Source: Alistipes sp.
Lineage (GTDB): Bacteria; Bacteroidota; Bacteroidia; Bacteroidales; Rikenellaceae
Assembly (NCBI GenBank): GCA_017505725.1
Contig: JAFVOR010000043.1
Span: 1 to 64,000 of the forward strand
DNA: 64,000 nt
Direction: 5' to 3'
Shown: positions 1 through 64,000 of the stretch, in pieces
How positions within the stretch are numbered: position 1 is the first letter of the stretch
How the letters are laid out: each line of letters starts with the position of its first letter
Notes under the pieces: generated by a model
Databases searched by the model: none
What the model was told of the DNA's origin: nothing
Seen by the model: the letters and a program-made list of their open reading frames with translations, nothing else
Translations under genes and position numbers: made by a program

Positions 1-87
1 GGCATTCGCTCCCGCTGGTCGCTGAATGGCAACTAATGGCAATCGCTCGTTGCACTCGCTGAACCGACGCCAAACCGAGAGCAGAGG

Positions 88-225
88 GTGCTTGCACACT
101 TTGCCGAGGTGCGAAGGAGGGAGACCGAAGGTCAATGGCAATGCGCCAATATTAAGCACTCCTTTGGAGTGCGCTGCCATTAAATGACATTAAGGGCTGA
201 AAGCCCGAATGCCATTAAATGCCAT
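88..225. repeat. cluster of short palindromes, left of the lipoprotein gene
   Basis: Three perfect small hairpins lie in this otherwise gene-free stretch: GTGC-TT-GCAC (88-97), GCACTCC-TTT-GGAGTGC (156-172) and GGGCT-GAA-AGCCC (194-206). The last two are separated and followed by the direct repeat TGCCATTAAATG (175-186 and 210-221). The design, a palindrome with a 2-3 nt TT/TTT/GAA loop between CCAT-containing spacers, matches the cluster at 4241-4393 on the other side of the lipoprotein gene. Bases 1-87 hold nothing I recognise. Confidence 0.6.
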
Positions 226-250
226 CTTTGTAGGCGCACCCCCCCCCTAA

Positions 251-330
251 CAGCCTTTAATTGCCCTTACTCGCCCTTACTCGCCTTTACTAACCCTTAC
301 TAGCCCTTAATCACCCTTAACGCCCCTAAC
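251..330. repeat. degenerate 10-bp tandem repeat (consensus about TnGCCCTTAC)
   Basis: Eight consecutive 10-bp units (such as TCGCCCTTAC, TAACCCTTAC, TAGCCCTTAA) run from 251 to 330, just beyond the terminator of the lipoprotein gene. The same word recurs in intergenic DNA at 4426-4475, 22281-22310 and 32081-32164. No open reading frame or start signal is associated with it. Confidence 0.7.
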
Positions 331-366
331 AAAAAAAACTGCGCCCCTCGCAATGAGGAGCGCAGT
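331..366 (-). terminator. intrinsic terminator of the lipoprotein gene
   Basis: On the minus strand, about 20 nt after the stop codon, ACTGCGC and CCTC (338-349) pair with GAGG and GCGCAGT (355-366) around a GCAAT loop with one mismatch. The stem is followed by eight Ts (complement of A331-A338). Confidence 0.65.
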
Positions 367-385
367 AGAAATGGATGCTATTTGA

Positions 386-3300
386 TTAGTTTACACCGTT
401 CCAATTAACGAACTCATCACATACGCCTGTGCCGCTAAAGCCGCCATTAGCCCAAGTTGTGTAGCCATATACACGACCACTTGCAAGACCGTCTGCATTA
501 TTCAAAACGGTTGCAGCATCAATGGTGTTTGTACCCTCGAATACAATCGATGTCTTAGCAAATGCACGACCGACATAGCCCGAAGCACCTGTTGGATCAC
601 AACCGTCACCACCAATAGCAGTAATTGTACATTTCTCTACCGAGCAGTTGATAAACTTGACTGGATTAATTGTGCCACCATCCTCGATGGTTGTTGCGCC
701 TACAAATGCAGCTACATTGCAAACGCCTGTAACCGAAGAGTTTACAATATGAACATCCTCGAATGTAACCTCACCATAAGTGTTGCCCCAGATTACAGCA
801 GCGCCATATCCTCCGTTTGCAACGGTAGCATTATCGAATGTAAGGTTGCGAACTACGCCCGGAGTTGTACCAGCATAGCTACCATTTGGAGTGCCGGTGA
901 AGAGAGAACCATTTATTGCCAAGTTGCTAATAGTGTGACCCTTGCCATCGATTACGAAACCATTGTTTGCATTGTTACCAACAATAACAAATACACTATT
1001 CCAAGTGTGGCCGGTTGCATCAATATCTGCACTGATAGAGTATGTCTTACCCCACATATGATTGCTATAAGCATTTACAGCCCAGTAGTCGTGCATCTGA
1101 ATAAGTCCCTCTGCCGAAAATACAGTGTACTCCGACTTGTCGGCATTAACCCAAAGCTTTGAGTAGCCATTAACAGTTGTCCAACCTGCAAGAGAAATTG
1201 GCTCGCCGTCAATAGTAACTGTACACTCTGGCTTCTTGCTACCACCAACATAGTCTGCAACATCAGCAGTTGCGCCGTCGAGAGTTGCAGTGCAGTTTGT
1301 GATAGTCAAAGTCTTGCCTACATCCTCCATATCGATGAAGTTGGTCTTGTCGCTCTTGAATACGAAAGTACAGTCGGTCAAAACGGTGTTAGCGTAGATG
1401 TTCAAGCCGTTGTACGACGAACGAGTGTCAGTACCGAAAGTACAACCCTCGAATGTAGCAGTACCCTCGCCACCATAAGCGTTGAAGCCATTGATGTGAC
1501 AATTCTTGAAGAGAACATCACCCTTCATACCGTCAAAGTGGAAACCACGGAAGTTGTTGTTGATAACGCAGTTCTCGAATACTACGGTCTTACCAGCCTC
1601 GCTGTAGCACCAACGAAGAGCCTCTCCGCCCTCGAAAGTACAGTTCTTAAGAGTACCGTAGATAGTACCCGATACAGCAATACCACCCTCGTTCTTGAAT
1701 GTTGCACCAACAATAGTTGCACCATTGATATTCAGGCCTGAAGTACCCTCAAATACTACACCCTCCTCGCAAGAGAGAACGGTCTCTGCAGTAAACTTGT
1801 TACCAGCAGGCATTGTGTAAGTACCAGCAGCGAGATGAACGCGAGTCTCACCATTGGTGAGGGCCTCGGTCAACTCCTCAGCTGTAGAAACTGTGCTTGG
1901 AACAACAATTTTGAACTGGTTTGCGTATGTAAGTGTGCTCTCGAGGTATGCCTTCATCTCTGCGTTAGCAACATAGATGGTTGTACCAGGGAGTGTACCA
2001 GCCATAACACCGAATGCGTTAGCCTCAACAGTAAACTGAGGTGCGTTGATAATAACCTCCTTGAGCTGCTTACAGTCGCGGAATGCCTGTGCACCGAAGT
2101 ATGTTACACCCGCGTGGAACTCAACCTTTACCAAACCGGTAGCACGCAAGCAGTTCTCCTCTATACGAGTTACGCCTGCAGGGATATTGATAGACTCAAG
2201 TGAAGCACACTCCTGGAAAGTACCCTTACCAAGAATGGTTACTGTCTCTGGAATAACAACATTCTTCAAGTTAGTACAAGACTGGAATACGCCCGAGCCT
2301 TCAACACCGATAGCAGTAAGGCCTGCTGGCAACTCAACAGTCTCGAGTGCGTAGAAACGACGGAATGTACGGTCGTACAAAGTAGTGATACCCTCACCTA
2401 CAACAACCTTCTTAATTGTGCTATTCTCCTCTGCGCCTACAACGCCACGACGAACTACACCATTCTCAACTATAGAGCCCAAAGTAACCTCTGTACCGTC
2501 CTCGCTAACGCTATGGGTAATACCCTTGACATCAGCCTTAACAGAATTTGTAAAACCATAACGGACACCATTTACATTAGGAACAAAATCTGCGCCCTCG
2601 AAGTTGAAGTTAAGCAATGCCTTCTGCGACTCAGCCTTAGTCTCAGAGCCAAAGTCAGCAGCTGTGTAGTTGTGTACCCACAAAGCATAGTTACCACCCT
2701 TCAAAGTAGAGTTCTTGATGGTTACATTGTTCATCTGAGGACCGCTGTTGAATACACGAACAGCAACATAAGGAGACTCCAAAGTAGATTCGTTATCAAC
2801 ATTCAAAGTAACCTCGCCCCAGTTGTTCAAGTGAGCAACGAAAGCCATATCCGAACCACCCAAGTTCTTTGCAGTAACGCCCTCGAGGTTGAGAACACCA
2901 CCGGCAGTGATGTTGAAGATTGTAGTCATACTGTTCCACTCCATATTGTCGCCAGTGTGCTCAGTCTCGATAGTACCATTCTTAACAGTCAAATTACCTT
3001 TAACGAGCAACATTTCGTAGTTCTTACCAGTCTGTGTCGACTTAGCCGAAAGAGTGTGGCCACCGAGGTCAAGAGTGATATCCTTGCCACTAGCAACGGT
3101 GTATGTTGGATTCTCGACAGCGCGAGTTGTAGCCTCGTTGAGGTTGATATCCTCGCCCAAGATGATTACATCCACCTTTGCATCATCAAATGCGCCATTA
3201 AACTCATCGGCATTGTCTACTGTGATGTGAATCTTGCCATCGACAACCTCATACTTGTTGTCGTCAGAGTAGCCCGGCTTGATCTCAACATTGATGTCGG

Positions 3301-4165
3301 TAGTGCTGGTGAGCAACTTACCGTAGATGTTGGTGCGGTAGTTTGCTCGCATAGGCACTGCACCGATAGTGTTGTTGATAACTGTGCCGTCCCCTGCAGT
3401 GATAGTGTAAGTTACGTCGTACGAACCCTTGTCCTTACCTACCAATACATAGCTCATAGCCAAGTAGTCGTGACCTGCAACCTTGAACTCCTCACCTGAT
3501 GGAACTGTAGCAGCAGCAAAAGTAACCTCTGTAACATTGTCGGTAGCAGTACCGTCTACGAGGTTGAGAGTGCTGAATACATTCTTAACAACGAGAGCAG
3601 AAGTCTCAGGAACAAAGTTAGACTTTGCAGCCTCTGCAAGGTCGCTTGTACCAACGTTTACCTGAGCGAAAGGACGACGAAGCTCTACACCAAGTGTAGC
3701 TGCACCCTTAACCTCGAACTCCTTGTAAGCGTAGAAAGCGTCGCGCGACTCGTCGTTACAAACTGCACCATTGTAGTTAACGGTTACAGTCATAGCGGCA
3801 GGGTTGAAAGTGTAAGGAGCATCAACAGCTGCCGAAGCCCAGAAGATTGCAGCATACTTCTTGTTGTTGGCCAACTCGATCTTCACGTTAGCTGCGCCAT
3901 TAACAAGAGTCTTTGCCTCATCACCTGCAGCGGTGAGATTCTCGAGGTAAGAGAGAGTCTTGTTCTCTCCCTCAACCTTTACCTCGTAAACAGCATACTG
4001 GAGCTTGGTAGCAGTCATACCGTCGCTGTAGGAACGCATCTGTGGCGCACCCACCTCGAACTCCACTGTAGCAACTCCGTCTGCTACGACACCAACCTCG
4101 TTGATGTCGGTCTGGCAAGCAACCATTGCAAAGGCTGCAGCCAATACTAAGAAAAGTTTTTTCAT
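386..4165 (-). CDS. large surface lipoprotein with beta-helix and BspA-type leucine-rich repeats
   Basis: A 1259-residue predicted lipoprotein. A signal peptide ends in MVAC, with Cys17 as the lipidated residue. Residues about 20-300 resemble the fimbrillin-like/DUF6562 modules of Bacteroidales surface lipoproteins. About 330-550 is rich in short beta strands with Asn and Gly turns, like a right-handed beta-helix. About 570-740 carries LRR_5 (BspA-type) repeats, for example TVELPAGLTAIG and NVVIPETVTILG. The rest, to about 1250, is again beta-helix-like, with repeated F-x-N/G-C-T/x turns. Such proteins usually sit on the outer membrane and mediate adhesion or glycan contact; the ligand here is unknown. 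The gene stands alone with its own candidate promoter and terminator, between two palindrome clusters. The lipoprotein call is firm, the domain borders approximate. Confidence 0.8.
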   Translation of the reverse strand: MKKLFLVLAAAFAMVACQTDINEVGVVADGVATVEFEVGAPQMRSYSDGMTATKLQYAVYEVKVEGENKTLSYLENLTAAGDEAKTLVNGAANVKIELANNKKYAAIFWASAAVDAPYTFNPAAMTVTVNYNGAVCNDESRDAFYAYKEFEVKGAATLGVELRRPFAQVNVGTSDLAEAAKSNFVPETSALVVKNVFSTLNLVDGTATDNVTEVTFAAATVPSGEEFKVAGHDYLAMSYVLVGKDKGSYDVTYTITAGDGTVINNTIGAVPMRANYRTNIYGKLLTSTTDINVEIKPGYSDDNKYEVVDGKIHITVDNADEFNGAFDDAKVDVIILGEDINLNEATTRAVENPTYTVASGKDITLDLGGHTLSAKSTQTGKNYEMLLVKGNLTVKNGTIETEHTGDNMEWNSMTTIFNITAGGVLNLEGVTAKNLGGSDMAFVAHLNNWGEVTLNVDNESTLESPYVAVRVFNSGPQMNNVTIKNSTLKGGNYALWVHNYTAADFGSETKAESQKALLNFNFEGADFVPNVNGVRYGFTNSVKADVKGITHSVSEDGTEVTLGSIVENGVVRRGVVGAEENSTIKKVVVGEGITTLYDRTFRRFYALETVELPAGLTAIGVEGSGVFQSCTNLKNVVIPETVTILGKGTFQECASLESINIPAGVTRIEENCLRATGLVKVEFHAGVTYFGAQAFRDCKQLKEVIINAPQFTVEANAFGVMAGTLPGTTIYVANAEMKAYLESTLTYANQFKIVVPSTVSTAEELTEALTNGETRVHLAAGTYTMPAGNKFTAETVLSCEEGVVFEGTSGLNINGATIVGATFKNEGGIAVSGTIYGTLKNCTFEGGEALRWCYSEAGKTVVFENCVINNNFRGFHFDGMKGDVLFKNCHINGFNAYGGEGTATFEGCTFGTDTRSSYNGLNIYANTVLTDCTFVFKSDKTNFIDMEDVGKTLTITNCTATLDGATADVADYVGGSKKPECTVTIDGEPISLAGWTTVNGYSKLWVNADKSEYTVFSAEGLIQMHDYWAVNAYSNHMWGKTYSISADIDATGHTWNSVFVIVGNNANNGFVIDGKGHTISNLAINGSLFTGTPNGSYAGTTPGVVRNLTFDNATVANGGYGAAVIWGNTYGEVTFEDVHIVNSSVTGVCNVAAFVGATTIEDGGTINPVKFINCSVEKCTITAIGGDGCDPTGASGYVGRAFAKTSIVFEGTNTIDAATVLNNADGLASGRVYGYTTWANGGFSGTGVCDEFVNWNGVN

Positions 4166-4240
4166 AGTGTTTGTTAATTAAAGTTTATAAAATGTGTTAA
4201 GTAAAAAAGTGTATTTCTGTTTTTAGCCATTGGCAATTTG

Positions 4241-4393
4241 TGGCGTCGGGCATAAATGCCCTCTATGGCGTAACACCTTTGGTGTTCTATGGCGTCAGGC
4301 TTTCAGCCTTCTCTGGCGCGCCATAAAGCAGTTCTTGAACTGCGTCGCCATAAAGGAGGTTTACCTCCGTCGCCATAAAGCCAACTTGTTGGC
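4241..4393. repeat. mirror-arranged array of six perfect palindromes
   Basis: Six perfect hairpins occur in 150 bp: GGGCAT-AA-ATGCCC (4248-4261), AACACC-TTT-GGTGTT (4272-4286), AGGCT-TTC-AGCCT (4297-4309), GCAGTTC-TT-GAACTGC (4328-4343), GGAGGT-TT-ACCTCC (4355-4368) and GCCAAC-TT-GTTGGC (4380-4393). Each has a different stem. Spacers are constant and flip orientation at the centre: CTATGGCGT in the first half, GTCGCCATAAA in the second, meeting at the palindrome TGGCGCGCCA (4314-4323). It lies in the 592-base gene-free stretch upstream of the lipoprotein gene (4166-4757). Confidence 0.75.
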
Positions 4394-4425
4394 GCCGCTA
4401 TGCTCGCTTTGCACCCGCTAATGCC

Positions 4426-4475
4426 CTTAACGCCTCTAACGCCCTTAATAACCGCCGCCCTTAATAACCGCCGCC
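4426..4475. repeat. CCCTTAA-type short tandem repeat
   Basis: Two 10-bp units (GCCCTTAAC and GCCTCTAAC forms) are followed by two exact copies of the 16-mer GCCCTTAATAACCGCC (4441-4456 and 4457-4472). The sequence family is the same as at 251-330, placing such repeats on both sides of the lipoprotein gene. Confidence 0.65.
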
Positions 4476-4500
4476 CTCGCAACTCACTGATAATCAAGCA

Positions 4501-4534
4501 AATACCCCCCCCTACATAGGTAGGGAGGGGTATT
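4501..4534. terminator. long C/G-rich hairpin, possible bidirectional terminator or attenuator
   Basis: AATACCCC and CCCTAC (4501-4515) pair with GTAGGG and GGGGTATT (4520-4534), with one C-A mismatch and an ATAG loop. The plus-strand side is followed by TTTAT. No plus-strand gene ends here. On the minus strand it lies inside the predicted leader of the lipoprotein mRNA, so it could act as an attenuator. Function uncertain. Confidence 0.4.
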
Positions 4535-4585
4535 TTATACCCTTGTTGTAATATTTATAGTGTGTTCTTGCATATTTTGCAATCA

Positions 4586-4618
4586 CAAAGTTAGGAATTA
4601 TTTTTCGTAATATGCAAA
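4586..4618 (-). promoter_or_regulatory. candidate Bacteroidota promoter for the lipoprotein gene
   Basis: Read on the minus strand: TTTG (4618-4615), a 21-nt spacer, then TAACTTTG (4593-4586), matching the TTTG / TAnnTTTG consensus of the Bacteroidota primary sigma factor. It would give a leader of about 400 nt that includes the hairpin at 4501-4534 and the palindrome array. Confidence 0.4.
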
Positions 4619-4722
4619 AATATTCACATTTTTTTGTAAAAAAAGTAGGTGGATACGAATTATTTTTCTCGTTGCGATTTAACTTTTTCTATGTTGAAGT
4701 GTCTTTCCTTAAGAAAAAGTAT

Positions 4723-4730
4723 TACCTTTG
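4723..4730 (+). promoter_or_regulatory. candidate -7 element for the PHP gene
   Basis: TACCTTTG fits TAnnTTTG and lies 27 nt before the ATG at 4758. No convincing -33 TTTG is seen at the expected distance. Confidence 0.35.
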
Positions 4731-4757
4731 TGTGAAATTTTAACTAAGCATTCAAGT

Positions 4758-6011
4758 ATGAAGAAGAGTAAGTTTTTACTTCTTGCAGTTACCTTTCTTG
4801 CCGTTGTTTCGACGGCTGTAGCCGAGAAGAAAAATGATGTAACAAGATCGTTGCATACGGGTAAGCATCGTCAGGAGATTATCATTCCAAAGGTGTGCGG
4901 ATACAATGTTTATAAGGCTGATCTTCACACCCATACAATATATTCGGATGGTAGTGTGACTGCACCTTGGCGTCTTCGCGAGGCGTGGTTCGATGGCTTG
5001 GATATCCTCGCCATCACCGACCATATGGAGTATCGCCGTATCGAGCGTAACCTTATTAAATTTATGGGCGCGTACATAAAGGAAGAGTATCGCCACCTTG
5101 CAAAGGGTGTCAACACCAACATCCAGGGTGAGAATGACAAGCCCGATGAGCACGGAATACTTGTAGATATGAATGTGGGTTACGAGGAGGCTCTCGAGAG
5201 CAACGAGCAGTATGGATTGTTGGTTGTTCGTGGCGTTGAGATTACACGAAATCAGGGCCACTACAACGCCATCTTCACACAGGATAATAACAAAATCTAC
5301 GATCCCGACATCCGCAAGGCGATCAAGAATGCGGTGGATCAGGGCGCATTCGTCTTCCAAAACCACCCAAAGCGCAATCCCGACACCAAGACCAAGATGA
5401 CACCTCTTGCCGAGGAGATGTACGAGAAGGGCTATGTCAAGGGTACAGAGATTGGTAACGGTCACGCATTTTGGGGTTGGTTGGTACCTCACTGTATGAA
5501 CAACGGCCTTGCACCCATCTCGAACTCGGATGGCCACGCCTCAATTTCCGAACGATTTTATCCGTACTACAACGATGGCGCATACCGTAATATGACGCTT
5601 ATCCTTGCCAAAAAGTGCGACGAGAAATCGATTAAAGAGGCGCTTTTTGCAGGTCGCACCATCGCTTACCACAGCAATAAGCTCGTAGGTAAGGAGGAGT
5701 ATCTCGTAGATCTCTTCAAAAATAGTGTAACCATTGAGCATCAGTGCGATACCAAGAAGAGTACCCTTGTGACCCTCACCAATAGATGTTCATTCCCATA
5801 CGAGCTTAAGTGGGGTAAGAATGCAACTGCGGTAGTTGGTGCTATGGGTGCCATCCAGATATCATTGCCAAAGGGTGCCGAAAGTGTTGAGTTCACTATT
5901 ACCAACCTTATCACTGGTGGTAAAAAGCGTGCAAAAGTTACTCTCAACTTCAAGCGCAAGCCGGATAATGAGTATCTCAGGGCAGAGCCAAACCGCTGGT
6001 TCCCGTACTAA
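4758..6011 (+). CDS. secreted PHP-domain metallophosphoesterase
   Basis: A 417-residue exported protein. An N-terminal signal peptide (about residues 1-22, ending STAVA) precedes a PHP domain. The metal-binding motifs are visible in order: DLHTHT with SDG (residues 55-65), AITDH, RGVEIT, QNHP, EIGNG and SNSDGH. PHP domains use a three-metal centre to hydrolyse phosphoesters or phosphate. The last 100 or so residues look like a small beta-sandwich without catalytic motifs. Bacteroidales commonly encode such secreted stand-alone PHP proteins; the substrate is not known. I start at the ATG at 4758 (MKKSK), because an earlier in-frame TTG overlaps the -7 promoter element. Single-gene unit, convergent with the TspO-like gene. 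Confidence 0.8.
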   Translation: MKKSKFLLLAVTFLAVVSTAVAEKKNDVTRSLHTGKHRQEIIIPKVCGYNVYKADLHTHTIYSDGSVTAPWRLREAWFDGLDILAITDHMEYRRIERNLIKFMGAYIKEEYRHLAKGVNTNIQGENDKPDEHGILVDMNVGYEEALESNEQYGLLVVRGVEITRNQGHYNAIFTQDNNKIYDPDIRKAIKNAVDQGAFVFQNHPKRNPDTKTKMTPLAEEMYEKGYVKGTEIGNGHAFWGWLVPHCMNNGLAPISNSDGHASISERFYPYYNDGAYRNMTLILAKKCDEKSIKEALFAGRTIAYHSNKLVGKEEYLVDLFKNSVTIEHQCDTKKSTLVTLTNRCSFPYELKWGKNATAVVGAMGAIQISLPKGAESVEFTITNLITGGKKRAKVTLNFKRKPDNEYLRAEPNRWFPY

Positions 6012-6129
6012 ACGAATCTGATTGGTGAATTTTGCACCAACCTTCAGTAGCCGAACTCCTCACATAGGTTTACTATGCTGCGGGTTCGGCTCTTTGTTTG
6101 GCACAAAATTCCCTCAACCATATTCGTTT
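6010..6129. repeat. palindromic intergenic element, copy 1
   Basis: A 120-bp element bounded by the inverted repeat AAACGAAT (6010-6017) / ATTCGTTT (6122-6129). Inside are AATTTTGCAC (6028-6037) against GCACAAAATT (6101-6110), AGCCGAAC (6049-6056) / GTTCGGCT (6084-6091), and a central CATAG (6063-6067) / CTATG (6073-6077). Copy 2 is at 61880-62003. The left end overlaps the stop codon of the PHP gene, so it may double as a transcription terminator; the inner stem is followed by CTTTGTTT. Confidence 0.65.
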
Positions 6130-6142
6130 AGTTGGTGGTTGT

Positions 6143-6176
6143 CTGATTGGTGCAAAATTCACCAACCATATTCGTT
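6143..6176. repeat. internally deleted copy of the palindromic element
   Basis: TCTGATTGGTG, the left-end sequence of the element at 6010-6129, is joined directly to CAAAATTCACC and AACCATATTCGTT, its right-end sequence. The hairpin core is missing. TTGGTGCAAAATTCACCAA (6147-6165) is the exact reverse complement of 6022-6040. It sits just before the stop codon of the TspO-like gene. Confidence 0.5.
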
Positions 6177-6183
6177 GTCGCGG

Positions 6184-6639
6184 TTAGTTGTTTATATAGA
6201 TCCATCCATTGAGGTAGGTGGCGAAAATCAACCACAGCATATAGGGCACGAAGAGCAGTGCGGTGACAACTCTTCGCTCCGCTGCGTAGACTATGTAGGC
6301 GAAGACCGTAACGTCGAGCGCCATTATCACAACGAGGCCGAGAAACGGACTTCGCAGTGCGAAAAAACAGACACTCCACAGAAAGTTGAGCAGAAGTTGC
6401 AAGAGCCACAGCTTCACAAGTCCCAAATCACCCCTTACAAGCATAGTACCCAACGATATACCTATCAAAAGGTATAATATGCTCCACGCTATGGGGAACA
6501 CTATGGCAGGAGGTGTCAATGGTGACTTTTCCAACATTGGATACCACTCGATAAGTGCGTCGCCTTGCAGGTATCCGCCCAGCATTCCGATGGCAAAAGT
6601 TATCACCACGGGAATGGCGTAAGACAAGAATTTTTTCAT
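6184..6639 (-). CDS. tspO: TspO/MBR-family membrane protein
   Basis: A 151-residue protein with five hydrophobic segments, the normal size and topology of TspO (tryptophan-rich sensory protein, the bacterial relative of the mitochondrial benzodiazepine receptor). Family marks are visible: WYPMLEKSPLTPP, FPIAWSILYLLIG, LNFLWSVCFF and YMLWLIFATYLN. These proteins bind porphyrins and other tetrapyrroles in the membrane; the physiological role in Bacteroidota is unsettled. It is on the opposite strand to its neighbours and is not in an operon. Confidence 0.88.
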   Translation of the reverse strand: MKKFLSYAIPVVITFAIGMLGGYLQGDALIEWYPMLEKSPLTPPAIVFPIAWSILYLLIGISLGTMLVRGDLGLVKLWLLQLLLNFLWSVCFFALRSPFLGLVVIMALDVTVFAYIVYAAERRVVTALLFVPYMLWLIFATYLNGWIYINN

Positions 6640-6658
6640 ACTGTTTTTACCTATTTTC

Positions 6659-6699
6659 GCCCTCTCTGTTGCAACAAGCAGACCAAAAGAGGGCTTTTT
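6659..6699 (+). terminator. candidate plus-strand hairpin terminator upstream of the polysaccharide operon
   Basis: GCCCTCT (6659-6665) pairs with AGAGGGC (6688-6694), followed by TTTTT. A second hairpin, TTTTTCGC (6695-6702) / GCGAAAAA (6711-6718), overlaps the T run. No plus-strand gene ends just before it, so it may insulate the promoter at 6732-6763. Confidence 0.35.
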
Positions 6700-6731
6700 C
6701 GCGCGTATGTGCGAAAAAAGTGCGTTTTTAA

Positions 6732-6763
6732 TTTGCCGATTTAAGTTTTTATCCCTATATTTG
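6732..6763 (+). promoter_or_regulatory. promoter of the polysaccharide operon
   Basis: TTTG (6732-6735), a 20-nt spacer and TATATTTG (6756-6763) match the Bacteroidota TTTG / TAnnTTTG promoter. Initiation near 6770 would give a leader of about 320 nt before the first gene at 7094. Confidence 0.55.
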
Positions 6764-6769
6764 TTTCGT

Positions 6770-7093
6770 ATTATAAGTCAATGGTGTATCTTGGTTGCGG
6801 ATTGTAACCTTAGAAAATGGCAGCTATTGCAAATTGTTTGGTGGTAACGCGCTGTGAATCAATGCGTTGTTATACTACCAAAGCCCCCGAGGTATGCGCC
6901 TATGTCAAATTTGTGGCGATGGCGAAGGGTGGCAGAGCGAGGCCTCTATCGCGGGCGCATAATGCGAGCGTGCGATGAATGATGTCGCAAAGATGATTTT
7001 TTTGAGAGACAGGACAACATAAAATATTGGCGATATCCAACCAATTATCGCCGCAAAAAATAACCAAAACAAATTAACCTGAAATTTTCTTTT
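6770..7093 (+). promoter_or_regulatory. long 5' leader of the polysaccharide operon with hairpin and short ORFs
   Basis: This stretch of about 320 nt lacks a recognisable gene. It holds a two-part hairpin: TTTGGTGG (6837-6844) with CTACCAAA (6875-6882, one G-U pair) and AACGC (6846-6850) with GCGTT (6864-6868). It also holds an 8-codon ORF (ATG at 6781) and a 53-codon ORF (6817-6978) of unknown meaning that overlaps the hairpin. Bacteroides capsule operons are known for long leaders read through with the help of UpxY-type antiterminators. No upxY is in this window, so control by antitermination here is inference. Confidence 0.35.
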
Positions 7094-8272
7094 ATGGAAC
7101 AAACTGTTCTACTTGTCGGTCTTTTAATTGCCTTTGCTGTGGCGCTTGCGGTGACAGCTTTGACGCACCCTCGCGTGGCAAAGTTTGCGCAAAAACGAAA
7201 CATTGTCGACAACCCTAATGCTCGAAAGTTGCAACGCAACCCTGTTCCGGTGATGGGTGGTGTAGCGGTATTCTTCGGTCTTGTATCGGGACTTTGCGTA
7301 TCGGGCATTTTTGTCAATGTAAACGAGCTCTTGCCTGTGATTGTGGCGATGTCGGTGATGCTCTGTGTGGGCGTTATTGACGATGTGTCGGAGCTGTCGC
7401 CTTGGTTGCGATTTGTGATTGAGATAGCGGTGGTGCTTATGCTGATATTCACCACCCACATCTCGTTGGATAGTCTGCAAGGCTTGTGGGGATTCTACGA
7501 TTTGCCTTTGTGGCTGTCGGTTCCACTCACAGTCTTTGCTGTTGTGGGAATGATCAACGCTATAAATCTCATCGATGGCGTGGATGGTCTCTCGTCGGGC
7601 TTCTGTATGATGGCGAGCATTGCATTTGGGGCTCTGTTCATAATGACGGGCAACTACGATATGGCGGTGTTGGCGGCCATCACTCTTGGCTCGTTGATGC
7701 CATTCTTCTTCCACAATGTCTTTGGTGACAAGTCGAAGATGTTTATAGGTGACGGAGGCTCGTTGATGATGGGTGTTGCGATGTCTGCCTATGTGGTGGC
7801 GGTTATCTCGGTGCGAGGTGAGGCATTTGATGCTATGCCCGATGGTATGGGACTTGTAGCCTTCACTATGGCGGTGATGGCAGTGCCTGTGTTCGACACT
7901 CTGCGTGTGATGACTATGCGAATTTTGCGTCGTACCTCGCCATTCCGTCCCGACAAGACCCATCTTCACCACCTGTTTATCGACCTCGGCTTCTCGCATA
8001 TTGCTACAACCTTGAGTGTGCTAAGCCTCAATCTGCTTGTGGTCCTGGCGTGGTTGATAGCTTACTTGGCGGGGGCATCGATTGATGTGCAATTCTATGT
8101 GGTTATAGTTTCGAGCGTTGTGGTGACAGCCATATTCTACAAGGTTATGCGAATGCAAATGGCGTGCAATGGTATCCTGGCGCGAGCAATGCGCAAGATG
8201 GCTGCAAGATCCCACTATCAGGAGCGAACTTCGTGGAAGCGACTTCAGCAAATAATGGATAAAAGGGGCTAG
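7094..8272 (+). CDS. wecA: polyprenyl-phosphate HexNAc-1-phosphate transferase, WecA/TagO type
   Basis: A 392-residue polytopic membrane protein of the MraY/WecA/TagO family. It transfers a sugar-1-phosphate, usually GlcNAc-1-P, from its UDP form to undecaprenyl phosphate and so starts the lipid-linked polysaccharide unit at the inner face of the membrane. Motifs seen: NPNARKLQRNPVPVMGG, GVIDDVSEL with the DD pair, NAINLIDGVDGL, IGDGGSLMMG, and the cytoplasmic loop FRPDKTHLHHLF with the HxHH group typical of the WecA branch. As first gene behind the promoter and long leader it sets the start of the operon; the next gene begins 3 nt after its stop. The sugar specificity is inferred from the family. 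Confidence 0.88.
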   Translation: MEQTVLLVGLLIAFAVALAVTALTHPRVAKFAQKRNIVDNPNARKLQRNPVPVMGGVAVFFGLVSGLCVSGIFVNVNELLPVIVAMSVMLCVGVIDDVSELSPWLRFVIEIAVVLMLIFTTHISLDSLQGLWGFYDLPLWLSVPLTVFAVVGMINAINLIDGVDGLSSGFCMMASIAFGALFIMTGNYDMAVLAAITLGSLMPFFFHNVFGDKSKMFIGDGGSLMMGVAMSAYVVAVISVRGEAFDAMPDGMGLVAFTMAVMAVPVFDTLRVMTMRILRRTSPFRPDKTHLHHLFIDLGFSHIATTLSVLSLNLLVVLAWLIAYLAGASIDVQFYVVIVSSVVVTAIFYKVMRMQMACNGILARAMRKMAARSHYQERTSWKRLQQIMDKRG

Positions 8273-8275
8273 ACA

Positions 8276-9484
8276 ATGAAAATTGCGGTAGCAGGAACAG
8301 GCTATGTGGGGATGTCGATAGCGACACTTTTGGCGCAGCACAACGAGGTGGTGGCGGTGGATATCCTTGCCGAGAAGGTAGAGAAGATTAATCGTCGCAT
8401 CTCGCCTATTCAGGACGAGTACATCGAGAGATACCTCACCGAGAAGGAGCTGAATCTTCGAGCCACGCTCGATGCCGAGTCAGCATATCGTGATGCCGAT
8501 TTCGTGGTCATAGCAGTCCCTACAAACTACGATTCGCAGAGTAACTTCTTCGATACTTCGGCTGTCGAGGCGGTTATCGAGGCGGTGCTGAAGGTCAATC
8601 CGCAGGCTATTATGGTCATCAAGTCGACCATCCCTGTGGGCTACACCGAGTTTGCACGAGCCAAGTTTGCTACTGAGAATATCCTCTTCTCACCAGAGTT
8701 TTTGCGCGAGAGTCAGGCGCTCTACGACAATCTCTACCCAAGTCGAATCATCGTGGGTCGTCCCGAAGGCAACGAGCGATTGGATGGCGCAGCACGCACC
8801 TTCGCCTCACTCTTGCAGCAGGGGGCACTCAAGGAGCAGGTCGACATCCTCATTATGGGTCTGACCGAGGCTGAGGCGGTAAAGCTCTTCGCCAATACCT
8901 ATCTGGCTCTGCGTGTAAGCTACTTCAATGAGTTGGATACCTATGCCGAGATGAAGGGGCTCGACACTCGCGCTATTATCGAGGGCGTGGGACTCGATCC
9001 TCGCATAGGTACCCATTACAATAACCCATCGTTTGGCTATGGTGGCTATTGTCTGCCGAAGGATACCAAGCAGTTGTTGGCGAACTATGCCGATGTGCCG
9101 CAGAATATGATGTCGGCAATCGTGGAGAGCAACCGCACCCGCAAGGACTTTGTTGCCGAGCAGGTGTTGCATCGTGCTGAGTCATTGGCCGCAGGTGCCG
9201 ATGTGGTTGTCGGAGTCTATCGCTTGACTATGAAGACCAACTCGGATAACTTCCGCCATAGTGCCATACAGGGCATTATGCGACGATTGAAGGCGAAGGG
9301 CGCCGAGGTCGTGATCTACGAGCCTACGCTCGAGGGTGGTGCAACATTCTTCGGTAGCAAAGTTGTCAACGATATAGTCGAGTTCAAGCAGCGTTGCCAC
9401 ACCATCATAGCCAATCGCTACGACGATGTGCTCGACGATGTACGCGAGAAGGTCTACACTCGCGATATTTTCAGAAAAGATTAG
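8276..9484 (+). CDS. ugd: UDP-glucose 6-dehydrogenase
   Basis: A 402-residue nucleotide-sugar dehydrogenase that oxidises UDP-glucose to UDP-glucuronate with two NAD+. The N-terminal Rossmann motif is GTGYVGMS (residues 7-14). Also seen are AVPTNYD, the KSTIPVGYT segment, SPEFLRES, the central-helix Lys in [16 protein letters not shown], and the catalytic Cys in [11 protein letters not shown]. Length and motif order fit the short bacterial Ugd form. It implies glucuronate, or a sugar made from it, in the polymer. UDP-ManNAc dehydrogenase would be the main alternative, but YxLPKD and STIPVG fit Ugd well. Confidence 0.87.
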
Positions 9485-9495
9485 AGCAAAATATA

Positions 9496-11310
9496 ATGCA
9501 AGCAGTGATTTTGGCGGCCGGTATGGGCCGTCGTTTAGGAGAACTGACGGGCGACAATACCAAGTGTATGCTCGAGGTCAACGGAGTGAAGCTTATCGAT
9601 AGAGCGTTGGAGTCGCTCGCCGAGTGCAACCTCTCGCGAATCGTTATGGTGGTGGGCTACAAACGCGAAAATGTGAAGCGCTACCTCGGCGATAGCTACA
9701 AGGGGGTGGATATTGTCTATGTTGACAACCCCATCTACGACAAGACCAACAATATCTACTCGCTCTACTTGGCGAAGGATTATCTCGTGGCGGAGGATAC
9801 TCTGCTCCTCGAGTCGGACCTTATCTATGAGTCGGCGGTAGTGAAGCGGCTTGTCGAGAATGACTATCCAAATCTCGCTTTGGTCGACAAGTACGAGAGC
9901 TGGATGGATGGTACGGTAGTGCAGCTCAGTGAGGATTACAAGATTCGAAGATTCATCTCGAAGCGCGATTTCAAGTACTCGGATATCGACACCTACTACA
10001 AAACAGTCAATATCTACAAGTTTAGCAAGGAGTTCTCCACTTCGCACTATGTCCCTTTCCTCGAGGCCTACTGCCAGGCTCTTGGTCGCAACGAGTACTA
10101 CGAGCAGGTGCTGAAGGTTATCACGCTACTCGATGATTCACCACTGAAGGCTCTGCCTTTGGACGGTGAACGCTGGTATGAGATCGACGATATTCAGGAC
10201 TTGGATATCGCATCGGGTATGTTCGAGAAGAGTGAAGAGTTGCGTTACAAGGCTATGACCTCGCGCTACGGAGGCTATTGGCGCTACCCGCATATGTTGG
10301 ACTTCTGCTATCTGGTCAACCCATACTTCCCGCCTACGCAGATGCTCGACGAGATGAAGGCCTCGTTTGAGACCCTTCTGCGCGAATACCCTTCGGGTAT
10401 GAGGGTCAATTCGTTGCTTGCAGCCAAGAACTTCTCGGTCAAGCAGGAGTATATCGTGGTGGGCAATGGCGCAGCCGAACTTATCAAGGCGTTGATTGAG
10501 CGTCACACCTCGAAGATTGGCGTTATCTATCCAACCTTCGAGGAGTATCCTAATCGCTCTGTACGCGACAATATTGTGTCGTACATCCCTTCGAACGCCG
10601 ATAAACACTACTCGGCCGACGATATCATAGCCTTCTATGACGATAAGGAGATTGGAACGCTCCTTCTGATTAACCCCGACAACCCTTCCGGTAACTATAT
10701 CCCTTATGGCGACCTCTTGCGCCTCATTCAGTGGAGTGCCGAGCGTGGCATCCGTTTCATCGTGGATGAGTCGTTTGTTGACTTTGTCGATGTCGAGGGC
10801 GAGTTCTCGTTGCTGCACAACGAACTACTCGGCGCAAATAGCCACCTCGTTGTGGTGAAGAGCATCTCCAAATCGTATGGTGTTCCGGGTTTGCGACTTG
10901 GAGTGTTGGCGAGTGGCGACACTACGCTTATTGCGGAACTGAAAAAGGAGGTTGCAATATGGAATATCAATTCGTTCGGAGAGTTCTATATGCAGATTTA
11001 CGAGAAGTACCACAAGGAGTATCTCGCAGCGTGCAAGGCGTTCCGCGAGGAGCGTAAACTGTTCTTTGAAGAGCTACAGCAGATACCATTCTTGCGAGTT
11101 ATTCCGTCGCAAGCCAACTACTTTATGTGTGAACTGGTTGGCGAAAGGTTCTCGTCGCACGACTTGGCGGTGCAGCTGCTCGCAAAGTTTAACATACTGA
11201 TTAAGGATTGCTCGGGCAAGTCGGCATTCGATGGAGGAGAGTATATCCGCATTGCAGTGCGCGACCGCAGCGACAACCACTATCTTGTTGAATCGTTAAA
11301 GGCGTTGTAA
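9496..11310 (+). CDS. nucleotidyltransferase-aminotransferase fusion (LicC/PntC-like architecture)
   Basis: A 604-residue two-domain enzyme. Residues about 1-240 form a sugar/alcohol-phosphate nucleotidyltransferase: MQAVILAAGMGRRLGELT, then NPIYDKTNNIYSLY and the metal-binding LLESDLIYE. Residues about 250-604 form a PLP-dependent fold-type I aminotransferase of the HisC-like group: GNGAAELIKALIE, INPDNPSGNYIP and the PLP-Lys region VKSISKSYGVPGLRLG. The same pairing occurs in PntC-type cytidylyltransferases, which activate aminoethylphosphonate as the CDP form. The gene is followed by a LicD remnant, and a full licD lies 3 kb on; LicD-type enzymes move CDP-activated groups onto glycans. CDP activation of an amino-alcohol or aminophosphonate is therefore plausible, but no phosphonate genes are visible. 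Start set at 9496; an upstream in-frame ATG overlaps ugd. Confidence 0.75.
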   Translation: MQAVILAAGMGRRLGELTGDNTKCMLEVNGVKLIDRALESLAECNLSRIVMVVGYKRENVKRYLGDSYKGVDIVYVDNPIYDKTNNIYSLYLAKDYLVAEDTLLLESDLIYESAVVKRLVENDYPNLALVDKYESWMDGTVVQLSEDYKIRRFISKRDFKYSDIDTYYKTVNIYKFSKEFSTSHYVPFLEAYCQALGRNEYYEQVLKVITLLDDSPLKALPLDGERWYEIDDIQDLDIASGMFEKSEELRYKAMTSRYGGYWRYPHMLDFCYLVNPYFPPTQMLDEMKASFETLLREYPSGMRVNSLLAAKNFSVKQEYIVVGNGAAELIKALIERHTSKIGVIYPTFEEYPNRSVRDNIVSYIPSNADKHYSADDIIAFYDDKEIGTLLLINPDNPSGNYIPYGDLLRLIQWSAERGIRFIVDESFVDFVDVEGEFSLLHNELLGANSHLVVVKSISKSYGVPGLRLGVLASGDTTLIAELKKEVAIWNINSFGEFYMQIYEKYHKEYLAACKAFREERKLFFEELQQIPFLRVIPSQANYFMCELVGERFSSHDLAVQLLAKFNILIKDCSGKSAFDGGEYIRIAVRDRSDNHYLVESLKAL

Positions 11311-11349
11311 GGTAACATATTGCAGAGTTAGCACCCATACCCAAACACA

Positions 11350-11628
11350 ATGATAGAGCCAAAGATACGCGAAGAGTTGCGAGCCGAGTGTAATACCGAA
11401 GGCTTGGTGCTGCGTCGCCAGCAGATGCGCTATTCGTATGGTACTTGGTGCTATCGCGAGGCACGCTTCGAGGGGGACTTGTTCCCATTGACCACGATTA
11501 AGTTCGAGGGCTACGACTTCCCCGCTCCTCACGACTCGGACGCCTACCTCCGCAATATCTACGGCGACTATATGCAGATCCCGACCAACAAGGAAATCCA
11601 CGCCATCAAAGTCGAGTTTTTGAAGTAG
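11350..11628 (+). pseudogene. C-terminal fragment of a LicD-family protein
   Basis: Only 92 codons, matching the C-terminal end of LicD proteins: IKFEGYDFPAPHDSDAYL and IYGDYMQIP. The N-terminal catalytic part with the G-T-L-L-G-A-x-R motif and metal-binding Asp residues is absent; the preceding 39 nt are non-coding. It is probably a remnant left by recombination between polysaccharide cassettes rather than a working enzyme, although the reading frame has a start and stop of its own. It lies right where base composition drops toward AT at 11.64 kb. Confidence 0.6.
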
Positions 11629-11643
11629 AAAGAATCTTATCCG

Positions 11644-13185
11644 ATGAGTATACAATCGAGGACATATAATAGTTTAAGAAATAGCTTTGTTGCATTGGTA
11701 TTCTATGTTGTCAATTTACTTTTACAATTCGCATCGCGAAAAGTATTTCTGGATTGTCTAGGAGAAGATCTGTTGGGATTGAACTCAACGATTAACAGTA
11801 TTTTGCAATTCCTGAATATTGCTGAAATGGGCGTTGGCACAGCTATAGCTTGTACTTTGTATACTCCTCTAAAGGAAAATAACCAAGTAGCAATTAACGA
11901 AATCGTATCGCTACATGGTTGGTTATATGAGAAAATTGCCAAGGTGATTATCATAGGCGGAGTTGTGTTAATGTGCTTTTTCCCTATGATATTCGGAAAA
12001 ACATCGTTGCCAATAGGATATTCGTATCTAACATTTGTAGTACTTCTATTTGGGGCTCTGCTTGGATATTTTGTTAATTATCGACAAGTTCTGCTATCAG
12101 CGAGTCAGCAAGAGTATAAAGTGCAACTCAGTTACAAACTGGTGATGCTTTTGAAAATAGCAGTACAAATAGTTGTTTTAAGGGGTTGTCATCTTGGTTA
12201 TGTATATTGGATTATTATTGAGGCTTTATTTGCGATAATTGCAGCCATCTCTTTGAATTTTACTATTCGAAGAAGTTTTCCATTATTACAAACGGATAAA
12301 TCACAAGGTAATATTTTACGTAAAAAGTATCCAGGTGTGACCACAAAGGTTGGACAACTCTTTTTTCATAAGATTGGTACTTTTGCGTTGACCCAAATGA
12401 GTCCTATCGTCATATACGCATATACGTCGCTGGGTATGGTTGCAAAATATAGCAACTATATGTTAGTGGTAACGGGACTGACTCAACTCCTGATAGCAAT
12501 GTTTGATGGATTGAGTGCAAGTGTGGGTAATCTTGTTGCAGAAAAGGATACCGAGAAAACAATAAAAATATTTAGGGAGTTATTCTCTGTGCGCTTTGTT
12601 CTGGTTTCGACTTTCTCGGTCGTATTATACCTGTTAATGGAGCCCTTTATATCGTTGTGGGTAGGTGAAAATTTTTTATTGTCTACAAGAACTCTATTGT
12701 TCATTGTCGTGATATTTTATTTGAATACAATTAGAAATGTTGTAGATTCATTCATACACGCCTATGGTTTATTTGGTGATATATGGGCTCCCGTCATTGA
12801 GGCTAGTTTGAATATAGGCTTATCTTTTTTGATAGGTTATTATATGGGTTTAGATGGAGTACTGTTAGGCGTAATAATAAGTCTGTTCATAATCATATTT
12901 TTATGGAAACCATATTATCTTTTTAGTCGTGGACTTAAGGTTTCTATTTGGTTGTATATTAGAATGTATGCAAAGCATACATTAATCTTCGCATTATCTG
13001 TAGTTGCGTTTTATTATTCGGTATATCAATGGTCTAATCTGGTAGAGTGTTGGATAGATTTCTTGCTCAATGGTGTGTATTGGACTTTGAGTCTATTGGC
13101 TATGTTGGGTTTGTGTGCTCTTGCCGTTGAACAAGGTATGCGAGACTTTGTTAATCGAATTTATAGACTATTAGTCAGAAAATAA
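11644..13185 (+). CDS. wzx: Wzx-type polysaccharide flippase
   Basis: A 513-residue integral membrane protein of the MVF/MATE-like polysaccharide exporter superfamily, with about 12-14 hydrophobic segments. It should flip the undecaprenyl-linked repeat unit from the inner to the outer leaflet of the cytoplasmic membrane. The N-terminus SRTYNSLRNSFVALVFY and LLQFASRKVFLDCLGEDLLG resemble the family's RxxF and LGxxxxGL patterns. Codon use is much more AT-rich than in wecA, ugd or the nucleotidyltransferase gene, typical of exchanged serotype-specific cassettes. Confidence 0.85.
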   Translation: MSIQSRTYNSLRNSFVALVFYVVNLLLQFASRKVFLDCLGEDLLGLNSTINSILQFLNIAEMGVGTAIACTLYTPLKENNQVAINEIVSLHGWLYEKIAKVIIIGGVVLMCFFPMIFGKTSLPIGYSYLTFVVLLFGALLGYFVNYRQVLLSASQQEYKVQLSYKLVMLLKIAVQIVVLRGCHLGYVYWIIIEALFAIIAAISLNFTIRRSFPLLQTDKSQGNILRKKYPGVTTKVGQLFFHKIGTFALTQMSPIVIYAYTSLGMVAKYSNYMLVVTGLTQLLIAMFDGLSASVGNLVAEKDTEKTIKIFRELFSVRFVLVSTFSVVLYLLMEPFISLWVGENFLLSTRTLLFIVVIFYLNTIRNVVDSFIHAYGLFGDIWAPVIEASLNIGLSFLIGYYMGLDGVLLGVIISLFIIIFLWKPYYLFSRGLKVSIWLYIRMYAKHTLIFALSVVAFYYSVYQWSNLVECWIDFLLNGVYWTLSLLAMLGLCALAVEQGMRDFVNRIYRLLVRK

Positions 13186-13198
13186 AGATATTGAGAGT

Positions 13199-14164
13199 AT
13201 GAAACTGAGCATAATAGTTCCAATATATAATGCAGAAAAATACATTAAAACGTGTGTAGATTCTATAAAAAATCAGGTGTTTACTGACTGGGAATTGTTG
13301 CTGATAAATGATGGTTCTACAGATAGATCGGGCGTAATATGTGATGAGTATGCACGGGAAGATTGTAGAATCAAAGTAGCTCATAAGCAGAATGGTGGAG
13401 TGGGTTCCGCGCGTAATTTAGGTGTGGAATATGCCCAGGGTGAGTGGATAACCTTTATTGATGCTGACGATTTTGTGGGTTCTAACTACTTAAATCAAAT
13501 CAACGAATCAACACTTATTGCCGATGTAGAGTTTGTTCATGCAGGATGTAAAAACTATAAAGATGGTGTTGTATCACTAAATCAAAGATATGATGATTTA
13601 GTAAGTGATAACAACTCTTTTTTGTTTAGAAATTTTCGTGGTTTAGTGGTGTCAAAATGGTTCAAGAGTTCGATTATTAAAAAATATAGTTTGAGATTTG
13701 ATGAGCGAATGAAAATAGGAGAGGATTATGTTTTCACTGTGAATTATATATCTCATATTAGCAAATATGTCTTAAATAGTTGTACGGACTATTTTTACAG
13801 AATTCATCCAAATTCGGCAACGCATCAAAGAAGAACGATCGAGGATTATGATGTCGCCCTATACGAGTTTCAGCAACAATACAATTCAGTGACCGAATAT
13901 ATAAAGCGTAAGAATGTCCTACGCAAAGATTGTGAATATCGGTGGTCGATTCTTGCTACGGACATACTTACTGTAATTTTAATGTTGTTTGATGGAAGTC
14001 TTAGTAATACGGAGATAGAAACTCGAATAAAAACAGATTTTACGCCTGACCAAATATCTTTAATAAAAAAGGTGCAAGGGTTAAAACGTAAGATTGTCGT
14101 TTTTTTGGCGAGGATTAAGCTATATTCTGTTATAAAGTATTTGTCAAAATTTAGAGCAAAGTAA
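13199..14164 (+). CDS. family 2 glycosyltransferase
   Basis: A 321-residue cytoplasmic GT-A-fold enzyme. The N-terminal pattern LSIIVPIYNAEKYIKTCVDS, the nucleotide-binding NDGSTDRSG, NGGVGSARNLG and the metal-binding FIDADDF are all present. It should add one sugar to the lipid-linked unit; donor and linkage cannot be read from the sequence. It lies 13 nt after wzx and 21 nt before licD, with the same low-GC codon use. Confidence 0.85.
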   Translation: MKLSIIVPIYNAEKYIKTCVDSIKNQVFTDWELLLINDGSTDRSGVICDEYAREDCRIKVAHKQNGGVGSARNLGVEYAQGEWITFIDADDFVGSNYLNQINESTLIADVEFVHAGCKNYKDGVVSLNQRYDDLVSDNNSFLFRNFRGLVVSKWFKSSIIKKYSLRFDERMKIGEDYVFTVNYISHISKYVLNSCTDYFYRIHPNSATHQRRTIEDYDVALYEFQQQYNSVTEYIKRKNVLRKDCEYRWSILATDILTVILMLFDGSLSNTEIETRIKTDFTPDQISLIKKVQGLKRKIVVFLARIKLYSVIKYLSKFRAK

Positions 14165-14185
14165 TTTATATCACGAGATAATTGT

Positions 14186-14929
14186 ATGGATTTAAATAGC
14201 AAGTGGTATCATCTAATGTTGGAAATGGCCAATAAAGCCGCCAAGATACCTGGTGTTAAGTGGTTACTAAAACCGCTCTATTATCCCATTAAGAAGAGGG
14301 TAGAGAGATCACAACGAGAGAAATTTCTGCAAAATGGTTTGCAAGTTTTGCAACGATTTGATGAATGTATGGAGCAAAACGGTATAGAGTATACTTTGGC
14401 GTATGGCACATTGCTCGGAGCAGTGCGCGAGAAGGGCTTTATCAAGCACGATTTTGATATAGATGTTTATGTCTGGGGTAAGCAATATTCCGAGCAGATG
14501 GTTTCGGCGTTGAATGCTGCAGGATTCGAACTTATTCACGATTTTAAGGTTGAGGATGGTTCGATTGGTCGCGAGGAGACTTACAAATGCGAGGGTGTTG
14601 CCATTGATGTTTTTTATGTCTACGATGATGGTGGCAAGTATCCGTATTGCTGCGATTTTACCACTATTGATGGCATTCCGACTTTTAACCAATGTATGCA
14701 GAAGCACGGTAGGGTGTTGGCGAGAAAGACGGAGTTGCCAATTACGGAACAACGAATAAAATCTCCATTTGAGACAATTGAACTCTATATACCGGCGACT
14801 GCTTGCGAGGTATTGGAGTTCCTATATGGAAAGAACTATATGATTCCAGATCCCAACTATGACCCAAATACCCCAAATGAGCATATCCGAATTTGGGACG
14901 AGAAGGCAGCATATTATCGTGAAATGTAA
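14186..14929 (+). CDS. licD: LicD-family phosphotransferase
   Basis: A 247-residue protein of the LicD/FKRP nucleotidyltransferase fold. The signature YTLAYGTLLGAVREKGFIKH is followed by DFDIDV, whose Asp residues bind the metal. LicD enzymes transfer phosphocholine or related phospho-groups from a CDP carrier to a sugar. Here the CDP donor could come from the nucleotidyltransferase-aminotransferase fusion at 9496. It is full length, unlike the fragment at 11350. The N-terminal 50 residues are basic and amphipathic. The group transferred is unknown. Confidence 0.78.
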   Translation: MDLNSKWYHLMLEMANKAAKIPGVKWLLKPLYYPIKKRVERSQREKFLQNGLQVLQRFDECMEQNGIEYTLAYGTLLGAVREKGFIKHDFDIDVYVWGKQYSEQMVSALNAAGFELIHDFKVEDGSIGREETYKCEGVAIDVFYVYDDGGKYPYCCDFTTIDGIPTFNQCMQKHGRVLARKTELPITEQRIKSPFETIELYIPATACEVLEFLYGKNYMIPDPNYDPNTPNEHIRIWDEKAAYYREM

Positions 14930-14940
14930 TTCGTTGAGAG

Positions 14941-16110
14941 ATGTACGATAGTATAGATTTTGCACAGGGTTCCACTTTTGCTCAATGCTTGTACTGCTTC
15001 TTGCTGTACTGCTTTTTGTTGCTAGTATCTCTAAAAGGGAATCTAACCAACACATATACTCAGGATAATTATGTTTTTCGCAAAATTATTCTTTTTGGAG
15101 GAATACTCTTATTCTCATTGACATCATTTGTTGATGCCGACTTCTTCCATTATTACGAGAGTATGTATGAATACAAAAATCAAGTTTTTGTAGATACAGA
15201 ACGCGGATTAGAGGCTTTTTATCAGCATTTAATATACATTATTAATGGTAATTATTTTCTATTTCGATTAATTGTTTGGGGTAGTAGCTTGTTATTGATT
15301 ATATTTGCTACTCGTAAGTTCGGAGCAAATGTATATCGTACACTTTTTGTCATATTGGCGGGATACATTATGACATTCTCGTACGCTAGGGCTTCCTTGG
15401 CTATGGCAGTGTTTACTACCGGTGCTGTTATTGTCAGTGTTGTAAGTGAATGTGAAACAAGAAAAAGAATCATTCTGACGACACTTGGTCTTGCAATAAT
15501 TGCTTGCTCAATATACTTCCACAGAAGTATGCTACCTATATTGGTTGCCTCTATATGTTGGGCATTTGTTCCGTGGAAAAAACAACTAACCAAATATTCA
15601 TTGTGGTTATTCCCATTTTTTGTATTCCTTTGCTCTGTCGTATTAGAAAATGTATTTGAGGAATTATATGTATTAGCTAATGCAATAGAAGATGAAACCG
15701 GAACACTAGATAAAGCGGAGTTGTACGCAGAACAGGAGTCTGTTACACACAATATAAGAGGTTATTTTAGATTGTTTTTGCACTATTCAACATTTTATAT
15801 ACCATTCGTATTGATTGCTAATGTATTTCGTTCTGAAGAGGTCGTTCAGAGTGTTAATAAACGAATAATTTGGTTGTATCAGATTGTATATTTGATAATT
15901 TTAATTGCAACGTCGATACTTTTTCTTGATTTTGGTAGTAGAGTTTTCTTCTATAGATTTTTGTATGTATCGTTTATTCCAATGTCGATACTAATTACCA
16001 AGATGACGGATTCTGGTTTTCTGAAAAAACAGCAGTATCGTTGGATAGTAGCAGTCTTTATTATAAGCAATTTATTCCAACTATTTGCCGCAGTATATAG
16101 TTTAAGATAA
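14941..16110 (+). CDS. wzy: EpsG-family oligosaccharide polymerase (Wzy)
   Basis: A 389-residue membrane protein with about ten hydrophobic segments. The motifs SYARASLAMA and YFHRSMLPIL are typical of EpsG-type Wzy polymerases, which join flipped repeat units on the periplasmic side. The start at 14941 lies 11 nt after licD, and the stop abuts the next ATG. Very low GC and poor conservation are usual for wzy. Confidence 0.75.
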   Translation: MYDSIDFAQGSTFAQCLYCFLLYCFLLLVSLKGNLTNTYTQDNYVFRKIILFGGILLFSLTSFVDADFFHYYESMYEYKNQVFVDTERGLEAFYQHLIYIINGNYFLFRLIVWGSSLLLIIFATRKFGANVYRTLFVILAGYIMTFSYARASLAMAVFTTGAVIVSVVSECETRKRIILTTLGLAIIACSIYFHRSMLPILVASICWAFVPWKKQLTKYSLWLFPFFVFLCSVVLENVFEELYVLANAIEDETGTLDKAELYAEQESVTHNIRGYFRLFLHYSTFYIPFVLIANVFRSEEVVQSVNKRIIWLYQIVYLIILIATSILFLDFGSRVFFYRFLYVSFIPMSILITKMTDSGFLKKQQYRWIVAVFIISNLFQLFAAVYSLR

Positions 16111-17187
16111 ATGAAAATTGTACAACTTATCCCTCTATTATCTTCAGGTGGAGCCGAGCGTTTTGTCGTAGACTTGTCAAATGAGTTGAGTCTGCAACAC
16201 GATGTGGCATTGATTGTTGCTCATCCATTGGAAGGAAGATTTGCATTTTATCTGCCTGAAGTCTCCGAGAGAGTTAAAACCTATTCGTTGAACAAGAGAA
16301 TAGGTTTTGATCTGCGTTATCTCTATCGTTTGCATAAGGCAATTAGACACGAAAGGCCAGATGTCGTGCATACTCATACGGAGTCATTTGCCTATTTTGC
16401 TGTGCTCAAATGGTTGTTTCCCAAGGTGAAGTTTGTGCATACAGTGCATAACGATGCTCAGTTCGAATCGGGTGGCCGTATAAAGACCTTCTTAAAGAGG
16501 ATGTTCTTTAGAAGAGGATGGTGTAAAGCGGCAACTATATCGGCGCAGTCGGCCGCAAGCTTTGCTGACTATTATGGCTCAAATGTTAATAATACCCTTA
16601 TTTACAATGGGCGCAAGTTGAGTATTGCCCCTTCCAAAGAGGTGCTTATTCCGCGCATTGAAGGTCGCTATAACTTTGTCTCTATCGGTCATATATCGAA
16701 GACCAAAAATCACTTGTTGATGTGTACTGCTTTGACAAATTTACTGAGGCAGGGAGTAGAGATAGATCTCTATATGTTTGGTCGTTTTGCCGACGAAGGT
16801 ATAGTCGAAAGTATAAAAGCGCTGAATAATTCGCACATCCATATGCTTGGGGAAAGGACAAACCCTATGCAATATCTCGCAAATGCCGATGTCTTTTGTA
16901 TGTCGTCGATAGTCGAAGGTTTGCCGATATCGTTAATTGAGGCTTTGGCTTGTGGATTGATACCTGTATGTACTGCGGTTGGCGGTATAGGAGACTTGGT
17001 AGATGAAGGTAAAACAGGTTTCCTTTCGCACGATTTGACGGTCGAGTCATACACGAAGGCGATAGAACGATTTCTTGCTCTTTCGGCCAAGCAGATTGAG
17101 GCAATGAAGTGTACTTGTCGCGAGAGTGCAAAGAAATATTCAATCGAAGAGTGCGCTAAACAATACGAAGAGCTATTTTCCAGATAG
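16111..17187 (+). CDS. family 4 glycosyltransferase
   Basis: A 358-residue GT-B enzyme. The N-terminus IVQLIPLLSSGGAERFVVDL and the acceptor-side VVHTHTES are typical of GT4. The donor-binding C-terminal part shows SIGHISKTKNH and SSIVEGLPISLIEALACG with the E-x7-E pattern. It starts at the base after the wzy stop, so translation is likely coupled. It should add a sugar to the repeat unit; donor unknown. Confidence 0.86.
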   Translation: MKIVQLIPLLSSGGAERFVVDLSNELSLQHDVALIVAHPLEGRFAFYLPEVSERVKTYSLNKRIGFDLRYLYRLHKAIRHERPDVVHTHTESFAYFAVLKWLFPKVKFVHTVHNDAQFESGGRIKTFLKRMFFRRGWCKAATISAQSAASFADYYGSNVNNTLIYNGRKLSIAPSKEVLIPRIEGRYNFVSIGHISKTKNHLLMCTALTNLLRQGVEIDLYMFGRFADEGIVESIKALNNSHIHMLGERTNPMQYLANADVFCMSSIVEGLPISLIEALACGLIPVCTAVGGIGDLVDEGKTGFLSHDLTVESYTKAIERFLALSAKQIEAMKCTCRESAKKYSIEECAKQYEELFSR

Positions 17188-17190
17188 TAT

Positions 17191-18294
17191 ATGAGAATCC
17201 TATTTGCAACGCCATATAACTGCGTATCGGGCGGCATCAGTCGTTGGGCTGGCAATATTATCAACTATTACAATGGGCTAACAACCGATGTAGAGTTGGA
17301 TGTCTTGCCAATGAATGATACGAAGGAGCGCTCTGCCGAGGATTTTGTAGATAGTAGTCCGATACAGAGAGTAGCACGAGGGCTTCGAACTTATGGTCGA
17401 GCAGTAAAAACATTGCACAACAAGTTAAAAACCGCAAAGTACGATATTCTTCATATTGCTTCGAGTGCGTCGATTAGCTTGTTCAAGGATATTGTAATGA
17501 TGAGAATTGCGAGAAAGCGCGGTGTTAGGAGTGTGCTTCATTTCCATTTTGGTCGCATCCCCGATTTGTCGAAAAGGGGAAATTGGGAATGGAAGATGCT
17601 CCTTCGAGCTGTAAGAATGTCAAATAGAACGATTGTTATCGATAGACAGTCATATGATACACTGATTGCTTGCGGATGTAGTAATGTCGATTATATTCCA
17701 AATCCGCTGTCCCCTGCTATCGGCGAAATCGTAAGCAGGGTGGAGGTGGAGCGTAAGCCAAATATGTTGCTTTTTGTGGGACAATGCCTGCCCACTAAAG
17801 GGGTATACGAGTTGGTCGAGGCGTGTAACTCAATACCCAATATCGAGCTATGTATGTTGGGTGCCATTGCCGATTCTGTGTCGCAGGAGTTGACCGCAAT
17901 GTGGAATTCGTCATCTACACTAAATATTGTAGGAAATATATCCTTTGAAGAGGTGATAAAGATGATGTGTCAATGCGATGTATTTGTTTTACCAACCTAT
18001 ACCGAAGGTTTTCCAAATGTAATTTTGGAGAGTATGGCGTGTGGTTGTGCGATAGTCACAACTCCTGTTGGAGCAATTCCTGAAATGTTAGATGAGGAGG
18101 ATGGCAAACACTATGGTATAATGGTGGAACCTCGTAATGTAGAACAGTTGAAAGGTGCCGTTGAAAGAATGTTGTCAGATATTGACTATAAGAATGATTG
18201 TCGAGCAAATGTGCAGCAAAGGGTAAACGAAAGGTATAATATAGACTCCGTATGGCGACAACTGATTAGCGTATGGCAGATGTTATTGTCATAA
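17191..18294 (+). CDS. family 4 glycosyltransferase
   Basis: A 367-residue GT-B protein: N-terminal PYNCVSGGISRWAGNI, then FVGQCLPTKGVYELVEAC and LPTYTEGFPNVILESMACG containing the E-x7-E nucleotide-sugar pattern. It lies 3 nt after the previous glycosyltransferase and 34 nt before the next. Codon use begins to return toward the chromosomal average. Donor and acceptor cannot be told from sequence. Confidence 0.86.
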   Translation: MRILFATPYNCVSGGISRWAGNIINYYNGLTTDVELDVLPMNDTKERSAEDFVDSSPIQRVARGLRTYGRAVKTLHNKLKTAKYDILHIASSASISLFKDIVMMRIARKRGVRSVLHFHFGRIPDLSKRGNWEWKMLLRAVRMSNRTIVIDRQSYDTLIACGCSNVDYIPNPLSPAIGEIVSRVEVERKPNMLLFVGQCLPTKGVYELVEACNSIPNIELCMLGAIADSVSQELTAMWNSSSTLNIVGNISFEEVIKMMCQCDVFVLPTYTEGFPNVILESMACGCAIVTTPVGAIPEMLDEEDGKHYGIMVEPRNVEQLKGAVERMLSDIDYKNDCRANVQQRVNERYNIDSVWRQLISVWQMLLS

Positions 18295-18328
18295 ATAGTG
18301 TTGGCTCGTTGTTGAAATAGGTGTAACA

Positions 18329-19549
18329 ATGAAGGTGCTTCAGATAAATATTACGGTGAATGTGGGTTCGACGGGGCGAATTGCCGAGCAGATTGGTCTG
18401 GCGGTGAAGGAGCGCGGTGGCGAAAGTTACATCGCGCACGGTATCGACAAGGCAATATCGCAATCGAATGTCATAACCATCGCTTCGCGTTGGAACTATC
18501 GCATACATCGTAATTTGTCGAAGTGGACCGATATGCAGGGGCGTTTTTCGCTGGTTGCGACGAAGCGTTTGGTGCGAAAAATCGCGAAGATTGCTCCCGA
18601 CATCATCCATCTGCACAACATCCACGGCTCGTACATCAACTACAAGATTCTGTTCGACTACCTTGGCAGAGCCGATATTCCTGTGGTGTGGACGTTCCAC
18701 GACTGTTGGCCAATTACTGGCCATTGCGCCCATTTTGCCTACGCGAAGTGCGAGAAATGGAAGACGGAGTGCTACGACTGCCCAGAACAGAAGTCCTACC
18801 CAACCAGCAAATTCTTCGACCGCTCCCGAAAGAATTACATCGAGAAACGCGAGGCGTTCAATTCGGTTAAGAATATGACCATTGTACCTGTGTCGAATTG
18901 GTTGGGAGGTGTTGTTAAGGAGTCGTTTTTGGGCAAATACAATGTCGAGGTTATCCACAACGGAATCGACATAGCGACCTTTGCGCCCATTACCGATAGC
19001 GACCTGCGAGAACGATATGACTTAGCCGACAAGAGGGTGATTCTTGCTGTGGCGTCGCCTTGGGGTGTGCGCAAGGGCCTCGATGATCTGAAGAGGTTGA
19101 GTGGAATGCTCCCTCGCGACCGCTATCAGATGGTTGTGATAGGTCTGAATCCGAAGCAGCTGGCAACGCTTCCCGATGGTATTGTAGGATTGCAACGCAC
19201 CGCTAATGTCGAGGAGTTGGCTGCGTGGTATTCGCTTGCCGATGTGTTTGTGAATCCGACCTACGAAGATACCTACCCGACGACCAATCTGGAGGCCCTA
19301 TCCTGCGGAGCTCCTGTTGTGACATATCGCACGGGTGGTAGCCCCGAGTCGGTAACAGCCGAGACGGGTCGTGTGGTCGAAAAGGGCGATCTGGACGCTC
19401 TTGTTCGTGCTATCGACGAGCTTTGTGCCGAGGATAGAGATGCTATGCGTAGGCGTTGTCGCGACTACGCCGAGGCGCATTTCGACAAGGAGAGTTGCTT
19501 CAGAAAATATATAGAGTTGTACGAAAAATTAATTAATAAAACAAAATAA
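18329..19549 (+). CDS. family 4 glycosyltransferase with HDCW/CxxW/CxxCP segment
   Basis: A 406-residue GT-B enzyme. The N-terminal half carries the Cys/His-rich stretch TFHDCWPITGHCAHF and CEKWKTECYDCP seen in a WcaC-like GT4 subgroup. The C-terminal half has ASPWGVRKGLDDL and FVNPTYEDTYPTTNLEAL. GC content is back to the level of the flanking chromosome. Likely adds a residue to the O-unit or capsule unit. Confidence 0.85.
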   Translation: MKVLQINITVNVGSTGRIAEQIGLAVKERGGESYIAHGIDKAISQSNVITIASRWNYRIHRNLSKWTDMQGRFSLVATKRLVRKIAKIAPDIIHLHNIHGSYINYKILFDYLGRADIPVVWTFHDCWPITGHCAHFAYAKCEKWKTECYDCPEQKSYPTSKFFDRSRKNYIEKREAFNSVKNMTIVPVSNWLGGVVKESFLGKYNVEVIHNGIDIATFAPITDSDLRERYDLADKRVILAVASPWGVRKGLDDLKRLSGMLPRDRYQMVVIGLNPKQLATLPDGIVGLQRTANVEELAAWYSLADVFVNPTYEDTYPTTNLEALSCGAPVVTYRTGGSPESVTAETGRVVEKGDLDALVRAIDELCAEDRDAMRRRCRDYAEAHFDKESCFRKYIELYEKLINKTK

Positions 19550-19553
19550 TCCA

Positions 19554-20627
19554 ATGTCAATCTTCAAAGACAAAGTCCTGTTGATTACAGGCGGTACGGG
19601 CAGTTTCGGAAACGCCGTGCTTCGTAGATTCCTTGATTCTGATATCAAGGAGATTCGTATCTTCTCGCGTGACGAGAAGAAGCAAGACGATATGCGTCAC
19701 GCCTTGCAGAACCCAAAGGTCAAGTTCTACATCGGCAATGTGCGCGACAAGCAGTCGGTCGATATTGCAATGCGAGGTGTCGATTATGTCTTCGCCGCAG
19801 CGGCTCTTAAGCAGGTGCCATCGTGCGAGTTCTTCCCTATGGAGGCTACGATGACCAATGTTATAGGCACCAACAATGTTCTACTCTCGGCTATTGAGCA
19901 CGGTGTGAAGAATGTGGTTGTCCTCTCGACCGATAAGGCTGCCTACCCAATCAACGCTATGGGAATCTCGAAGGCGTTGATGGAGAAGGTTGCTATCGCC
20001 AAGGGTCGTGAGCTTGGTCAGGGAGCTGCTACAACCATTTGTTGCACTCGCTATGGTAATGTTATGGCTTCGCGCGGATCGGTTATTCCGTTGTGGGTCG
20101 AGCAGATGGAGCAGGGTAAGCCTATCACCATCACCGATCCCGAGATGACTCGCTTTATGATGACATTGGACGATGCTGTAGATTTGGTTATTTATGCCTT
20201 TACACACGGCGAGAATGGCGATCTGTTCGTGCAGAAGGCCCCTGCAGCTACCCTCTCGACTTTGGCCGAGGCGTTGAAGCAGACCTATGCGCAGATCGAT
20301 CCAAAGTATGCCGATACCGAGGTTAAGGTTATCGGTACACGCCACGGCGAGAAGTTGTATGAGACCTTGGTTACCCGCGAGGAGATGGCCAAGGCTGTCG
20401 ATATGGGCGACTACTACCGCATCCCTTGCGACACACGCGATTTGAACTACGACAAGTTCTTTGTCGAGGGTAACGAAGAGGTCTCTAGAATCGAGGACTA
20501 CCACTCGCACAATACTCGTCGCCTCGATGTTGAGGGTATGAAGGAGTTATTGTTGAAGTTGCGATTCATCCGCGAGGATTTGGGCTTACAGCCTCGCTCG
20601 AAGGCTCGCGAAATACGTAGTGAGTAA
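19554..20627 (+). CDS. capE: UDP-GlcNAc 4,6-dehydratase/5-epimerase, CapE/FnlA type
   Basis: A 357-residue short-chain dehydrogenase fold enzyme. The NAD(P) motif is TGGTGSFGNAVL, with KQVPSCEFFP, STDKAAYPINAMGISK and RYGNVMASRGSV. The catalytic Tyr of the classic YxxxK is Met (MGISK), the mark of inverting dehydratases such as Staphylococcus aureus CapE. It performs the first step from UDP-GlcNAc to UDP-N-acetyl-L-fucosamine. It lies just before a cupin gene, capF and capG, which supply the later steps. Its stop overlaps the next start by one base (TAATG). Confidence 0.88.
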   Translation: MSIFKDKVLLITGGTGSFGNAVLRRFLDSDIKEIRIFSRDEKKQDDMRHALQNPKVKFYIGNVRDKQSVDIAMRGVDYVFAAAALKQVPSCEFFPMEATMTNVIGTNNVLLSAIEHGVKNVVVLSTDKAAYPINAMGISKALMEKVAIAKGRELGQGAATTICCTRYGNVMASRGSVIPLWVEQMEQGKPITITDPEMTRFMMTLDDAVDLVIYAFTHGENGDLFVQKAPAATLSTLAEALKQTYAQIDPKYADTEVKVIGTRHGEKLYETLVTREEMAKAVDMGDYYRIPCDTRDLNYDKFFVEGNEEVSRIEDYHSHNTRRLDVEGMKELLLKLRFIREDLGLQPRSKAREIRSE

Positions 20628-21061
20628 TGTCGAAGATAAAAGTTGTCGAGGGTGAGATTTTCCGCGATGAGCGCGGCCAGATCTCTTCGTTGAATGCCTT
20701 CCGTTTCGCGGGTGTGGAGCGTTGCTACTTTATCCACCACCCCGACATCTCGGTGGTGCGTGGCTGGCACGGACACAAGTTCGAGAAGAAGTGGTTCTAC
20801 TGCATCAAGGGCTCCTTTACGGTGGCTTTGGTTGAGGTGGATAATTGGGAGAACCCGTCGCCCGACTTGCAGGCCGAGATATTCGAGCTTAGCGAGCAGG
20901 ATAGCAAAATAATATGCGTTCCCGAGGGATACGCCAACTGCATCAAGGCGCACGAGAAGGAGTCGGTATTGTTGGTATTCTCGGGTAAGATTTTGGAGGA
21001 GGCGTTGAAAGATAGTTGGCGCTACGACAAGAATCTCTGGGTTAATTGGGATAACTATTAG
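20627..21061 (+). CDS. WxcM-like cupin, probable nucleotide-sugar epimerase/isomerase
   Basis: A 144-residue single cupin domain: VRGWHGHKFEKKWFYCIKG, VALVEVDNW and VPEGYANCIKA. Such proteins (WxcM/FdtA/RmlC relatives) epimerise or isomerise 4-keto sugars. It sits between capE and capF, with overlaps or gaps under 5 nt. The standard UDP-FucNAc route needs only CapE, CapF (which has its own cupin) and CapG, so this protein either helps the 3-epimerisation or diverts the keto intermediate to another sugar. Confidence 0.75.
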   Translation: MSKIKVVEGEIFRDERGQISSLNAFRFAGVERCYFIHHPDISVVRGWHGHKFEKKWFYCIKGSFTVALVEVDNWENPSPDLQAEIFELSEQDSKIICVPEGYANCIKAHEKESVLLVFSGKILEEALKDSWRYDKNLWVNWDNY

Positions 21062-21064
21062 GAT

Positions 21065-22270
21065 ATGAAAATTTTAGTTACAGGCGCAAAGGGTTTTGTG
21101 GGTCAAAACCTCTGTGTACAACTCAAAAATATCCGCGATGGCAAGGCAAAGTGCTATGGCGATGTCGTGGTTGAGGAGGTGTTCGAGTACGATATCGACT
21201 CTACAATGGAGGAGTTGGAGTCGTATTGTCGTGAGGCAGACTTTGTATTCAACCTTGCAGGTGTAAACCGCCCACAGAATACGGAGGAGTTTATGGAGGG
21301 CAACTTTGGTTTTGCCTCGACTCTGCTCGAAACGCTCGAGAAGCACAACAACAAGGCTCCCGTAATGCTTTCGTCATCCATTCAGGCCACCTTGGCGGGT
21401 CGCTTTGGCGATAGTGAGTATGGTCGTAGCAAGCGTGCTGGCGAGGAGCTATTCTTTAATTATAGTGCGCGTACGGGCGCGCGTGTATTGGTCTATCGCT
21501 TCCCGAACTTGTTTGGTAAGTGGTGTCGTCCGAACTACAACTCGGCCGTGGCGACCTTCTGCAACAATATCGCAAACGATTTGCCGATTACGGTGAACGA
21601 CCACTCGACAGAGTTGGAGTTGCTCTATATCGACGACTTGGTGGATGAGATGATTGACGCACTCAAAGGTGAGGAGCACCACTGCGAGTTCGAGGGTGTC
21701 GAAACGGTACTTTGCAAAGAGGGTAGGTACTGCGCAGTGCCGACAACGCATAAAATCACATTGGGTGAGATTGTCGATTTGTTGGAGTCGTTTAAGGCGC
21801 AACCGCAGACTCTTGTTGTGCCTGAGATTCCGAATGGCTCATTTGCAAAGAAGCTCTATTCGACCTATTTAAGCTACTTGCCGAAGGAGAAGGTGTCGTT
21901 CGAGTTGAAGATGAACTGCGATGCGCGCGGATCGTTTACCGAGCTGTTGCGTAGCGAGAGGTGCGGGCAGGTGAGTGTAAATATCTCGAAACCTGGCATT
22001 ACTAAGGGTGAACATTGGCACAATACCAAGTGGGAGTTCTTCATTGTGGTGTCGGGCAGGGGCTTGATTCAGCAGCGCAGGGTAGGCTCCGACGAGGTGC
22101 TTAACTTCGAGGTTAGCGGTGAGAAAATAGAGGCTGTGCATATGTTGCCCGGCTACACGCACAATATCATCAACCTCTCCGATACCGAGGATTTGGTAAC
22201 GGTAATGTGGGCAAACGAGGCGTTCGACCCATCGAAGCCAGACACATACTTCGAGAAGGTAGAAAAATAG
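21065..22270 (+). CDS. capF: bifunctional reductase/epimerase CapF (FnlB)
   Basis: A 401-residue two-domain enzyme. The N-terminal SDR domain has VTGAKGFVGQNL and SEYGRSKRAGE (YxxxK). The C-terminal cupin from about residue 285 carries GITKGEHWHNTKWEFF with metal-binding His and Glu. In S. aureus the cupin 3-epimerises the CapE product and the SDR domain reduces the 4-keto group with NADPH, giving UDP-N-acetyl-L-talosamine. CapG then makes UDP-FucNAc. Domain order and length match. Confidence 0.88.
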   Translation: MKILVTGAKGFVGQNLCVQLKNIRDGKAKCYGDVVVEEVFEYDIDSTMEELESYCREADFVFNLAGVNRPQNTEEFMEGNFGFASTLLETLEKHNNKAPVMLSSSIQATLAGRFGDSEYGRSKRAGEELFFNYSARTGARVLVYRFPNLFGKWCRPNYNSAVATFCNNIANDLPITVNDHSTELELLYIDDLVDEMIDALKGEEHHCEFEGVETVLCKEGRYCAVPTTHKITLGEIVDLLESFKAQPQTLVVPEIPNGSFAKKLYSTYLSYLPKEKVSFELKMNCDARGSFTELLRSERCGQVSVNISKPGITKGEHWHNTKWEFFIVVSGRGLIQQRRVGSDEVLNFEVSGEKIEAVHMLPGYTHNIINLSDTEDLVTVMWANEAFDPSKPDTYFEKVEK

Positions 22271-22280
22271 AGAAAAAATC

Positions 22281-22310
22281 TTTACTAGCCCTTACTAGCC
22301 CTTACTAGCC
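22281..22310. repeat. 10-bp tandem repeat CTTACTAGCC, three units
   Basis: TTTACTAGCC is followed by two perfect CTTACTAGCC units between capF and capG. The word is the same as in the longer arrays at 251-330 and 4426-4475. The 68-nt gap shows no promoter match. Confidence 0.7.
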
Positions 22311-22338
22311 TTTATAAAGAAATCAAAAAATAAAAGAT

Positions 22339-23508
22339 ATGGACTTTTCAAATGTGCACTTTGCCGAGAATGGCAAGTTGAAACTCTTGATTATCGTGGG
22401 CACTCGCCCTGAGATTATCCGTTTGGCAGCGGTGATTAACAAGTGTCGTAAATATTTCGACTGTGTCTTGGCGCATACGGGACAGAACTACGACTATAAC
22501 CTCAATGGAATATTCTTCCACGACCTTAAACTCGCTGAGCCTGAGGTTTATCTCAATGCTGTAGGCGACGATCTCGGTGCCACGATGGGCAATATCATCA
22601 ACGCATCGTATAAGTTGATGGTCGAGATTAAGCCTGACGCAGTGTTGGTTTTGGGCGACACAAACTCGTGCCTCTCGGTGATTGGTGCAAAGCGTCTGCA
22701 TATCCCTATCTTCCATATGGAGGCGGGAAATCGTTGCTTCGATGAGTGCTTGCCGGAGGAGACCAATCGCCGCATTGTCGACATCATTTCGGATGTTAAT
22801 ATCTGCTACTCGGAGCACGCACGCCGCTACCTCAATGCGTCGAGCGTAGCGAAGGAGCGCACCTATGTAAGTGGCTCGCCAATGGCAGAGGTGTTGCACG
22901 AGAATTTGGCGGAGATCGAGGCGAGCGATATCCACCAGCGTTTGGGCTTGGAGAGGGGCAAGTATATCCTTCTTTCGGCTCACCGCGAGGAGAATATCGA
23001 CACCGAGAAGAACTTCACATCGCTCTTTACCGCCATCAACAAGATGGCCGAGAAGTACGATATGCCAATTTTGTACTCGTGTCATCCACGCAGTCGTAAC
23101 CGCTTGGCTGCAAGTGGGTTCGAGTTGGATAGGCGAGTTATTCAGCACGAGCCTCTCGGCTTCCACGACTATAACTGCTTGCAGATGAACGCCTTTGCGG
23201 TGGTTTCGGATAGTGGAACTTTGCCAGAGGAGAGCTCCTTCTTCACAAGCGTAGGACACTCGTTCCCGGCAGTATGTATTCGAACTTCGACCGAGCGTCC
23301 CGAGGCGTTGGACAAGGGTTGTTTTATCTTGGCAGGTATCGACGAGAAGTCGTTGTTGCAGGCTGTCGATACCGCTGTGGAGATGGTCGCTAATGGCGAC
23401 AATGGCATCCCTGTGCCGAACTACACCGACGAGAATGTCTCGACAAAGGTGGTGAAGCTCATTCAGTCCTATACCGGCGTAGTAAACAAGATGGTTTGGC
23501 GTAAATAG
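22339..23508 (+). CDS. capG: UDP-N-acetyl-hexosamine 2-epimerase, CapG/WecB type
   Basis: A 389-residue non-hydrolysing 2-epimerase. Motifs: VGTRPEIIRLAAVI, HTGQNYDYNLNGIFF, LGDTNSCLSV, HMEAGNRCFDECLPEETNRR and LLSAHREENID. In context (capE-cupin-capF upstream) it should convert UDP-L-TalNAc to UDP-L-FucNAc rather than UDP-GlcNAc to UDP-ManNAc. The next gene, a WbuB-like transferase, is a fitting consumer. Confidence 0.87.
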   Translation: MDFSNVHFAENGKLKLLIIVGTRPEIIRLAAVINKCRKYFDCVLAHTGQNYDYNLNGIFFHDLKLAEPEVYLNAVGDDLGATMGNIINASYKLMVEIKPDAVLVLGDTNSCLSVIGAKRLHIPIFHMEAGNRCFDECLPEETNRRIVDIISDVNICYSEHARRYLNASSVAKERTYVSGSPMAEVLHENLAEIEASDIHQRLGLERGKYILLSAHREENIDTEKNFTSLFTAINKMAEKYDMPILYSCHPRSRNRLAASGFELDRRVIQHEPLGFHDYNCLQMNAFAVVSDSGTLPEESSFFTSVGHSFPAVCIRTSTERPEALDKGCFILAGIDEKSLLQAVDTAVEMVANGDNGIPVPNYTDENVSTKVVKLIQSYTGVVNKMVWRK

Positions 23509-23515
23509 CCCCGAT

Positions 23516-24736
23516 ATGGGAAAGAGAATACTCCTTGTAACCCAATATTTCCAGCCCGAAAACTTCAAATGCAACGACATTGCATTTGAACTGCAGCGTC
23601 GTGGTTACGAGGTTACTGTGTTGACCGCTATTCCAAACTATCCGCAGGGCAAATACTTCGATGGATATGGCCTTTTCAAGCGTAGAGTCGAGTATGTCGA
23701 TGGCGTGAAGGTTATTCGTGGTTTTGTCATTCCGCGAGGAAAGGGTGGGAAGATTGGACTTTCGCTCAACTACTTGAGCTACCTCGTCTCGTCGTGCCTC
23801 ATTGCGCTCTATCTATCATTGCGCTACAAGTTCGATGCGGTCTTTGTCCATCAGGTGTCGCCTGTGACCATTGGCGTGGCGGCAACTTTGGTCAAGCGCA
23901 TTCAACGCATACCGATGTACTTCTGGGTACTCGACCTCTGGCCCGAGAGTCTGACTGCTGCAATAGGTCTGCGTAACAAGTATATTCTAGGACTCTTCTC
24001 GTGGATGGTACGATGGTTCTATCGTCGTTCCGATAAGATTCTTATCAGCTCGAAGGGATTTGCCAAGTCGATATGCGAGAAGGGCGACTTTGCCGACAAG
24101 ATTGTCTACTTCCCGAATTGGATGGATGCGGCACTTGCCACCCGCAGTGATGTCGATACTCCATCTGTTCCCGATGGCTTTGTGGCTATGTTTACGGGCA
24201 ATATAGGTGCTTCGCAAGACTTTGGCTCGGTGCTCAAGGCTGCCGAGCGGCTCAAGGAACACCGAGATATCCACTTTGTCATTGTGGGCAATGGTCGAGC
24301 AAGAGAGTGGGTCGAGGAACAGATTGCCGAGCGAGGTTTGCAACAGAGTGTACACTGCGTAGGCTCCTATCCGTTGGAGGCTATGCCTGCCACATTCGCA
24401 AAGTCGGATGTGTTGTTTGCGGCATTGAAGGACGAACCGATTTTTGCCTTGACCGTGCCGGCCAAGATTCAAGCATATATGTCGTCGGGCAAGCCTATCG
24501 TCACGATGATTAATGGCGAGGCTATGGAACTTGTGCGCGAGGTGGGTTGTGGCGAGGCTGTGGCTGCAGAGGATCCAGAGGCCTTTGCTGCGGCTATTTT
24601 GCGTATGTCGCAACTCTCCGATGAGGAGCGTTGCGCTATGGGTGAGCGAGGCAAGAACTTCGCCGCCGAAAATTTTGATTTCTCCAAGCAGATGACTCTG
24701 CTCGAGGAGATATTCGATGTTAAGAATGAAGAATAG
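23516..24736 (+). CDS. WbuB-like family 4 glycosyltransferase, probable L-FucNAc transferase
   Basis: A 406-residue GT-B enzyme. The N-terminus LLVTQYFQPENFKCNDIAFEL and TAIPNYPQGKYFDGY, plus the FWVLDLWPESL segment, are typical of the WbuB/FnlABC-associated group. WbuB adds FucNAc in E. coli O-antigens, and the gene directly follows capG here. C-terminal donor-binding elements: MFTGNIGASQDFGSV and IQAYMSSGKPI. The donor assignment is inferred from context. Confidence 0.8.
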   Translation: MGKRILLVTQYFQPENFKCNDIAFELQRRGYEVTVLTAIPNYPQGKYFDGYGLFKRRVEYVDGVKVIRGFVIPRGKGGKIGLSLNYLSYLVSSCLIALYLSLRYKFDAVFVHQVSPVTIGVAATLVKRIQRIPMYFWVLDLWPESLTAAIGLRNKYILGLFSWMVRWFYRRSDKILISSKGFAKSICEKGDFADKIVYFPNWMDAALATRSDVDTPSVPDGFVAMFTGNIGASQDFGSVLKAAERLKEHRDIHFVIVGNGRAREWVEEQIAERGLQQSVHCVGSYPLEAMPATFAKSDVLFAALKDEPIFALTVPAKIQAYMSSGKPIVTMINGEAMELVREVGCGEAVAAEDPEAFAAAILRMSQLSDEERCAMGERGKNFAAENFDFSKQMTLLEEIFDVKNEE

Positions 24737-25811
24737 TACCGAGATAACCCTCTTTCGACTGCTTCGTATAGCGATAGGCAGCGAGGCTGCAGTGCCGCTC
24801 TCTGCTTTGGGATCGGTGTCGTGGCAGGAGCTCTACACCTTGGCACGCAAGCAGGGTGTATTGGCGATTGCGTTTGATGGTCTGATGCAGATTTTTGAGT
24901 GCGATGGCGAGGTTGCAAAATCGTTCCCTCAGCCTCTTAAACTGCAGTGGATAAATGCTGTGTTTTCGATCGAGCAACGCTACGAACGACAACGCGCAGT
25001 CTGTGCCGAGCTTGCTGAGAGGTGGGCTGAGCAGGATATTAAAACATTGTGCCTGAAGGGTTTGGCATTCAGCGCATACTATCCGCAATCCAACCACCGT
25101 GAATGTGGCGATTTTGATTGCTACCTCTTTGACGACTACGCCAAGGGCAATGCCATTGCTCGCGATTTGGGTGCTGCGGTCGATGAGAGTATGTACAAGC
25201 ACTCCGAGATGATTCTCCGCAAGGTGATGGTCGAGAATCACCGCTTTATCGTGGCGGTGCGAGGAGGCCGAAAGATGAAACAGTTGCACCATCAGCTCGA
25301 CGATATCGCACGAAATGAGGCTTGTGAACCACTTTTTGGCACGAAGATACTCTCGCCTTCGCCTATGTTCAACGCCCTCTTTCTGAATCATCACGCGCTG
25401 ACTCACTTCCTCTCAGAAGGTATCCGTCTGCGCCATATCCTGGATTGGGCACTCTTTCTCCGCTCGCGGCAGGAGCAACTCGATTGGAACAGATTCTATG
25501 CCCTTTGCGAGGAGTACGATATGCGTGCCTTTGTCGATTGTATGACCGCTATGGCAGTTGAGGTGTGCGGCGTGGAACTCGTCGAGGGCGTTGTGGCAAC
25601 GAGCCCGCACGCCGAGCGTGTGCTCGACTCGGTGTTGCACGACGATAGTGCGGTATTCTCGCAGAATGTCGGAGCGTGGCGCAAGCGTGTGTTGCTTGTA
25701 CGCAACCTCCTGGCTTCGCGATGGAAGTATAAGGCATTTGCCGACAGGGGCATATTGTTGCAATTTATAACATTAGTTTGGGGCTATCTTACACACCCCG
25801 AGGAGGATTAG
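24717..25811 (+). CDS. PF14907-type nucleotidyltransferase-fold protein
   Basis: A 364-residue cytoplasmic protein of the uncharacterised nucleotidyltransferase family often found in Bacteroidota polysaccharide loci. Seen: LCLKGLAFSAYYP and ECGDFDCYLF, the Gly-Leu-Ala-x and D-x-D-like elements of a pol-beta fold, then a His-rich segment FLNHHALTHFLSEG and a helical C-terminus. The start (24717, or 24726 in frame) overlaps the previous gene by up to 20 nt, suggesting coupled translation. The substrate is unknown; it is probably the last gene specific to the polysaccharide locus. Confidence 0.7.
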   Translation: MLRMKNSTEITLFRLLRIAIGSEAAVPLSALGSVSWQELYTLARKQGVLAIAFDGLMQIFECDGEVAKSFPQPLKLQWINAVFSIEQRYERQRAVCAELAERWAEQDIKTLCLKGLAFSAYYPQSNHRECGDFDCYLFDDYAKGNAIARDLGAAVDESMYKHSEMILRKVMVENHRFIVAVRGGRKMKQLHHQLDDIARNEACEPLFGTKILSPSPMFNALFLNHHALTHFLSEGIRLRHILDWALFLRSRQEQLDWNRFYALCEEYDMRAFVDCMTAMAVEVCGVELVEGVVATSPHAERVLDSVLHDDSAVFSQNVGAWRKRVLLVRNLLASRWKYKAFADRGILLQFITLVWGYLTHPEED

Positions 25812-25813
25812 AT

Positions 25814-26290
25814 ATGAAGCGAATAGCACTTTTTGCAGGTAGTTTCGACCCGTTTACCCGAGGTCACGAGGTTGTTGTCGAGGAGGCGTTGCAACTCTTC
25901 GATGAGGTGGTCATCGGTGTTGGCGAAAATGTGTCGAAAAGGTCTTTGTTGTCGGTCGAGCAGCGTTGCCGACTCATCGAGGATCTCTACCGAGATAACC
26001 AAGCAGTCAAGGTGGCATCGTATAGCACGCTGACGGGCGATTTTGCTCGCGAGGTGGGTGCTACGGTGTTGGTGCGAGGTGTGCGTAACACCATCGATTT
26101 CGAGTTTGAACGCTCGATTGAGGCTACCAACCGCCAACTATATCCCGAGTTGACCACTGTTTTGCTGCCTACACCTGCCGACTATATGCACATCTCCTCG
26201 TCGATGGTGCGTGAGTTGTTGGCCTTTGGTCGCGATGTGAGCGACTATATGCCACAAGGTGTTGATTTGGCAAACTACATATCCGAGTAA
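25814..26290 (+). CDS. coaD: phosphopantetheine adenylyltransferase
   Basis: A 158-residue enzyme that joins 4'-phosphopantetheine and ATP to dephospho-CoA, the penultimate step of coenzyme A synthesis. The N-terminus FAGSFDPFTRGHEVV has the (T/F)xGH nucleotidyltransferase motif. VLVRGVRNTIDFEFE and ISSSMVREL are the CoaD substrate-binding and C-terminal ISSTxVR-like motifs. The ATG at 25814 is chosen because it starts at MKRIALFAG; a start 36 nt earlier would overlap the upstream gene. A housekeeping gene only 2 nt behind the polysaccharide locus. Confidence 0.9.
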   Translation: MKRIALFAGSFDPFTRGHEVVVEEALQLFDEVVIGVGENVSKRSLLSVEQRCRLIEDLYRDNQAVKVASYSTLTGDFAREVGATVLVRGVRNTIDFEFERSIEATNRQLYPELTTVLLPTPADYMHISSSMVRELLAFGRDVSDYMPQGVDLANYISE

Positions 26291-28446
26291 TGCCTATGAA
26301 GAGACTTTTGGTCGTGTTCTCTTTGTTGTTCGCCATCTCTTGCGCGAGCGACTACACCTGCTATGTCGATCCATTTATTGGTACAGGTGGCTTCGGACAC
26401 ACATTCCCGGGTGCGTGTGCTCCATTCGGAATGGTGCAACCTTCGCCGGTAACGGGTTATGGCGAGTGGAAATACTGCAGCGAGTATCAATACGAGGATA
26501 CCACGATATATGGTTTCACGCAGAATCATCTCAATGGTACGGGTTGCCCCGATTTGGGCAATATATTGCTGATGCCTGTCTCGGGCGAGATGGTGCGGGC
26601 GTGGGATGGCTATCGCAGCACATTCGACAAGCGTAGCGAGAAGGCCTCGGTAGGATACTACACAGTCTATCTCGACCAACCCAAAACCAAGGTCGAGATT
26701 ACCGCTTCGGAGCGTGTAGCACTCTACAGGATGAGATTTGACGATGATGGCAAGAGTGGTATGCTCATCGATTTGCAGCACACTCCCGCCTTCAAGCCTC
26801 AAAGCCTCCACACCCACATTAGCGAGAGCGAGTCGCATTGGGAGGATGCGCAGACCCTTGTGGGTATGGCCAAGGATAAGATGTGGGCTCGTCAGACCTA
26901 TTTCTATGTGGTGAAGTTCAGTCGCCCCGTTGTGAATACCACAACCTTGCCTTCGCTCGAGGGTGAGAAGGCACTGCGTTATGTTGCCGAGTTCGATATC
27001 TCGCAGGGCGAGGAGTTGCTTGTCAAGGTGGCACTCTCGTCGGTAAGTATCGATGGCGCAAAGGAGAATCTTAAGGAGGTGTTTGGTTGGAATTTCGATC
27101 ACCTCTACCGCACTACCAAGAAAAAGTGGGGTAGACTCCTCTCGCGTGCCGAGGTGAAGGGAACAGAGGCCGAGAAGGTCAATTTCTACACCTCGTTGTA
27201 TCATCTGTTTGTTCAACCGAATATCCTCTCCGACACCAACGGATACTATCGCAACTCGGCTGATGAGGTGGTCAAGGGTGGCGCTTCGCAGACCTATTCA
27301 ACCTTCTCGTTGTGGGATACCTATCGTGCGGCACACCCCCTCTATACGATTGTCGCACCCGAGCGTGTCAACGACTTTGTCGTCTCGATGCTCGAACACG
27401 GTGATGCACAGGGTTATCTGCCGATATGGGCATTGTGGGGCAATGAGACCCACTGTATGATTGGCAACCACGCCATACCTGTTATTGTAGAGGCTTGGCG
27501 CAAGGGTTTCCGCAACTATGATGGCGAGTGGGCTATGGATCTGATTCACAAGTCGCAGACTGTGTCTCACAAGAAGAGTGATTGGGAGAACTATCTCAAG
27601 TATGGCTACTACCCTCAAGGTGTGGTTTCGTCGCAAGCGGTATCAAAGACATTGGAGAATGCCTACGACGATTATGCCGCTGCCGAAATGGCGAAGATGA
27701 TGGGGCAGAGTGACCGTGCCGACTACTTCGCAGCGCGAGCACAATATTTCAAGAATGTCTATGATGAGGAGACTCTCTGCGCACGACCTCGCTTGGCTGA
27801 TGGCAGCTGGGAGAACCCGTTCAATGAGCGTGAGCATCGCTCCTACAAGAAGGGTGGTGCATTCACCGAGGCTACCTCGTTGCAGTACACTTGGCACGTG
27901 CAGCACGATGTCGATTGGCTGATAGATTTTATGGGTGGTCGCGAATCGTTTGTCTCTCGTCTCGACACTCTCTTTGTCGGTGGTATGGTCGGCTCGCGAG
28001 TCGATATCACCGGACTTATCGGACACTATGCACACGGAAACGAACCGTGCCACCATATACCTTACCTCTACACCCTTGCAGGTCGTCCCGATAGGGCTGC
28101 CGAGGTGGTGCGCGAGGTGTTCGACACGCAGTACTCGCCTCGCTATGACGGACTCTGTGGCAATGACGATTGCGGACAGATGTCGGCGTGGTATATATTC
28201 TCGGCTATGGGCTTCTATCCTGTTGATCCTGTGAGTTGTGAGTATGTGCTTGGTGCACCGCAGATCGAGGAGATTACACTCAATGTTGGTGGAGGTAAGC
28301 GATTCGTCGTCAAAGCCGAGGGGTTGAGTCGCGAGGCAAAGTATGTCGACGCGGTCTATCTCAATGGTGAAAAACTCGACAGATGCTATATCTCCCACGA
28401 TGAGGTGATGCAGGGTGGCGAACTCCGTTTTGTAATGAAGAAATAA
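26290..28446 (+). CDS. GH92 alpha-mannosidase, lipoprotein
   Basis: A 718-residue glycoside hydrolase family 92 enzyme. A short signal peptide ends in FAISC (lipobox Cys). Family signatures are YVDPFIGTGGFGHTFPGA near the N-terminus, FTQNHLNGTGC, WGNETHCMIGNH, HGNEPCHHIPYLY (about residue 580) and GNDDCGQMSAWYIFSAMGF (about 623). GH92 enzymes are Ca2+-dependent exo-mannosidases; gut Bacteroidales use them on host N-glycans and yeast mannan. The ATG overlaps the coaD stop; a second ATG six bases on (MKRLL) is equally possible. No sus-type transporter is adjacent. Linkage specificity unknown. Confidence 0.9.
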   Translation: MPMKRLLVVFSLLFAISCASDYTCYVDPFIGTGGFGHTFPGACAPFGMVQPSPVTGYGEWKYCSEYQYEDTTIYGFTQNHLNGTGCPDLGNILLMPVSGEMVRAWDGYRSTFDKRSEKASVGYYTVYLDQPKTKVEITASERVALYRMRFDDDGKSGMLIDLQHTPAFKPQSLHTHISESESHWEDAQTLVGMAKDKMWARQTYFYVVKFSRPVVNTTTLPSLEGEKALRYVAEFDISQGEELLVKVALSSVSIDGAKENLKEVFGWNFDHLYRTTKKKWGRLLSRAEVKGTEAEKVNFYTSLYHLFVQPNILSDTNGYYRNSADEVVKGGASQTYSTFSLWDTYRAAHPLYTIVAPERVNDFVVSMLEHGDAQGYLPIWALWGNETHCMIGNHAIPVIVEAWRKGFRNYDGEWAMDLIHKSQTVSHKKSDWENYLKYGYYPQGVVSSQAVSKTLENAYDDYAAAEMAKMMGQSDRADYFAARAQYFKNVYDEETLCARPRLADGSWENPFNEREHRSYKKGGAFTEATSLQYTWHVQHDVDWLIDFMGGRESFVSRLDTLFVGGMVGSRVDITGLIGHYAHGNEPCHHIPYLYTLAGRPDRAAEVVREVFDTQYSPRYDGLCGNDDCGQMSAWYIFSAMGFYPVDPVSCEYVLGAPQIEEITLNVGGGKRFVVKAEGLSREAKYVDAVYLNGEKLDRCYISHDEVMQGGELRFVMKK

Positions 28447-28466
28447 CTAATAAAAAACTATAGATT

Positions 28467-29498
28467 ATGGAATTTTCAGCAGAAATGATTGCCGGTCTGT
28501 TGTCCGGTGAGGTGGTTGGCGATGGCAACGCCTCAATCTACACGGTATCCTCGATTGAGGGTGGCAAGGAGGGTGGCTTGGCCTACCTCTCGAATCCTCG
28601 TTTCGAGCCATATCTCTACACTACCAAGTGCTCGATAGTGCTTGTAGAGCGCAATTTCGAGCCTAAGGAGCCTGTCAAGGCTACGCTTATCAAGGTCGAT
28701 AATGTGAACGCTTGTGTCTTGCGATTGCTTGATATGTACAACGCTATGAAACCGCAGAAGAGTGGTATCTCTAAGATGGCCTCCATCTCGGAGAAGGCAA
28801 CCATTGGTGAGAACTGCTATATCGGCGACTTCGCAGTTATCGAGGCCGGTGCAGTGGTTGGCGATGGCGCAAAGATCTATCCACAGTGCTATGTGGGCGA
28901 CAATGTGAAGATTGGTGCAAAGACCACGCTCTATGCAGGCGTAAAGATCTATGAGGGTTGCTCGGTGGGTGCGAACTGTATCCTCCACGCCGGCGCGGTT
29001 ATCGGTGCTGATGGCTTCGGCTTCGCTCCGAATGCCGAGGGTGGCTTCGACAAGATTCCGCAGCTCGGTAATGTGATCATCGAGGACAATGTCGAGATTG
29101 GTGCCAACACCTGTATCGATCGTGCCAAGACCGATTCGACCATCATCCGCAAGGGTGTAAAGCTCGATAACCTCATTCAGATTGGCCATAATGTGCAGAT
29201 TGGTGAGAATACCGTATCGTCGTCGCAGACAGGCATCGCAGGCACCACCAAGGTGGGTGCAAACTGCTTCATTGCAGGTCAGGTGGGTATTGCCGACCAC
29301 GTCGTTGTCGGTGACCGTGTCAAGATTGGCGCACAAAGCGGTATCGACAAGAATGTTCCCGATGGCGAGACTCGCTTTGGTAGCCCTGCACTCGCAGGAC
29401 TTGGCTACCATCGCTCGTTTGCAGTGTTCAAGGAGTTGCCTGAGTTGCGTCGTCGTCTGCTGAAGTTGGAGGCGGAGTTGGCAAAGAAAGAGGAGTAG
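28467..29498 (+). CDS. lpxD: UDP-3-O-acylglucosamine N-acyltransferase
   Basis: A 343-residue left-handed beta-helix acyltransferase of lipid A synthesis, which adds the N-linked hydroxyacyl chain to UDP-3-O-acyl-GlcN. The N-terminal uridine-binding domain (about 1-95) precedes many hexapeptide repeats ([20 protein letters not shown]). The catalytic His lies in [12 protein letters not shown], about residue 240. The C-terminal helix ends in [13 protein letters not shown]. Full length. It confirms a Gram-negative cell with lipid A. It lies 20 nt after the GH92 gene and 13 nt before the TlpA-like gene. Confidence 0.92.
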
Positions 29499-29511
29499 AA
29501 TAGAGTGAAAA

Positions 29512-30612
29512 ATGAGTGATATGAAGAGGATTTTTGTGATGGTGGCGGCTATTGTCGCCCTGATGAGTTGTGGCTCAAATGCAGTGGTTAAGAGTGATAT
29601 TTGTTGTGATATCGAGAATCTCGAGTCGGTAGAGACGATCTACCTTGTGGATATGTGGGATGGTCGCAATGTTCTCGACTCGGTGAAGGTCGAGGGAGCG
29701 AAGAGCTTCTGCTTCAAGGGTGTGAAGCACACACCTACCTTTGCCCGTCTGATGACGGAGCAGAAGAGACCTGTCGCTATGCTCTTTTTGGAGGGTGGCA
29801 AGGTCGTTGTCTCGGGCGATTTCGCATCGGGTGAGGTTGTAGCGAGTGGTACTCCGGCAAACGATGCGCTGAATGCGATGATGGTGCGTAGTAATGAGCT
29901 TTATGAGAGATATCGTCAGGCTAAGGCGAATAACGATGCCAAGGCTGCCGAGGCGGTCGAAGCGGAGCACACAGCTATGCAACAAGAGTTGTTAGACAAT
30001 AACAAGGACAATATATTCGGCCTTCTAATGTTGCGAGAGATGTCATATGGTATGAGCGCCAGGGAGGTGCTCGACGAGTTGGCAACCTTCTCTGCCGAGG
30101 TGCAGTCGTGGCCGGTGGTGGCGAAGATGAAGGAGAAGTCGGAGCGCAAACTCAAGACCGAGCCACAGGCGGAGGGTAGCGACTATGTCCCTCACTACAT
30201 CAACATCGAGCAGCCAACCCCTGCGGGCGAGATGGTTTCGTTGCAGTCGGTTGTGGAGAAGGAGGGTAATCGCTACATACTGCTCGACTTCTGGGCTTCG
30301 TGGTGTGGACCTTGTATGGGCGAGATGCCATACCTGAAAGAGGCCTATGAACTCTATCACGGCAAGGGCTTCGAGATATATGGCGTGTCGTTCGACAACA
30401 AGGCTGAGGCGTGGAAGGGTGCTATCGATAAGCTTGGTGTGAAGTGGGTGAATGTCAGCACTTTGCAGAGCTTCGACAACCCTGCGGCTAAAGATTATGT
30501 CGTGGAGTCAATCCCTACCAACTTCCTTATCGATTGCAGCAATGGTGTTATCATTGCCAAGAATCTGCGTGGCGAGGCTGTGCTCAAGAAGTTGGAGGAG
30601 TTGCTCAAATAG
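29512..30612 (+). CDS. TlpA-like thiol-disulfide lipoprotein with N-terminal DUF4369-like domain
   Basis: A 366-residue predicted lipoprotein (lipobox ALMSC). Residues about 25-130 resemble the beta-rich DUF4369 domain common in Bacteroidota, about 140-220 is a helical linker, and about 235-366 is a thioredoxin fold with active site ASWCGPCMGEMP (Cys pair near 264-267) and the cis-Pro in VESIPTNFLID. It should reduce or isomerise disulfides in envelope proteins. A second start at 29521 (MKRIF) gives a more typical signal peptide. Confidence 0.82.
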   Translation: MSDMKRIFVMVAAIVALMSCGSNAVVKSDICCDIENLESVETIYLVDMWDGRNVLDSVKVEGAKSFCFKGVKHTPTFARLMTEQKRPVAMLFLEGGKVVVSGDFASGEVVASGTPANDALNAMMVRSNELYERYRQAKANNDAKAAEAVEAEHTAMQQELLDNNKDNIFGLLMLREMSYGMSAREVLDELATFSAEVQSWPVVAKMKEKSERKLKTEPQAEGSDYVPHYINIEQPTPAGEMVSLQSVVEKEGNRYILLDFWASWCGPCMGEMPYLKEAYELYHGKGFEIYGVSFDNKAEAWKGAIDKLGVKWVNVSTLQSFDNPAAKDYVVESIPTNFLIDCSNGVIIAKNLRGEAVLKKLEELLK

Positions 30613-30615
30613 CAG

Positions 30616-31233
30616 ATGGCACAGCAGATAGAGACATATCGTATTCTGGGAATTGACCCCGGCACCAACTATACGGGTTATGGTGTGATCGAGGTCGAGG
30701 GGCGCACGCTGCGTGCAGTGGTGATGGGCGAGATCGATCTCCACAAGATTGCCGACCCCTACGAGAAACTGCGCTATATCTTCGACAGCGTGAGCCGCCT
30801 GGTCAAGGAGTATAAGCCTCGTGAGGTGGCATTAGAGTCGCCATTCTTCGGTCAGAATGTGCAGTCGATGCTCAAGCTTGGTCGTGCGCAAGGTGTGGCT
30901 ATGGCGGCGGCACTCAGTCAGGATGTCGATGTCTTTGAGTATGCCCCCTCGCGTATCAAGCAGTCGGTGGTGGGCCTCGGCTCGGCATCGAAGGAGCAGA
31001 TTGCCGGCGTGGTGATGAAGGTGCTGCACATCGAAACACCACCCAAGAAGCTCGATGCCACGGATGGTATGGCGGTGGCGTTGTGCCACTACTACGCTGT
31101 CTCTTCTCCTATAAATCAGGCACTTGGCGGCGTGAAGATCAAGGGCTTGGGTGGCGATAAGGTGGCTCGCAAACGAGGCTCAAAATCGTGGGATCAGTTC
31201 CTGCGTGAGAATCCTGAGCGCGTCAAAAAATAG
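30616..31233 (+). CDS. ruvC: Holliday junction resolvase
   Basis: A 205-residue RuvC endonuclease that cuts four-way junctions with RuvAB. Acidic active-site elements are visible: ILGIDPGTNYTGYGVI (first Asp), VALESPFFGQN (Glu) and KLDATDGMAVALCHYY (the Asp pair). The C-terminal 30 residues are basic (VARKRGSKSW). It starts 4 nt after the upstream gene and is followed by a new promoter for the ribosomal genes. Confidence 0.93.
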   Translation: MAQQIETYRILGIDPGTNYTGYGVIEVEGRTLRAVVMGEIDLHKIADPYEKLRYIFDSVSRLVKEYKPREVALESPFFGQNVQSMLKLGRAQGVAMAAALSQDVDVFEYAPSRIKQSVVGLGSASKEQIAGVVMKVLHIETPPKKLDATDGMAVALCHYYAVSSPINQALGGVKIKGLGGDKVARKRGSKSWDQFLRENPERVKK

Positions 31234-31281
31234 AGCTAACTCCCAAACAACGAAGGTTTTTGTAAAATTTTTACGAATTGA

Positions 31282-31312
31282 TTGTTTGTTCCGAATATAA
31301 TTCTTATATTTG
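31282..31312 (+). promoter_or_regulatory. promoter of the rpmB-rpmG-DUF4295 operon
   Basis: TTG (31282-31284) lies 20 nt before TATATTTG (31305-31312), matching the Bacteroidota -33/-7 pattern; a TTTG at 31285-31288 is an alternative at 16 nt. The leader to the rpmB ATG at 31351 is about 30 nt. Confidence 0.6.
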
Positions 31313-31350
31313 CAGCCCCAAATGGGATTTAATTAAAAAAATTAGTAACA

Positions 31351-31584
31351 ATGAAAGTTTGCGAAATTACAGGAAAAGTGGCCTTGGTAGGAAACAATGT
31401 TTCGCACTCCAACGTTAAGACTAAGCGCAAGTTCTCACCAAACTTGAAGACTAAGCGTTTCTGGTCGGAGGAGGAAGGCCGATGGATTACCTTGAAGGTT
31501 TCTGCTTCGGGAATCAAGACAATTAACAAGAAGGGACTCGCTGCTGCTCTCAAAGATGCTGCTGCTCCCAAGAAAATCTACTAA
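31351..31584 (+). CDS. rpmB: 50S ribosomal protein L28
   Basis: A 77-residue basic protein with the L28 pattern [20 protein letters not shown] and [12 protein letters not shown], then [18 protein letters not shown]. Length is normal for Bacteroidota L28. First gene of a three-gene ribosomal operon. Confidence 0.95.
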
Positions 31585-31597
31585 AAATTAACGAGAA

Positions 31598-31780
31598 ATG
31601 GCAAAGAAAGGTAACAGAGTTCAGGTCATCTTGGAGTGCACCGAGCAGAAGGAGAGTGGCGTACCAGGAATGTCGCGCTACATCACCACTAAGAACAAGA
31701 AGAATACCCCAGACCGTTTGGAGCGTAAGAAGTACAATCCATACTTGAAGAGGGTAACTTTACATCGTGAAATTAAGTAA
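31598..31780 (+). CDS. rpmG: 50S ribosomal protein L33
   Basis: A 60-residue L33: [20 protein letters not shown] and [20 protein letters not shown]. It lacks the paired CxxC zinc motifs (only one Cys is present), so it is the zinc-free form. 13 nt after rpmB. Confidence 0.94.
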
Positions 31781-31797
31781 TAAGGAGGTAAAGAGTT

Positions 31798-31947
31798 ATG
31801 GCAAAGAAAGCAGTAGCAACCCTTCGTACTGGTGTTGGTAAGCAGTTCACCAAGTGCATCAAGATGGTTAAGTCGGAGAAGACTGGCGCCTACATTTTCA
31901 AGGAGGCAATCGTTCCAGTTGACCAGGTAGCTGAGTATATGAAATAA
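31798..31947 (+). CDS. DUF4295 family small protein
   Basis: A 49-residue basic protein beginning MAKKAVATLRTGVGKQFTK and ending VDQVAEYMK. It matches the DUF4295 family, which in Bacteroidota follows rpmB-rpmG and is presumed ribosome-associated; its function is unproven. A strong AGGAGG (31783-31788) lies 9 nt before the ATG, notable in a phylum that seldom uses Shine-Dalgarno pairing. Confidence 0.85.
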   Translation: MAKKAVATLRTGVGKQFTKCIKMVKSEKTGAYIFKEAIVPVDQVAEYMK

Positions 31948-31965
31948 TAACTCGCTGCTATGTAT

Positions 31966-31983
31966 TTAGGAGTCGACTCCTAA
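31966..31983. repeat. 18-bp perfect palindrome
   Basis: TTAGGAGTCGACTCCTAA is a perfect 9+9 palindrome without a loop, between the DUF4295 stop and the terminator hairpin. It could be a regulator site or part of the terminator region. Confidence 0.6.
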
Positions 31984-31984
31984 T

Positions 31985-32020
31985 ACAAAAGGATTTTCTC
32001 AATCGAGGAAATCCTTTTGT
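31985..32020. terminator. terminator after the ribosomal operon
   Basis: A 16-bp stem, ACAAAAGGATTTTCTC (31985-32000) with GAGGAAATCCTTTTGT (32005-32020), has one G-U pair and an AATC loop. Its A-rich and T-rich arms would let it work on both strands, serving the convergent radical SAM gene too. Confidence 0.6.
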
Positions 32021-32080
32021 GTTTGAATACGATTTTAATTTTTTTGTGGGGGTGTTCTGATGATAGAGTCGTTAGCGTTT

Positions 32081-32164
32081 AATATTCCCTAAATTCTCTA
32101 AATTCCTTGAACTCTCTAATAATCCCTAACGCCTCTAACGCCTCTAACGACCCTAACGCCTTTA
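32081..32164. repeat. degenerate 9-11 bp tandem repeat (CCCTAACG / CCTCTAACG)
   Basis: About nine units, including three close copies of CGCCTCTAA/CGACCCTAA, run between the ribosomal terminator and the stop codon of the radical SAM gene. They belong to the same repeat family as at 251-330 and 4426-4475. Confidence 0.6.
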
Positions 32165-33130
32165 TCACCCCTCTCGATATAGTTCGCCTTGCCAAGCGTT
32201 GCGCTCGGTGAGGCGTTTTTCGAGCATTGTCCAGAGTGTCTCGTTGCGTACCAAACCCCAATTGCGACCATAGTGGTAGCGAGGTGGTGCCTCCGATGCA
32301 AATCGCTCAACCACAATATCGGGGCGCAAACGACGCAAAATCTCCACAAAGAGGTCTAGGTACTCCTCCAACTCCCAAAAACGGAAGTGCTCGGGATACT
32401 CGTCATACTCGCGCTCCATAGCAGTACCCTTGAAGACCTGCAATTGATGGAATTTGATAGTGGTAAGTGGCAGAGCATTAATGCGTTGCACCTGCTCGAT
32501 AATCATCTCGTCGCTCTCACCAGGTAAACCCAAAACAAAGTGTGCACCAACCGCTATGCCTCGCTCGGCAGTCATTCGTACCGCTCGTTCGGCACACTCG
32601 AAATCGTGTCCGCGATTGATGGCTTTGAGTGTTGCGTCGTAGGTCGATTCGATGCCATATTCGATGGTTACATAGTGGCTCTTGGCAAGCTCGGCAAAGT
32701 AGTCGAGAATCTCCTCCGAAACACAGTCTGGACGAGTCCCTATGACCACGCCTACAACCTCGGGGTGAGAGAGTGCTTCGGAGTAGCGCGAACGCAGCAC
32801 TTCGAGCGGAGCGTATGTATTCGAAAACGATTGAAAATAAGCGAGATATCGCGATGCGTTGCGGTAGCGACGACGATGAAATTCGATACCCTCTTCAATC
32901 TGCTGTGTTATGCTCTTTGTGGGCTGACAATAGGATGGAGTGAAGGCCTCGTTGTTGCAGAATGTGCAACCTCCGAACCCCACCTTTCCATCACGATTTG
33001 GACAGGTAAAACCTGCGTTTATTGCCACCTTCTGCACACGCTCGCCAAAGTGTCGGCGGAAGTATGCCGAGTAGCTGTTGTATCGTCTTTCGTCACCCCA
33101 GGAGTAGATCATAAAAGTAATTTTCTGCAA
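32165..33130 (-). CDS. radical SAM protein, YhcC (TIGR01212) family
   Basis: A 321-residue radical SAM enzyme. The cluster-binding Cys residues lie in TCPNRDGKVGFGGCTFC (Cx(n)CxxC arrangement of this family). Also seen are QSFSNTYAPLEVLRSRYSEA, VGVVIGTRPDC, TIEYGIESTYD and AHFVLGLPGES. The family is widespread and linked to tRNA or other modification, but its substrate is not established. It stands alone on the minus strand, convergent with the ribosomal operon. An in-frame ATG six codons in (MIYSWG) could be the true start. Confidence 0.85.
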   Translation of the reverse strand: MQKITFMIYSWGDERRYNSYSAYFRRHFGERVQKVAINAGFTCPNRDGKVGFGGCTFCNNEAFTPSYCQPTKSITQQIEEGIEFHRRRYRNASRYLAYFQSFSNTYAPLEVLRSRYSEALSHPEVVGVVIGTRPDCVSEEILDYFAELAKSHYVTIEYGIESTYDATLKAINRGHDFECAERAVRMTAERGIAVGAHFVLGLPGESDEMIIEQVQRINALPLTTIKFHQLQVFKGTAMEREYDEYPEHFRFWELEEYLDLFVEILRRLRPDIVVERFASEAPPRYHYGRNWGLVRNETLWTMLEKRLTERNAWQGELYREG

Positions 33131-33178
33131 AAATAGTATTTTTATACTATTTTGTTCGGTTTTTGCTTGTAAAATGTT

Positions 33179-33186
33179 TATATTTG
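33179..33186 (+). promoter_or_regulatory. candidate -7 element of the cdd promoter
   Basis: TATATTTG fits TAnnTTTG and lies 24 nt before the cdd ATG at 33211. The -33 element is unclear: TTTG at 33151-33154 is 24 nt upstream and TTTTG at 33161-33165 is 13 nt upstream. This is the last convincing promoter before the 30-gene array. Confidence 0.4.
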
Positions 33187-33210
33187 CAAGACAATAAAAA
33201 CCTGACTACT

Positions 33211-33666
33211 ATGGAAAAGAGTTTGACATTGAACTACATCAAGGCGGATCGTATCGAGGAATTGCCCGCTTCTGACCGTGAACTTATTGCCGAGGCGCAG
33301 AAGGCTACCGAGTTGGCATACGCCAAATACTCGGGTTTCCGCGTGGGTGCAGCGGTGCGTTTGCGTAGTGGTAAGATAATGCGTGCCGCCAACTCCGAGA
33401 GTGAGGTTTACCCTTCGGGTTTGTGTGCCGAGCGTTCGTTGCTCTACTATGTCGAGGCCAACCACGCCGACGATCCTGTCGAGGCGTTGGCTATTGCGTC
33501 GAATCCGTCGGAGCGAGAGTGCTACCCTTGTGGCGGATGCCGTCAGGTTATTCTCGATGTCGAGCGCCGTCAAGGTTCGCCCATCCGAGTTGTTATGAGT
33601 GGCAATGGCTCGGCCTCGATTGTCGAAAGCGCACAACTCCTCCTCCCATTCACATTCCAGCTCTAA
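33211..33666 (+). CDS. cdd: cytidine deaminase
   Basis: A 151-residue zinc deaminase of pyrimidine salvage, converting cytidine or deoxycytidine to uridine. Substrate and zinc motifs: SGFRVGAAVRLRSG, SEVYPSGLCAERS (zinc Cys and catalytic Glu) and CYPCGGCRQVI (the other two zinc Cys). Start set at 33211 (MEKSL), because the earlier in-frame ATG would lie upstream of the predicted transcription start. A nucleoside-salvage enzyme at the head of the unit that runs into a nuclease-family array is suggestive but not proof of a link. Confidence 0.92.
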   Translation: MEKSLTLNYIKADRIEELPASDRELIAEAQKATELAYAKYSGFRVGAAVRLRSGKIMRAANSESEVYPSGLCAERSLLYYVEANHADDPVEALAIASNPSERECYPCGGCRQVILDVERRQGSPIRVVMSGNGSASIVESAQLLLPFTFQL

Positions 33667-33694
33667 AATTCCAAAAAGAAGAAACCTTAAAAGT

Positions 33695-34387
33695 ATGTTC
33701 AACCCAGATGATATTTTGTACGAGGACAATCACTTGCTCGTTGTGAACAAGCGAGTGGGTGACCTTGTGCAACCCGATAAGACGAGCGACGATGCACTCG
33801 AGAACTATTTGAAGGCATTTTTGAAGGTGCGCGACCATAAGCCCGGGGATGTGTTCCTCGGTGTGGTGCATCGTATCGACCGCCCTGTGAGCGGAGCGGT
33901 GTTGTTTGCCAAGACCTCGAAGGCGTTGGTGCGTCTGAACGAGATGATTCGCAAGGGCGAGATTCACAAGCACTATTGGGCAATCGTGGAGTCGCGTCCT
34001 TCGACCGAGCAAGGCTCGCTTCACCACTACATCTTGCGCGATGGCAAGACCAACCGCTCGCACGCCTACAACTCGCCACGCAAGGATGCCAAGGAGGCAC
34101 GACTCAACTACGAGATGCTTGGCTGCAGCGACCGCTACACTCTGCTCGATGTGGAGCTTCTTACGGGTCGTCACCATCAGATTCGTTGCCAGCTCTCGAA
34201 GATGGGTTGGCCTATCAAGGGCGACCTGAAGTATGGGGCGAAGCGCTCAAACCCTAATGGAGGTATCTCGCTCCACTCGCGCTCGTTGGAGTTTGTGCAC
34301 CCCGTGCGCAAGGAGACTATCACAATTGTTGCCCCCGTACCACAGGATGATAATCTGTGGCGATACTTTGATGAGAGTGTGCAGTAG
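33695..34387 (+). CDS. RluA-family pseudouridine synthase
   Basis: A 230-residue synthase isomerising uridine in rRNA or tRNA. Catalytic motif VHRIDRPVSGAVLFAKT carries the family Asp. LLTGRHHQIRCQLSKMGWPI and ISLHSRSLEFVHP are the other RluA signatures. There is no N-terminal S4 domain, so it is the short form. Start at 33695 (MFNPDD), 28 nt after cdd; a longer frame would overlap cdd. The first array gene begins 3 nt after its stop. Confidence 0.88.
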   Translation: MFNPDDILYEDNHLLVVNKRVGDLVQPDKTSDDALENYLKAFLKVRDHKPGDVFLGVVHRIDRPVSGAVLFAKTSKALVRLNEMIRKGEIHKHYWAIVESRPSTEQGSLHHYILRDGKTNRSHAYNSPRKDAKEARLNYEMLGCSDRYTLLDVELLTGRHHQIRCQLSKMGWPIKGDLKYGAKRSNPNGGISLHSRSLEFVHPVRKETITIVAPVPQDDNLWRYFDESVQ

Positions 34388-34390
34388 AGT

Positions 34391-35206
34391 ATGAGAGGTG
34401 CAGTTAAGATATTGGTTGTGGCCCTTGTGGCTCTATTGTCGGCGCAGAGCGTGTATGGCTGGGATGCAAAAGGTCATACAACAATCGGCCACATTGCAGA
34501 TCGCAACCTCACGCCCAAAGCTCGCAAGATGGTGAGTCGCTATCTTGGTCATTCGCTCGCCTACTACGCTTCGTGGATGGATCAGGTGCGCTATGTCGAT
34601 GCCTACCACCACACTGCGCGTTGGCACTCGGTGGGAGTTAAGGATAATACACTTATGCCATCGGACCTCACCGGCTCGAAAGCCTTCTATGGCACACCAT
34701 TGCAGAACGATGACTATGGCATTGTTCGATTGGAGCAGATTATGGAGCAGATGAAGGGGTATCGCAACTTGTCGGACTCGACGGTGGCGGTAAACCTCAA
34801 GTGTATGATTCATCTTGTGGGCGATATGCACTGCCCGGGACACACCTTCTTTGCCGACCAGTCGATGCAGTACTATATCAAGGATGGAGGCAAGCGTGTC
34901 CACTACCACAACTTCTTCGATGCCGCCTATGCCCGCTTCAACAAGGGCGTTTCACCAGTCAGATTCTTCGATACGAACTGCCGCTTGAGCAAGGCGGAGG
35001 TCGAGCTGTTGTGTGGTGGTAGTGTCGAGGAGTGGATTCGAAGCAATTTCCCGCAGTACCGCGAGTGTTATAAGCTCCTGCCAAAGGGTCGAGATTTCAG
35101 AGAGTTGTCCGATGCGGAGCAAAAGCGAGTAGGTGAGATAACTGACAGACTCCACGTCGAGGCGGGCTATCGCCTGGCGCATATTGTGAACGAGATTTTC
35201 AGGTAG
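34391..35206 (+). CDS. secreted S1/P1 nuclease-like protein, type A (array 1, solo)
   Basis: 271 residues; signal peptide 1-23, mature Trp24. Ligand positions W24, H29, D64, H79, H141-D145-H151 (HLVGDMHCPGH) and H173/D177 (HNFFD) are all filled. The last motif reads FFD instead of the usual FWD. It has no B partner: dtd follows, then a second A very like it (both read GHIADR, LTPKARKM, HSLAYYASW). It begins 3 nt after the RluA-type gene, so it is probably co-transcribed with cdd. C-terminal helix AGYRLAHIVNEIF. Confidence 0.88.
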   Translation: MRGAVKILVVALVALLSAQSVYGWDAKGHTTIGHIADRNLTPKARKMVSRYLGHSLAYYASWMDQVRYVDAYHHTARWHSVGVKDNTLMPSDLTGSKAFYGTPLQNDDYGIVRLEQIMEQMKGYRNLSDSTVAVNLKCMIHLVGDMHCPGHTFFADQSMQYYIKDGGKRVHYHNFFDAAYARFNKGVSPVRFFDTNCRLSKAEVELLCGGSVEEWIRSNFPQYRECYKLLPKGRDFRELSDAEQKRVGEITDRLHVEAGYRLAHIVNEIFR

Positions 35207-35224
35207 ATTTAACAAAAAGCAGTT

Positions 35225-35677
35225 ATGCGTATCATAATACAGAGGGTGCAACGATGCAGTGTCGAGGTCGAGGGTCGAATCATCGGCGAGATAGGCAAGG
35301 GTATGGCTATCCTGCTCGGCATCGAGGATGCCGACACACAGGAGGATATCGACTGGTTGTGCGGCAAGATTTCGCGTCTACGCATCTTTGATGATGAGAA
35401 TGGGGTGATGAATCTCGACATTCAGCAGACCGAGGGTAGGGTGATTGTGATAAGTCAGTTTACGCTCTTTGCCTCGACCAAGAAGGGCAACCGTCCATCG
35501 TATATCCGCTCGGCGGGTGAAGTTTTCGCGCGCCCTATGTACGAGAAGTTCTTGGCAACCCTCTCGGGAGTGCTTGGCTCAGAGGTCGAGCACGGCGAGT
35601 TTGGTGCCGATATGAAGGTGTCGCTCGTGAATGACGGACCGGTAACGATTTGTATAGATTCAAAAAATAGAGAGTAG
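35225..35677 (+). CDS. dtd: D-aminoacyl-tRNA deacylase
   Basis: A 150-residue DTD that frees tRNA from wrongly attached D-amino acids and glycine. Both active-site motifs are present: VISQFTLFAST and LVNDGPVTICID. The length is standard. It is the only unrelated gene inside the nuclease-fold array, 18 nt after the first A and 2 nt before the second. Because those two A genes are close relatives, dtd either was caught between duplicates or marks the ancestral insertion point. Confidence 0.93.
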   Translation: MRIIIQRVQRCSVEVEGRIIGEIGKGMAILLGIEDADTQEDIDWLCGKISRLRIFDDENGVMNLDIQQTEGRVIVISQFTLFASTKKGNRPSYIRSAGEVFARPMYEKFLATLSGVLGSEVEHGEFGADMKVSLVNDGPVTICIDSKNRE

Positions 35678-35679
35678 TT

Positions 35680-36489
35680 ATGAAGAGATTATTGATTGCA
35701 GTGTTGGCTTTGGTTGCGCTCTTGTCTGCACCTCGCGCCTATGCGTGGGATGCTTCGGGACACGGTACCATTGGCCATATTGCCGACCGTCACCTTACGC
35801 CTAAGGCGCGTAAGATGTGCAGCAAGTACTTGGGTCACTCGTTGGCCTATTACGCCTCGTGGCTCGATCAGTGGCGTTACTCGCACGAGTATCACCACAC
35901 TGCCCGTTGGCACGCAGTGGGCATCAAGGATGGTGAGTTTGTACCAGGTCAGGTGGCAGGCGATATTGCCGACTTCCTTGCGCCTCTCACCCCCGATGAC
36001 CACGGTGTGGCACGAATGGAGCAGATGCTCGCCAATCTCGAGCACTACCGCAATATGCCCGATTCGGCAGTTACGGTCAACCTCAAGTGCCTCATCCATA
36101 TGGTGGGCGATATGCACTGCCCGGGCCACGTATTCTACTATGGCTTGAAGCAGTACGAGATGAAGGCCTACGACGAGCCTATCCGCTTCCACGGATTTAT
36201 CGATAAGTGCTATGGTCGCTTCAACAAGGGTAAGACCTCGGATGAGTTCTACCACAAGTATTGCCGATTGACCAAAGCGGAGATTGCCGAGTTGTGTCAG
36301 GGCGATATGGGCGATTGGGTGAAGCAGAATACCCCGGTATTCAAGGAGTGCTACACACTGCTTTCGCCAACCATCGACTATCGTGACCTCCCCGAGCAGA
36401 ACAAGTTCCGCCTGAAGGAGATTACCGACGAGTTGCGTGTCAAGGCGGGCTATCGTCTGGCCTATGTTATGAACCAAATTTTCAAATAG
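35680..36489 (+). CDS. secreted S1/P1 nuclease-like protein, type A (array 2, pair 1)
   Basis: 269 residues; signal peptide 1-22 ending RAYA. Zinc ligands: W23, H28, D63, H78, H140-D144-H150 (HMVGDMHCPGH), H171/D175 (HGFID, with Ile where most paralogs have Trp). Closest relative by eye is the gene at 34391. The start lies 2 nt after dtd, so translational coupling is likely. Followed after 10 nt by its B partner. C-terminal AGYRLAYVMNQIF. Confidence 0.88.
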   Translation: MKRLLIAVLALVALLSAPRAYAWDASGHGTIGHIADRHLTPKARKMCSKYLGHSLAYYASWLDQWRYSHEYHHTARWHAVGIKDGEFVPGQVAGDIADFLAPLTPDDHGVARMEQMLANLEHYRNMPDSAVTVNLKCLIHMVGDMHCPGHVFYYGLKQYEMKAYDEPIRFHGFIDKCYGRFNKGKTSDEFYHKYCRLTKAEIAELCQGDMGDWVKQNTPVFKECYTLLSPTIDYRDLPEQNKFRLKEITDELRVKAGYRLAYVMNQIFK

Positions 36490-36499
36490 AGGATAGAGT

Positions 36500-37261
36500 A
36501 TGAAGTTAAGATATCTGATTTTGGCAGCTATGGCAGCTGTTGCAGTTGAGGCCTCGGCGTGGACCACCGAGGTGAACAAGGCTATTCTGATGCTTGCCGA
36601 GGAGAACCTCTCGCGCAAGGCACAGAAGGAGGTTGAGGCGGTGCTGGGTGCGCCACTTTCGTCGATTGAGTTCGCACAAAAGGGCAAGAGCAAGACCCGT
36701 CTTAACGAGGGCGGAAAGTCGGTCACTACCGATGCAAAGGATGGAGTCGTGGTGTTGGAGAAGGCGTTGGCAACGCTCCGCACAAAGGGTGCATCGGCCG
36801 AGGAGCGTAAGTCGGCGTTGTTGGCCGTAGCGGAGCATACGGTCGACATCCACTGTCCGGCAAATATCCTTATCGACAAACATCTCGAGGGTGACTTCAA
36901 GTTTGGTCGCGAGAATGGTCGACCACGCACTTCGCGTTGGTTCAAGGTTGACAAGCGTGAGTGGCAGTCGATGTGGCACAACCTCTTCCACAAGCAGTTG
37001 GGTGCTTGGTCGGCAGATATGTATATCTACGATTGGCACATCGCAACCAAGGGTATGGCCAAGCAGTTCAAGAAGCAACCTGTGGCTCCTCGCCTTTGGG
37101 CAGAGCAGACAGGTGAGGTGGTACTCAAGTCGCTTAAGGTCTTTAAGCCTAATGCCGAGGTCGGTCGTATGCAGATAACAAATCTCGAGGAGGTGAACAA
37201 CAGCCTTATGTACAAGGCGGCATTCCGCCTTGCTGATGTTTTGAATCAAACATTGAAATAA
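36500..37261 (+). CDS. degenerate S1/P1-fold secreted protein, type B (pair 1)
   Basis: 253 residues; signal peptide 1-20 (ASA), mature Trp21. The H6-equivalent is Asn26. D41 and H56 have no counterpart. In TVDIHCPAN the Asp (116) is kept, but the first His is Glu and the last is Asn; HxFWD is replaced by WQSMWH. This is the most divergent early B, yet AAFRLADVLNQTL at the C-terminus and the exposed Trp show common descent. A three-zinc catalytic centre cannot form, so a pseudoenzyme or binding role is more likely. Confidence 0.72.
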   Translation: MKLRYLILAAMAAVAVEASAWTTEVNKAILMLAEENLSRKAQKEVEAVLGAPLSSIEFAQKGKSKTRLNEGGKSVTTDAKDGVVVLEKALATLRTKGASAEERKSALLAVAEHTVDIHCPANILIDKHLEGDFKFGRENGRPRTSRWFKVDKREWQSMWHNLFHKQLGAWSADMYIYDWHIATKGMAKQFKKQPVAPRLWAEQTGEVVLKSLKVFKPNAEVGRMQITNLEEVNNSLMYKAAFRLADVLNQTLK

Positions 37262-37275
37262 AATAAAACCAACCT

Positions 37276-38070
37276 ATGAAAACTTTACGAAACCTAACGC
37301 TTCTGCTCTTGGCACTTGTGGTGTCGCAGAGCGCAATGGCTTGGGGTAAGTGGGGACATCGCATTTCGGCCTACATTGCCGAGCAGCACCTCACCGAGAA
37401 GGCCAACTCGGAGTGTCGTCGTTACTTGAAGCACACGCTTCCGTACCACGCTTCGTGGCAGGACTATTGGCGTAACTGCGAGGGCTTTGGTGAGATTTGC
37501 ACCGCCCACTCGCACTATGTGAACAAGGATTTCTCGTTGCGTGGCAAGGGTAACCCCGATCGTGATCCTGTGTCGCGTGTCGACAAGATTACACGACAGA
37601 TGGAGAAGGGCCAATACCTCAATATGCCCGACTCGATTGTGGCTATGAACCTCAAACTCCTCATCCATATGGTGACCGATATGCACTGCCCTGGTCACGT
37701 GACCTATCCGAAGGAGATGAACTTCCCGGTGAAGATGTCGCTCAAGATTGGCGGAAAAAAGGTTGCTCGTCACAAGTTCTGGGATGGTGCACCTATGTAC
37801 CTCCATCCGAAGTGGCGTATTGAGCAGTTTGCCAAGGCCTACGACACCTACTCGGAGAAGCAGATTAAGAAGTTCTGCAAGGGTGATCCTTACAAGTGGG
37901 GCTATGCCAATGCGTGCAAGATGGTCGAGACATTCGACTATTGGAACGAGGGCGAAGATTTCAAGAAGATGAGCAAGGAGAGGCGTCAAGTCATTGAGGA
38001 TATGACTCACAAGCAGTTGGCTGTGGGTGGCTATCGTTTGGCTCACATTCTCAATCGTATTTTCAAATAA
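37276..38070 (+). CDS. secreted S1/P1 nuclease-like protein, type A (pair 2)
   Basis: 264 residues; signal peptide 1-22 (SAMA), Trp23. Ligands W23, H28, D63, H78, H131-D135-H141 (HMVTDMHCPGH) and H166/D170 (RHKFWD). The loop after the second His, HSHYVNKDF, and the MYLHPKWR segment are shared with the A genes at 38869 and 40537, defining a subgroup (WQDYWR instead of WMDxWR). Full-length and intact. Confidence 0.88.
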   Translation: MKTLRNLTLLLLALVVSQSAMAWGKWGHRISAYIAEQHLTEKANSECRRYLKHTLPYHASWQDYWRNCEGFGEICTAHSHYVNKDFSLRGKGNPDRDPVSRVDKITRQMEKGQYLNMPDSIVAMNLKLLIHMVTDMHCPGHVTYPKEMNFPVKMSLKIGGKKVARHKFWDGAPMYLHPKWRIEQFAKAYDTYSEKQIKKFCKGDPYKWGYANACKMVETFDYWNEGEDFKKMSKERRQVIEDMTHKQLAVGGYRLAHILNRIFK

Positions 38071-38082
38071 TAGGAGGAACAA

Positions 38083-38859
38083 ATGATGAAAAAGATTATA
38101 GCAGTTCTGTTTGCCTTGGCAATGGTGACAAGCGAGGCTTATGCATTCAAGTCGCTTGGTCACCAGACCATTGCCGCTTTGGCGCAGCGCCATCTCACCG
38201 ATAAGGCCAAGACGGAGGTTCAAAACATCCTTAAGTCGGATATGAGCAAGCACGCTATGTGGCTCTACTCTCTGCGCAAGAGAGTCGATTTGGCATATGT
38301 TCAGCAGTGGCAGTACACTACGCTCAACGCCGAGGGTAAGTCTGTAACAACCGATGCAAACGACGGCATTGTGGCACTCGAGAGTGCTGTGAAGGTGCTT
38401 CGCAACCGCAAGAACGAGAGCGACTCGTTGGTGTTGGCATCGTTGCACACGGTCATTCAGATCGTTGGCGACATCCACAACCCTTCTAATATCCGCATCG
38501 AGGGTAACGAGGCGACCAAGGGCTTTAAGTTTACACTCGTTAGTCGCAAGAAGAAGTCGGAGATGTCGTGGAGAAATATGTGGCACAACTACGCAAATCG
38601 CCACGATGTATTCTCGGCCGACTACTATGCTACCGATGTCGAGATCTTTGCAGGCGACAAGAAGAGCGAGTACGAGAAGGGTACACCGCGCTTCTGGGCC
38701 GAGAATGTTGGCGAGGATGTAGTTCGTTGCCTCGAGGTTGTATCTCCGGGCGCCGAGGTGTCGATGATCGATTACAACAACTACGAGTATCTCTACGACA
38801 AGTGTATGGCCAAGGCGGGTTATCGTCTGGCCGCTCTATTGAACGATATTTTCAAATAA
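38083..38859 (+). CDS. degenerate S1/P1-fold secreted protein, type B1 with N-terminal Phe (pair 2)
   Basis: 258 residues; signal peptide 1-21 (EAYA), mature Phe22 in place of Trp. H27 (H6) is kept in FKSLGHQ. D41 is Tyr62, H56 is Gln77, and HxxxDxHCPxH has become QIVGDIHNPSN with only Asp130 kept. HxFWD is WRNMWH. The first few lines still look like type A, so it is an intermediate between A and the later B2 proteins. C-terminal AGYRLAALLNDIF. Confidence 0.75.
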   Translation: MMKKIIAVLFALAMVTSEAYAFKSLGHQTIAALAQRHLTDKAKTEVQNILKSDMSKHAMWLYSLRKRVDLAYVQQWQYTTLNAEGKSVTTDANDGIVALESAVKVLRNRKNESDSLVLASLHTVIQIVGDIHNPSNIRIEGNEATKGFKFTLVSRKKKSEMSWRNMWHNYANRHDVFSADYYATDVEIFAGDKKSEYEKGTPRFWAENVGEDVVRCLEVVSPGAEVSMIDYNNYEYLYDKCMAKAGYRLAALLNDIFK

Positions 38860-38868
38860 CTTTTTAAT

Positions 38869-39669
38869 ATGAAGCAGAAGATAACAACCTTTATTGTAGC
38901 TTGTGTAGCTCTGTGTTGTGTGCAGAGCGCAATGGCTTGGGGTAGCTGGGGTCACCACATCGCTGCCTACATTGCCGAGAAACACTTGACACCCGAGGCG
39001 AATGCGAAGTGTCAGCACTATCTTAAGCAGAATTTGCCACATTTCTCATCCTGGCAGGACTATTGGCGACACAGCGATCCGTTCAAGGAGATTAGCTTCT
39101 GGCATTCGAGCTATGTAAACAAGAAATTCGATGTCATCGGCTACAAGGGCGATGAGACTCGCGATGCCGCATATCAGGTCAATCGCATTATCAAGGAGAT
39201 GGAGAAGGGCAAGTATAAGCAGATGTCCGACTCGTTGGTGGCCGTAAACCTCAAACTTCTGATCCATATGGTGGGTGATATGCACTGCCCAAGCCACATT
39301 GTATATACCAAGGATTTTGGTATGGCGAGTTACTCCATAAAGGTTAAGGGCAAGAAGTGTGGCCGTCACAAGTTCTGGGATGCGAGTCCACAATATATGC
39401 ATCCGAAGTGGAAGGCCGACCGCTTTGTTAAGGCGTATGATACCTACTCGCCAAAGGAGATAAAGAAGATTTGCAAGGGAAATCCCTACAAGTGGAGCGT
39501 ACAGAACGCAAATAATATACTGAAGACAGCGAGCTATTGGGAGCGCGGAGCAGAATTTACAAAGCTCAGCAAGGAGCAGCGTAAGAATATCGATGAGACA
39601 TTGCACGAGCAGTTGGCTTTTGCGGGTTATCGTTTGGCTTCGGTACTCAACAAGATTTTCAGCAAATAA
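38869..39669 (+). CDS. secreted S1/P1 nuclease-like protein, type A (pair 3)
   Basis: 266 residues; signal peptide 1-23 (SAMA), Trp24. Ligands W24, H29, D64, H79, H133-D137-H143 (HMVGDMHCPSH), H167/D171 (RHKFWD). Same WQDYWR subgroup as the A genes at 37276 and 40537, sharing KQMSDSLVAVNLKLLIHMVG with the latter. The KGKK segment before the last ligand pair is shared too. Starts 9 nt after the previous B. Confidence 0.88.
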   Translation: MKQKITTFIVACVALCCVQSAMAWGSWGHHIAAYIAEKHLTPEANAKCQHYLKQNLPHFSSWQDYWRHSDPFKEISFWHSSYVNKKFDVIGYKGDETRDAAYQVNRIIKEMEKGKYKQMSDSLVAVNLKLLIHMVGDMHCPSHIVYTKDFGMASYSIKVKGKKCGRHKFWDASPQYMHPKWKADRFVKAYDTYSPKEIKKICKGNPYKWSVQNANNILKTASYWERGAEFTKLSKEQRKNIDETLHEQLAFAGYRLASVLNKIFSK

Positions 39670-39687
39670 ATGGGGGTGAAAAGTTAT

Positions 39688-40494
39688 ATGAAAAAGATAG
39701 TATTACTTATAGCGTCGTCGATATTGTTTGTGGGTGACGCATTGGCATTCAATGCTTTCGGACACCAATCCATAGCGGCATTGGCCGATAAATATCTCTC
39801 CGATAACGCCAAGAAGGAGGTTAAGGCGATCCTCAAAACCGATATGGTCAAGGCTTCAACCTGGTTGAATACTTTGCGCAAGAAGCAGGGTTTGACCCAC
39901 ACTAATGGTTGGCACACTACTACGCTCGACGCCAATGGTAAGTCGACCACAATGGCCGAGAACGATGGTATTGTTCAGCTCGAGAAGTCGATTGCGGTAT
40001 TGCGCGATCGTGCAAATCAGAGCGACTCGCTTGTTCAGGCCTCGCTTCGTACCGTGATTCACCTTGTCGGCGATTTGCACTGCATATCGCACATCTATAT
40101 CGATGGCAACGAGCCGACAAAGGGTTTTACCTACAAGACCTGGAACGAACTTACTGCCGAGGGCAAAGGCTTCTATTGCAGCAAGACCTACGACACAAGT
40201 TGGTACAAACTCTGGGAGAACAAGTTTGCAGGGCGTTATACACTATTTACCCCTCAATACTATGGTGACGACATCGATATTTTTGCCAATGAGAAGAAGG
40301 CAGAGTACGAGAAGGGTACACCTCGTTTTTGGGTCGAGAATGTGGGCGAGGATGTTCTCCGTGCGCTCGAGACCTTCCAACCGGGGAAGGTCGTGCCTGC
40401 ACAGATGAATGAGCGTCAGGAGCCGGTACACAATCGTTGTATGGCCAAGGCAGCCTATCGTTTGGCTGCTCTTCTCAACGATATATTCAAATAG
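39688..40494 (+). CDS. degenerate S1/P1-fold secreted protein, type B1 with N-terminal Phe (pair 3)
   Basis: 268 residues from the ATG at 39688 (MKKIVLL); an ATG six codons earlier abuts the upstream stop. Signal peptide 1-20 (ALA), mature Phe21. It keeps H26, H76 and all of H125-D129-H135 (HLVGDLHCISH) but has Asn61 for D41, and the last pair HxxxD is Tyr173/Glu177 (YKLWE). With six of nine ligands left it is the least decayed B type and may still bind one or two zinc ions. Confidence 0.76.
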   Translation: MKKIVLLIASSILFVGDALAFNAFGHQSIAALADKYLSDNAKKEVKAILKTDMVKASTWLNTLRKKQGLTHTNGWHTTTLDANGKSTTMAENDGIVQLEKSIAVLRDRANQSDSLVQASLRTVIHLVGDLHCISHIYIDGNEPTKGFTYKTWNELTAEGKGFYCSKTYDTSWYKLWENKFAGRYTLFTPQYYGDDIDIFANEKKAEYEKGTPRFWVENVGEDVLRALETFQPGKVVPAQMNERQEPVHNRCMAKAAYRLAALLNDIFK

Positions 40495-40536
40495 ACCGAT
40501 GAACGAAACAACTAAAATAATAAAAATACTACTACA

Positions 40537-41346
40537 ATGAAGAAGATTATTACATCAGTGATTGCGCTTGTGGTACTGTTTGGTGTGCAGAGCGCAAAGG
40601 CGTGGGGAACTTGGGGACACCACGCAGTGGCATTTATTGCCGAGAAACATCTCACCCCCGAGGCGAAGGCAAAGTGTGAGCAGTATCTTCAGTTCTCGTT
40701 GCCACACTACTCGTCGTGGCAGGACTATTGGCGCAATAGCCACCCATTCGAGGAGATTACCCATTGGCATATGAATCGTGTAAACAAGAACTTTGTGACC
40801 ATAGGTTCCAAGGGCAATGTTTCGCGCGACGCTGTGACTCAGATCAACCGCATTGTCAAGGAGATGGAGAAGGGTAAGTACAAGCAGATGAGCGACTCGC
40901 TGGTTGCTGTCAACCTCAAACTCCTCATCCATATGGTGGGCGATATGCACTGCCCTTGCCATATGGCCTACTCGAAGGACTTCTTGCAGCAGCGTGGCGT
41001 GAAGGGTGTGTCAATCTTTGTTAAGGGTAAGAAGTACGACTACCACAAGTTCTGGGATGCGGCACCGCAGATTATGAATCCAAAGTGGAAGGCTGACGAC
41101 TACTTGAAGGCTTGTGACACCTACTCGCCAAAGCAGATCAAGAAGATCAGCAAGGGCAATGTCTACAAGTGGAGTGTGGACAATGCTAGGCGCGAGGTGG
41201 TGATGTTCGACTTCTGGGAGCGCCACGAGGAGCTCACCAAGATGTCGAAGGAGCGTCGCGAGCGCATCAACGACCTTATGTATCAGCAGCTCGCATACGC
41301 AGGCTACCGATTGGCGGCAACACTCAACAAACTTTTTGCAAAATAA
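40537..41346 (+). CDS. secreted S1/P1 nuclease-like protein, type A (pair 4)
   Basis: 269 residues; signal peptide 1-22 (QSAKA), Trp23. Ligands W23, H28, D63, H78, H132-D136-H142 (HMVGDMHCPCH), H170/D174 (YHKFWD). The bases around the cleavage site, CAGAGCGCAAAGGCGTGGGG (40588-40607), recur unchanged in three other A genes. The 42-nt gap before it is one of the longer ones in the array, but no TAnnTTTG promoter is present in it. Confidence 0.88.
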   Translation: MKKIITSVIALVVLFGVQSAKAWGTWGHHAVAFIAEKHLTPEAKAKCEQYLQFSLPHYSSWQDYWRNSHPFEEITHWHMNRVNKNFVTIGSKGNVSRDAVTQINRIVKEMEKGKYKQMSDSLVAVNLKLLIHMVGDMHCPCHMAYSKDFLQQRGVKGVSIFVKGKKYDYHKFWDAAPQIMNPKWKADDYLKACDTYSPKQIKKISKGNVYKWSVDNARREVVMFDFWERHEELTKMSKERRERINDLMYQQLAYAGYRLAATLNKLFAK

Positions 41347-41367
41347 ACAACTAGAACCTGAACAATA

Positions 41368-42150
41368 ATGAAAAAGATTATATTCACAATGTTTGCCTTG
41401 GTAGTGGCAAACGCAGCAGTGGCATTCAACCCATTTGGTCACCAGACCATTGCGGCTTTGGCCGATAAGTATCTCAGCGACAAGGCAAAGAGTGAGGTTA
41501 AGGCAATCCTTGGCACCGGTATGGTCGAGGAGGCGGTATGGCTCAACACACTTCGCAAGAGCGCACCCGAGACCAAGTCGTGGCACTTCTTTGTGCTTGC
41601 CGAGAATGGCAAGTCGGTTACAACTGACGCAAACGATGGCGTAGTGGTACTCGAGAAGAATATCGAGGTGTTGCGTAATCGTGCAGCGCATACTCCTGCC
41701 GAGGTTAAGGACGCTTTGCGTACCGTAATCCACCTTACAGGCGATATCCACTGCATCTCGCACATCCACATCGATGGCATCCAGGCTAGCAAGGGTTTCC
41801 AGTTTATGCACTGGAACGAGTTGGAGGGTAAGCGTTACAAGGCTTGGAAGTCGCAGTGGTACTCCTTCTGGAACAACGCCTTCTGCAATCGCCACAGCTT
41901 CTTCTCGCCGCAGTACTATGGCGACGATATCGACATCTACGCTAATGCCAAGAAGGCAGAGTACGAGAAGGGTACACCACGCTTCTGGGCAGAGAATACA
42001 GGCGAGGATGTAGTACGCGCCTTGGAGTCTATTACCCCGGGTGCAGTTGTTCCTACACAGATTCTTCAGCTTCAGGAGTTCAACCACACCAAGTGTATGG
42101 CTAAGGCTTCGTACCGTTTGGCTGCTTTGTTGAACGAGATTTTCAAATAG
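41368..42150 (+). CDS. degenerate S1/P1-fold secreted protein, type B1 with N-terminal Phe (pair 4)
   Basis: 260 residues; signal peptide 1-19 (AVA), mature Phe20. H25, H73 and the triad H122-D126-H132 (HLTGDIHCISH) are kept; D41 is Asn60 and the final pair is Tyr165/Asn169 (YSFWN). Very similar to the B1 gene at 39688, including the block KKAEYEKGTPRFWAEN. It has two residues fewer between the positions of D41 and H56. Probably not catalytic in the usual way. Confidence 0.76.
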   Translation: MKKIIFTMFALVVANAAVAFNPFGHQTIAALADKYLSDKAKSEVKAILGTGMVEEAVWLNTLRKSAPETKSWHFFVLAENGKSVTTDANDGVVVLEKNIEVLRNRAAHTPAEVKDALRTVIHLTGDIHCISHIHIDGIQASKGFQFMHWNELEGKRYKAWKSQWYSFWNNAFCNRHSFFSPQYYGDDIDIYANAKKAEYEKGTPRFWAENTGEDVVRALESITPGAVVPTQILQLQEFNHTKCMAKASYRLAALLNEIFK

Positions 42151-42169
42151 ACAATAAATGAGACCTTAT

Positions 42170-42970
42170 ATGAAAAAGATTTCAATTATCCTCATTGCGC
42201 TCGTTGCCACTCTGGGTGTGCAGAGCGCAAAGGCGTGGGGTGGTTTCGGACACGGCGCTATAGCATATGTGGCTGAGCAACACCTCACACCGTATGCAAA
42301 GGGGGAGGTGCGTCGCTACCTTCGCCATACGCTTCCGTTCTACGCCTCGTGGATGGACCATTGGCGTGCTGTGCCACCGTTTCACCCAACCAATGCCTGG
42401 CACGGATTCTCATCGATTGAGGGTCAGGTCGATTGGCAGAAGGGCGATGGCAAGGCTATGGGTCAGGTTGTCAATATCCTCAAGACGATGGGTGAAGGCA
42501 AGTATCGCAACTTGCCCGACTCGATTGTGCGCCACAATCTCTTGATCTTGGTGCACGCACTGCCCGATATGCACTGTCCTGTACACGTAGGCTACTCGCG
42601 CAAGGAGTATCCCGAGTACCGCTACGATGTTCTTCAGAAGGGTAAGCCTGTGAAGATGCACGGTTTCTGGGATGGTTCGCCAGGCTACAAGCGCAAGGGT
42701 TGGACCTACGAGAAGTATGCTGCTGAGGTTGATAAGATCACCGCCAAGCAGGAGAAGAAGATTATCAAGAAGGGTAATCTCGACCATTGGGGACGCGACA
42801 TTATCAAGAACGGTCACCGTGCCTATGCGATAACTTATGCCGACAAGGAGTTGACCAAGCTTACCGCCGAGGAGAGTGCCGAGGTGTTGGCGTTGGCTGA
42901 CGAGATGGCTATAAAGGCGGCATATCGTCTGGCTTGGGTACTTAACCAAATCTTTGTTGAGAAGAAGTAG
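42170..42970 (+). CDS. secreted S1/P1 nuclease-like protein, type A (solo, extra A)
   Basis: 266 residues from MKKISII at 42170; an ATG four codons upstream gives no better signal peptide. Signal peptide 1-22 (QSAKA), Trp23. Ligands W23, H28, D63, H78, H129-D133-H139 (HALPDMHCPVH), H164/D168 (MHGFWD). The next gene is also type A and closely similar (HTLPFYASWMDHWRAVPPF in both), so the alternation is broken here by a recent-looking A duplication or loss of a B. Confidence 0.88.
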   Translation: MKKISIILIALVATLGVQSAKAWGGFGHGAIAYVAEQHLTPYAKGEVRRYLRHTLPFYASWMDHWRAVPPFHPTNAWHGFSSIEGQVDWQKGDGKAMGQVVNILKTMGEGKYRNLPDSIVRHNLLILVHALPDMHCPVHVGYSRKEYPEYRYDVLQKGKPVKMHGFWDGSPGYKRKGWTYEKYAAEVDKITAKQEKKIIKKGNLDHWGRDIIKNGHRAYAITYADKELTKLTAEESAEVLALADEMAIKAAYRLAWVLNQIFVEKK

Positions 42971-42993
42971 TCACAGCTATTATATATAGGTAT

Positions 42994-43794
42994 ATGAAAC
43001 GAGCAGTAGCCATAATCTCTGCGATTGTTATGCTCCTGGCCACCCATAAGGCTATGGCGTGGGATTCGTTTGGCCACGGAGCAATTGCCTATGTTGCCGA
43101 GCAACATCTCTCGGCCGAGGCAAAGAGCGAGGTGCGTCGCTACCTCCGCCATACGCTCCCGTTCTACGCCTCGTGGATGGACCATTGGCGTGCAGTGCCT
43201 CCGTTCCATCCAACGAATATGTGGCACGGCATCAAGTCCGACGAGAAGGGAAAACTCCGCTGGGATATTCAGGGAGAGCGAGCAAATGGTCAGGCAATGA
43301 TTCAGGTCAAGCGCATTGTCGAGGATATGCGCAACTACAGGAGTCTGCCCGATTCGGTTGTGCGCCAGAATATTATCTATCTGATACACAGCGTTGCCGA
43401 TATGCACTGCCCTGTGCACGTGCAGTTTCCGAAGAGTACCTTTCAGCACTATCGTTACACGGTAAAGCGCAAGGGAAAGTCGGTCAATATGCACGGTTTC
43501 TGGGATGCGTCGCCTGCCTACAAGCGTAGGGGATGGACCTACGAGATGTATGCTGCCGAGGTCGATAAGATATCGCCGAAGCAGGCAAAGAAGATTATCA
43601 AGAGGGGCGATTATGACTATTGGGGACGCGATATTCTGAAGAATACCCACCGCATCTACTCAATCACTACCGCCGACAAGGAGATTACAAAACTCACCGC
43701 AGAGGAGAGTGCCGCTGTAACAACCTTGGCCGATGAGATGGCAATGAAGGCGGCATATCGCTTGGCTTATATACTTAACACGATTTTCGAATAA
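42994..43794 (+). CDS. secreted S1/P1 nuclease-like protein, type A (pair 5)
   Basis: 266 residues; signal peptide 1-22 (HKAMA), Trp23. Ligands W23, H28, D63, H78, H132-D136-H142 (HSVADMHCPVH), H167/D171 (MHGFWD). Near-duplicate of the preceding A over residues 30-80 and again over the segment YKRRGWTYEMYAAEVDKI, but different between, which suggests patchwork recombination. Confidence 0.88.
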   Translation: MKRAVAIISAIVMLLATHKAMAWDSFGHGAIAYVAEQHLSAEAKSEVRRYLRHTLPFYASWMDHWRAVPPFHPTNMWHGIKSDEKGKLRWDIQGERANGQAMIQVKRIVEDMRNYRSLPDSVVRQNIIYLIHSVADMHCPVHVQFPKSTFQHYRYTVKRKGKSVNMHGFWDASPAYKRRGWTYEMYAAEVDKISPKQAKKIIKRGDYDYWGRDILKNTHRIYSITTADKEITKLTAEESAAVTTLADEMAMKAAYRLAYILNTIFE

Positions 43795-43818
43795 CAAACT
43801 TAAAACTTAAAGACAATT

Positions 43819-44607
43819 ATGAAAAAGATATTTTTGGTATTGGTGCTTGCTCTCACCGCATCGGCAGCATACGCTTGGGACAAGCGTTCCGATGAGGGTG
43901 TGATGGTGTTGGCTTCGAAGCATCTTTCGGCAGAGGCAAAGGCACTTGTCGACAAGCACTTGGGATCGGACTACTTCGATGATGTACACTACCTCTATAC
44001 ACTCGAGCAGAAGAAGACCGCAAAGCATACTCCGGAGATTCACTTCCTCCACCTTGGTATGAACTTGCGTCCGCTGAAAGTCGAGGGTGACGATGCTTTG
44101 GTAGCGTTGCAACAGGCTGTTGAGGTGATTCGCAATCACAAGTCGCACAACTCGAACGAGGTGACTAAGGCGTTGCGTGTGGCGATCAACCTTATGTGTG
44201 ATATCCACAACCTCGCCAATGTGCGTATCGAGAATATCCCTCACTCGCAGAAGGACTTCTCTTTCTCGTGCTATGGTGGCGATATAGGCAAGCGTAAGGT
44301 GGCAACCAAGCTCAAGTATTCGCGTATGTGGTATAGCTATCCTGCTTGGCACTCGGGCTTCTCGGGCGCATTGTGGGCGGAGGATATCGAGCTTTGCCTC
44401 GGCGCACATCGTGCAGAGCTCTCGGCCGGCACATTGCAGGATTGGGTGTTGCAGATTGGTATGCGTGCTGCTAAGATGTATCGCAAGATTACCCCTGAGT
44501 ATGTGATGACTCGTCGCGAGCGCAATGAGCTTGAGATGATCAACTACGAGATGATGGCTCGCGCGGGCTACCGTTTGGCTGTGCTTTTGAATGGTGCGTT
44601 GAAGTAG
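43819..44607 (+). CDS. degenerate S1/P1-fold secreted protein, type B2 (pair 5)
   Basis: 262 residues; signal peptide 1-19 (AYA), Trp20. The H6-equivalent is Asp25 (WDKRSD). D41 is Tyr60; H75 (H56) is kept in IHFLHLG. The motif is NLMCDIHNLAN with Asp128 kept and both flanking His lost; the HxFWD pair is gone. It shares NVRIENIPHSQKDF and WAEDIELCLG with later B2 genes. Trp1, Asp6, His56 and Asp120 equivalents remain, so one metal site may survive. Confidence 0.74.
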   Translation: MKKIFLVLVLALTASAAYAWDKRSDEGVMVLASKHLSAEAKALVDKHLGSDYFDDVHYLYTLEQKKTAKHTPEIHFLHLGMNLRPLKVEGDDALVALQQAVEVIRNHKSHNSNEVTKALRVAINLMCDIHNLANVRIENIPHSQKDFSFSCYGGDIGKRKVATKLKYSRMWYSYPAWHSGFSGALWAEDIELCLGAHRAELSAGTLQDWVLQIGMRAAKMYRKITPEYVMTRRERNELEMINYEMMARAGYRLAVLLNGALK

Positions 44608-44619
44608 ACTCTCTAAAAG

Positions 44620-45417
44620 ATGAACAAGAGATTTTTCGCAATACTGATAGTTGCACTACTCTTTGTTTGCAATAGTGCTTTGGCGTGGAGCGGTCTTACG
44701 CATAATGCTATTTGTCATATTGCCGACCAGCACCTTACTGAGGAAGCGAAGGCAAAGCGCAACCATTACCTTCGCCACACCCTTGCCTACTATGCAAGTT
44801 GGCAAGACGAGGTGGCGTGGTCTAAGGAGTATGCCGAAACTCGCTTTTGGCACTCGGTGCAGTACGATGCAAAGAATCGTTTTCAGTATCGCGATGGCAG
44901 AAATGCCATAACCCACATCTCGCGTATCTGGAATGATATGCGTAATGGTGGCTACAAGAGACTCGACGATTCAACCATTATTGTCAATCTCAAACTCCTT
45001 GTCCATATGGTGGGTGATATGCATTGCCCATCGCATTGTATGTACGATGCAGACCCTAATCCGCAGTTTAAGCGTTTTTCGATTTTTTACAAAGGTAAGA
45101 AGGTTCATTGGCATAAGTTCTGGGATAGCTCGGCTTCAACCTATTTCCACAAAGGCTGGACCTGTCAAGACTATCAGAAAAACCTCGACAAACTCTCGCC
45201 GAAGCAGATTGCCAAGATCTGCAAGGGTACTCCTGAGCAGTGGGCAAAGCAGAATGGTAAGGATATGCGCGAGCCATACTCGTTGCTAATTCGTCATACC
45301 GAGTTGGATGAGATGCCATCCGAGAATGTTGCACGAATGGTCGAGATCGTAGATTTGCAAATTCTGCGCGGAGCTTACCGCTTGGCATATGTTATTAACG
45401 ATATTTTCAAGGAGTAG
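44620..45417 (+). CDS. secreted S1/P1 nuclease-like protein, type A (pair 6)
   Basis: 265 residues; signal peptide 1-22 (SALA), Trp23. Ligands W23, H28 (in WSGLTH, with Thr before His instead of Gly), D63, H78, H129-D133-H139 (HMVGDMHCPSH), H165/D169 (WHKFWD). The first 22 residues are almost identical in DNA and protein to those of the A gene at 46222. It has EVAW in place of the usual x-x-WR after D63. It otherwise looks intact. Confidence 0.87.
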   Translation: MNKRFFAILIVALLFVCNSALAWSGLTHNAICHIADQHLTEEAKAKRNHYLRHTLAYYASWQDEVAWSKEYAETRFWHSVQYDAKNRFQYRDGRNAITHISRIWNDMRNGGYKRLDDSTIIVNLKLLVHMVGDMHCPSHCMYDADPNPQFKRFSIFYKGKKVHWHKFWDSSASTYFHKGWTCQDYQKNLDKLSPKQIAKICKGTPEQWAKQNGKDMREPYSLLIRHTELDEMPSENVARMVEIVDLQILRGAYRLAYVINDIFKE

Positions 45418-45420
45418 GAT

Positions 45421-46197
45421 ATGAAGAGATTTGTAATACTTTTTTTAGTCTCGCTTGCATCGATTACTTCGACACAAGCTTGGAGCGGTATCGGCAATCC
45501 TGCTACTCGCATCTTTGCGCAGCAATTTATGACAGCCGAGGCGCGCAGAGAGAACTCTCGTATTTGGCGTTTGAGTAAGAAGTATCCTGCCGAGAAGAGC
45601 GAAAAACCTACCGATGTGCGTTGGAATAGGGTGTCGCTCGATGCCGATTTGCGCTCAACAACCACCTACGAGGGCGATGTTGTGGTGCAAATGGAGAGAG
45701 CGGCTGAGGTGTTGCGTAATCGTGCAGACCATAGCGAGCAGGAGCAGATCGAGGCTATGCGTACCATCACCTACAATATGATTCTTCTCCACACCTTTGG
45801 CAATATCTCTATCGAGGGTAACGAGCTGACAAAGGGGTTCTTTGTACAACTTTCGCTTGGCGCAGCTGCCTATGTGAATGCAAATAAAATGCGTAAGTAC
45901 AAGTGGCAGACCTTGTGGAATCGCGCCATTATACTTCGCCACTATGGTTATACGGCAGATATGTATGCCGAGGATTTGGCAATATGCCACGGAGCCGATA
46001 AGGAGGAATTCTCGGCCGGAACAATTCGTAATTGGGCAGCAGATATAGGAGCTGAACTCTCTAAACAACTTGCCGAGGCAAAGCCGGGTATGGTGGTCGA
46101 TAAATTGAAGATGTTGGAGTATGAAACTACGAATGACCGCATTATGGCAAAGGCAGGTTTCCGTTTGGCTGCACTCCTGAATGATATATTTAAATAG
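45421..46197 (+). CDS. degenerate S1/P1-fold secreted protein, type B2 (pair 6), most decayed metal site
   Basis: 258 residues; signal peptide 1-20 (TQA), Trp21. The H6-equivalent is Asn26, H56 is Asn69, and in YNMILLHTFGN even the usually kept Asp is Leu. No zinc centre can be built, yet the exposed Trp, the NISIEGNELTKGF segment and C-terminal AGFRLAALLNDIF remain. This argues that type B proteins are kept for something other than catalysis. Starts 3 nt after its A partner. Confidence 0.7.
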   Translation: MKRFVILFLVSLASITSTQAWSGIGNPATRIFAQQFMTAEARRENSRIWRLSKKYPAEKSEKPTDVRWNRVSLDADLRSTTTYEGDVVVQMERAAEVLRNRADHSEQEQIEAMRTITYNMILLHTFGNISIEGNELTKGFFVQLSLGAAAYVNANKMRKYKWQTLWNRAIILRHYGYTADMYAEDLAICHGADKEEFSAGTIRNWAADIGAELSKQLAEAKPGMVVDKLKMLEYETTNDRIMAKAGFRLAALLNDIFK

Positions 46198-46221
46198 AGA
46201 CTCATCTAACATATATTAGAT

Positions 46222-47061
46222 ATGAACAAGAGATTTTTCGCAATATTGATAGCTGCACTACTCTTTGTTTGCAATAGTGCTATGGCGTGGGGAGGTCCGG
46301 GACACTCCATCATTGGCTACATTGCAGAGACACACCTTACGCCCGAGGCGAGGGAGAAGTGTCACCACTACATCCACCATACGCTCGCTTATGAGGCGTC
46401 GTATATGGATCATTGGCGTTACACCAAGCCATTCAAGGGTACTGCCCATTGGCACATAGGCTATGCCTATCCGAATCGCAAGTATACGGGCGACTATAGT
46501 AGTCAGGTCCTTAAACCCGAGGCGGTGCTCAAGAGTGCGGCATACCGCATCAACGAGTTCCACAACGAGTTGCGTACCTCCTACAAGAGTATGCCCGATT
46601 CGTTGGTGGCATTCAAGATTCGCGCACTCATACATATGATGGGCGATATGCACTGCCCTGCCCACGTTGCTATACCTATCGAGGATAAGCCTACCTACGA
46701 GGAGACAACGGTCTACAACCGCTATCGTCTTCAGCGCAAGGGCAAGAAGTACTCCTACCACGCATTGTGGGATAGCATCACCGCCATCCTCTTCCCGAAG
46801 CGTGATATTCCGGGTTGGCTCGAGGAGGTTGACACCTACAACGAGAAGCAGCGTGCCAAGATCTGCAAAGGCGATGCCAACGATTGGCTCGCAGGTATCA
46901 CCAAGGAGACATTGCGCTCCTACAAGATTGTTCCGCGCGATACCGATGTTGCCGAGTTGAGTGAAAATCAGCGCGAGCAGCTCACGGCCCTCACCTATCA
47001 GCAGATGGCCTATGCAGGCTATCGTCTGGCACATATTCTTAACGATGTTTTCAAGGAGTAG
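46222..47061 (+). CDS. secreted S1/P1 nuclease-like protein, type A (pair 7)
   Basis: 279 residues, among the longer A types; signal peptide 1-22 (SAMA), Trp23. Ligands W23, H28, D63 (SYMD rather than SWMD), H78, H138-D142-H148 (HMMGDMHCPAH), H180/D184 (YHALWD). The extra length lies between H78 and H138 (TGDYSSQVLKPEAVLKSA) and before H180. The signal-peptide DNA is nearly identical to that of the gene at 44620. Confidence 0.88.
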   Translation: MNKRFFAILIAALLFVCNSAMAWGGPGHSIIGYIAETHLTPEAREKCHHYIHHTLAYEASYMDHWRYTKPFKGTAHWHIGYAYPNRKYTGDYSSQVLKPEAVLKSAAYRINEFHNELRTSYKSMPDSLVAFKIRALIHMMGDMHCPAHVAIPIEDKPTYEETTVYNRYRLQRKGKKYSYHALWDSITAILFPKRDIPGWLEEVDTYNEKQRAKICKGDANDWLAGITKETLRSYKIVPRDTDVAELSENQREQLTALTYQQMAYAGYRLAHILNDVFKE

Positions 47062-47066
47062 ACGCT

Positions 47067-47810
47067 ATGAAACGAATTATATTGACACTATCGTTGCTCG
47101 TGCTGACCGTGTCGGCAGGGGCTTGGAACAAGAGTTCGTATGCCGCAATTATGACGCTCGCCTCGCAACAACTCTCGCCTGAGGTAAAGAGTAATGTGCA
47201 GAAGGCCCTCGGTGGAGAGTTGGCCACTGCATCCCTCTCCGAGATGGCGGCACTGACCTTTGCGGTAGATGAGAACTTTGTGCCACTTCGTGCTGTCGAG
47301 GATGACGCTTTGGTTTTGGTGGAGAAGAGCATCGAGCGCCTTCGCAGCAACAAGAAGGATGGCGAGGCTATCCTCTCGCTTGCTAAAGCTATTGCCGATT
47401 TGCACTCTGTGCCGAGCCTTCGCATCAAGGGTAACGACTTCTCGCACGAGAACTATATCGTGCGTCGTTGGAACAACCGCGAGGGTAAGTTGGCTCGCTA
47501 CACAAAGGTTAAGTGGCGTGCTATGTGGAACAGCTACTTCCCTGGTCGCCACCACCTCTTTACTCCCGAGATGTATGCCTACGATATCGACCTCTTCCAC
47601 TCTCGATTCCGTGCCTCGTTCATCGAGGGTGAGCTCACGGCGTGGGTTGAGGATGTTGTGAAGGAGTATCGCGCCATCTATGCCGAGAATCTCGCTGAGA
47701 ATCACATCCTTACACAGGAGCGTGTGAATGAGTACGAGTATATTCACGATCGTCTGATGGCAAAGGCTGCCTATCGATTGGGTGTAGTTTTGAATGAAGT
47801 TTTACGATAA
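47067..47810 (+). CDS. degenerate S1/P1-fold secreted protein, type B2 (pair 7), shortest member
   Basis: 247 residues; signal peptide 1-19 (AGA), Trp20. The H6-equivalent is Tyr25. The region that carries D41 and H56 in type A is shortened and has neither. Asp111 (IADLHSVPS) is kept; both flanking His are lost. It shares LRIKGNDFSHENY with other B proteins at the NVxIE position. C-terminal AAYRLGVVLNEVL has Gly for the usual Ala. Starts 5 nt after its A partner. Confidence 0.7.
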   Translation: MKRIILTLSLLVLTVSAGAWNKSSYAAIMTLASQQLSPEVKSNVQKALGGELATASLSEMAALTFAVDENFVPLRAVEDDALVLVEKSIERLRSNKKDGEAILSLAKAIADLHSVPSLRIKGNDFSHENYIVRRWNNREGKLARYTKVKWRAMWNSYFPGRHHLFTPEMYAYDIDLFHSRFRASFIEGELTAWVEDVVKEYRAIYAENLAENHILTQERVNEYEYIHDRLMAKAAYRLGVVLNEVLR

Positions 47811-47820
47811 ACCATATAAG

Positions 47821-48612
47821 ATGAGAAAGATTGTTATAGCAGTTTTGACCATTGCAGCCCTGCTGACATCGGGCAGAGCTATGGCGTGGGGTGGCTTCGC
47901 TCACTCTGCCATTACGGAGATTGCCGAGCGCAACCTTACCGACAAGGCACGCGAGCAGATTCACCACTATTTGAACCACTCGTTGCCATTTTACGCGATT
48001 TGGATGGATCAGTTCCGTTATACCGATCCATATCGCCCATCGGGCAAGTGGCATAGCAACTGGATGGACGAGAGCGGTGCGGTGGATATGACCAACGATA
48101 AGTGTGCGGCATACCAGACCACCCGCATCTGGAAGGCGATGAAGAACTATCGCAATATGACCGATGAGGAGGTACGACTCAATCTGCTCTATCTCATTCA
48201 TCTGGTGGCAGATATGCACTGTCCTTGCCACAATGTATGGCCCAAGAAGTCGCATCCCCAATACTACTACCACCTCACCAATAACAAGGGTGGCAAGGAG
48301 AGTTTCCACAAGTATTGGGATAACACCGCTATAACCTATGGTCGCAAGAAGTGGACTGCGACCTACTATGCCAACAAGATGGCAACCCTCTCCGAGAAGG
48401 AGATAAAGAAGATATGCAAGGGTACGCCATACAAGTGGGCGGTGACGAGCCTTCCGAACGCCGAGCGCACCTTCGAGCTCACTCCAAAGGGGTCGAATGT
48501 GCAGAAGTACTCGAAGGCGGATCGTGAGGAGATGCGTCGCATCTGCGATGAGGAGGCTGTAAAGGCGGGCTATCGCTTGGCCTATGTTATGAATCAAATT
48601 TTCAGCAAATAG
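47821..48612 (+). CDS. secreted S1/P1 nuclease-like protein, type A (pair 8)
   Basis: 263 residues from MRKIVIA at 47821; a longer frame from 47794 would overlap the previous gene and spoil the signal peptide. Signal peptide 1-22 (RAMA), Trp23. Ligands W23, H28 (WGGFAH), D63, H78, H127-D131-H137 (HLVADMHCPCH), H163/D167 (FHKYWD, Tyr for Phe). The usual LPDS loop reads NMTDEEV. C-terminal AGYRLAYVMNQIF as in the second array gene. Confidence 0.87.
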   Translation: MRKIVIAVLTIAALLTSGRAMAWGGFAHSAITEIAERNLTDKAREQIHHYLNHSLPFYAIWMDQFRYTDPYRPSGKWHSNWMDESGAVDMTNDKCAAYQTTRIWKAMKNYRNMTDEEVRLNLLYLIHLVADMHCPCHNVWPKKSHPQYYYHLTNNKGGKESFHKYWDNTAITYGRKKWTATYYANKMATLSEKEIKKICKGTPYKWAVTSLPNAERTFELTPKGSNVQKYSKADREEMRRICDEEAVKAGYRLAYVMNQIFSK

Positions 48613-48623
48613 GAGGGCTCGAT

Positions 48624-49415
48624 ATGAAGAAGATAATTATTACACTCGCTCTTCTCGTGGGCGTACATTCGGCACAGGCCTGGAATTGGGTCTACGACCA
48701 AGCGGCACTGTTGCTTGCATTCGAGAATATGACACCTGTGGCACAGTCGGAGATGAAAAAGTATCTCGGCGAGAATATCCGTCAACAGATTCAGACCTTC
48801 GAGCAGGCTCGCAAGAGGGGTGAGATGGCCGAATCTGCCGAGTGGCGTACCGTCGCGCTCGATATGGATATGAAGGTCGTTGTCAACGACGATAAAAACG
48901 CCGTCGCACAACTTGAGAAGGCGGTCGAGACGGTCAAGAATCGTGCTTCGAAGGATAAAGCCGAGGTGGAGTTGGCAATCCGCAAAATCATCGAGCTCAC
49001 CATCGAGATGCACAATGTTGGTAATGTATCACTCGAGGAGTACCCATATTCGAAGGAGGATTTCGAGTTTCAGCAGTCGATGGGTGGCTATGGCAAGAAG
49101 GAGAAGTTCCGTGCCCGCAAGTGGAAGCACTTCTGGTCGTATGGCTTCTCGGTATTCCACTCGAATTGGTCGGCAGAGATGCACGTGCGCGATCTGAAAG
49201 TGTGTCACGGCCGCTACAAGGAGCAATATATGGCGGGCACCATCCGCGATTGGGCCATCGATATGGGTAAGCTTGTTAAGCCTCTCTACGATTGGGCCGC
49301 TCCATATTGCTCGCTCTCTCGTCAGGCACACGCCGAAGAAGAGGAGCGTTTCTATGCCGGAGTTGCTCGTGCAGCATTCCGCATCGCAGCCCTTATGAAC
49401 GAGGCTACGAAATAG
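48624..49415 (+). CDS. degenerate S1/P1-fold secreted protein, type B2 (pair 8)
   Basis: 263 residues; signal peptide 1-19 (AQA), Trp20. The H6-equivalent is Asp25 (WNWVYD). H56 is Arg75, and the D120-equivalent is Glu128 in LTIEMHNVGN, an acidic substitution. It shares NVSLEEYPYSKEDFEF and a GTIRDWAIDMG segment with other B2 proteins. C-terminal AAFRIAALMNEAT departs slightly from the consensus. Charged and Lys-rich. Confidence 0.71.
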   Translation: MKKIIITLALLVGVHSAQAWNWVYDQAALLLAFENMTPVAQSEMKKYLGENIRQQIQTFEQARKRGEMAESAEWRTVALDMDMKVVVNDDKNAVAQLEKAVETVKNRASKDKAEVELAIRKIIELTIEMHNVGNVSLEEYPYSKEDFEFQQSMGGYGKKEKFRARKWKHFWSYGFSVFHSNWSAEMHVRDLKVCHGRYKEQYMAGTIRDWAIDMGKLVKPLYDWAAPYCSLSRQAHAEEEERFYAGVARAAFRIAALMNEATK

Positions 49416-49446
49416 AAAAATTAACCTACAAACTACCCATTAAATT

Positions 49447-50268
49447 ATGAATAGAGCGTTTTTGAAATCTTTGCTTGTGGTGGTGGCTACAATGTTTATC
49501 ACCGAGCGAGCATTGGCTTGGGCTAATGTCGGCCACGCTGTAATTGCCCACAAAGCAGAGGAACTCCTCACACCTGAGGTTAAGGAGAAGTGTTACCATT
49601 ACCTTCGTGCCTCGCTCGCTTACCACGCATCGTGGATGGATCAGTATCGCTCGATCGAGGGCTATACCGAGTGCGATAAGTGGCACAGCACAAATATAGA
49701 TGCTAACTACAAAGTAGTTAAGGGTAAACCGACGACTGGTGCCTATCATATCGAGCGTATCCGCAAAGAGATGGCAGGTGGTGCCTACAAGACAATGCCT
49801 GACTCATTGGTGAAGATTAACTTGCAGTACCTTATCCATATGATTGGCGACCACCACTGTCCCGTACACGTGCGTTGGAATAGAAAGGAGCATCCAGCAT
49901 TCTCATACAACCTAAAGAGAAAGGGGCAAAAGTATGGCTATCATAGTTTCTGGGACGGCTCGCCAGCTTATGGTCGCAAGGGTTGGACATGCGAGAAGTA
50001 TAGCGAGGAGATGGGCGTATTGCCAAAGGGCAAGGCTAAGAAGGTGCAGAAGGGCTCGGGCTACGACTGGACACAGGAGACTGCCGATGTATCGCGCTAC
50101 TGCTTTACAGTAATACCAAAGGATACCGAGGTTACAAAGTTGAGCAAAGAGACGATCGAAACTGTACACCAGATTGTCGATAAGCAGATGCTCTATGCAG
50201 CATATCGCTTGGCGGGTGTCTTGAACGATATTTTTACAGATAAAGAGTATAAAACGGGCAAGAAATAG
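49447..50268 (+). CDS. secreted S1/P1 nuclease-like protein, type A (pair 9)
   Basis: 273 residues; signal peptide 1-24 (ALA), Trp25. Ligands W25, H30, D65, H80, H131-D135-H141 (HMIGDHHCPVH, with an extra His after Asp), H166/D170 (YHSFWD). The DHHC variant is shared only with the A gene at 51122. The two form a subgroup with DKWHSTNIDA-type loops and the SYGYDWTQETADV region near residue 220. Confidence 0.87.
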   Translation: MNRAFLKSLLVVVATMFITERALAWANVGHAVIAHKAEELLTPEVKEKCYHYLRASLAYHASWMDQYRSIEGYTECDKWHSTNIDANYKVVKGKPTTGAYHIERIRKEMAGGAYKTMPDSLVKINLQYLIHMIGDHHCPVHVRWNRKEHPAFSYNLKRKGQKYGYHSFWDGSPAYGRKGWTCEKYSEEMGVLPKGKAKKVQKGSGYDWTQETADVSRYCFTVIPKDTEVTKLSKETIETVHQIVDKQMLYAAYRLAGVLNDIFTDKEYKTGKK

Positions 50269-50270
50269 TT

Positions 50271-51071
50271 ATGAAAAAGATTGTATTGGCAGCGTTGCTT
50301 CTTGCTGCAACATTTTCGGCTAAAGCGTGGAATACAGCCTACGATAAGGCGGTCTATTTGGTGGCAGCACAGAACTATAACCCCAAGACTCTTCGCTTGG
50401 TGCAGTACTATGTTAATGAGAATGTAACCAAGGCTTCGAACCACCTGGCTTGGCACCGTAAGAATGGCCGTCATCTCGAATCGGCTGGCTGGCATAAGCT
50501 CCACCTTGACGCATCGCTTCAGCCTGCTGCAAAGGATGAAAACGACGCTTATGTTCAGATTGAGAAGGCGTTGGAGATTATCCGCAATCGCAAGGATCAC
50601 GACGATGCAGTGGTAAGCTTCGCAGTTCATACTGTGATGAACCTTATCGTAGATATGCACAACCTCTCGAATGTTGTTATCGAGGATATTCCGCTCTCGC
50701 ACCTCGACGACTTCAAGGTCGGCACATCGAAGGGTACGGCAAACGGTAGAAAGGCTACTATTACCCCATATTCGTGGAAGTCGCTCTGGACTCATCGCTA
50801 TGTTACCTATCACGGAGCTTACTCGCCACAGATGTGGGCAAAGGATATTGTGATTATGCACGGCGACAAAAAAGAGGAGTACTCGAAGGGTACTTTGAAG
50901 GATTGGGCTAACGATGTTGGTCAGTACACCAAGGATATTTATGGCGTTTTGGAGGCTGGTAATGGTAACTTCCTTCACCCAACCATTCAAGCCCACGAAG
51001 AGTTCCATATGAGTTGCTTGGCTCGTGCGGCATATCGAATTGCGGTGTTGCTCAACGAGAATTTGAAGTGA
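50271..51071 (+). CDS. degenerate S1/P1-fold secreted protein, type B2 (pair 9)
   Basis: 266 residues; signal peptide 1-19 (AKA), Trp20. Asp25 replaces H6 (WNTAYD); His75 (H56) is kept in GWHKLHLD; Asp128 is kept in LIVDMHNLSN. D41, H116, H126, H149 and D153 equivalents are lost. Very similar to the B gene at 51922 (LQPAAKDENDAxVQIEKALE), mirroring the similarity of their A partners, so the pair probably duplicated as a unit. Starts 2 nt after its A. Confidence 0.74.
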   Translation: MKKIVLAALLLAATFSAKAWNTAYDKAVYLVAAQNYNPKTLRLVQYYVNENVTKASNHLAWHRKNGRHLESAGWHKLHLDASLQPAAKDENDAYVQIEKALEIIRNRKDHDDAVVSFAVHTVMNLIVDMHNLSNVVIEDIPLSHLDDFKVGTSKGTANGRKATITPYSWKSLWTHRYVTYHGAYSPQMWAKDIVIMHGDKKEEYSKGTLKDWANDVGQYTKDIYGVLEAGNGNFLHPTIQAHEEFHMSCLARAAYRIAVLLNENLK

Positions 51072-51121
51072 AGATGAATAGAGCAACCGAAAAATAGATT
51101 AACTCTTAAACTATCTATAAA

Positions 51122-51916
51122 ATGAACAAAAAACTATTCAAACTTTTGCTTCTGTTTGTGGCTACCATAGCTACGCAGAGCGTCTGGGCGTGGGGTGGAT
51201 TTGGTCACTCTGCAATCGCCTATGCAGCCGAGCAGTTGGTCGAGCCTGAGGTTCGACAGAAGTGTCGTCAATATCTCGGTACAACTATCACATATCAGGC
51301 TTCGTGGATGGATGCCTATCGTTCGATCAAGCCATACACTGCTTGTGACGAGTGGCATAGCACCAATATCGATGCCAAGGGCAAGGTGATGAAGGGTTTG
51401 ACCACAACAGGTGCATTCCACATCGTGCGTATCTTCGACGAGATGAAGGATGGCAAGTACAAGCAGATGTCCGATTCGTTGGTCAAAATCAATCTTCAGT
51501 ACCTTATCCATATGATTGGCGACCACCACTGCCCTGTGCACGTGCGTTGGAACAAGGAGTCGCATCCGCAGTACTTATATTCGTTGAAGAGGAGGGGCAA
51601 GAAGCAGGGTTATCACGGTTTCTGGGATGGCTCGCCCGGTACTTGGCGTAAGGGCTGGACCGCCGATAGGTACTATGCACAGATGCCTAAACTTAGCCCA
51701 AAACAGGCAAAGAAGGCGCAGAAGGGTGATGGCTACACTTGGACTCAAGAGACAGCCAATGTCGCACGCAAATGTTTCAACCTCACACCGGAGGGAACTG
51801 ATGTTGCGAAGTTGAGCAAGGAGGAGAGAACAGCCATCCACAATGTTGTGGATCGTCAGGTTATGTTGGCAGCTTACCGCTTAGCCGGAGTGTTGAACGA
51901 AATATTTAAGGAGTAA
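51122..51916 (+). CDS. secreted S1/P1 nuclease-like protein, type A (pair 10)
   Basis: 264 residues; signal peptide 1-23 (VWA), Trp24. Ligands W24, H29, D64, H79, H130-D134-H140 (HMIGDHHCPVH), H165/D169 (YHGFWD). Sister of the A gene at 49447. The 50-nt gap upstream is the widest in the array; it contains no TAnnTTTG element. Helix LVEPEVRQKC replaces the usual HLTPEAKxKC. Confidence 0.87.
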   Translation: MNKKLFKLLLLFVATIATQSVWAWGGFGHSAIAYAAEQLVEPEVRQKCRQYLGTTITYQASWMDAYRSIKPYTACDEWHSTNIDAKGKVMKGLTTTGAFHIVRIFDEMKDGKYKQMSDSLVKINLQYLIHMIGDHHCPVHVRWNKESHPQYLYSLKRRGKKQGYHGFWDGSPGTWRKGWTADRYYAQMPKLSPKQAKKAQKGDGYTWTQETANVARKCFNLTPEGTDVAKLSKEERTAIHNVVDRQVMLAAYRLAGVLNEIFKE

Positions 51917-51921
51917 CGACT

Positions 51922-52722
51922 ATGAAGAGGATAATTATATTGACAGTAGCACTCTTTGCCGGCCTATTCTCGGCAGGGGCGTGGTCACACAGTATGGATA
52001 AGGGCGTATTGCTCTTTGCTCAGAAGCATCTCACACCCGAGACCAAGAGCCTGGTGGCACAATATGTTGGCGACGACATAACAAAGGCTGAGGGTTACCT
52101 CGTAGCGCAGCGCAAGGCTAACCGCTTGCTTCACACCGAGGGTTGGCACACGCTCCATCTCGATAGCAACCTGCAACCAGCGGCAAAGGACGATAACGAT
52201 GCCTTGGTGCAGATCGAAAAGGCTTTGGAGGTGATGCGTAACCGCACAAAGCATAGTAAGTCGGAGGTTAGCTTTGCAATCAAGACCGTGATGAATCTGG
52301 TGATTGATATGCACAACCTCTCGAATGTAGCACTCGAGGAGTATCCGCTCTCGGGTACCGATTTCGAGTTTATGATGACCAAGGGCTCGGCTCGTGGCAA
52401 GGGCGGAAAGAAGATTCCGTACCGCTGGAAGACTTTGTGGACATACCGCTATGTCAGCTTCCACGCTGCCTACTCACCGGAGATGTGGCTCGAGGAGTTG
52501 GGCGTGATGTTTGGCGACAAGAGGGCTGAACTCTCGGCCGGCACATTGCGCGATTGGGTTGGCGACGTCGGCAACTACTCGAAATCTGTCTACGAGCATC
52601 TACGCAAGGAGAACAATCTGTTTGTGCACGCAACTATTCACTCGTATGATCTTTTCCATATGTCGTGCGTAGGTAAGGCTGCCTACCGCCTGGCTGCGTT
52701 ATTGAACGATAACTTAAAATAG
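51922..52722 (+). CDS. degenerate S1/P1-fold secreted protein, type B2 (pair 10)
   Basis: 266 residues; signal peptide 1-20 (AGA), Trp21. Asp26 replaces H6 (WSHSMD), His76 (H56) is kept in GWHTLHLD, and Asp129 is kept in LVIDMHNLSN. The HxFWD position reads KTLWTYR. Sister of the B gene at 50271. Cleavage exactly before the Trp is again well supported by LFSAGA. C-terminal AAYRLAALLNDNL. Confidence 0.74.
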   Translation: MKRIIILTVALFAGLFSAGAWSHSMDKGVLLFAQKHLTPETKSLVAQYVGDDITKAEGYLVAQRKANRLLHTEGWHTLHLDSNLQPAAKDDNDALVQIEKALEVMRNRTKHSKSEVSFAIKTVMNLVIDMHNLSNVALEEYPLSGTDFEFMMTKGSARGKGGKKIPYRWKTLWTYRYVSFHAAYSPEMWLEELGVMFGDKRAELSAGTLRDWVGDVGNYSKSVYEHLRKENNLFVHATIHSYDLFHMSCVGKAAYRLAALLNDNLK

Positions 52723-52730
52723 AGCATAAA

Positions 52731-53507
52731 ATGAAAAAACTACTATTACTTGTTGCGATTGTTGCAACAATCGCTACCGCAAAGGGTTGGGGTGGTTATG
52801 GCCACTCGTGTGCGGCATATATTGCCGAGCAACATCTTACACCCGAGGCCAAGGCCAAGTGTGAGCACTACCTTCAGCACTCGTTCGTATTCTACGCTTC
52901 GTGGATGGATCAGTGGCGTCATATCGAGCCCTACAAGGAGTCGAATGCTTGGCACGTCATCTATGTAGATGAGAATTGGAAGCTCGACACCTCGAAGAAA
53001 AAGTATGCCGAGTATCAGAGTCAGCGTATATGGGACGAGTTGAAGAACTACAAGAATCTGCCAGATTCATTGGTGCGCCAGAATCTTATCTACCTGATTC
53101 ATATGGTGCCCGATTTCCACTGCCCTGTGCACACCTTTTTCAAGAAGGGACTTCACCCCGAGCGCAAATATACCTTGAAACTCAAGGGCAAGAGCTACTC
53201 GTTGCATACCTTCTGGGATCGTTCGCCGAATATTGGCCGCACAAAGTGGACTATGGAGCGTTATGCTAAGGAGATTGATGTGATATCTCCAAAGTTACAG
53301 AAGAAGTATATGAAGGGAAATGTGGCAAAGTGGGCTAACGATGCTCTCAAGCAGGCAAACCGCCTCTATGCCATCACACCTGAAGGCACCGAGATACATC
53401 GTATGCCGAAGGCCAAGTTGGCAGAGGTGCATAGCCTCACCGATGAGATGATCCTCAAGGGTGCATACCACTTGGCATATATGATTAACGATATTTTCAA
53501 AGAGTAA
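52731..53507 (+). CDS. secreted S1/P1 nuclease-like protein, type A (pair 11)
   Basis: 258 residues, the shortest A; signal peptide 1-19 (AKG), Trp20. Ligands W20, H25, D60, H75, H124-D128-H134 (HMVPDFHCPVH), H159/D163 (LHTFWD). It carries Pro before the metal Asp (xPD) as in several A genes of the 3' half. Its short signal peptide is more like those of type B. The C-terminal helix reads AYHLAYMINDIF, with His for the usual Arg, a possible lesion at a conserved position. Confidence 0.86.
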   Translation: MKKLLLLVAIVATIATAKGWGGYGHSCAAYIAEQHLTPEAKAKCEHYLQHSFVFYASWMDQWRHIEPYKESNAWHVIYVDENWKLDTSKKKYAEYQSQRIWDELKNYKNLPDSLVRQNLIYLIHMVPDFHCPVHTFFKKGLHPERKYTLKLKGKSYSLHTFWDRSPNIGRTKWTMERYAKEIDVISPKLQKKYMKGNVAKWANDALKQANRLYAITPEGTEIHRMPKAKLAEVHSLTDEMILKGAYHLAYMINDIFKE

Positions 53508-53520
53508 GGAGGGCAAATAT

Positions 53521-54285
53521 ATGAAGAGAATATTTCTTGCAATAGCCTTCGTGGCACTGTTTTTCAGTGCCAAGGCGTGGACAGGTTTGGTCGACAATGC
53601 GTCGTACATCATCGCCCGCAAGTATATGAACAAGCAGGCGTTGGCGGAGTTTAATCGTATCTCCGCATTGAAGAATAGCGTTGATTATAAGTGGGTTGCA
53701 GATAGTGCAGCACGAGCAATGCTCGACGCCGAATTGCACTCGACAACCACTGATGAGAAGGATATCGTAGTGCGACTCGAGAGGGCTGTTGAGGTGCTTC
53801 GCAATCGCGCAAACCACACCCCTGGTGAGCAGTACAAGGCGTTGGTTGCGGTGCAGAAACTCATCGTCAATCTTCACACCGTATCGTGCATTGCTATCGA
53901 TGGCATCGAGCAGTCGAAGGCCGACTTCTCGTTCACTTGGACTGCAGGCAAGGAGGGATCGAAGAAGCACGAGAAGCGAGGTCCGCTCACCTGGCATAAG
54001 CTCTGGAGCAGCAACTTCTGCTTCTGGCATCAGGGCTGGTCGTCGGAGTACTACGCCTACGATATCGACCTTCGTTTCGGTAAGCAGCGTGAGGCCCTTA
54101 TGCAGGGCGCTCCGCGCGACTGGGCGCACGATATGGGTGTGTTGGCAAAGCCTATGTATGAGTGGGCGCAGCCGGGTATGGTGCTCAAGCACGAGCCACG
54201 ACTCAATCTCGAAGATCTACATCTCAACAATGTTGCCAAGGCGGGATACCGTTTGGCTTACTTGATGAATACAATCCTAAAATAG
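53521..54285 (+). CDS. degenerate S1/P1-fold secreted protein, type B2 (pair 11)
   Basis: 254 residues; signal peptide 1-19 (AKA), Trp20. Asp25 replaces H6 (WTGLVD). The D120-equivalent is Asn117 (LIVNLHTVSC), so this B has lost that acidic ligand as well. H56 is not evident. It shares IAIDGIEQSKADFSF and YAYDIDLRFG with other B types. C-terminal AGYRLAYLMNTIL. Together with the genes at 45421 and 48624 it shows that metal ligands are dispensable in type B. Confidence 0.7.
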   Translation: MKRIFLAIAFVALFFSAKAWTGLVDNASYIIARKYMNKQALAEFNRISALKNSVDYKWVADSAARAMLDAELHSTTTDEKDIVVRLERAVEVLRNRANHTPGEQYKALVAVQKLIVNLHTVSCIAIDGIEQSKADFSFTWTAGKEGSKKHEKRGPLTWHKLWSSNFCFWHQGWSSEYYAYDIDLRFGKQREALMQGAPRDWAHDMGVLAKPMYEWAQPGMVLKHEPRLNLEDLHLNNVAKAGYRLAYLMNTILK

Positions 54286-54293
54286 AACATACG

Positions 54294-55094
54294 ATGAAAA
54301 AGTTATCACTTCTGATTCTTTCGCTCGTAGCAGTTATGGGCGTGCAGAGCGCAAAGGCGTGGGGAGGCTTCGGACATAGTGCCATCACCTATGTTGCCGA
54401 GCAACATCTCACACCCGAGGCGAAGGCAAAGTGTCGCTACTACCTCAAACACACCATCGTCTACTATGCTTCGTGGATGGATTATTGGCGCTCAGTGCCC
54501 GAGTATAGGTCTGTGAATAGTCAGCACGGAATATCTGCTATGCCGGATGGTCGCACTCTCGATTGGGGCGGCAAACCAAAGGGCAAAGCTATGGGATACC
54601 TCAAAAATGCCCTCGAGGAGTTAGGTAATGGCAACTACAAGAATCTGCCCGATTCGGTTGTGCGTCAGCGACTTATCAATATGGTGCACTATCTGCCCGA
54701 TCTCCATTGTCCTGTTCACGTCAGCTTCCCAAAGAAGGAGTTTGCACACTACCGCTATAGCCTCCTTCGCAAGGGTAAGAAGACGAGCTATCACGGCTTC
54801 TGGGATGGTTCACCAAACTTCAAGCGCGGCAAGTGGGATGTGGCCACCTATGCTGCCGAGGTTGATAAGGTGAAGCCAAAGCAGGCGCAAAAGTGGCAGA
54901 AGGGTACTCTCGACGATTGGGCACGCGATATCATCAAGCAAGCACATCGTAGCTACAAGATTACCCCAAAGGATACCGATATCAGCAAATTAACCGATGC
55001 GGATGTTGCAAAGGTGCACGCACTCTCCGACGAGATGGCACTCAAGGCTGCCTATCGTCTGGCCTATGTGCTTAATACAATCTTTGCGGAGTAG
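54294..55094 (+). CDS. secreted S1/P1 nuclease-like protein, type A (pair 12)
   Basis: 266 residues from MKKLSLL at 54294; a longer frame from 54162 would overlap the upstream B by over 120 nt and bury the signal peptide. Signal peptide 1-22 (QSAKA), Trp23. Ligands W23, H28, D63, H78, H132-D136-H142 (HYLPDLHCPVH), H167/D171 (YHGFWD). The residue before H78 is Gln rather than Trp. The 20-mer CAGAGCGCAAAGGCGTGGGG at the cleavage site (54345-54364) matches three other A genes. Confidence 0.88.
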   Translation: MKKLSLLILSLVAVMGVQSAKAWGGFGHSAITYVAEQHLTPEAKAKCRYYLKHTIVYYASWMDYWRSVPEYRSVNSQHGISAMPDGRTLDWGGKPKGKAMGYLKNALEELGNGNYKNLPDSVVRQRLINMVHYLPDLHCPVHVSFPKKEFAHYRYSLLRKGKKTSYHGFWDGSPNFKRGKWDVATYAAEVDKVKPKQAQKWQKGTLDDWARDIIKQAHRSYKITPKDTDISKLTDADVAKVHALSDEMALKAAYRLAYVLNTIFAE

Positions 55095-55115
55095 AATATC
55101 ATAATGAGAAGAACT

Positions 55116-55904
55116 ATGAAAAAGATACTATTGGCAGTAGCATTTGTTGCGGTTGCATTCAGCGCAAGTGCTTGGAACAGACAGCAAGACGAGGCGGTGG
55201 TGATAGCGGCTTCGAAGCACCTCACGCCGAAGGCCAAGATGGTGGTCGATGGCTATTTGGGTACCGACTACACCGATGACCTGGTCTACATCTACAACCT
55301 CGAGCGCAGAAAGCGTTCGCCATATTCGACTGAGGTACACTATATTCACCTCGATGATAAGTTGCAGATTATTGCGGGCGATGGTGACGACGCAGTCAGG
55401 GCCATCGAGGAGGCTCTCGCCATCATCAAGAAGGGTACAGGCTCACGCCACGAGATAACCAATGCCTTCCGCACCATCATCTGCCTGATGTGCGATATGC
55501 ACTGCCTCTCGAATGTGCGCCTCTCGAATGTGCCACACTCGCAGAGCGACTTCGATGTTCAGGTGCAGCGTACAGCCTCGGGTCCGAAGATGAAGGAGGT
55601 GTCGCGCGTCAAGTGGTCGAAGTTTTGGGGCGGATACAATGGTCATCACAGGGGCTTCTTTGCCGAGTTGTGGGCCGAGGAGATGGAGGTTTGCCACGGT
55701 GCCGACTATGCACAGATCACTAAGGGTGGTCTGCGCGATTGGGCGTCACGGAATGGTGCTATTGCAGCAGATCTCTACACTCGCATCAACCCTACCAATG
55801 TGGTGACTCGCGTCGAGTTTTTGAAGTTGGAGGAACTCCACTTCGAGATGATGGCGACTGCAGGATTTCGTTTGGCGGCTTTGTTGAATGATACGATCAA
55901 ATAA
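55116..55904 (+). CDS. degenerate S1/P1-fold secreted protein, type B2 (pair 12)
   Basis: 262 residues from MKKILLA at 55116; an ATG four codons earlier is less fitting. Signal peptide 1-19 (ASA), Trp20. Asp25 replaces H6 (WNRQQD), His75 (H56) is kept in VHYIHLD, Asp127 is kept in LMCDMHCLSN. It resembles the B genes at 43819, 56823 and 58462 (YxxDDLVYIY region). The last 57 bases plus the following gap and the next start are nearly repeated at 57552-57691. Confidence 0.74.
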   Translation: MKKILLAVAFVAVAFSASAWNRQQDEAVVIAASKHLTPKAKMVVDGYLGTDYTDDLVYIYNLERRKRSPYSTEVHYIHLDDKLQIIAGDGDDAVRAIEEALAIIKKGTGSRHEITNAFRTIICLMCDMHCLSNVRLSNVPHSQSDFDVQVQRTASGPKMKEVSRVKWSKFWGGYNGHHRGFFAELWAEEMEVCHGADYAQITKGGLRDWASRNGAIAADLYTRINPTNVVTRVEFLKLEELHFEMMATAGFRLAALLNDTIK

Positions 55905-55987
55905 CCTAATAATCAAACAATTAAACACCGTATTTTATGAGAACAAAATGTCTTATTTTAACGCTCTGCCTTGTTGCAGTAATGGGG
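55848..55987 (+). repeat. junction repeat, copy 1 (end of a B gene, gap, start of the next A)
   Basis: About 140 bases spanning the 3' end of the B at 55116, a 32-nt gap and the signal-peptide region of the A at 55937 match 57552-57691. The offset is constant at 1704 with no gaps, and I count roughly a dozen differences by eye. The gene bodies on either side are far more diverged. Confidence 0.8.
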
Positions 55988-56800
55988 CCACAGAGCGCAA
56001 AGGCGTGGGGCACGGTGGGACACCACTGCGCGGCATATATTGCCGAGCAACATCTCACCCCCGAGGCAAAAGAGAAGTGTCGCTACTATCTCCAACACAC
56101 GCTATCTTATTATGCAATGTGGATGGATCGTTGGCGTGGCATCAAGCAGTTCGAAGCCATCAATAATGGTCACTCGATTCGCACAACCAATGATGGCAGA
56201 AAGATCACTTGGGAGGCGTTCACCTCCTCTACTATGGGCGATGCTATAGCTACTCCTCCGGGACGCGCTATGGGACACCTCTACAATGCACTCAATGAGT
56301 TGGGTGGTGGCAAGTATAAGAATTTGCCCGATTCGGTTGTCCGTCAGCGACTTATCAATATGATTCACTATGTTCCCGATATGCACTGTCCTTCGCATTG
56401 CGGTTTCCCCGAGAAGTTCTATCCGCCAACCTCGAAATATAAGATTACTCGCAAGGGCAAGTGGGCAAATTATCACTCTTTCTGGGATGGTTCGCCAGGT
56501 TTTATGCGTAAGAATATAACCTTGAAGAAGTATGCCGAGATGGTCGATGTCGTATCGCCAAAGGAGTCGAAAAAGTGGCAGAAGGGACTTGAGAAGAGAG
56601 ACCTTAGGGCTGGCATCGGCTCGTGGGGTAAGGGTTGTATTCAGAGAGCAAAGGAGGCTTACGAAATCATTCCGCAGGGAACCGATCTTGCAAAGATGCC
56701 TAAGGAGCAACAGAAGCAGGTACACGACTTGGCTGACCGTGCTATTTTGGTAGGTGCATATCGCTTGGCTTATGTGTTGAATACCATTTTCAAGGAGTAG
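55937..56800 (+). CDS. secreted S1/P1 nuclease-like protein, type A (pair 13), longest member
   Basis: 287 residues; signal peptide 1-23 (QSAKA), Trp24. Ligands W24, H29, D64, H79, H144-D148-H154 (HYVPDMHCPSH), H180/D184 (YHSFWD). Two insertions explain the length: one after H79 (TWEAFTSSTMGDAIATPPGR) and one near residue 215-225 (LEKRDLRAGIG). The residue before H79 is Gly rather than Trp. The 5' end is nearly identical to that of the A at 57641, but the bodies differ. Confidence 0.88.
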   Translation: MRTKCLILTLCLVAVMGPQSAKAWGTVGHHCAAYIAEQHLTPEAKEKCRYYLQHTLSYYAMWMDRWRGIKQFEAINNGHSIRTTNDGRKITWEAFTSSTMGDAIATPPGRAMGHLYNALNELGGGKYKNLPDSVVRQRLINMIHYVPDMHCPSHCGFPEKFYPPTSKYKITRKGKWANYHSFWDGSPGFMRKNITLKKYAEMVDVVSPKESKKWQKGLEKRDLRAGIGSWGKGCIQRAKEAYEIIPQGTDLAKMPKEQQKQVHDLADRAILVGAYRLAYVLNTIFKE

Positions 56801-56822
56801 TAACGTTGTAAGAGAGAGAAAA

Positions 56823-57608
56823 ATGAAGAAGATATTTTTGTTTGTGGCATTTGCGATGATGGTATCCGTTGCAAATGCGTGGCATAAGAACTGCGAGGCC
56901 GGAGTGGTAGCATTGGCCGCAAAACACCTCACTCCTGAGGCTAAAGCTCTCGTTGAGAAGCATTTGGGCACTACCTACGAGGATGATGTTCACTATCTCT
57001 ACCTACTCGAGAAAAAGAAGAAGGCCACCTTCTCAAAGGAGATTCACTATCTCCACCTCGATAAGAATTTTCAACCATTGAGTGTCGAGGGTGACGATGC
57101 CTATGCAGCAATCGAGAAGGCTTTGCAGGTGGTGCGTGCGTACAAATCGCACTCTGATGCCGAGGTCAAAATGGCTTTGCGTTATGTTGTGGGGCTGATG
57201 CTCGACATTCACAACTTGTCGCAGATTCGAATCGAGAATATTGCCCATTCGCAGGCTGATTTCAAGTTCAAGCGCCAACAAAGCGAGTACAAACCTAATG
57301 TTTACAAGAACTACAGATGGTCGAACTTTTTCACCCTGCAGAGCAATTTGTATGCTGTATTCCACGCCGATTTGTGGGCCGAGGATATGGAGTTGTGTCA
57401 CGGAAAGCATAAGGCTGACTTCTCGAAGGGCGACTTGCGCGATTGGGTAGCGGCAAATGGTGCTATGGCAGCCGAGTTGTTGGCGGAAATTAATCCCGAG
57501 AAGATTATGGCAATGCGTCGATTCCTCGAGTTGGACTACCTCAACTACGATATGATGGCGACTGCAGGATTTCGTTTGGCAGCTTTATTGAATGACACGA
57601 TCAAATAA
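56823..57608 (+). CDS. degenerate S1/P1-fold secreted protein, type B2 (pair 13)
   Basis: 261 residues; signal peptide 1-19 (ANA), Trp20. Glu25 replaces H6 (WHKNCE). His75 (H56) is kept in IHYLHLD, Asp128 is kept in LMLDIHNLSQ. It shares HLTPEAKALVEKHLG with type A and IRIENIAHSQADFKF with other B2 genes. The 3' end is part of the junction repeat at 57552. C-terminal AGFRLAALLNDTI. Confidence 0.74.
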   Translation: MKKIFLFVAFAMMVSVANAWHKNCEAGVVALAAKHLTPEAKALVEKHLGTTYEDDVHYLYLLEKKKKATFSKEIHYLHLDKNFQPLSVEGDDAYAAIEKALQVVRAYKSHSDAEVKMALRYVVGLMLDIHNLSQIRIENIAHSQADFKFKRQQSEYKPNVYKNYRWSNFFTLQSNLYAVFHADLWAEDMELCHGKHKADFSKGDLRDWVAANGAMAAELLAEINPEKIMAMRRFLELDYLNYDMMATAGFRLAALLNDTIK

Positions 57609-57691
57609 CCTAATAATCAAATAATTAAACACAGTATTTTATGAGAACAAAACGTCTTATTTTGATGCTCTGCCTCGTTGTAGCAATGGGT
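57552..57691 (+). repeat. junction repeat, copy 2
   Basis: Second copy of the B-end/gap/A-start block at 55848-55987. It includes the shared gap words CCTAATAATCAAA and ATTAAACAC and the ATGAGAACAAAA start region. It marks the A-B pair as a duplicating or converting unit of 1704 bp at this place. Confidence 0.8.
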
Positions 57692-58456
57692 CTGCAGAGC
57701 GCAATGGCGTGGGGTGGCTATGGTCACTGCTGTATAGCCTATGTAGCCGAGCAGCACCTCACACCTGAGGCAAAGGAGAAGTGCCAGCACTACCTCCGTC
57801 ATTCACTCGCTTACTACGCTTCGTGGATGGATTATTGGAGAGGCTCGTTGCACTTCAAATCGGTAAATGGCGGTCATAGCAACAAGACCACCAAGGATGG
57901 TTATGCCATCAATATGAAGAAGGGTGCTATGAGTCACCTCGTAAGAACTTTGGGTGAACTTGGTAATGGCAACTACAAGAATCTCCCTGATTCGGTGGTG
58001 CGTCAGCGACTCATCAACCTCATTCACTATCTTCCGGATATGCACTGCCCTTCGCACGTGGGCATATCGAAGAAGACCTTCCCGCAGTATGCAAGCAAAA
58101 AGGGCTTCTTCCGCAATGGTAAGTCGGTGAACTATCACTCTTTGTGGGATGCTGCTCCTGCTATGGGTCGCAAGGGTTGGGATATCGATGACTACGCCAA
58201 GGCAGTGGACAAGGTTTCGCGCAAGCAGGCAAAGGCTTGGCAGAGTGGTACCCTTGTGGAGTGGGGTCGCGATATTGCCAAGGGCGGACATCTCGGATAT
58301 CAGCTTCTCCCCGATGGAACCGATGTAACAACGATGGCAAAGAGGGATAAGAAGGCGATGATGGATCACTGCGACAAGATGGCAATGATGGGAGCCTATC
58401 GTTTGGCCTATGTGTTGAACACCATTTTTGCTGACAAAACCATTAAAACCAAGTAG
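57641..58456 (+). CDS. secreted S1/P1 nuclease-like protein, type A (pair 14)
   Basis: 271 residues; signal peptide 1-23 (QSAMA), Trp24. Ligands W24, H29, D64, H79, H129-D133-H139 (HYLPDMHCPSH), H166/D170 (YHSLWD). It shares the NYKNLPDSVVRQRLIN segment with the A genes at 54294 and 55937. The C-terminus is extended past the family helix (NTIFADKTIKTK). Confidence 0.88.
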   Translation: MRTKRLILMLCLVVAMGLQSAMAWGGYGHCCIAYVAEQHLTPEAKEKCQHYLRHSLAYYASWMDYWRGSLHFKSVNGGHSNKTTKDGYAINMKKGAMSHLVRTLGELGNGNYKNLPDSVVRQRLINLIHYLPDMHCPSHVGISKKTFPQYASKKGFFRNGKSVNYHSLWDAAPAMGRKGWDIDDYAKAVDKVSRKQAKAWQSGTLVEWGRDIAKGGHLGYQLLPDGTDVTTMAKRDKKAMMDHCDKMAMMGAYRLAYVLNTIFADKTIKTK

Positions 58457-58461
58457 AGACT

Positions 58462-59274
58462 ATGAAGAAGATAATTTTGTTGTTGGCGTTTGTTGCAACC
58501 GTATCGGTGGCAGGCGCGTGGTCGCGTAAGTGCGATGAGGCTGTGATGATTATTGCGAGCGAGCATCTCACACCCGAGGCCGGCAAGGTGGTGAAGAAAT
58601 ATCTTGGCAAGAGCTTTGCCGACGATGTGCAGTATCTCTATGATACCGAGAGGGTAGAGTTCAAGCAGATGAGCAAGAAGGCTCGCAGGGCGGCCGCGGA
58701 GATTCACTTCCTCCACCTCGATAGCGAGTTTCAGCCTAAGAATGTAAAGGGCAAGGATGCCTTGAAGGCTACCGAGCAGGCTCTCGAGATTATTCGCAAC
58801 CGTAATTCGCACTCGAAGGCAGAGGTTACTACCGCTCTGCGTACAGTGATCAACCTTATGTGCGATATGCACAACCTCTCGAAGATTCGCATCGATGGCA
58901 TCAAGCACTCGTTCCGCGACTTCAAATATACAATCCCTAGTGGCGAGTTTGGACGATATGCCAAGGAGGTCAGGAAGGGTACTTGGTCGAAGACTTGGAA
59001 CTCGTTCGACGGCGGATATGCTTACTTCACAGTGAAGTATTGGGCAAACGATATGCGTATCTTCATTGGTGACAAGTACGCAGATTATGCCAAGGGTTCA
59101 CTCCGTGAGTGGGTTTCGGAGAGTGGTGCATTGGCTGCAAAGTATCTCGAGATCTACAAGCCTAATGTGGTGGTTCCATATATGGATCGTCGTTGGTCGA
59201 CACCTGTAGCTTACGATATGATGATCAAGGGAAGTTGCCGTTTGGCGGCTCTTTTGAACGAGACCATCAAGTAG
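58462..59274 (+). CDS. degenerate S1/P1-fold secreted protein, type B2 (pair 14, last of array)
   Basis: 270 residues; signal peptide 1-19 (AGA), Trp20. Asp25 replaces H6 (WSRKCD). His82 (H56) is kept in IHFLHLD after a seven-residue basic insertion (SKKARRA). Asp135 is kept in LMCDMHNLSK. C-terminal GSCRLAALLNETI has Cys for the usual aromatic. It starts 5 nt after its A and is followed by the array terminator. Confidence 0.74.
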   Translation: MKKIILLLAFVATVSVAGAWSRKCDEAVMIIASEHLTPEAGKVVKKYLGKSFADDVQYLYDTERVEFKQMSKKARRAAAEIHFLHLDSEFQPKNVKGKDALKATEQALEIIRNRNSHSKAEVTTALRTVINLMCDMHNLSKIRIDGIKHSFRDFKYTIPSGEFGRYAKEVRKGTWSKTWNSFDGGYAYFTVKYWANDMRIFIGDKYADYAKGSLREWVSESGALAAKYLEIYKPNVVVPYMDRRWSTPVAYDMMIKGSCRLAALLNETIK

Positions 59275-59299
59275 TCCCGTAGATCGAAAAACGATAAAG

Positions 59300-59335
59300 G
59301 CGTAGTGAAATAAAATTTCACTGCGCTTTTCTTTT
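59300..59335 (+). terminator. intrinsic terminator of the array operon
   Basis: GCGTAGTGAAAT (59300-59311), loop AAA, ATTTCACTGCGC (59315-59326) form a 12-bp stem with one G-U pair, followed by TTTTCTTTT. It is the only good terminator found between 33211 and murG. Confidence 0.75.
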
Positions 59336-59363
59336 GTAGTTAGCATAATTATTCCTATTTTTG
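59333..59363 (+). promoter_or_regulatory. promoter of the murG-murC unit
   Basis: TTTG (59333-59336), a 19-nt spacer and TATTTTTG (59356-59363) match the Bacteroidota promoter and give a leader of about 30 nt to the murG ATG at 59402. The upstream element overlaps the T run of the array terminator. Confidence 0.55.
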
Positions 59364-59401
59364 TAGTTCCTTAGGAGTGTTGTCACAAAACTACCAGACA
59401 G

Positions 59402-60511
59402 ATGAAGAGAATTATCCTCTCCGGCGGAGGTACCGGAGGTCACATATACCCAGCAGTTTCGGTTGCAGAGGCGTTGAAGCAGCGCTTCGGCGAGGAGGTC
59501 GAGATCCTCTTTGTAGGTGCCGAGGGCAAGATGGAGATGACCCTTGTTCCCAACCTTGGTTATCAGATCAAGGGTTTGAATATCGTTGGCTTGCAGCGTC
59601 GCTTGGCGTGGAAGAATTTGGCGTTGCCATACTATTTGTTGCGCAGCCTCAATCAGGCGCGTCGCATCATCAAGGAGTTTAAGCCCGATGTTGTAGCGGG
59701 CTTTGGCGGATATGCAAGTGCGCCAATTGTCTTTGTAGCACAGTGTATGGGCATACCTACCGTTATTCAGGAGCAGAACTCCTATGCGGGACTGGTCAAC
59801 AAGATCGTTGGTCGTCGTGCCAAGAGCGTCTGCGTGGCATACGAGGGTATGGGACGCTTCTTCGATGCAGAGAAGGTGGTTATGACGGGCAATCCGCTGC
59901 GTAGTGCCTTTGGCAAGGGCGAGATCGATCGCGCTGCAGCCTTTGCTCACTATGGCTTGCAAGAGGGTATGCCAACAATCCTTGTGGTGGGTGGCTCGCT
60001 TGGTACACGCACTCTGAACAATATGATGAAGTCGTGGATATTGTCGCTCGATGAGGTTGGTGTCGCCCCTGTGCAGGTTATCTGGCAGACGGGTCGCTTC
60101 TACGAGAAGGAGATGCGCACCTTCTTCGAGAACTATCCTACAAAGAATATCACGCTTGTGCCATTTATCGACCGTATGGACTACGCCTACGAGGTTGCCG
60201 ATGTGGTCATCTCCCGCAGTGGTGCCTGCACCGTGTCGGAGTTGTGCTTGGCGAAGAAGCCTACACTCTTTGTTCCGTCGCCCAATGTTGCGGAGGATCA
60301 CCAGACCAAGAATGCTCGCGCCTTAGTCGATAAGGATGCTGCAAGGATGGTGAGCGATGCCGAGGCTACAGATTGCGGTATTGCAACCGCTCTGAAGATG
60401 GTGGCAGATAAGGAACTCTTGGCTCGTCTGTCGGAGAATATCGGCAAGTTGGCAACTCCAGAGGCAGCCGAGCGTGTGGCAGATGAGATTGTAAAGTTTA
60501 TCAAGGATTAA
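59402..60511 (+). CDS. murG: UDP-GlcNAc transferase to lipid I
   Basis: A 369-residue GT28 enzyme that adds GlcNAc to undecaprenyl-PP-MurNAc-pentapeptide, making lipid II on the cytoplasmic face. Glycine-rich motifs SGGGTGGHIYPAVSVA (N-terminal) and VVGGSLGTRTLN are present. So are PTVIQEQNSYAGLVN, SRSGACTVSELCLAKKP and the donor-binding PSPNVAEDHQTKNA. Normally found in the dcw cluster after ftsW; here it follows the nuclease-fold array, so the upstream dcw genes must lie elsewhere. Confidence 0.94.
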   Translation: MKRIILSGGGTGGHIYPAVSVAEALKQRFGEEVEILFVGAEGKMEMTLVPNLGYQIKGLNIVGLQRRLAWKNLALPYYLLRSLNQARRIIKEFKPDVVAGFGGYASAPIVFVAQCMGIPTVIQEQNSYAGLVNKIVGRRAKSVCVAYEGMGRFFDAEKVVMTGNPLRSAFGKGEIDRAAAFAHYGLQEGMPTILVVGGSLGTRTLNNMMKSWILSLDEVGVAPVQVIWQTGRFYEKEMRTFFENYPTKNITLVPFIDRMDYAYEVADVVISRSGACTVSELCLAKKPTLFVPSPNVAEDHQTKNARALVDKDAARMVSDAEATDCGIATALKMVADKELLARLSENIGKLATPEAAERVADEIVKFIKD

Positions 60512-60515
60512 CACT

Positions 60516-61892
60516 ATGGCAAAAGATAGGGTATACTTTCTCGGTATAGGCGGTATAGGTATGAGTGCTTTGGCCCGCTACTTCCTGCACGAAGGTTGGC
60601 AGGTGGCAGGCTACGACCGCACCGCTACCGATTTGACTCGTCGACTCGAGGCGGAGGGTGCAACGGTGCACTACGAGGATGATGTAAAGCTCATACCCGA
60701 GCCTTTCCTCGACAAGGAGCATACGGTGGTAATCTACACCCCCGCAATTCCGTCGGACCATTCGGAGCAGGCGATGTTTCGTGCCGAGGGTTTTGAGATC
60801 AAGAAGCGTTCACAGGTGTTGGGCTTGCTCTCGCAGGGCAAGTATGTGATGGCGGTGTCGGGTACTCACGGTAAGACCTCGACCTCGACCTTGACCGCGT
60901 GGCTCAACTCGGCGGTATCGGGCGAGGGATCGGCATTCTTGGGTGGTATATCCAAGAACTTCGGCTCGAATCTCGTCTTGGGCGAGGGCAATCGATTTGT
61001 GGTTGAGGCGGATGAGTTCGACCGCTCGTTCCTTCAGCTCTATCCCGATGCTGCGGTGGTCACCTCGGCCGATGCCGACCACCTCGACATCTATGGCACA
61101 CACGAGAAGGTAAAGGAGGCTTTTTCGCAGTTTATTGCTCAGATCAAGGAGGGTGGTATGCTTGTGATGAAGCGAGGTGTGGATGTTGCCATCGCAAATG
61201 ATAGAATTGCGGTCTATTACTACTCTTATAACGAAGAGTGCGACTTCTATGCCAAGAATATCGAACTTCTCGAGGGCGGCTACTACCGCTACGATATTGT
61301 CACCCCTACGGGCGTTGTCGAGGGTTGTATCCTTGGCATACCAGGTTGGGTCAATATCGAGAACTCGGTGGCAGCGGTAGCTCTCTTGTGGTCGGTTGAG
61401 CGCGACTTGAAGGATCACGATGCGGTACGCAAGGCGCTTCGTGAGTTTACGGGCGTAAAGCGTCGCTTCGAGTTCTATGTGAACACTCCGCAGAGTGTCT
61501 ATATGGACGACTACGCTCACCATCCGCGCGAGTTGGCTGCTACAATCACCTCGGTTAAGCAGATGTTTCCTTCCCGCAAGATGACCGCCATATTCCAGCC
61601 TCACCTCTACACTCGCACACGCGACTTGTACGAGGAGTTTGCCGAGGCGTTGAACGAGGCCGACGAGGTGGTACTCCTGCCGATATATCCTGCGCGTGAG
61701 TTGCCTATCGAGGGCATCACAACCGAGATTATCGCAAACCTTGTGACCAAACCGTGTCGCATTGTCGAGCGCGAGGCGTTGGCGGCAACCATCGGCGAGA
61801 TGGATACCGATGTGGTGGTGTCGTTCGGAGCGGGGAATATTGACGCTTGCTGCAACGATATTGCACACGCAATATCGTTAAAATCGTTCTGA
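60516..61892 (+). CDS. murC: UDP-N-acetylmuramate-L-alanine ligase
   Basis: A 458-residue Mur ligase that attaches L-Ala to UDP-MurNAc with ATP. YFLGIGGIGMSALARYF is the UDP-binding motif, VSGTHGKTSTSTL the P-loop, VVEADEFDRSF and DADHLDIYG the metal and carbamyl-Lys region, and MDDYAHHPRELAAT and IFQPHLYTRTRDL the C-terminal domain. It starts 4 nt after murG. Its stop codon lies inside the left end of the palindromic element at 61880. Confidence 0.95.
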   Translation: MAKDRVYFLGIGGIGMSALARYFLHEGWQVAGYDRTATDLTRRLEAEGATVHYEDDVKLIPEPFLDKEHTVVIYTPAIPSDHSEQAMFRAEGFEIKKRSQVLGLLSQGKYVMAVSGTHGKTSTSTLTAWLNSAVSGEGSAFLGGISKNFGSNLVLGEGNRFVVEADEFDRSFLQLYPDAAVVTSADADHLDIYGTHEKVKEAFSQFIAQIKEGGMLVMKRGVDVAIANDRIAVYYYSYNEECDFYAKNIELLEGGYYRYDIVTPTGVVEGCILGIPGWVNIENSVAAVALLWSVERDLKDHDAVRKALREFTGVKRRFEFYVNTPQSVYMDDYAHHPRELAATITSVKQMFPSRKMTAIFQPHLYTRTRDLYEEFAEALNEADEVVLLPIYPARELPIEGITTEIIANLVTKPCRIVEREALAATIGEMDTDVVVSFGAGNIDACCNDIAHAISLKSF

Positions 61893-62003
61893 TGGGTAAA
61901 TTTTGCACTGCACTTCGGATGTCGAAATGCTCACATACCTTTTAGTATGCTGCGCTTTCGCCACCTCGTTTAGCACAAAATTTCCACCATCATTTACGAT
62001 TTT
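61880..62003. repeat. palindromic intergenic element, copy 2
   Basis: 124 bp bounded by AAAATCGT (61880-61887) / ACGATTTT (61996-62003), then TGATGG / CCATCA, AAATTTTGCAC (61898-61908) / GCACAAAATT (61973-61982), and a core CATAC (61934-61938) / GTATG (61945-61949). Layout and shared words (CTCACATA, TATGCTGCG) match 6010-6129, with paired changes in the stems. It covers the murC stop codon. The rest of the gap to ftsQ is AT-rich with short TTTTGCA repeats. Confidence 0.65.
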
Positions 62004-62087
62004 AGAAAAGATTAAAATTTTGCATTTTGCATTCTGCATTTTGAATTATAAAAGCTAATGGCCAAAGGCTAAAAGCAAAAAAAAAGG

Positions 62088-63170
62088 ATGTGGCGTAAGA
62101 TAGGTGAAATAGTAGCATCATTGGTGGCGATGGCGGTGGTCATTGCCTACCTCTGCTATGCCTCTATGCTTACGACGCAGGCGCGCAAGGAGCAGTCGGT
62201 GACCGAGGTTGTTATCTCGTTCGACAAAGGCTCCGAGAAGCATCGTTTTGCCACCGTAGACAAGATTCGCAAGCAGATTGCTCAGGGAGGTTTCAAGGTC
62301 AAGGGCAATAATATCGACCGCACCGATGTGGTGGGAATAGCTAAGCTAATCGCCAAGAACAGCTATGTAAAGGATGTGGATGTCTACACCACCTGCTCGG
62401 GAAGACTCTATGTCGATATCGAGCAGCACACTCCGGTTTTGCGCCTGTTGAGCGGTGGTCACAATTGCTACATCACAGCCGATGGTGAGGTCTTTCGCTC
62501 GCCCAATGGCGCAGCGTGCCACACACCTGTGGTGACGGGCAGTTTCCGACCTATATTCGGAGCCGACTTCGAGGGTAGTATTGCTGACTATTACGCCAAG
62601 CTGATAGCCTCGGAGGATAAGGATGTGGCTCTACTCAACAAGCAGATATCGGAGTCGAAGCACAGCTATCGCAGCTGCGTCGAGCGTATACGCCAGCTCG
62701 ACAAGAGTCGTCGACGCAGATTCTTGGAGAATGATGAGAGTCTGAAGCTCCGCCGTGTTGGTATTGATAGAGAGAAAAAGGCAGAAGAGAACAACCTTGC
62801 GAAATTGCGTGCCGAGCTACGAAAGTTGCAGAACAAGAAGCAGCGAGTGTTGCAGCGCAAGGCGAAGTTGATAAATGGTTGTAATGACATCCTCTGCTTG
62901 GTGGGTTTTGTCGACCAGATTGGGCAAGACTCCCATTGGAACGAGGAGATTACGCAGTTCGATATCAGAAGCAATTCGCTTGGCGAGATATCGATGCGTA
63001 TGTTGCCACGCAGTGGCGACTTTGCGATAGAGTTTGGAACATTGTCGGACCGAGATGTCAAGCTGGCAAAGTTGCGCAAATTCTACGATAAGGGACTCTC
63101 ACACATAGGTCATAGCTACTACAAGAGCGTTGATGTGAGGTTCGATAAACAGGTAATATGCACAAAATAG
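62088..63170 (+). CDS. ftsQ: cell division protein FtsQ with a charged coiled-coil insertion
   Basis: A 360-residue bitopic membrane protein. A short cytoplasmic tail and one membrane helix (about 8-27) are followed by a POTRA-like domain (about 40-115) and the beta domain. FtsQ links FtsB/FtsL to the divisome. The C-terminal part from about 265 has the Bacteroidota FtsQ pattern (DSHWNEEITQFDI, RMLPRSGDFAIEFG, KLAKLRKFYDKGL). Between about 165 and 262 lies a Lys/Arg/Glu-rich helical stretch (VERIRQLDKSRRRRFLEN, RAELRKLQNKKQRVLQRK) that interrupts the beta domain; to my knowledge Bacteroidota FtsQ is usually about 240-260 residues. Its place between murC and ftsA supports the call. Confidence 0.85.
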   Translation: MWRKIGEIVASLVAMAVVIAYLCYASMLTTQARKEQSVTEVVISFDKGSEKHRFATVDKIRKQIAQGGFKVKGNNIDRTDVVGIAKLIAKNSYVKDVDVYTTCSGRLYVDIEQHTPVLRLLSGGHNCYITADGEVFRSPNGAACHTPVVTGSFRPIFGADFEGSIADYYAKLIASEDKDVALLNKQISESKHSYRSCVERIRQLDKSRRRRFLENDESLKLRRVGIDREKKAEENNLAKLRAELRKLQNKKQRVLQRKAKLINGCNDILCLVGFVDQIGQDSHWNEEITQFDIRSNSLGEISMRMLPRSGDFAIEFGTLSDRDVKLAKLRKFYDKGLSHIGHSYYKSVDVRFDKQVICTK

Positions 63171-63172
63171 AT

Positions 63173-64000
63173 ATGGAAAAAGAGTACGTTGTAGGTATAG
63201 ACATTGGCTCTTCGCGTGTCACCGTAGCAGTGGGTCTTCGCCAAGAGGGCACGATTTCGATTAAGGGAGTCGAGACACACGATGTGGGTGCGAGTGTCAG
63301 GGATGGAGACATCCTCAATTTTGTTGATCTGGGCAAGGCTATCGTGTCGGCAAAGCAGAACCTCGAGCAGGAGCTCGGTTGTCGAATTGATTCGGCCTAT
63401 GTGGGTGTATCGGGCAAGTCGGTATATTTCGTTCGCTACGAGGATCACGTCGATGTGACAAATCCCACCAACTGTGTGCGCGAGAACGAGTTGCGCGAGT
63501 TGCACAAGAGAATCGAGATGGTCACCTCTGCCAATGGTGACGAGATTGTCGACCGCATACCGCTTCGCTACCGTCTCGACAATATGCAGGAGGTGAGGAA
63601 TCCTATCGGCTGCTATGGTCACAAACTCTCGGCTACCTATCTGCTGGTGTTGATTAGCAAGCAGCAGATCGATATGGTCAAGCGTACCTTCTATAGTGCT
63701 GATATTCAGATCGAGGGAATCTGTGTCAACCCTGTGTTGCTGCCCGAGGTGCTCCTCACCGAGAGCGAGGCCGAGGAGGGTGTGATGATTGTCGATTTGG
63801 GTGGTGACCTTACTGATATATCTATTGTGCGTGAGGGTAAGTTGTCCTACTTCTCGTCGTTGCCTATCGGCGCGTCGAGCATCGACCGCGACCTCTACGA
63901 GCACTTGCAGGTGCCCAAGAAGGATGTCGAGCGTTTTAAGCATATTCACGGACACGCCATCGCTGCGATAGTGCCCGAGGATACCGCCTTTACGGTGTTG
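63173..64000 (+). CDS. ftsA: cell division protein FtsA, 5' part
   Basis: The first 276 codons, cut by the window end. Actin-like ATPase that anchors FtsZ to the membrane. Seen: VVGIDIGSSRVTVAVG (phosphate 1), AYVGVSGKSV, the 1C-domain region RYRLDNMQEVRNPIG, and VMIVDLGGDLTDISIV (phosphate 2). It starts 2 nt after ftsQ. ftsZ would be expected next. Confidence 0.93.
   Translation, partial: MEKEYVVGIDIGSSRVTVAVGLRQEGTISIKGVETHDVGASVRDGDILNFVDLGKAIVSAKQNLEQELGCRIDSAYVGVSGKSVYFVRYEDHVDVTNPTNCVRENELRELHKRIEMVTSANGDEIVDRIPLRYRLDNMQEVRNPIGCYGHKLSATYLLVLISKQQIDMVKRTFYSADIQIEGICVNPVLLPEVLLTESEAEEGVMIVDLGGDLTDISIVREGKLSYFSSLPIGASSIDRDLYEHLQVPKKDVERFKHIHGHAIAAIVPEDTAFTVL

Follow-up and report, generated by a model that had tools for sequence, protein, structure and literature searches.

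The window, meaning the whole stretch of 64,000 nucleotides that we analysed, is the first part of a contig of 95,232 bases, and the array described here is therefore clear of the contig ends. The open reading frames bear out what a first-pass annotation had described: thirty genes of one family, the S1/P1 family, fill ~25 kb (34391-59274) on the + strand, with a single outsider at 35225-35677 that we take to be dtd, in agreement with that annotation. The dtd-like gene is a conserved neighbour of the locus across the regions that were fetched for comparison. The array genes are of two types, A and B, separated below by their zinc ligands, and are arranged as 14 A-B dyads plus two lone A genes. 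From 5′ to 3′, the features are:

33695..34387, +, RNA pseudouridylate synthase (PF00849, Pfam), upstream flank, ends 3 bp before g1
34391..35206, +, g1, type A, lone, 9/9 zinc ligands
35225..35677, +, dtd-like gene (from sequence), outsider
35680..36489, +, g2, type A, dyad 1
36500..37261, +, g3, type B, dyad 1
37276..38070, +, g4, type A, dyad 2
38083..38859, +, g5, type B, dyad 2
38869..39669, +, g6, type A, dyad 3
39670..40494, +, g7, type B, dyad 3
40537..41346, +, g8, type A, dyad 4
41368..42150, +, g9, type B, dyad 4
42158..42970, +, g10, type A, lone in the window
42994..43794, +, g11, type A, dyad 5
43819..44607, +, g12, type B, dyad 5
44620..45417, +, g13, type A, dyad 6
45421..46197, +, g14, type B, dyad 6
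46222..47061, +, g15, type A, dyad 7
47067..47810, +, g16, type B, dyad 7
47794..48612, +, g17, type A, dyad 8 (likelier start at the second ATG, 47821)
48624..49415, +, g18, type B, dyad 8
49447..50268, +, g19, type A, dyad 9
50271..51071, +, g20, type B, dyad 9
51122..51916, +, g21, type A, dyad 10
51922..52722, +, g22, type B, dyad 10
52731..53507, +, g23, type A, dyad 11
53521..54285, +, g24, type B, dyad 11
54294..55094, +, g25, type A, dyad 12, modelled
55104..55904, +, g26, type B, dyad 12, modelled
55937..56800, +, g27, type A, dyad 13
56823..57608, +, g28, type B, dyad 13
57641..58456, +, g29, type A, dyad 14
58462..59274, +, g30, type B, dyad 14
59296..59330, +, terminator-like hairpin (16-pair stem, T-rich tail), directly after the array
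59333..59363, +, promoter-like TTTG-N19-TAnnTTTG, upstream of murG
59402..60511, +, murG (TIGR01133), downstream flank

With the start of g17 taken at its second ATG, the gaps between array genes measure 0-50 bp, and the array may be made as one long transcript. The hairpin that follows it has the longest stem among 16 such sites in 45000-60600, an interval in which shuffled sequence gave a mean of 12.8 terminator-like sites. The promoter-like motif, whose consensus we take to be of the Bacteroidetes type, has no other strict match in 31001-60600 on the + strand.

Identity between copies in the window ranges from 28 to 66% among A and from 23 to 61% among B, a spread that counts against an assembly artefact. 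That possibility was ruled out by the 95-kb contig, the divergence of the copies and the presence of like arrays in separately assembled genomes, the last found in the search of related genomes that the first-pass annotation had proposed. The nearest named matches of the bacterium are Alistipes-type genomes sampled from ruminant guts. In the draft genome as a whole, a genome search (split matches merged by hand) counted 42 S1/P1-family genes.

Family membership and the two types

Comparison with the S1/P1 profile, also proposed at first pass, placed most of the proteins in the family: PF02265 matched 16/16 type A proteins at E ≤ 0.001 and 11/14 type B at E ≤ 0.01, a level that 3/14 do not reach. 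At the 29.5-bit cut-off used in the genome search, the counts were 16/16 and 3/14. PF02265 alone was matched in Pfam, with no phospholipase C family for either type, and a profile built from type B matched SmNuc1 at 1.1e-5. An S1/P1 fold for the array proteins is thus supported, and the type B proteins are S1/P1 homologues, filed apart from the S1/P1 nucleases. When the modelled dyad g25-g26 was compared with known structures, each entry was listed in one row, so that the S1/P1 rows cover just the A half; the phospholipase C rows on the B half are no evidence against an S1/P1-like B.

Signal peptides had been described as ending before an aromatic residue, and motif and alignment agree: directly behind the presumed signal peptide stands W in 16/16 A and 11/14 B, and F in 3/14 B. 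An aromatic mature N-terminus is a known feature of the family; in SmNuc1, according to PMC11705217, the N-terminal Trp27 binds zinc. The array proteins are predicted to leave the cytoplasm. W or F, and not a lipoprotein Cys, follows the cleavage site; the earlier term "secreted" can be taken in this sense and no further. The C-terminal helix noted at first pass is likewise present; it is general to the family as a YRLAxxLN-like helix (AGYRLAAWLD in S1 nuclease), and some copies (g18, g23, g30) match it only loosely.

The types differ most clearly in their zinc sites, with ligand positions taken from alignments and from PMC11705217. All nine ligands are present in each of the 16 type A proteins of the window, and the 14 type B proteins keep 1-5 of the nine. 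Across the window and the fetched regions (n=267 proteins, from closed ORFs of at least 200 residues, sorted into A and B with profiles built from the copies in the window itself), 9/9 ligands were found in 152/158 A-scored proteins and in 0/109 B. The B of single dyads mostly keep 5-7 of 9 (range 2-7), and those of arrays go down to 1. Type B has residues of its own, conserved at 86-99% and not conserved in A.

Type A also departs from the characterized nucleases. The GGN loop occurs in 0/113 array A proteins and is kept by the best-scoring S1/P1 gene in 21/21 genomes (20 belonging to the genus and one to the order). By equivalences that rest on one alignment, the position of SmNuc1 Y89 is aromatic in 27/113 array A proteins and that of N91 is N or D in 65/113. 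The SmNuc1-type nucleobase site (Y89, N91 and N161 of GGN) is not found in array A, whose base-stacking position is the 4th most variable of 237 columns. Judged from these alignments, the base-binding pocket of type A is remodelled. The nucleobase site is a feature of specificity and does not define the fold family. The array A proteins are candidate nucleases. The earlier view of all 30 proteins as nucleases is not supported, with 14 lacking a full set of zinc ligands and 16 belonging to a GGN-less clade with a variable base-stacking residue.

A-B dyads as units of inheritance

Alternation of A and B, the main feature of the array, is absent from the first-pass annotation. Every B gene in the window (14/14) lies directly 3′ of an A, an arrangement equalled by 1 of 100,000 shuffles. 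When the window and 60 fetched regions were combined, 99/109 B genes directly followed an A, against a mean of 53.6 and a maximum of 72 in 10,000 shuffles. Some arrays carry A without B, as does the window twice, or B without A. For g10, one of the two lone A genes, seven other region sets hold a best match that is paired there with that of g12.

In a FastTree phylogeny, all 109 B proteins form one clade (support 100) and all 113 array A proteins another (support 98). Mirrored distances correlated at 0.81 for the 99 A→B dyads versus 0.28 for 65 B→A neighbours (0.75 versus 0.15 within the window), although block co-duplication of A-B would by itself raise this correlation. Neighbours were preserved for 162/194 A→B dyads versus 66/105 B→A pairs, and rate covariation was 0.87 for dyads versus 0.53 for B→A neighbours. 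The unit of inheritance is the A→B dyad.

The number of dyads at the same locus runs from 1 to 14. Dyads are largely collinear between species: summed over 14 region sets from 13 other genomes, gene order was concordant with the window in 507/534 orthologue pairs, and dN/dS lay between 0.06 and 0.30 in 29/30 comparisons (those with finite dS), indicating purifying selection on both A and B. Outside the genus, the B profile scored below 165 bits in all of the other 392 genomes sampled from the order, the best score being 150. No natural A-B fusion was found among the 7,999 best word-sharing candidates (295-938 residues); the 4 matches each covered about half of the query.

Predicted packing and a proposed role

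S1/P1 enzymes are known as monomers, which counts against a complex of A and B. When dyad g25-g26 was read through its stop and modelled with AlphaFold2, pTM was 0.89 and pLDDT 91.6. The non-partner control, with a pTM of 0.53, was imperfect in that its partner is presumably cytosolic and was poorly modelled (pLDDT ~43-92 by ten-residue block; mean pLDDT 68-71 in the other four control models), and in that 2 paired alignment rows were available to it versus 44 for the dyad. The alignment used for folding excluded one of the 45 in-frame dyads, whose first ORF is overlong. The A:B packing is a prediction from the pTM of one dyad.

We give an even chance to the reading that the locus forms a library in which 14 A-B dyads, kept collinear, stand with two lone A genes, each dyad probably encoding one exported heterodimeric phosphoesterase. 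An A with an intact zinc site and a sister B with lost ligands, encoded side by side, would assemble into a heterodimer after their predicted export. B would be a non-catalytic, prozyme-like subunit that stabilises or shapes A. Given that the zinc ligands are constant and that the base-stacking position and zinc-site loops vary, dyads may differ in the phosphodiester or phosphomonoester bound. In a commensal of the hindgut, the set could digest phosphate-bearing polymers (nucleic acids or other phosphoesters), either within the periplasm or extracellularly. More tentative, and in our judgement falling somewhat short of an even chance, is the fuller claim of an ordered, species-spanning library of ~14 exported heterodimers, in which one ancestral pair was multiplied into matched partners with different phosphoester specificities. 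If true, a matched repertoire of enzymes and dead sisters would be an enzymatic analogue of a receptor repertoire.

Many of the same observations would fit a toxin-immunity system, in which the A proteins would be nuclease-type toxins, exported against competitors, and each B the cognate immunity protein that binds and blocks its A: the A→B order and tight gaps, cognate co-inheritance, the many diverged dyads in variable number and the confident predicted packing of A with B. We nonetheless consider this unlikely. Both A and B have ordinary signal-peptide-like starts, the flanking genes scanned show neither a delivery domain nor a trafficking module or a gene for release, and PADLOC gave no convincing match in the 4 proteins scanned. 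Moreover, orthologous dyads are under purifying selection and stay largely in the same order, without turnover, and the genes in excess in the window are of type A and not of type B.

Another rival, in which A and B form no complex and the B proteins act as independent exported binders of the same ligand class, kept since the substrate needs both, would agree with a retained fold and with the conserved residues that B has of its own; dyad-specific co-evolution and the high pTM of the modelled dyad make it improbable. Amplification of a scavenging nuclease for the sake of dosage, the B genes being copies in decay, could account for a tandem array and a large family in one draft genome, but it is strongly disfavoured by the low identity within each type (23-66%), by the non-random placement of B after A and by a B clade that is single, under purifying selection and equipped with its own conserved residues. 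The first-pass annotation had offered dosage, diversity or partner choice as the selective force. With the A-B dyad as the unit, the best fit is diversity or partner choice, whereas simple dosage is contradicted by the divergence of the copies (median identity in the window 37% A-A, 30% B-B) and by long-term orthology.

A role in anti-phage defence was also considered and rejected: PADLOC, applied to 4/30 proteins, returned one weak match, of g6 to the HamB helicase at 15 bits, which we take as chance.

Relation to known systems

The first-pass annotation knew of no described system like this one, and a literature search on S1/P1 arrays, S1/P1 pseudoenzymes and secreted nuclease pseudoenzymes likewise returned nothing relevant. 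The usual pseudoenzyme under study is a lone regulator of one enzyme. Here the regions fetched from a single genus provide 99 dyads of an enzyme and its dead sister, from single dyads up to arrays of 14, so that the role of the dead paralogue and the matching of partners can be tested by mix-and-match. In addition, the type A proteins form a natural series that combines a constant zinc site with a variable substrate pocket, which is relevant to the S1/P1 enzymes of biotechnology.

Compared with the described members of the S1/P1 family (SmNuc1, P1 1AK0, S1 5FB9, TBN1, AtBFN2; PF02265), the array differs in the absence of GGN and the varied base-stacking position of its A proteins, in a type B without the zinc ligands and in its paired tandem layout. 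Zinc phospholipase C (Bacillus cereus PC-PLC) and Het-C domains, whose relation is discussed in PMC3482391, are set apart by the exclusive Pfam match of the array to PF02265 and by the lost zinc ligands of B. With the polymorphic toxin-immunity arrays (treated in part in the same source) the locus shares its many diverged two-gene units; it differs in its long-term collinearity, in the homology of both partners, each with a signal-peptide-like start, and in flanking genes that, where scanned, hold no delivery module.

A further likeness is to pairs in trypanosomatids, whose prozyme enzymes have a fold unrelated to S1/P1. There, as described in PMC5201418 and PMC3663545, AdoMetDC is activated by a catalytically dead paralogue, its prozyme, and DHS likewise pairs an enzyme with a dead paralogue. 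The array resembles these systems in combining a presumably active enzyme with a dead paralogue in a proposed heterodimer, any activation of A by B being hypothetical. The trypanosomatid pairs are single and eukaryotic, whereas the array comprises 14 diverged tandem pairs.

Two protein types

The locus is stranger than the first-pass annotation said: it is an ordered set of enzyme/dead-sister dyads. The nine zinc ligands were mapped through alignments with the reference nucleases SmNuc1, S1 and P1, together with the S1/P1 zinc-site ligand list in PMC11705217. In the 30-protein alignment they are complete in 16 window proteins (type A) and broken in 14 (type B), which retain one to five. For the wider set, the window plus 60 fetched regions (two without any family member) supplied 267 full-length family proteins, sorted by profiles built from the window's own A and B copies; here the full ligand set occurs in 152 of 158 A-scored proteins versus 0 of 109 B proteins. 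Of the six A-scored proteins that lack a full set, five come from a separate gene cluster, and the sixth has Glu replacing one Asp.

Organization of the array

The one-direction run of 30 family genes with dtd as sole outsider, described in the first-pass annotation, is borne out by the ORF map. Features of the window are as follows.

34391–59274, single direction: S1/P1-family array, 30 ORFs of 247–287 residues
35225–35677: dtd-like gene, the sole non-family gene within the array
59296–59330: terminator-like hairpin with a 16-pair stem, at the array end
7094–20627: surface polysaccharide locus (WecA-like, UDP-glucose dehydrogenase, glycosyltransferases)
14186–14929: LicD-like gene within the polysaccharide locus
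386–4165, − strand: 1259-residue protein with BspA-type leucine-rich repeats and a DUF6562 domain

A low-GC stretch (35–36%) lies at 12–16 kb, inside the polysaccharide locus.

Its upstream flank carries genes for a cytidine-deaminase-family protein and for an RNA pseudouridine synthase; murG and murC lie downstream of the array. Gaps between array genes are 0–50 bp, given a g17 start at the second ATG. Among 16 such sites in 45000–60600, where shuffles give a mean of 12.8 sites, the hairpin has the longest stem, and 3′ of it, before murG, stands the sole strict plus-strand match in 31001–60600 to the Bacteroidetes-type promoter consensus. With short gaps, an end hairpin and this single match before murG, the whole array would plausibly form one long transcript.

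Order of the two types

Along the window the types read AABABABABAABABABABABABABABABAB. All 14 B genes directly follow an A, a result equalled by 1 of 100,000 shuffles; over 43 B-containing runs the count is 99 of 109 (10,000 shuffles: mean 53.6, maximum 72). The ten exceptions comprise two B genes where a contig or fetched region ends, two separated from their A by an insertion of about 2.5 kb, four that come second in a B–B pair, and two that are the first gene after dtd. Both insertions are in single-dyad genomes: L081 (4531–7103), where the insert contains an ORF of 598 residues whose start looks lipoprotein-like by eye, and L048, with a similar gap.

A–B gaps are zero or a positive multiple of three in 45 of 90 dyads (expectation, one third), an excess that may be inheritance, since related sequences are not independent. 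The lone A gene g10 lies in the stretch 42158–44607 (g10–g12). In seven other region sets the reciprocal best matches of g10 and g12 form a pair, which suggests that g11 entered between these two genes by insertion.

The dyad as a unit

A FastTree phylogeny groups all 109 B proteins in a single clade (support 100) and the 113 array-type A proteins in a second one (support 98). Midpoint rooting, which sets the root by branch length, places array A within a group of other intact S1/P1 paralogues, with B separate from them. With both classes limited to gaps of at most 150 bp, A-distance and B-distance correlate at 0.81 for 99 A→B dyads versus 0.28 for 65 B→A neighbours (window only, 0.75 versus 0.15). 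Across 104 comparisons among 15 region sets of 14 genomes, counting dyads whose A and B both had a reciprocal best match, neighbours were retained in 162 of 194 A→B dyads and 66 of 105 B→A pairs; identity covariation between partners was 0.87 versus 0.53. Block duplication accounts for part of this contrast, which nevertheless says that the cut between A and B is the avoided one.

A second, separate S1/P1 cluster of 3–5 genes occurs in the same genus (L037–L041, L151, L159, L172, L173, L179, L181, L182). Its second gene, directly after an intact one, has lost zinc ligands (e.g., WHYRTDHME). This dead gene falls outside the B clade, and the enzyme–dead-sister pairing therefore seems to have arisen twice.

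Distribution and selection

The contig that holds the window has 95,232 bases and belongs to a 2.36 Mb draft genome (85% complete, 5% contaminated) carrying 42 family genes: 30 in the array, one further A–B dyad (G000:C75:20574–22205, region L032) and 10 elsewhere. At a threshold of at least 165 bits, 33 of the 180 genomes from the genus, source genome included, carry type B, as do none of 392 other genomes sampled from the order (best match, 150 bits). The loci closest to the genome's B genes are titled Alistipes sp. and Rikenellaceae bacterium; many such B-like loci come from colon, caecum or rectum of sheep, goat, yak, buffalo, deer and cattle.

A search of related genomes for the same array, proposed earlier, found complete dtd–murG arrays on one contig in 11 genomes besides the window, and fourteen dtd-marked regions have just one A and one B next to dtd; the A–B insertion is present in two of these regions. 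Orthologue order matches the window in 507 of 534 pairs over 14 region sets (lowest set, 28/36) and, when all comparisons are pooled, is concordant in 1379 of 1550, pointing to a long-lived, largely collinear library.

Against the nearest relative, dN/dS is 0.06–0.30 for A and B alike (finite in 29 of 30; rough, with many dS >1). Type B also has conserved residues of its own, unconserved in A (e.g., W169, F148, D192 and E99, g22 numbering). Low dN/dS and these residues argue that B is neither decaying nor spare.

We put at about even the chance that the array encodes exported heterodimeric phosphoesterases with diversified specificity. One main rival, that the dyads are toxin–immunity pairs, we consider unlikely, and the other, that the products are non-interacting binding proteins, equally so.

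The type A pocket compared with S1/P1 nucleases

The nuclease role of type A is putative. Its simplest reading is a zinc phosphoesterase whose substrate preference differs from dyad to dyad. The zinc ligands do not vary, and 105 of 113 array A proteins retain the Arg74 equivalent. The GGN loop, WHYxN and xLHxxWD are kept in 21 of 21 best-scoring S1/P1 genes, one per genome (20 genomes from the genus and a single one from the order); GGN occurs in 0 of 113 array A proteins. As aligned to the reference nucleases, the array A loop after His60 is two residues longer. At the base-stacking position, fourth of 237 columns by variability, the commonest residues are Y, K, N, P, G, S, R, W and M, and 27 of 113 proteins have an aromatic one. 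Asn or Asp persists at the Asn91 equivalent in 65 of 113, which counts against complete loss of base binding.
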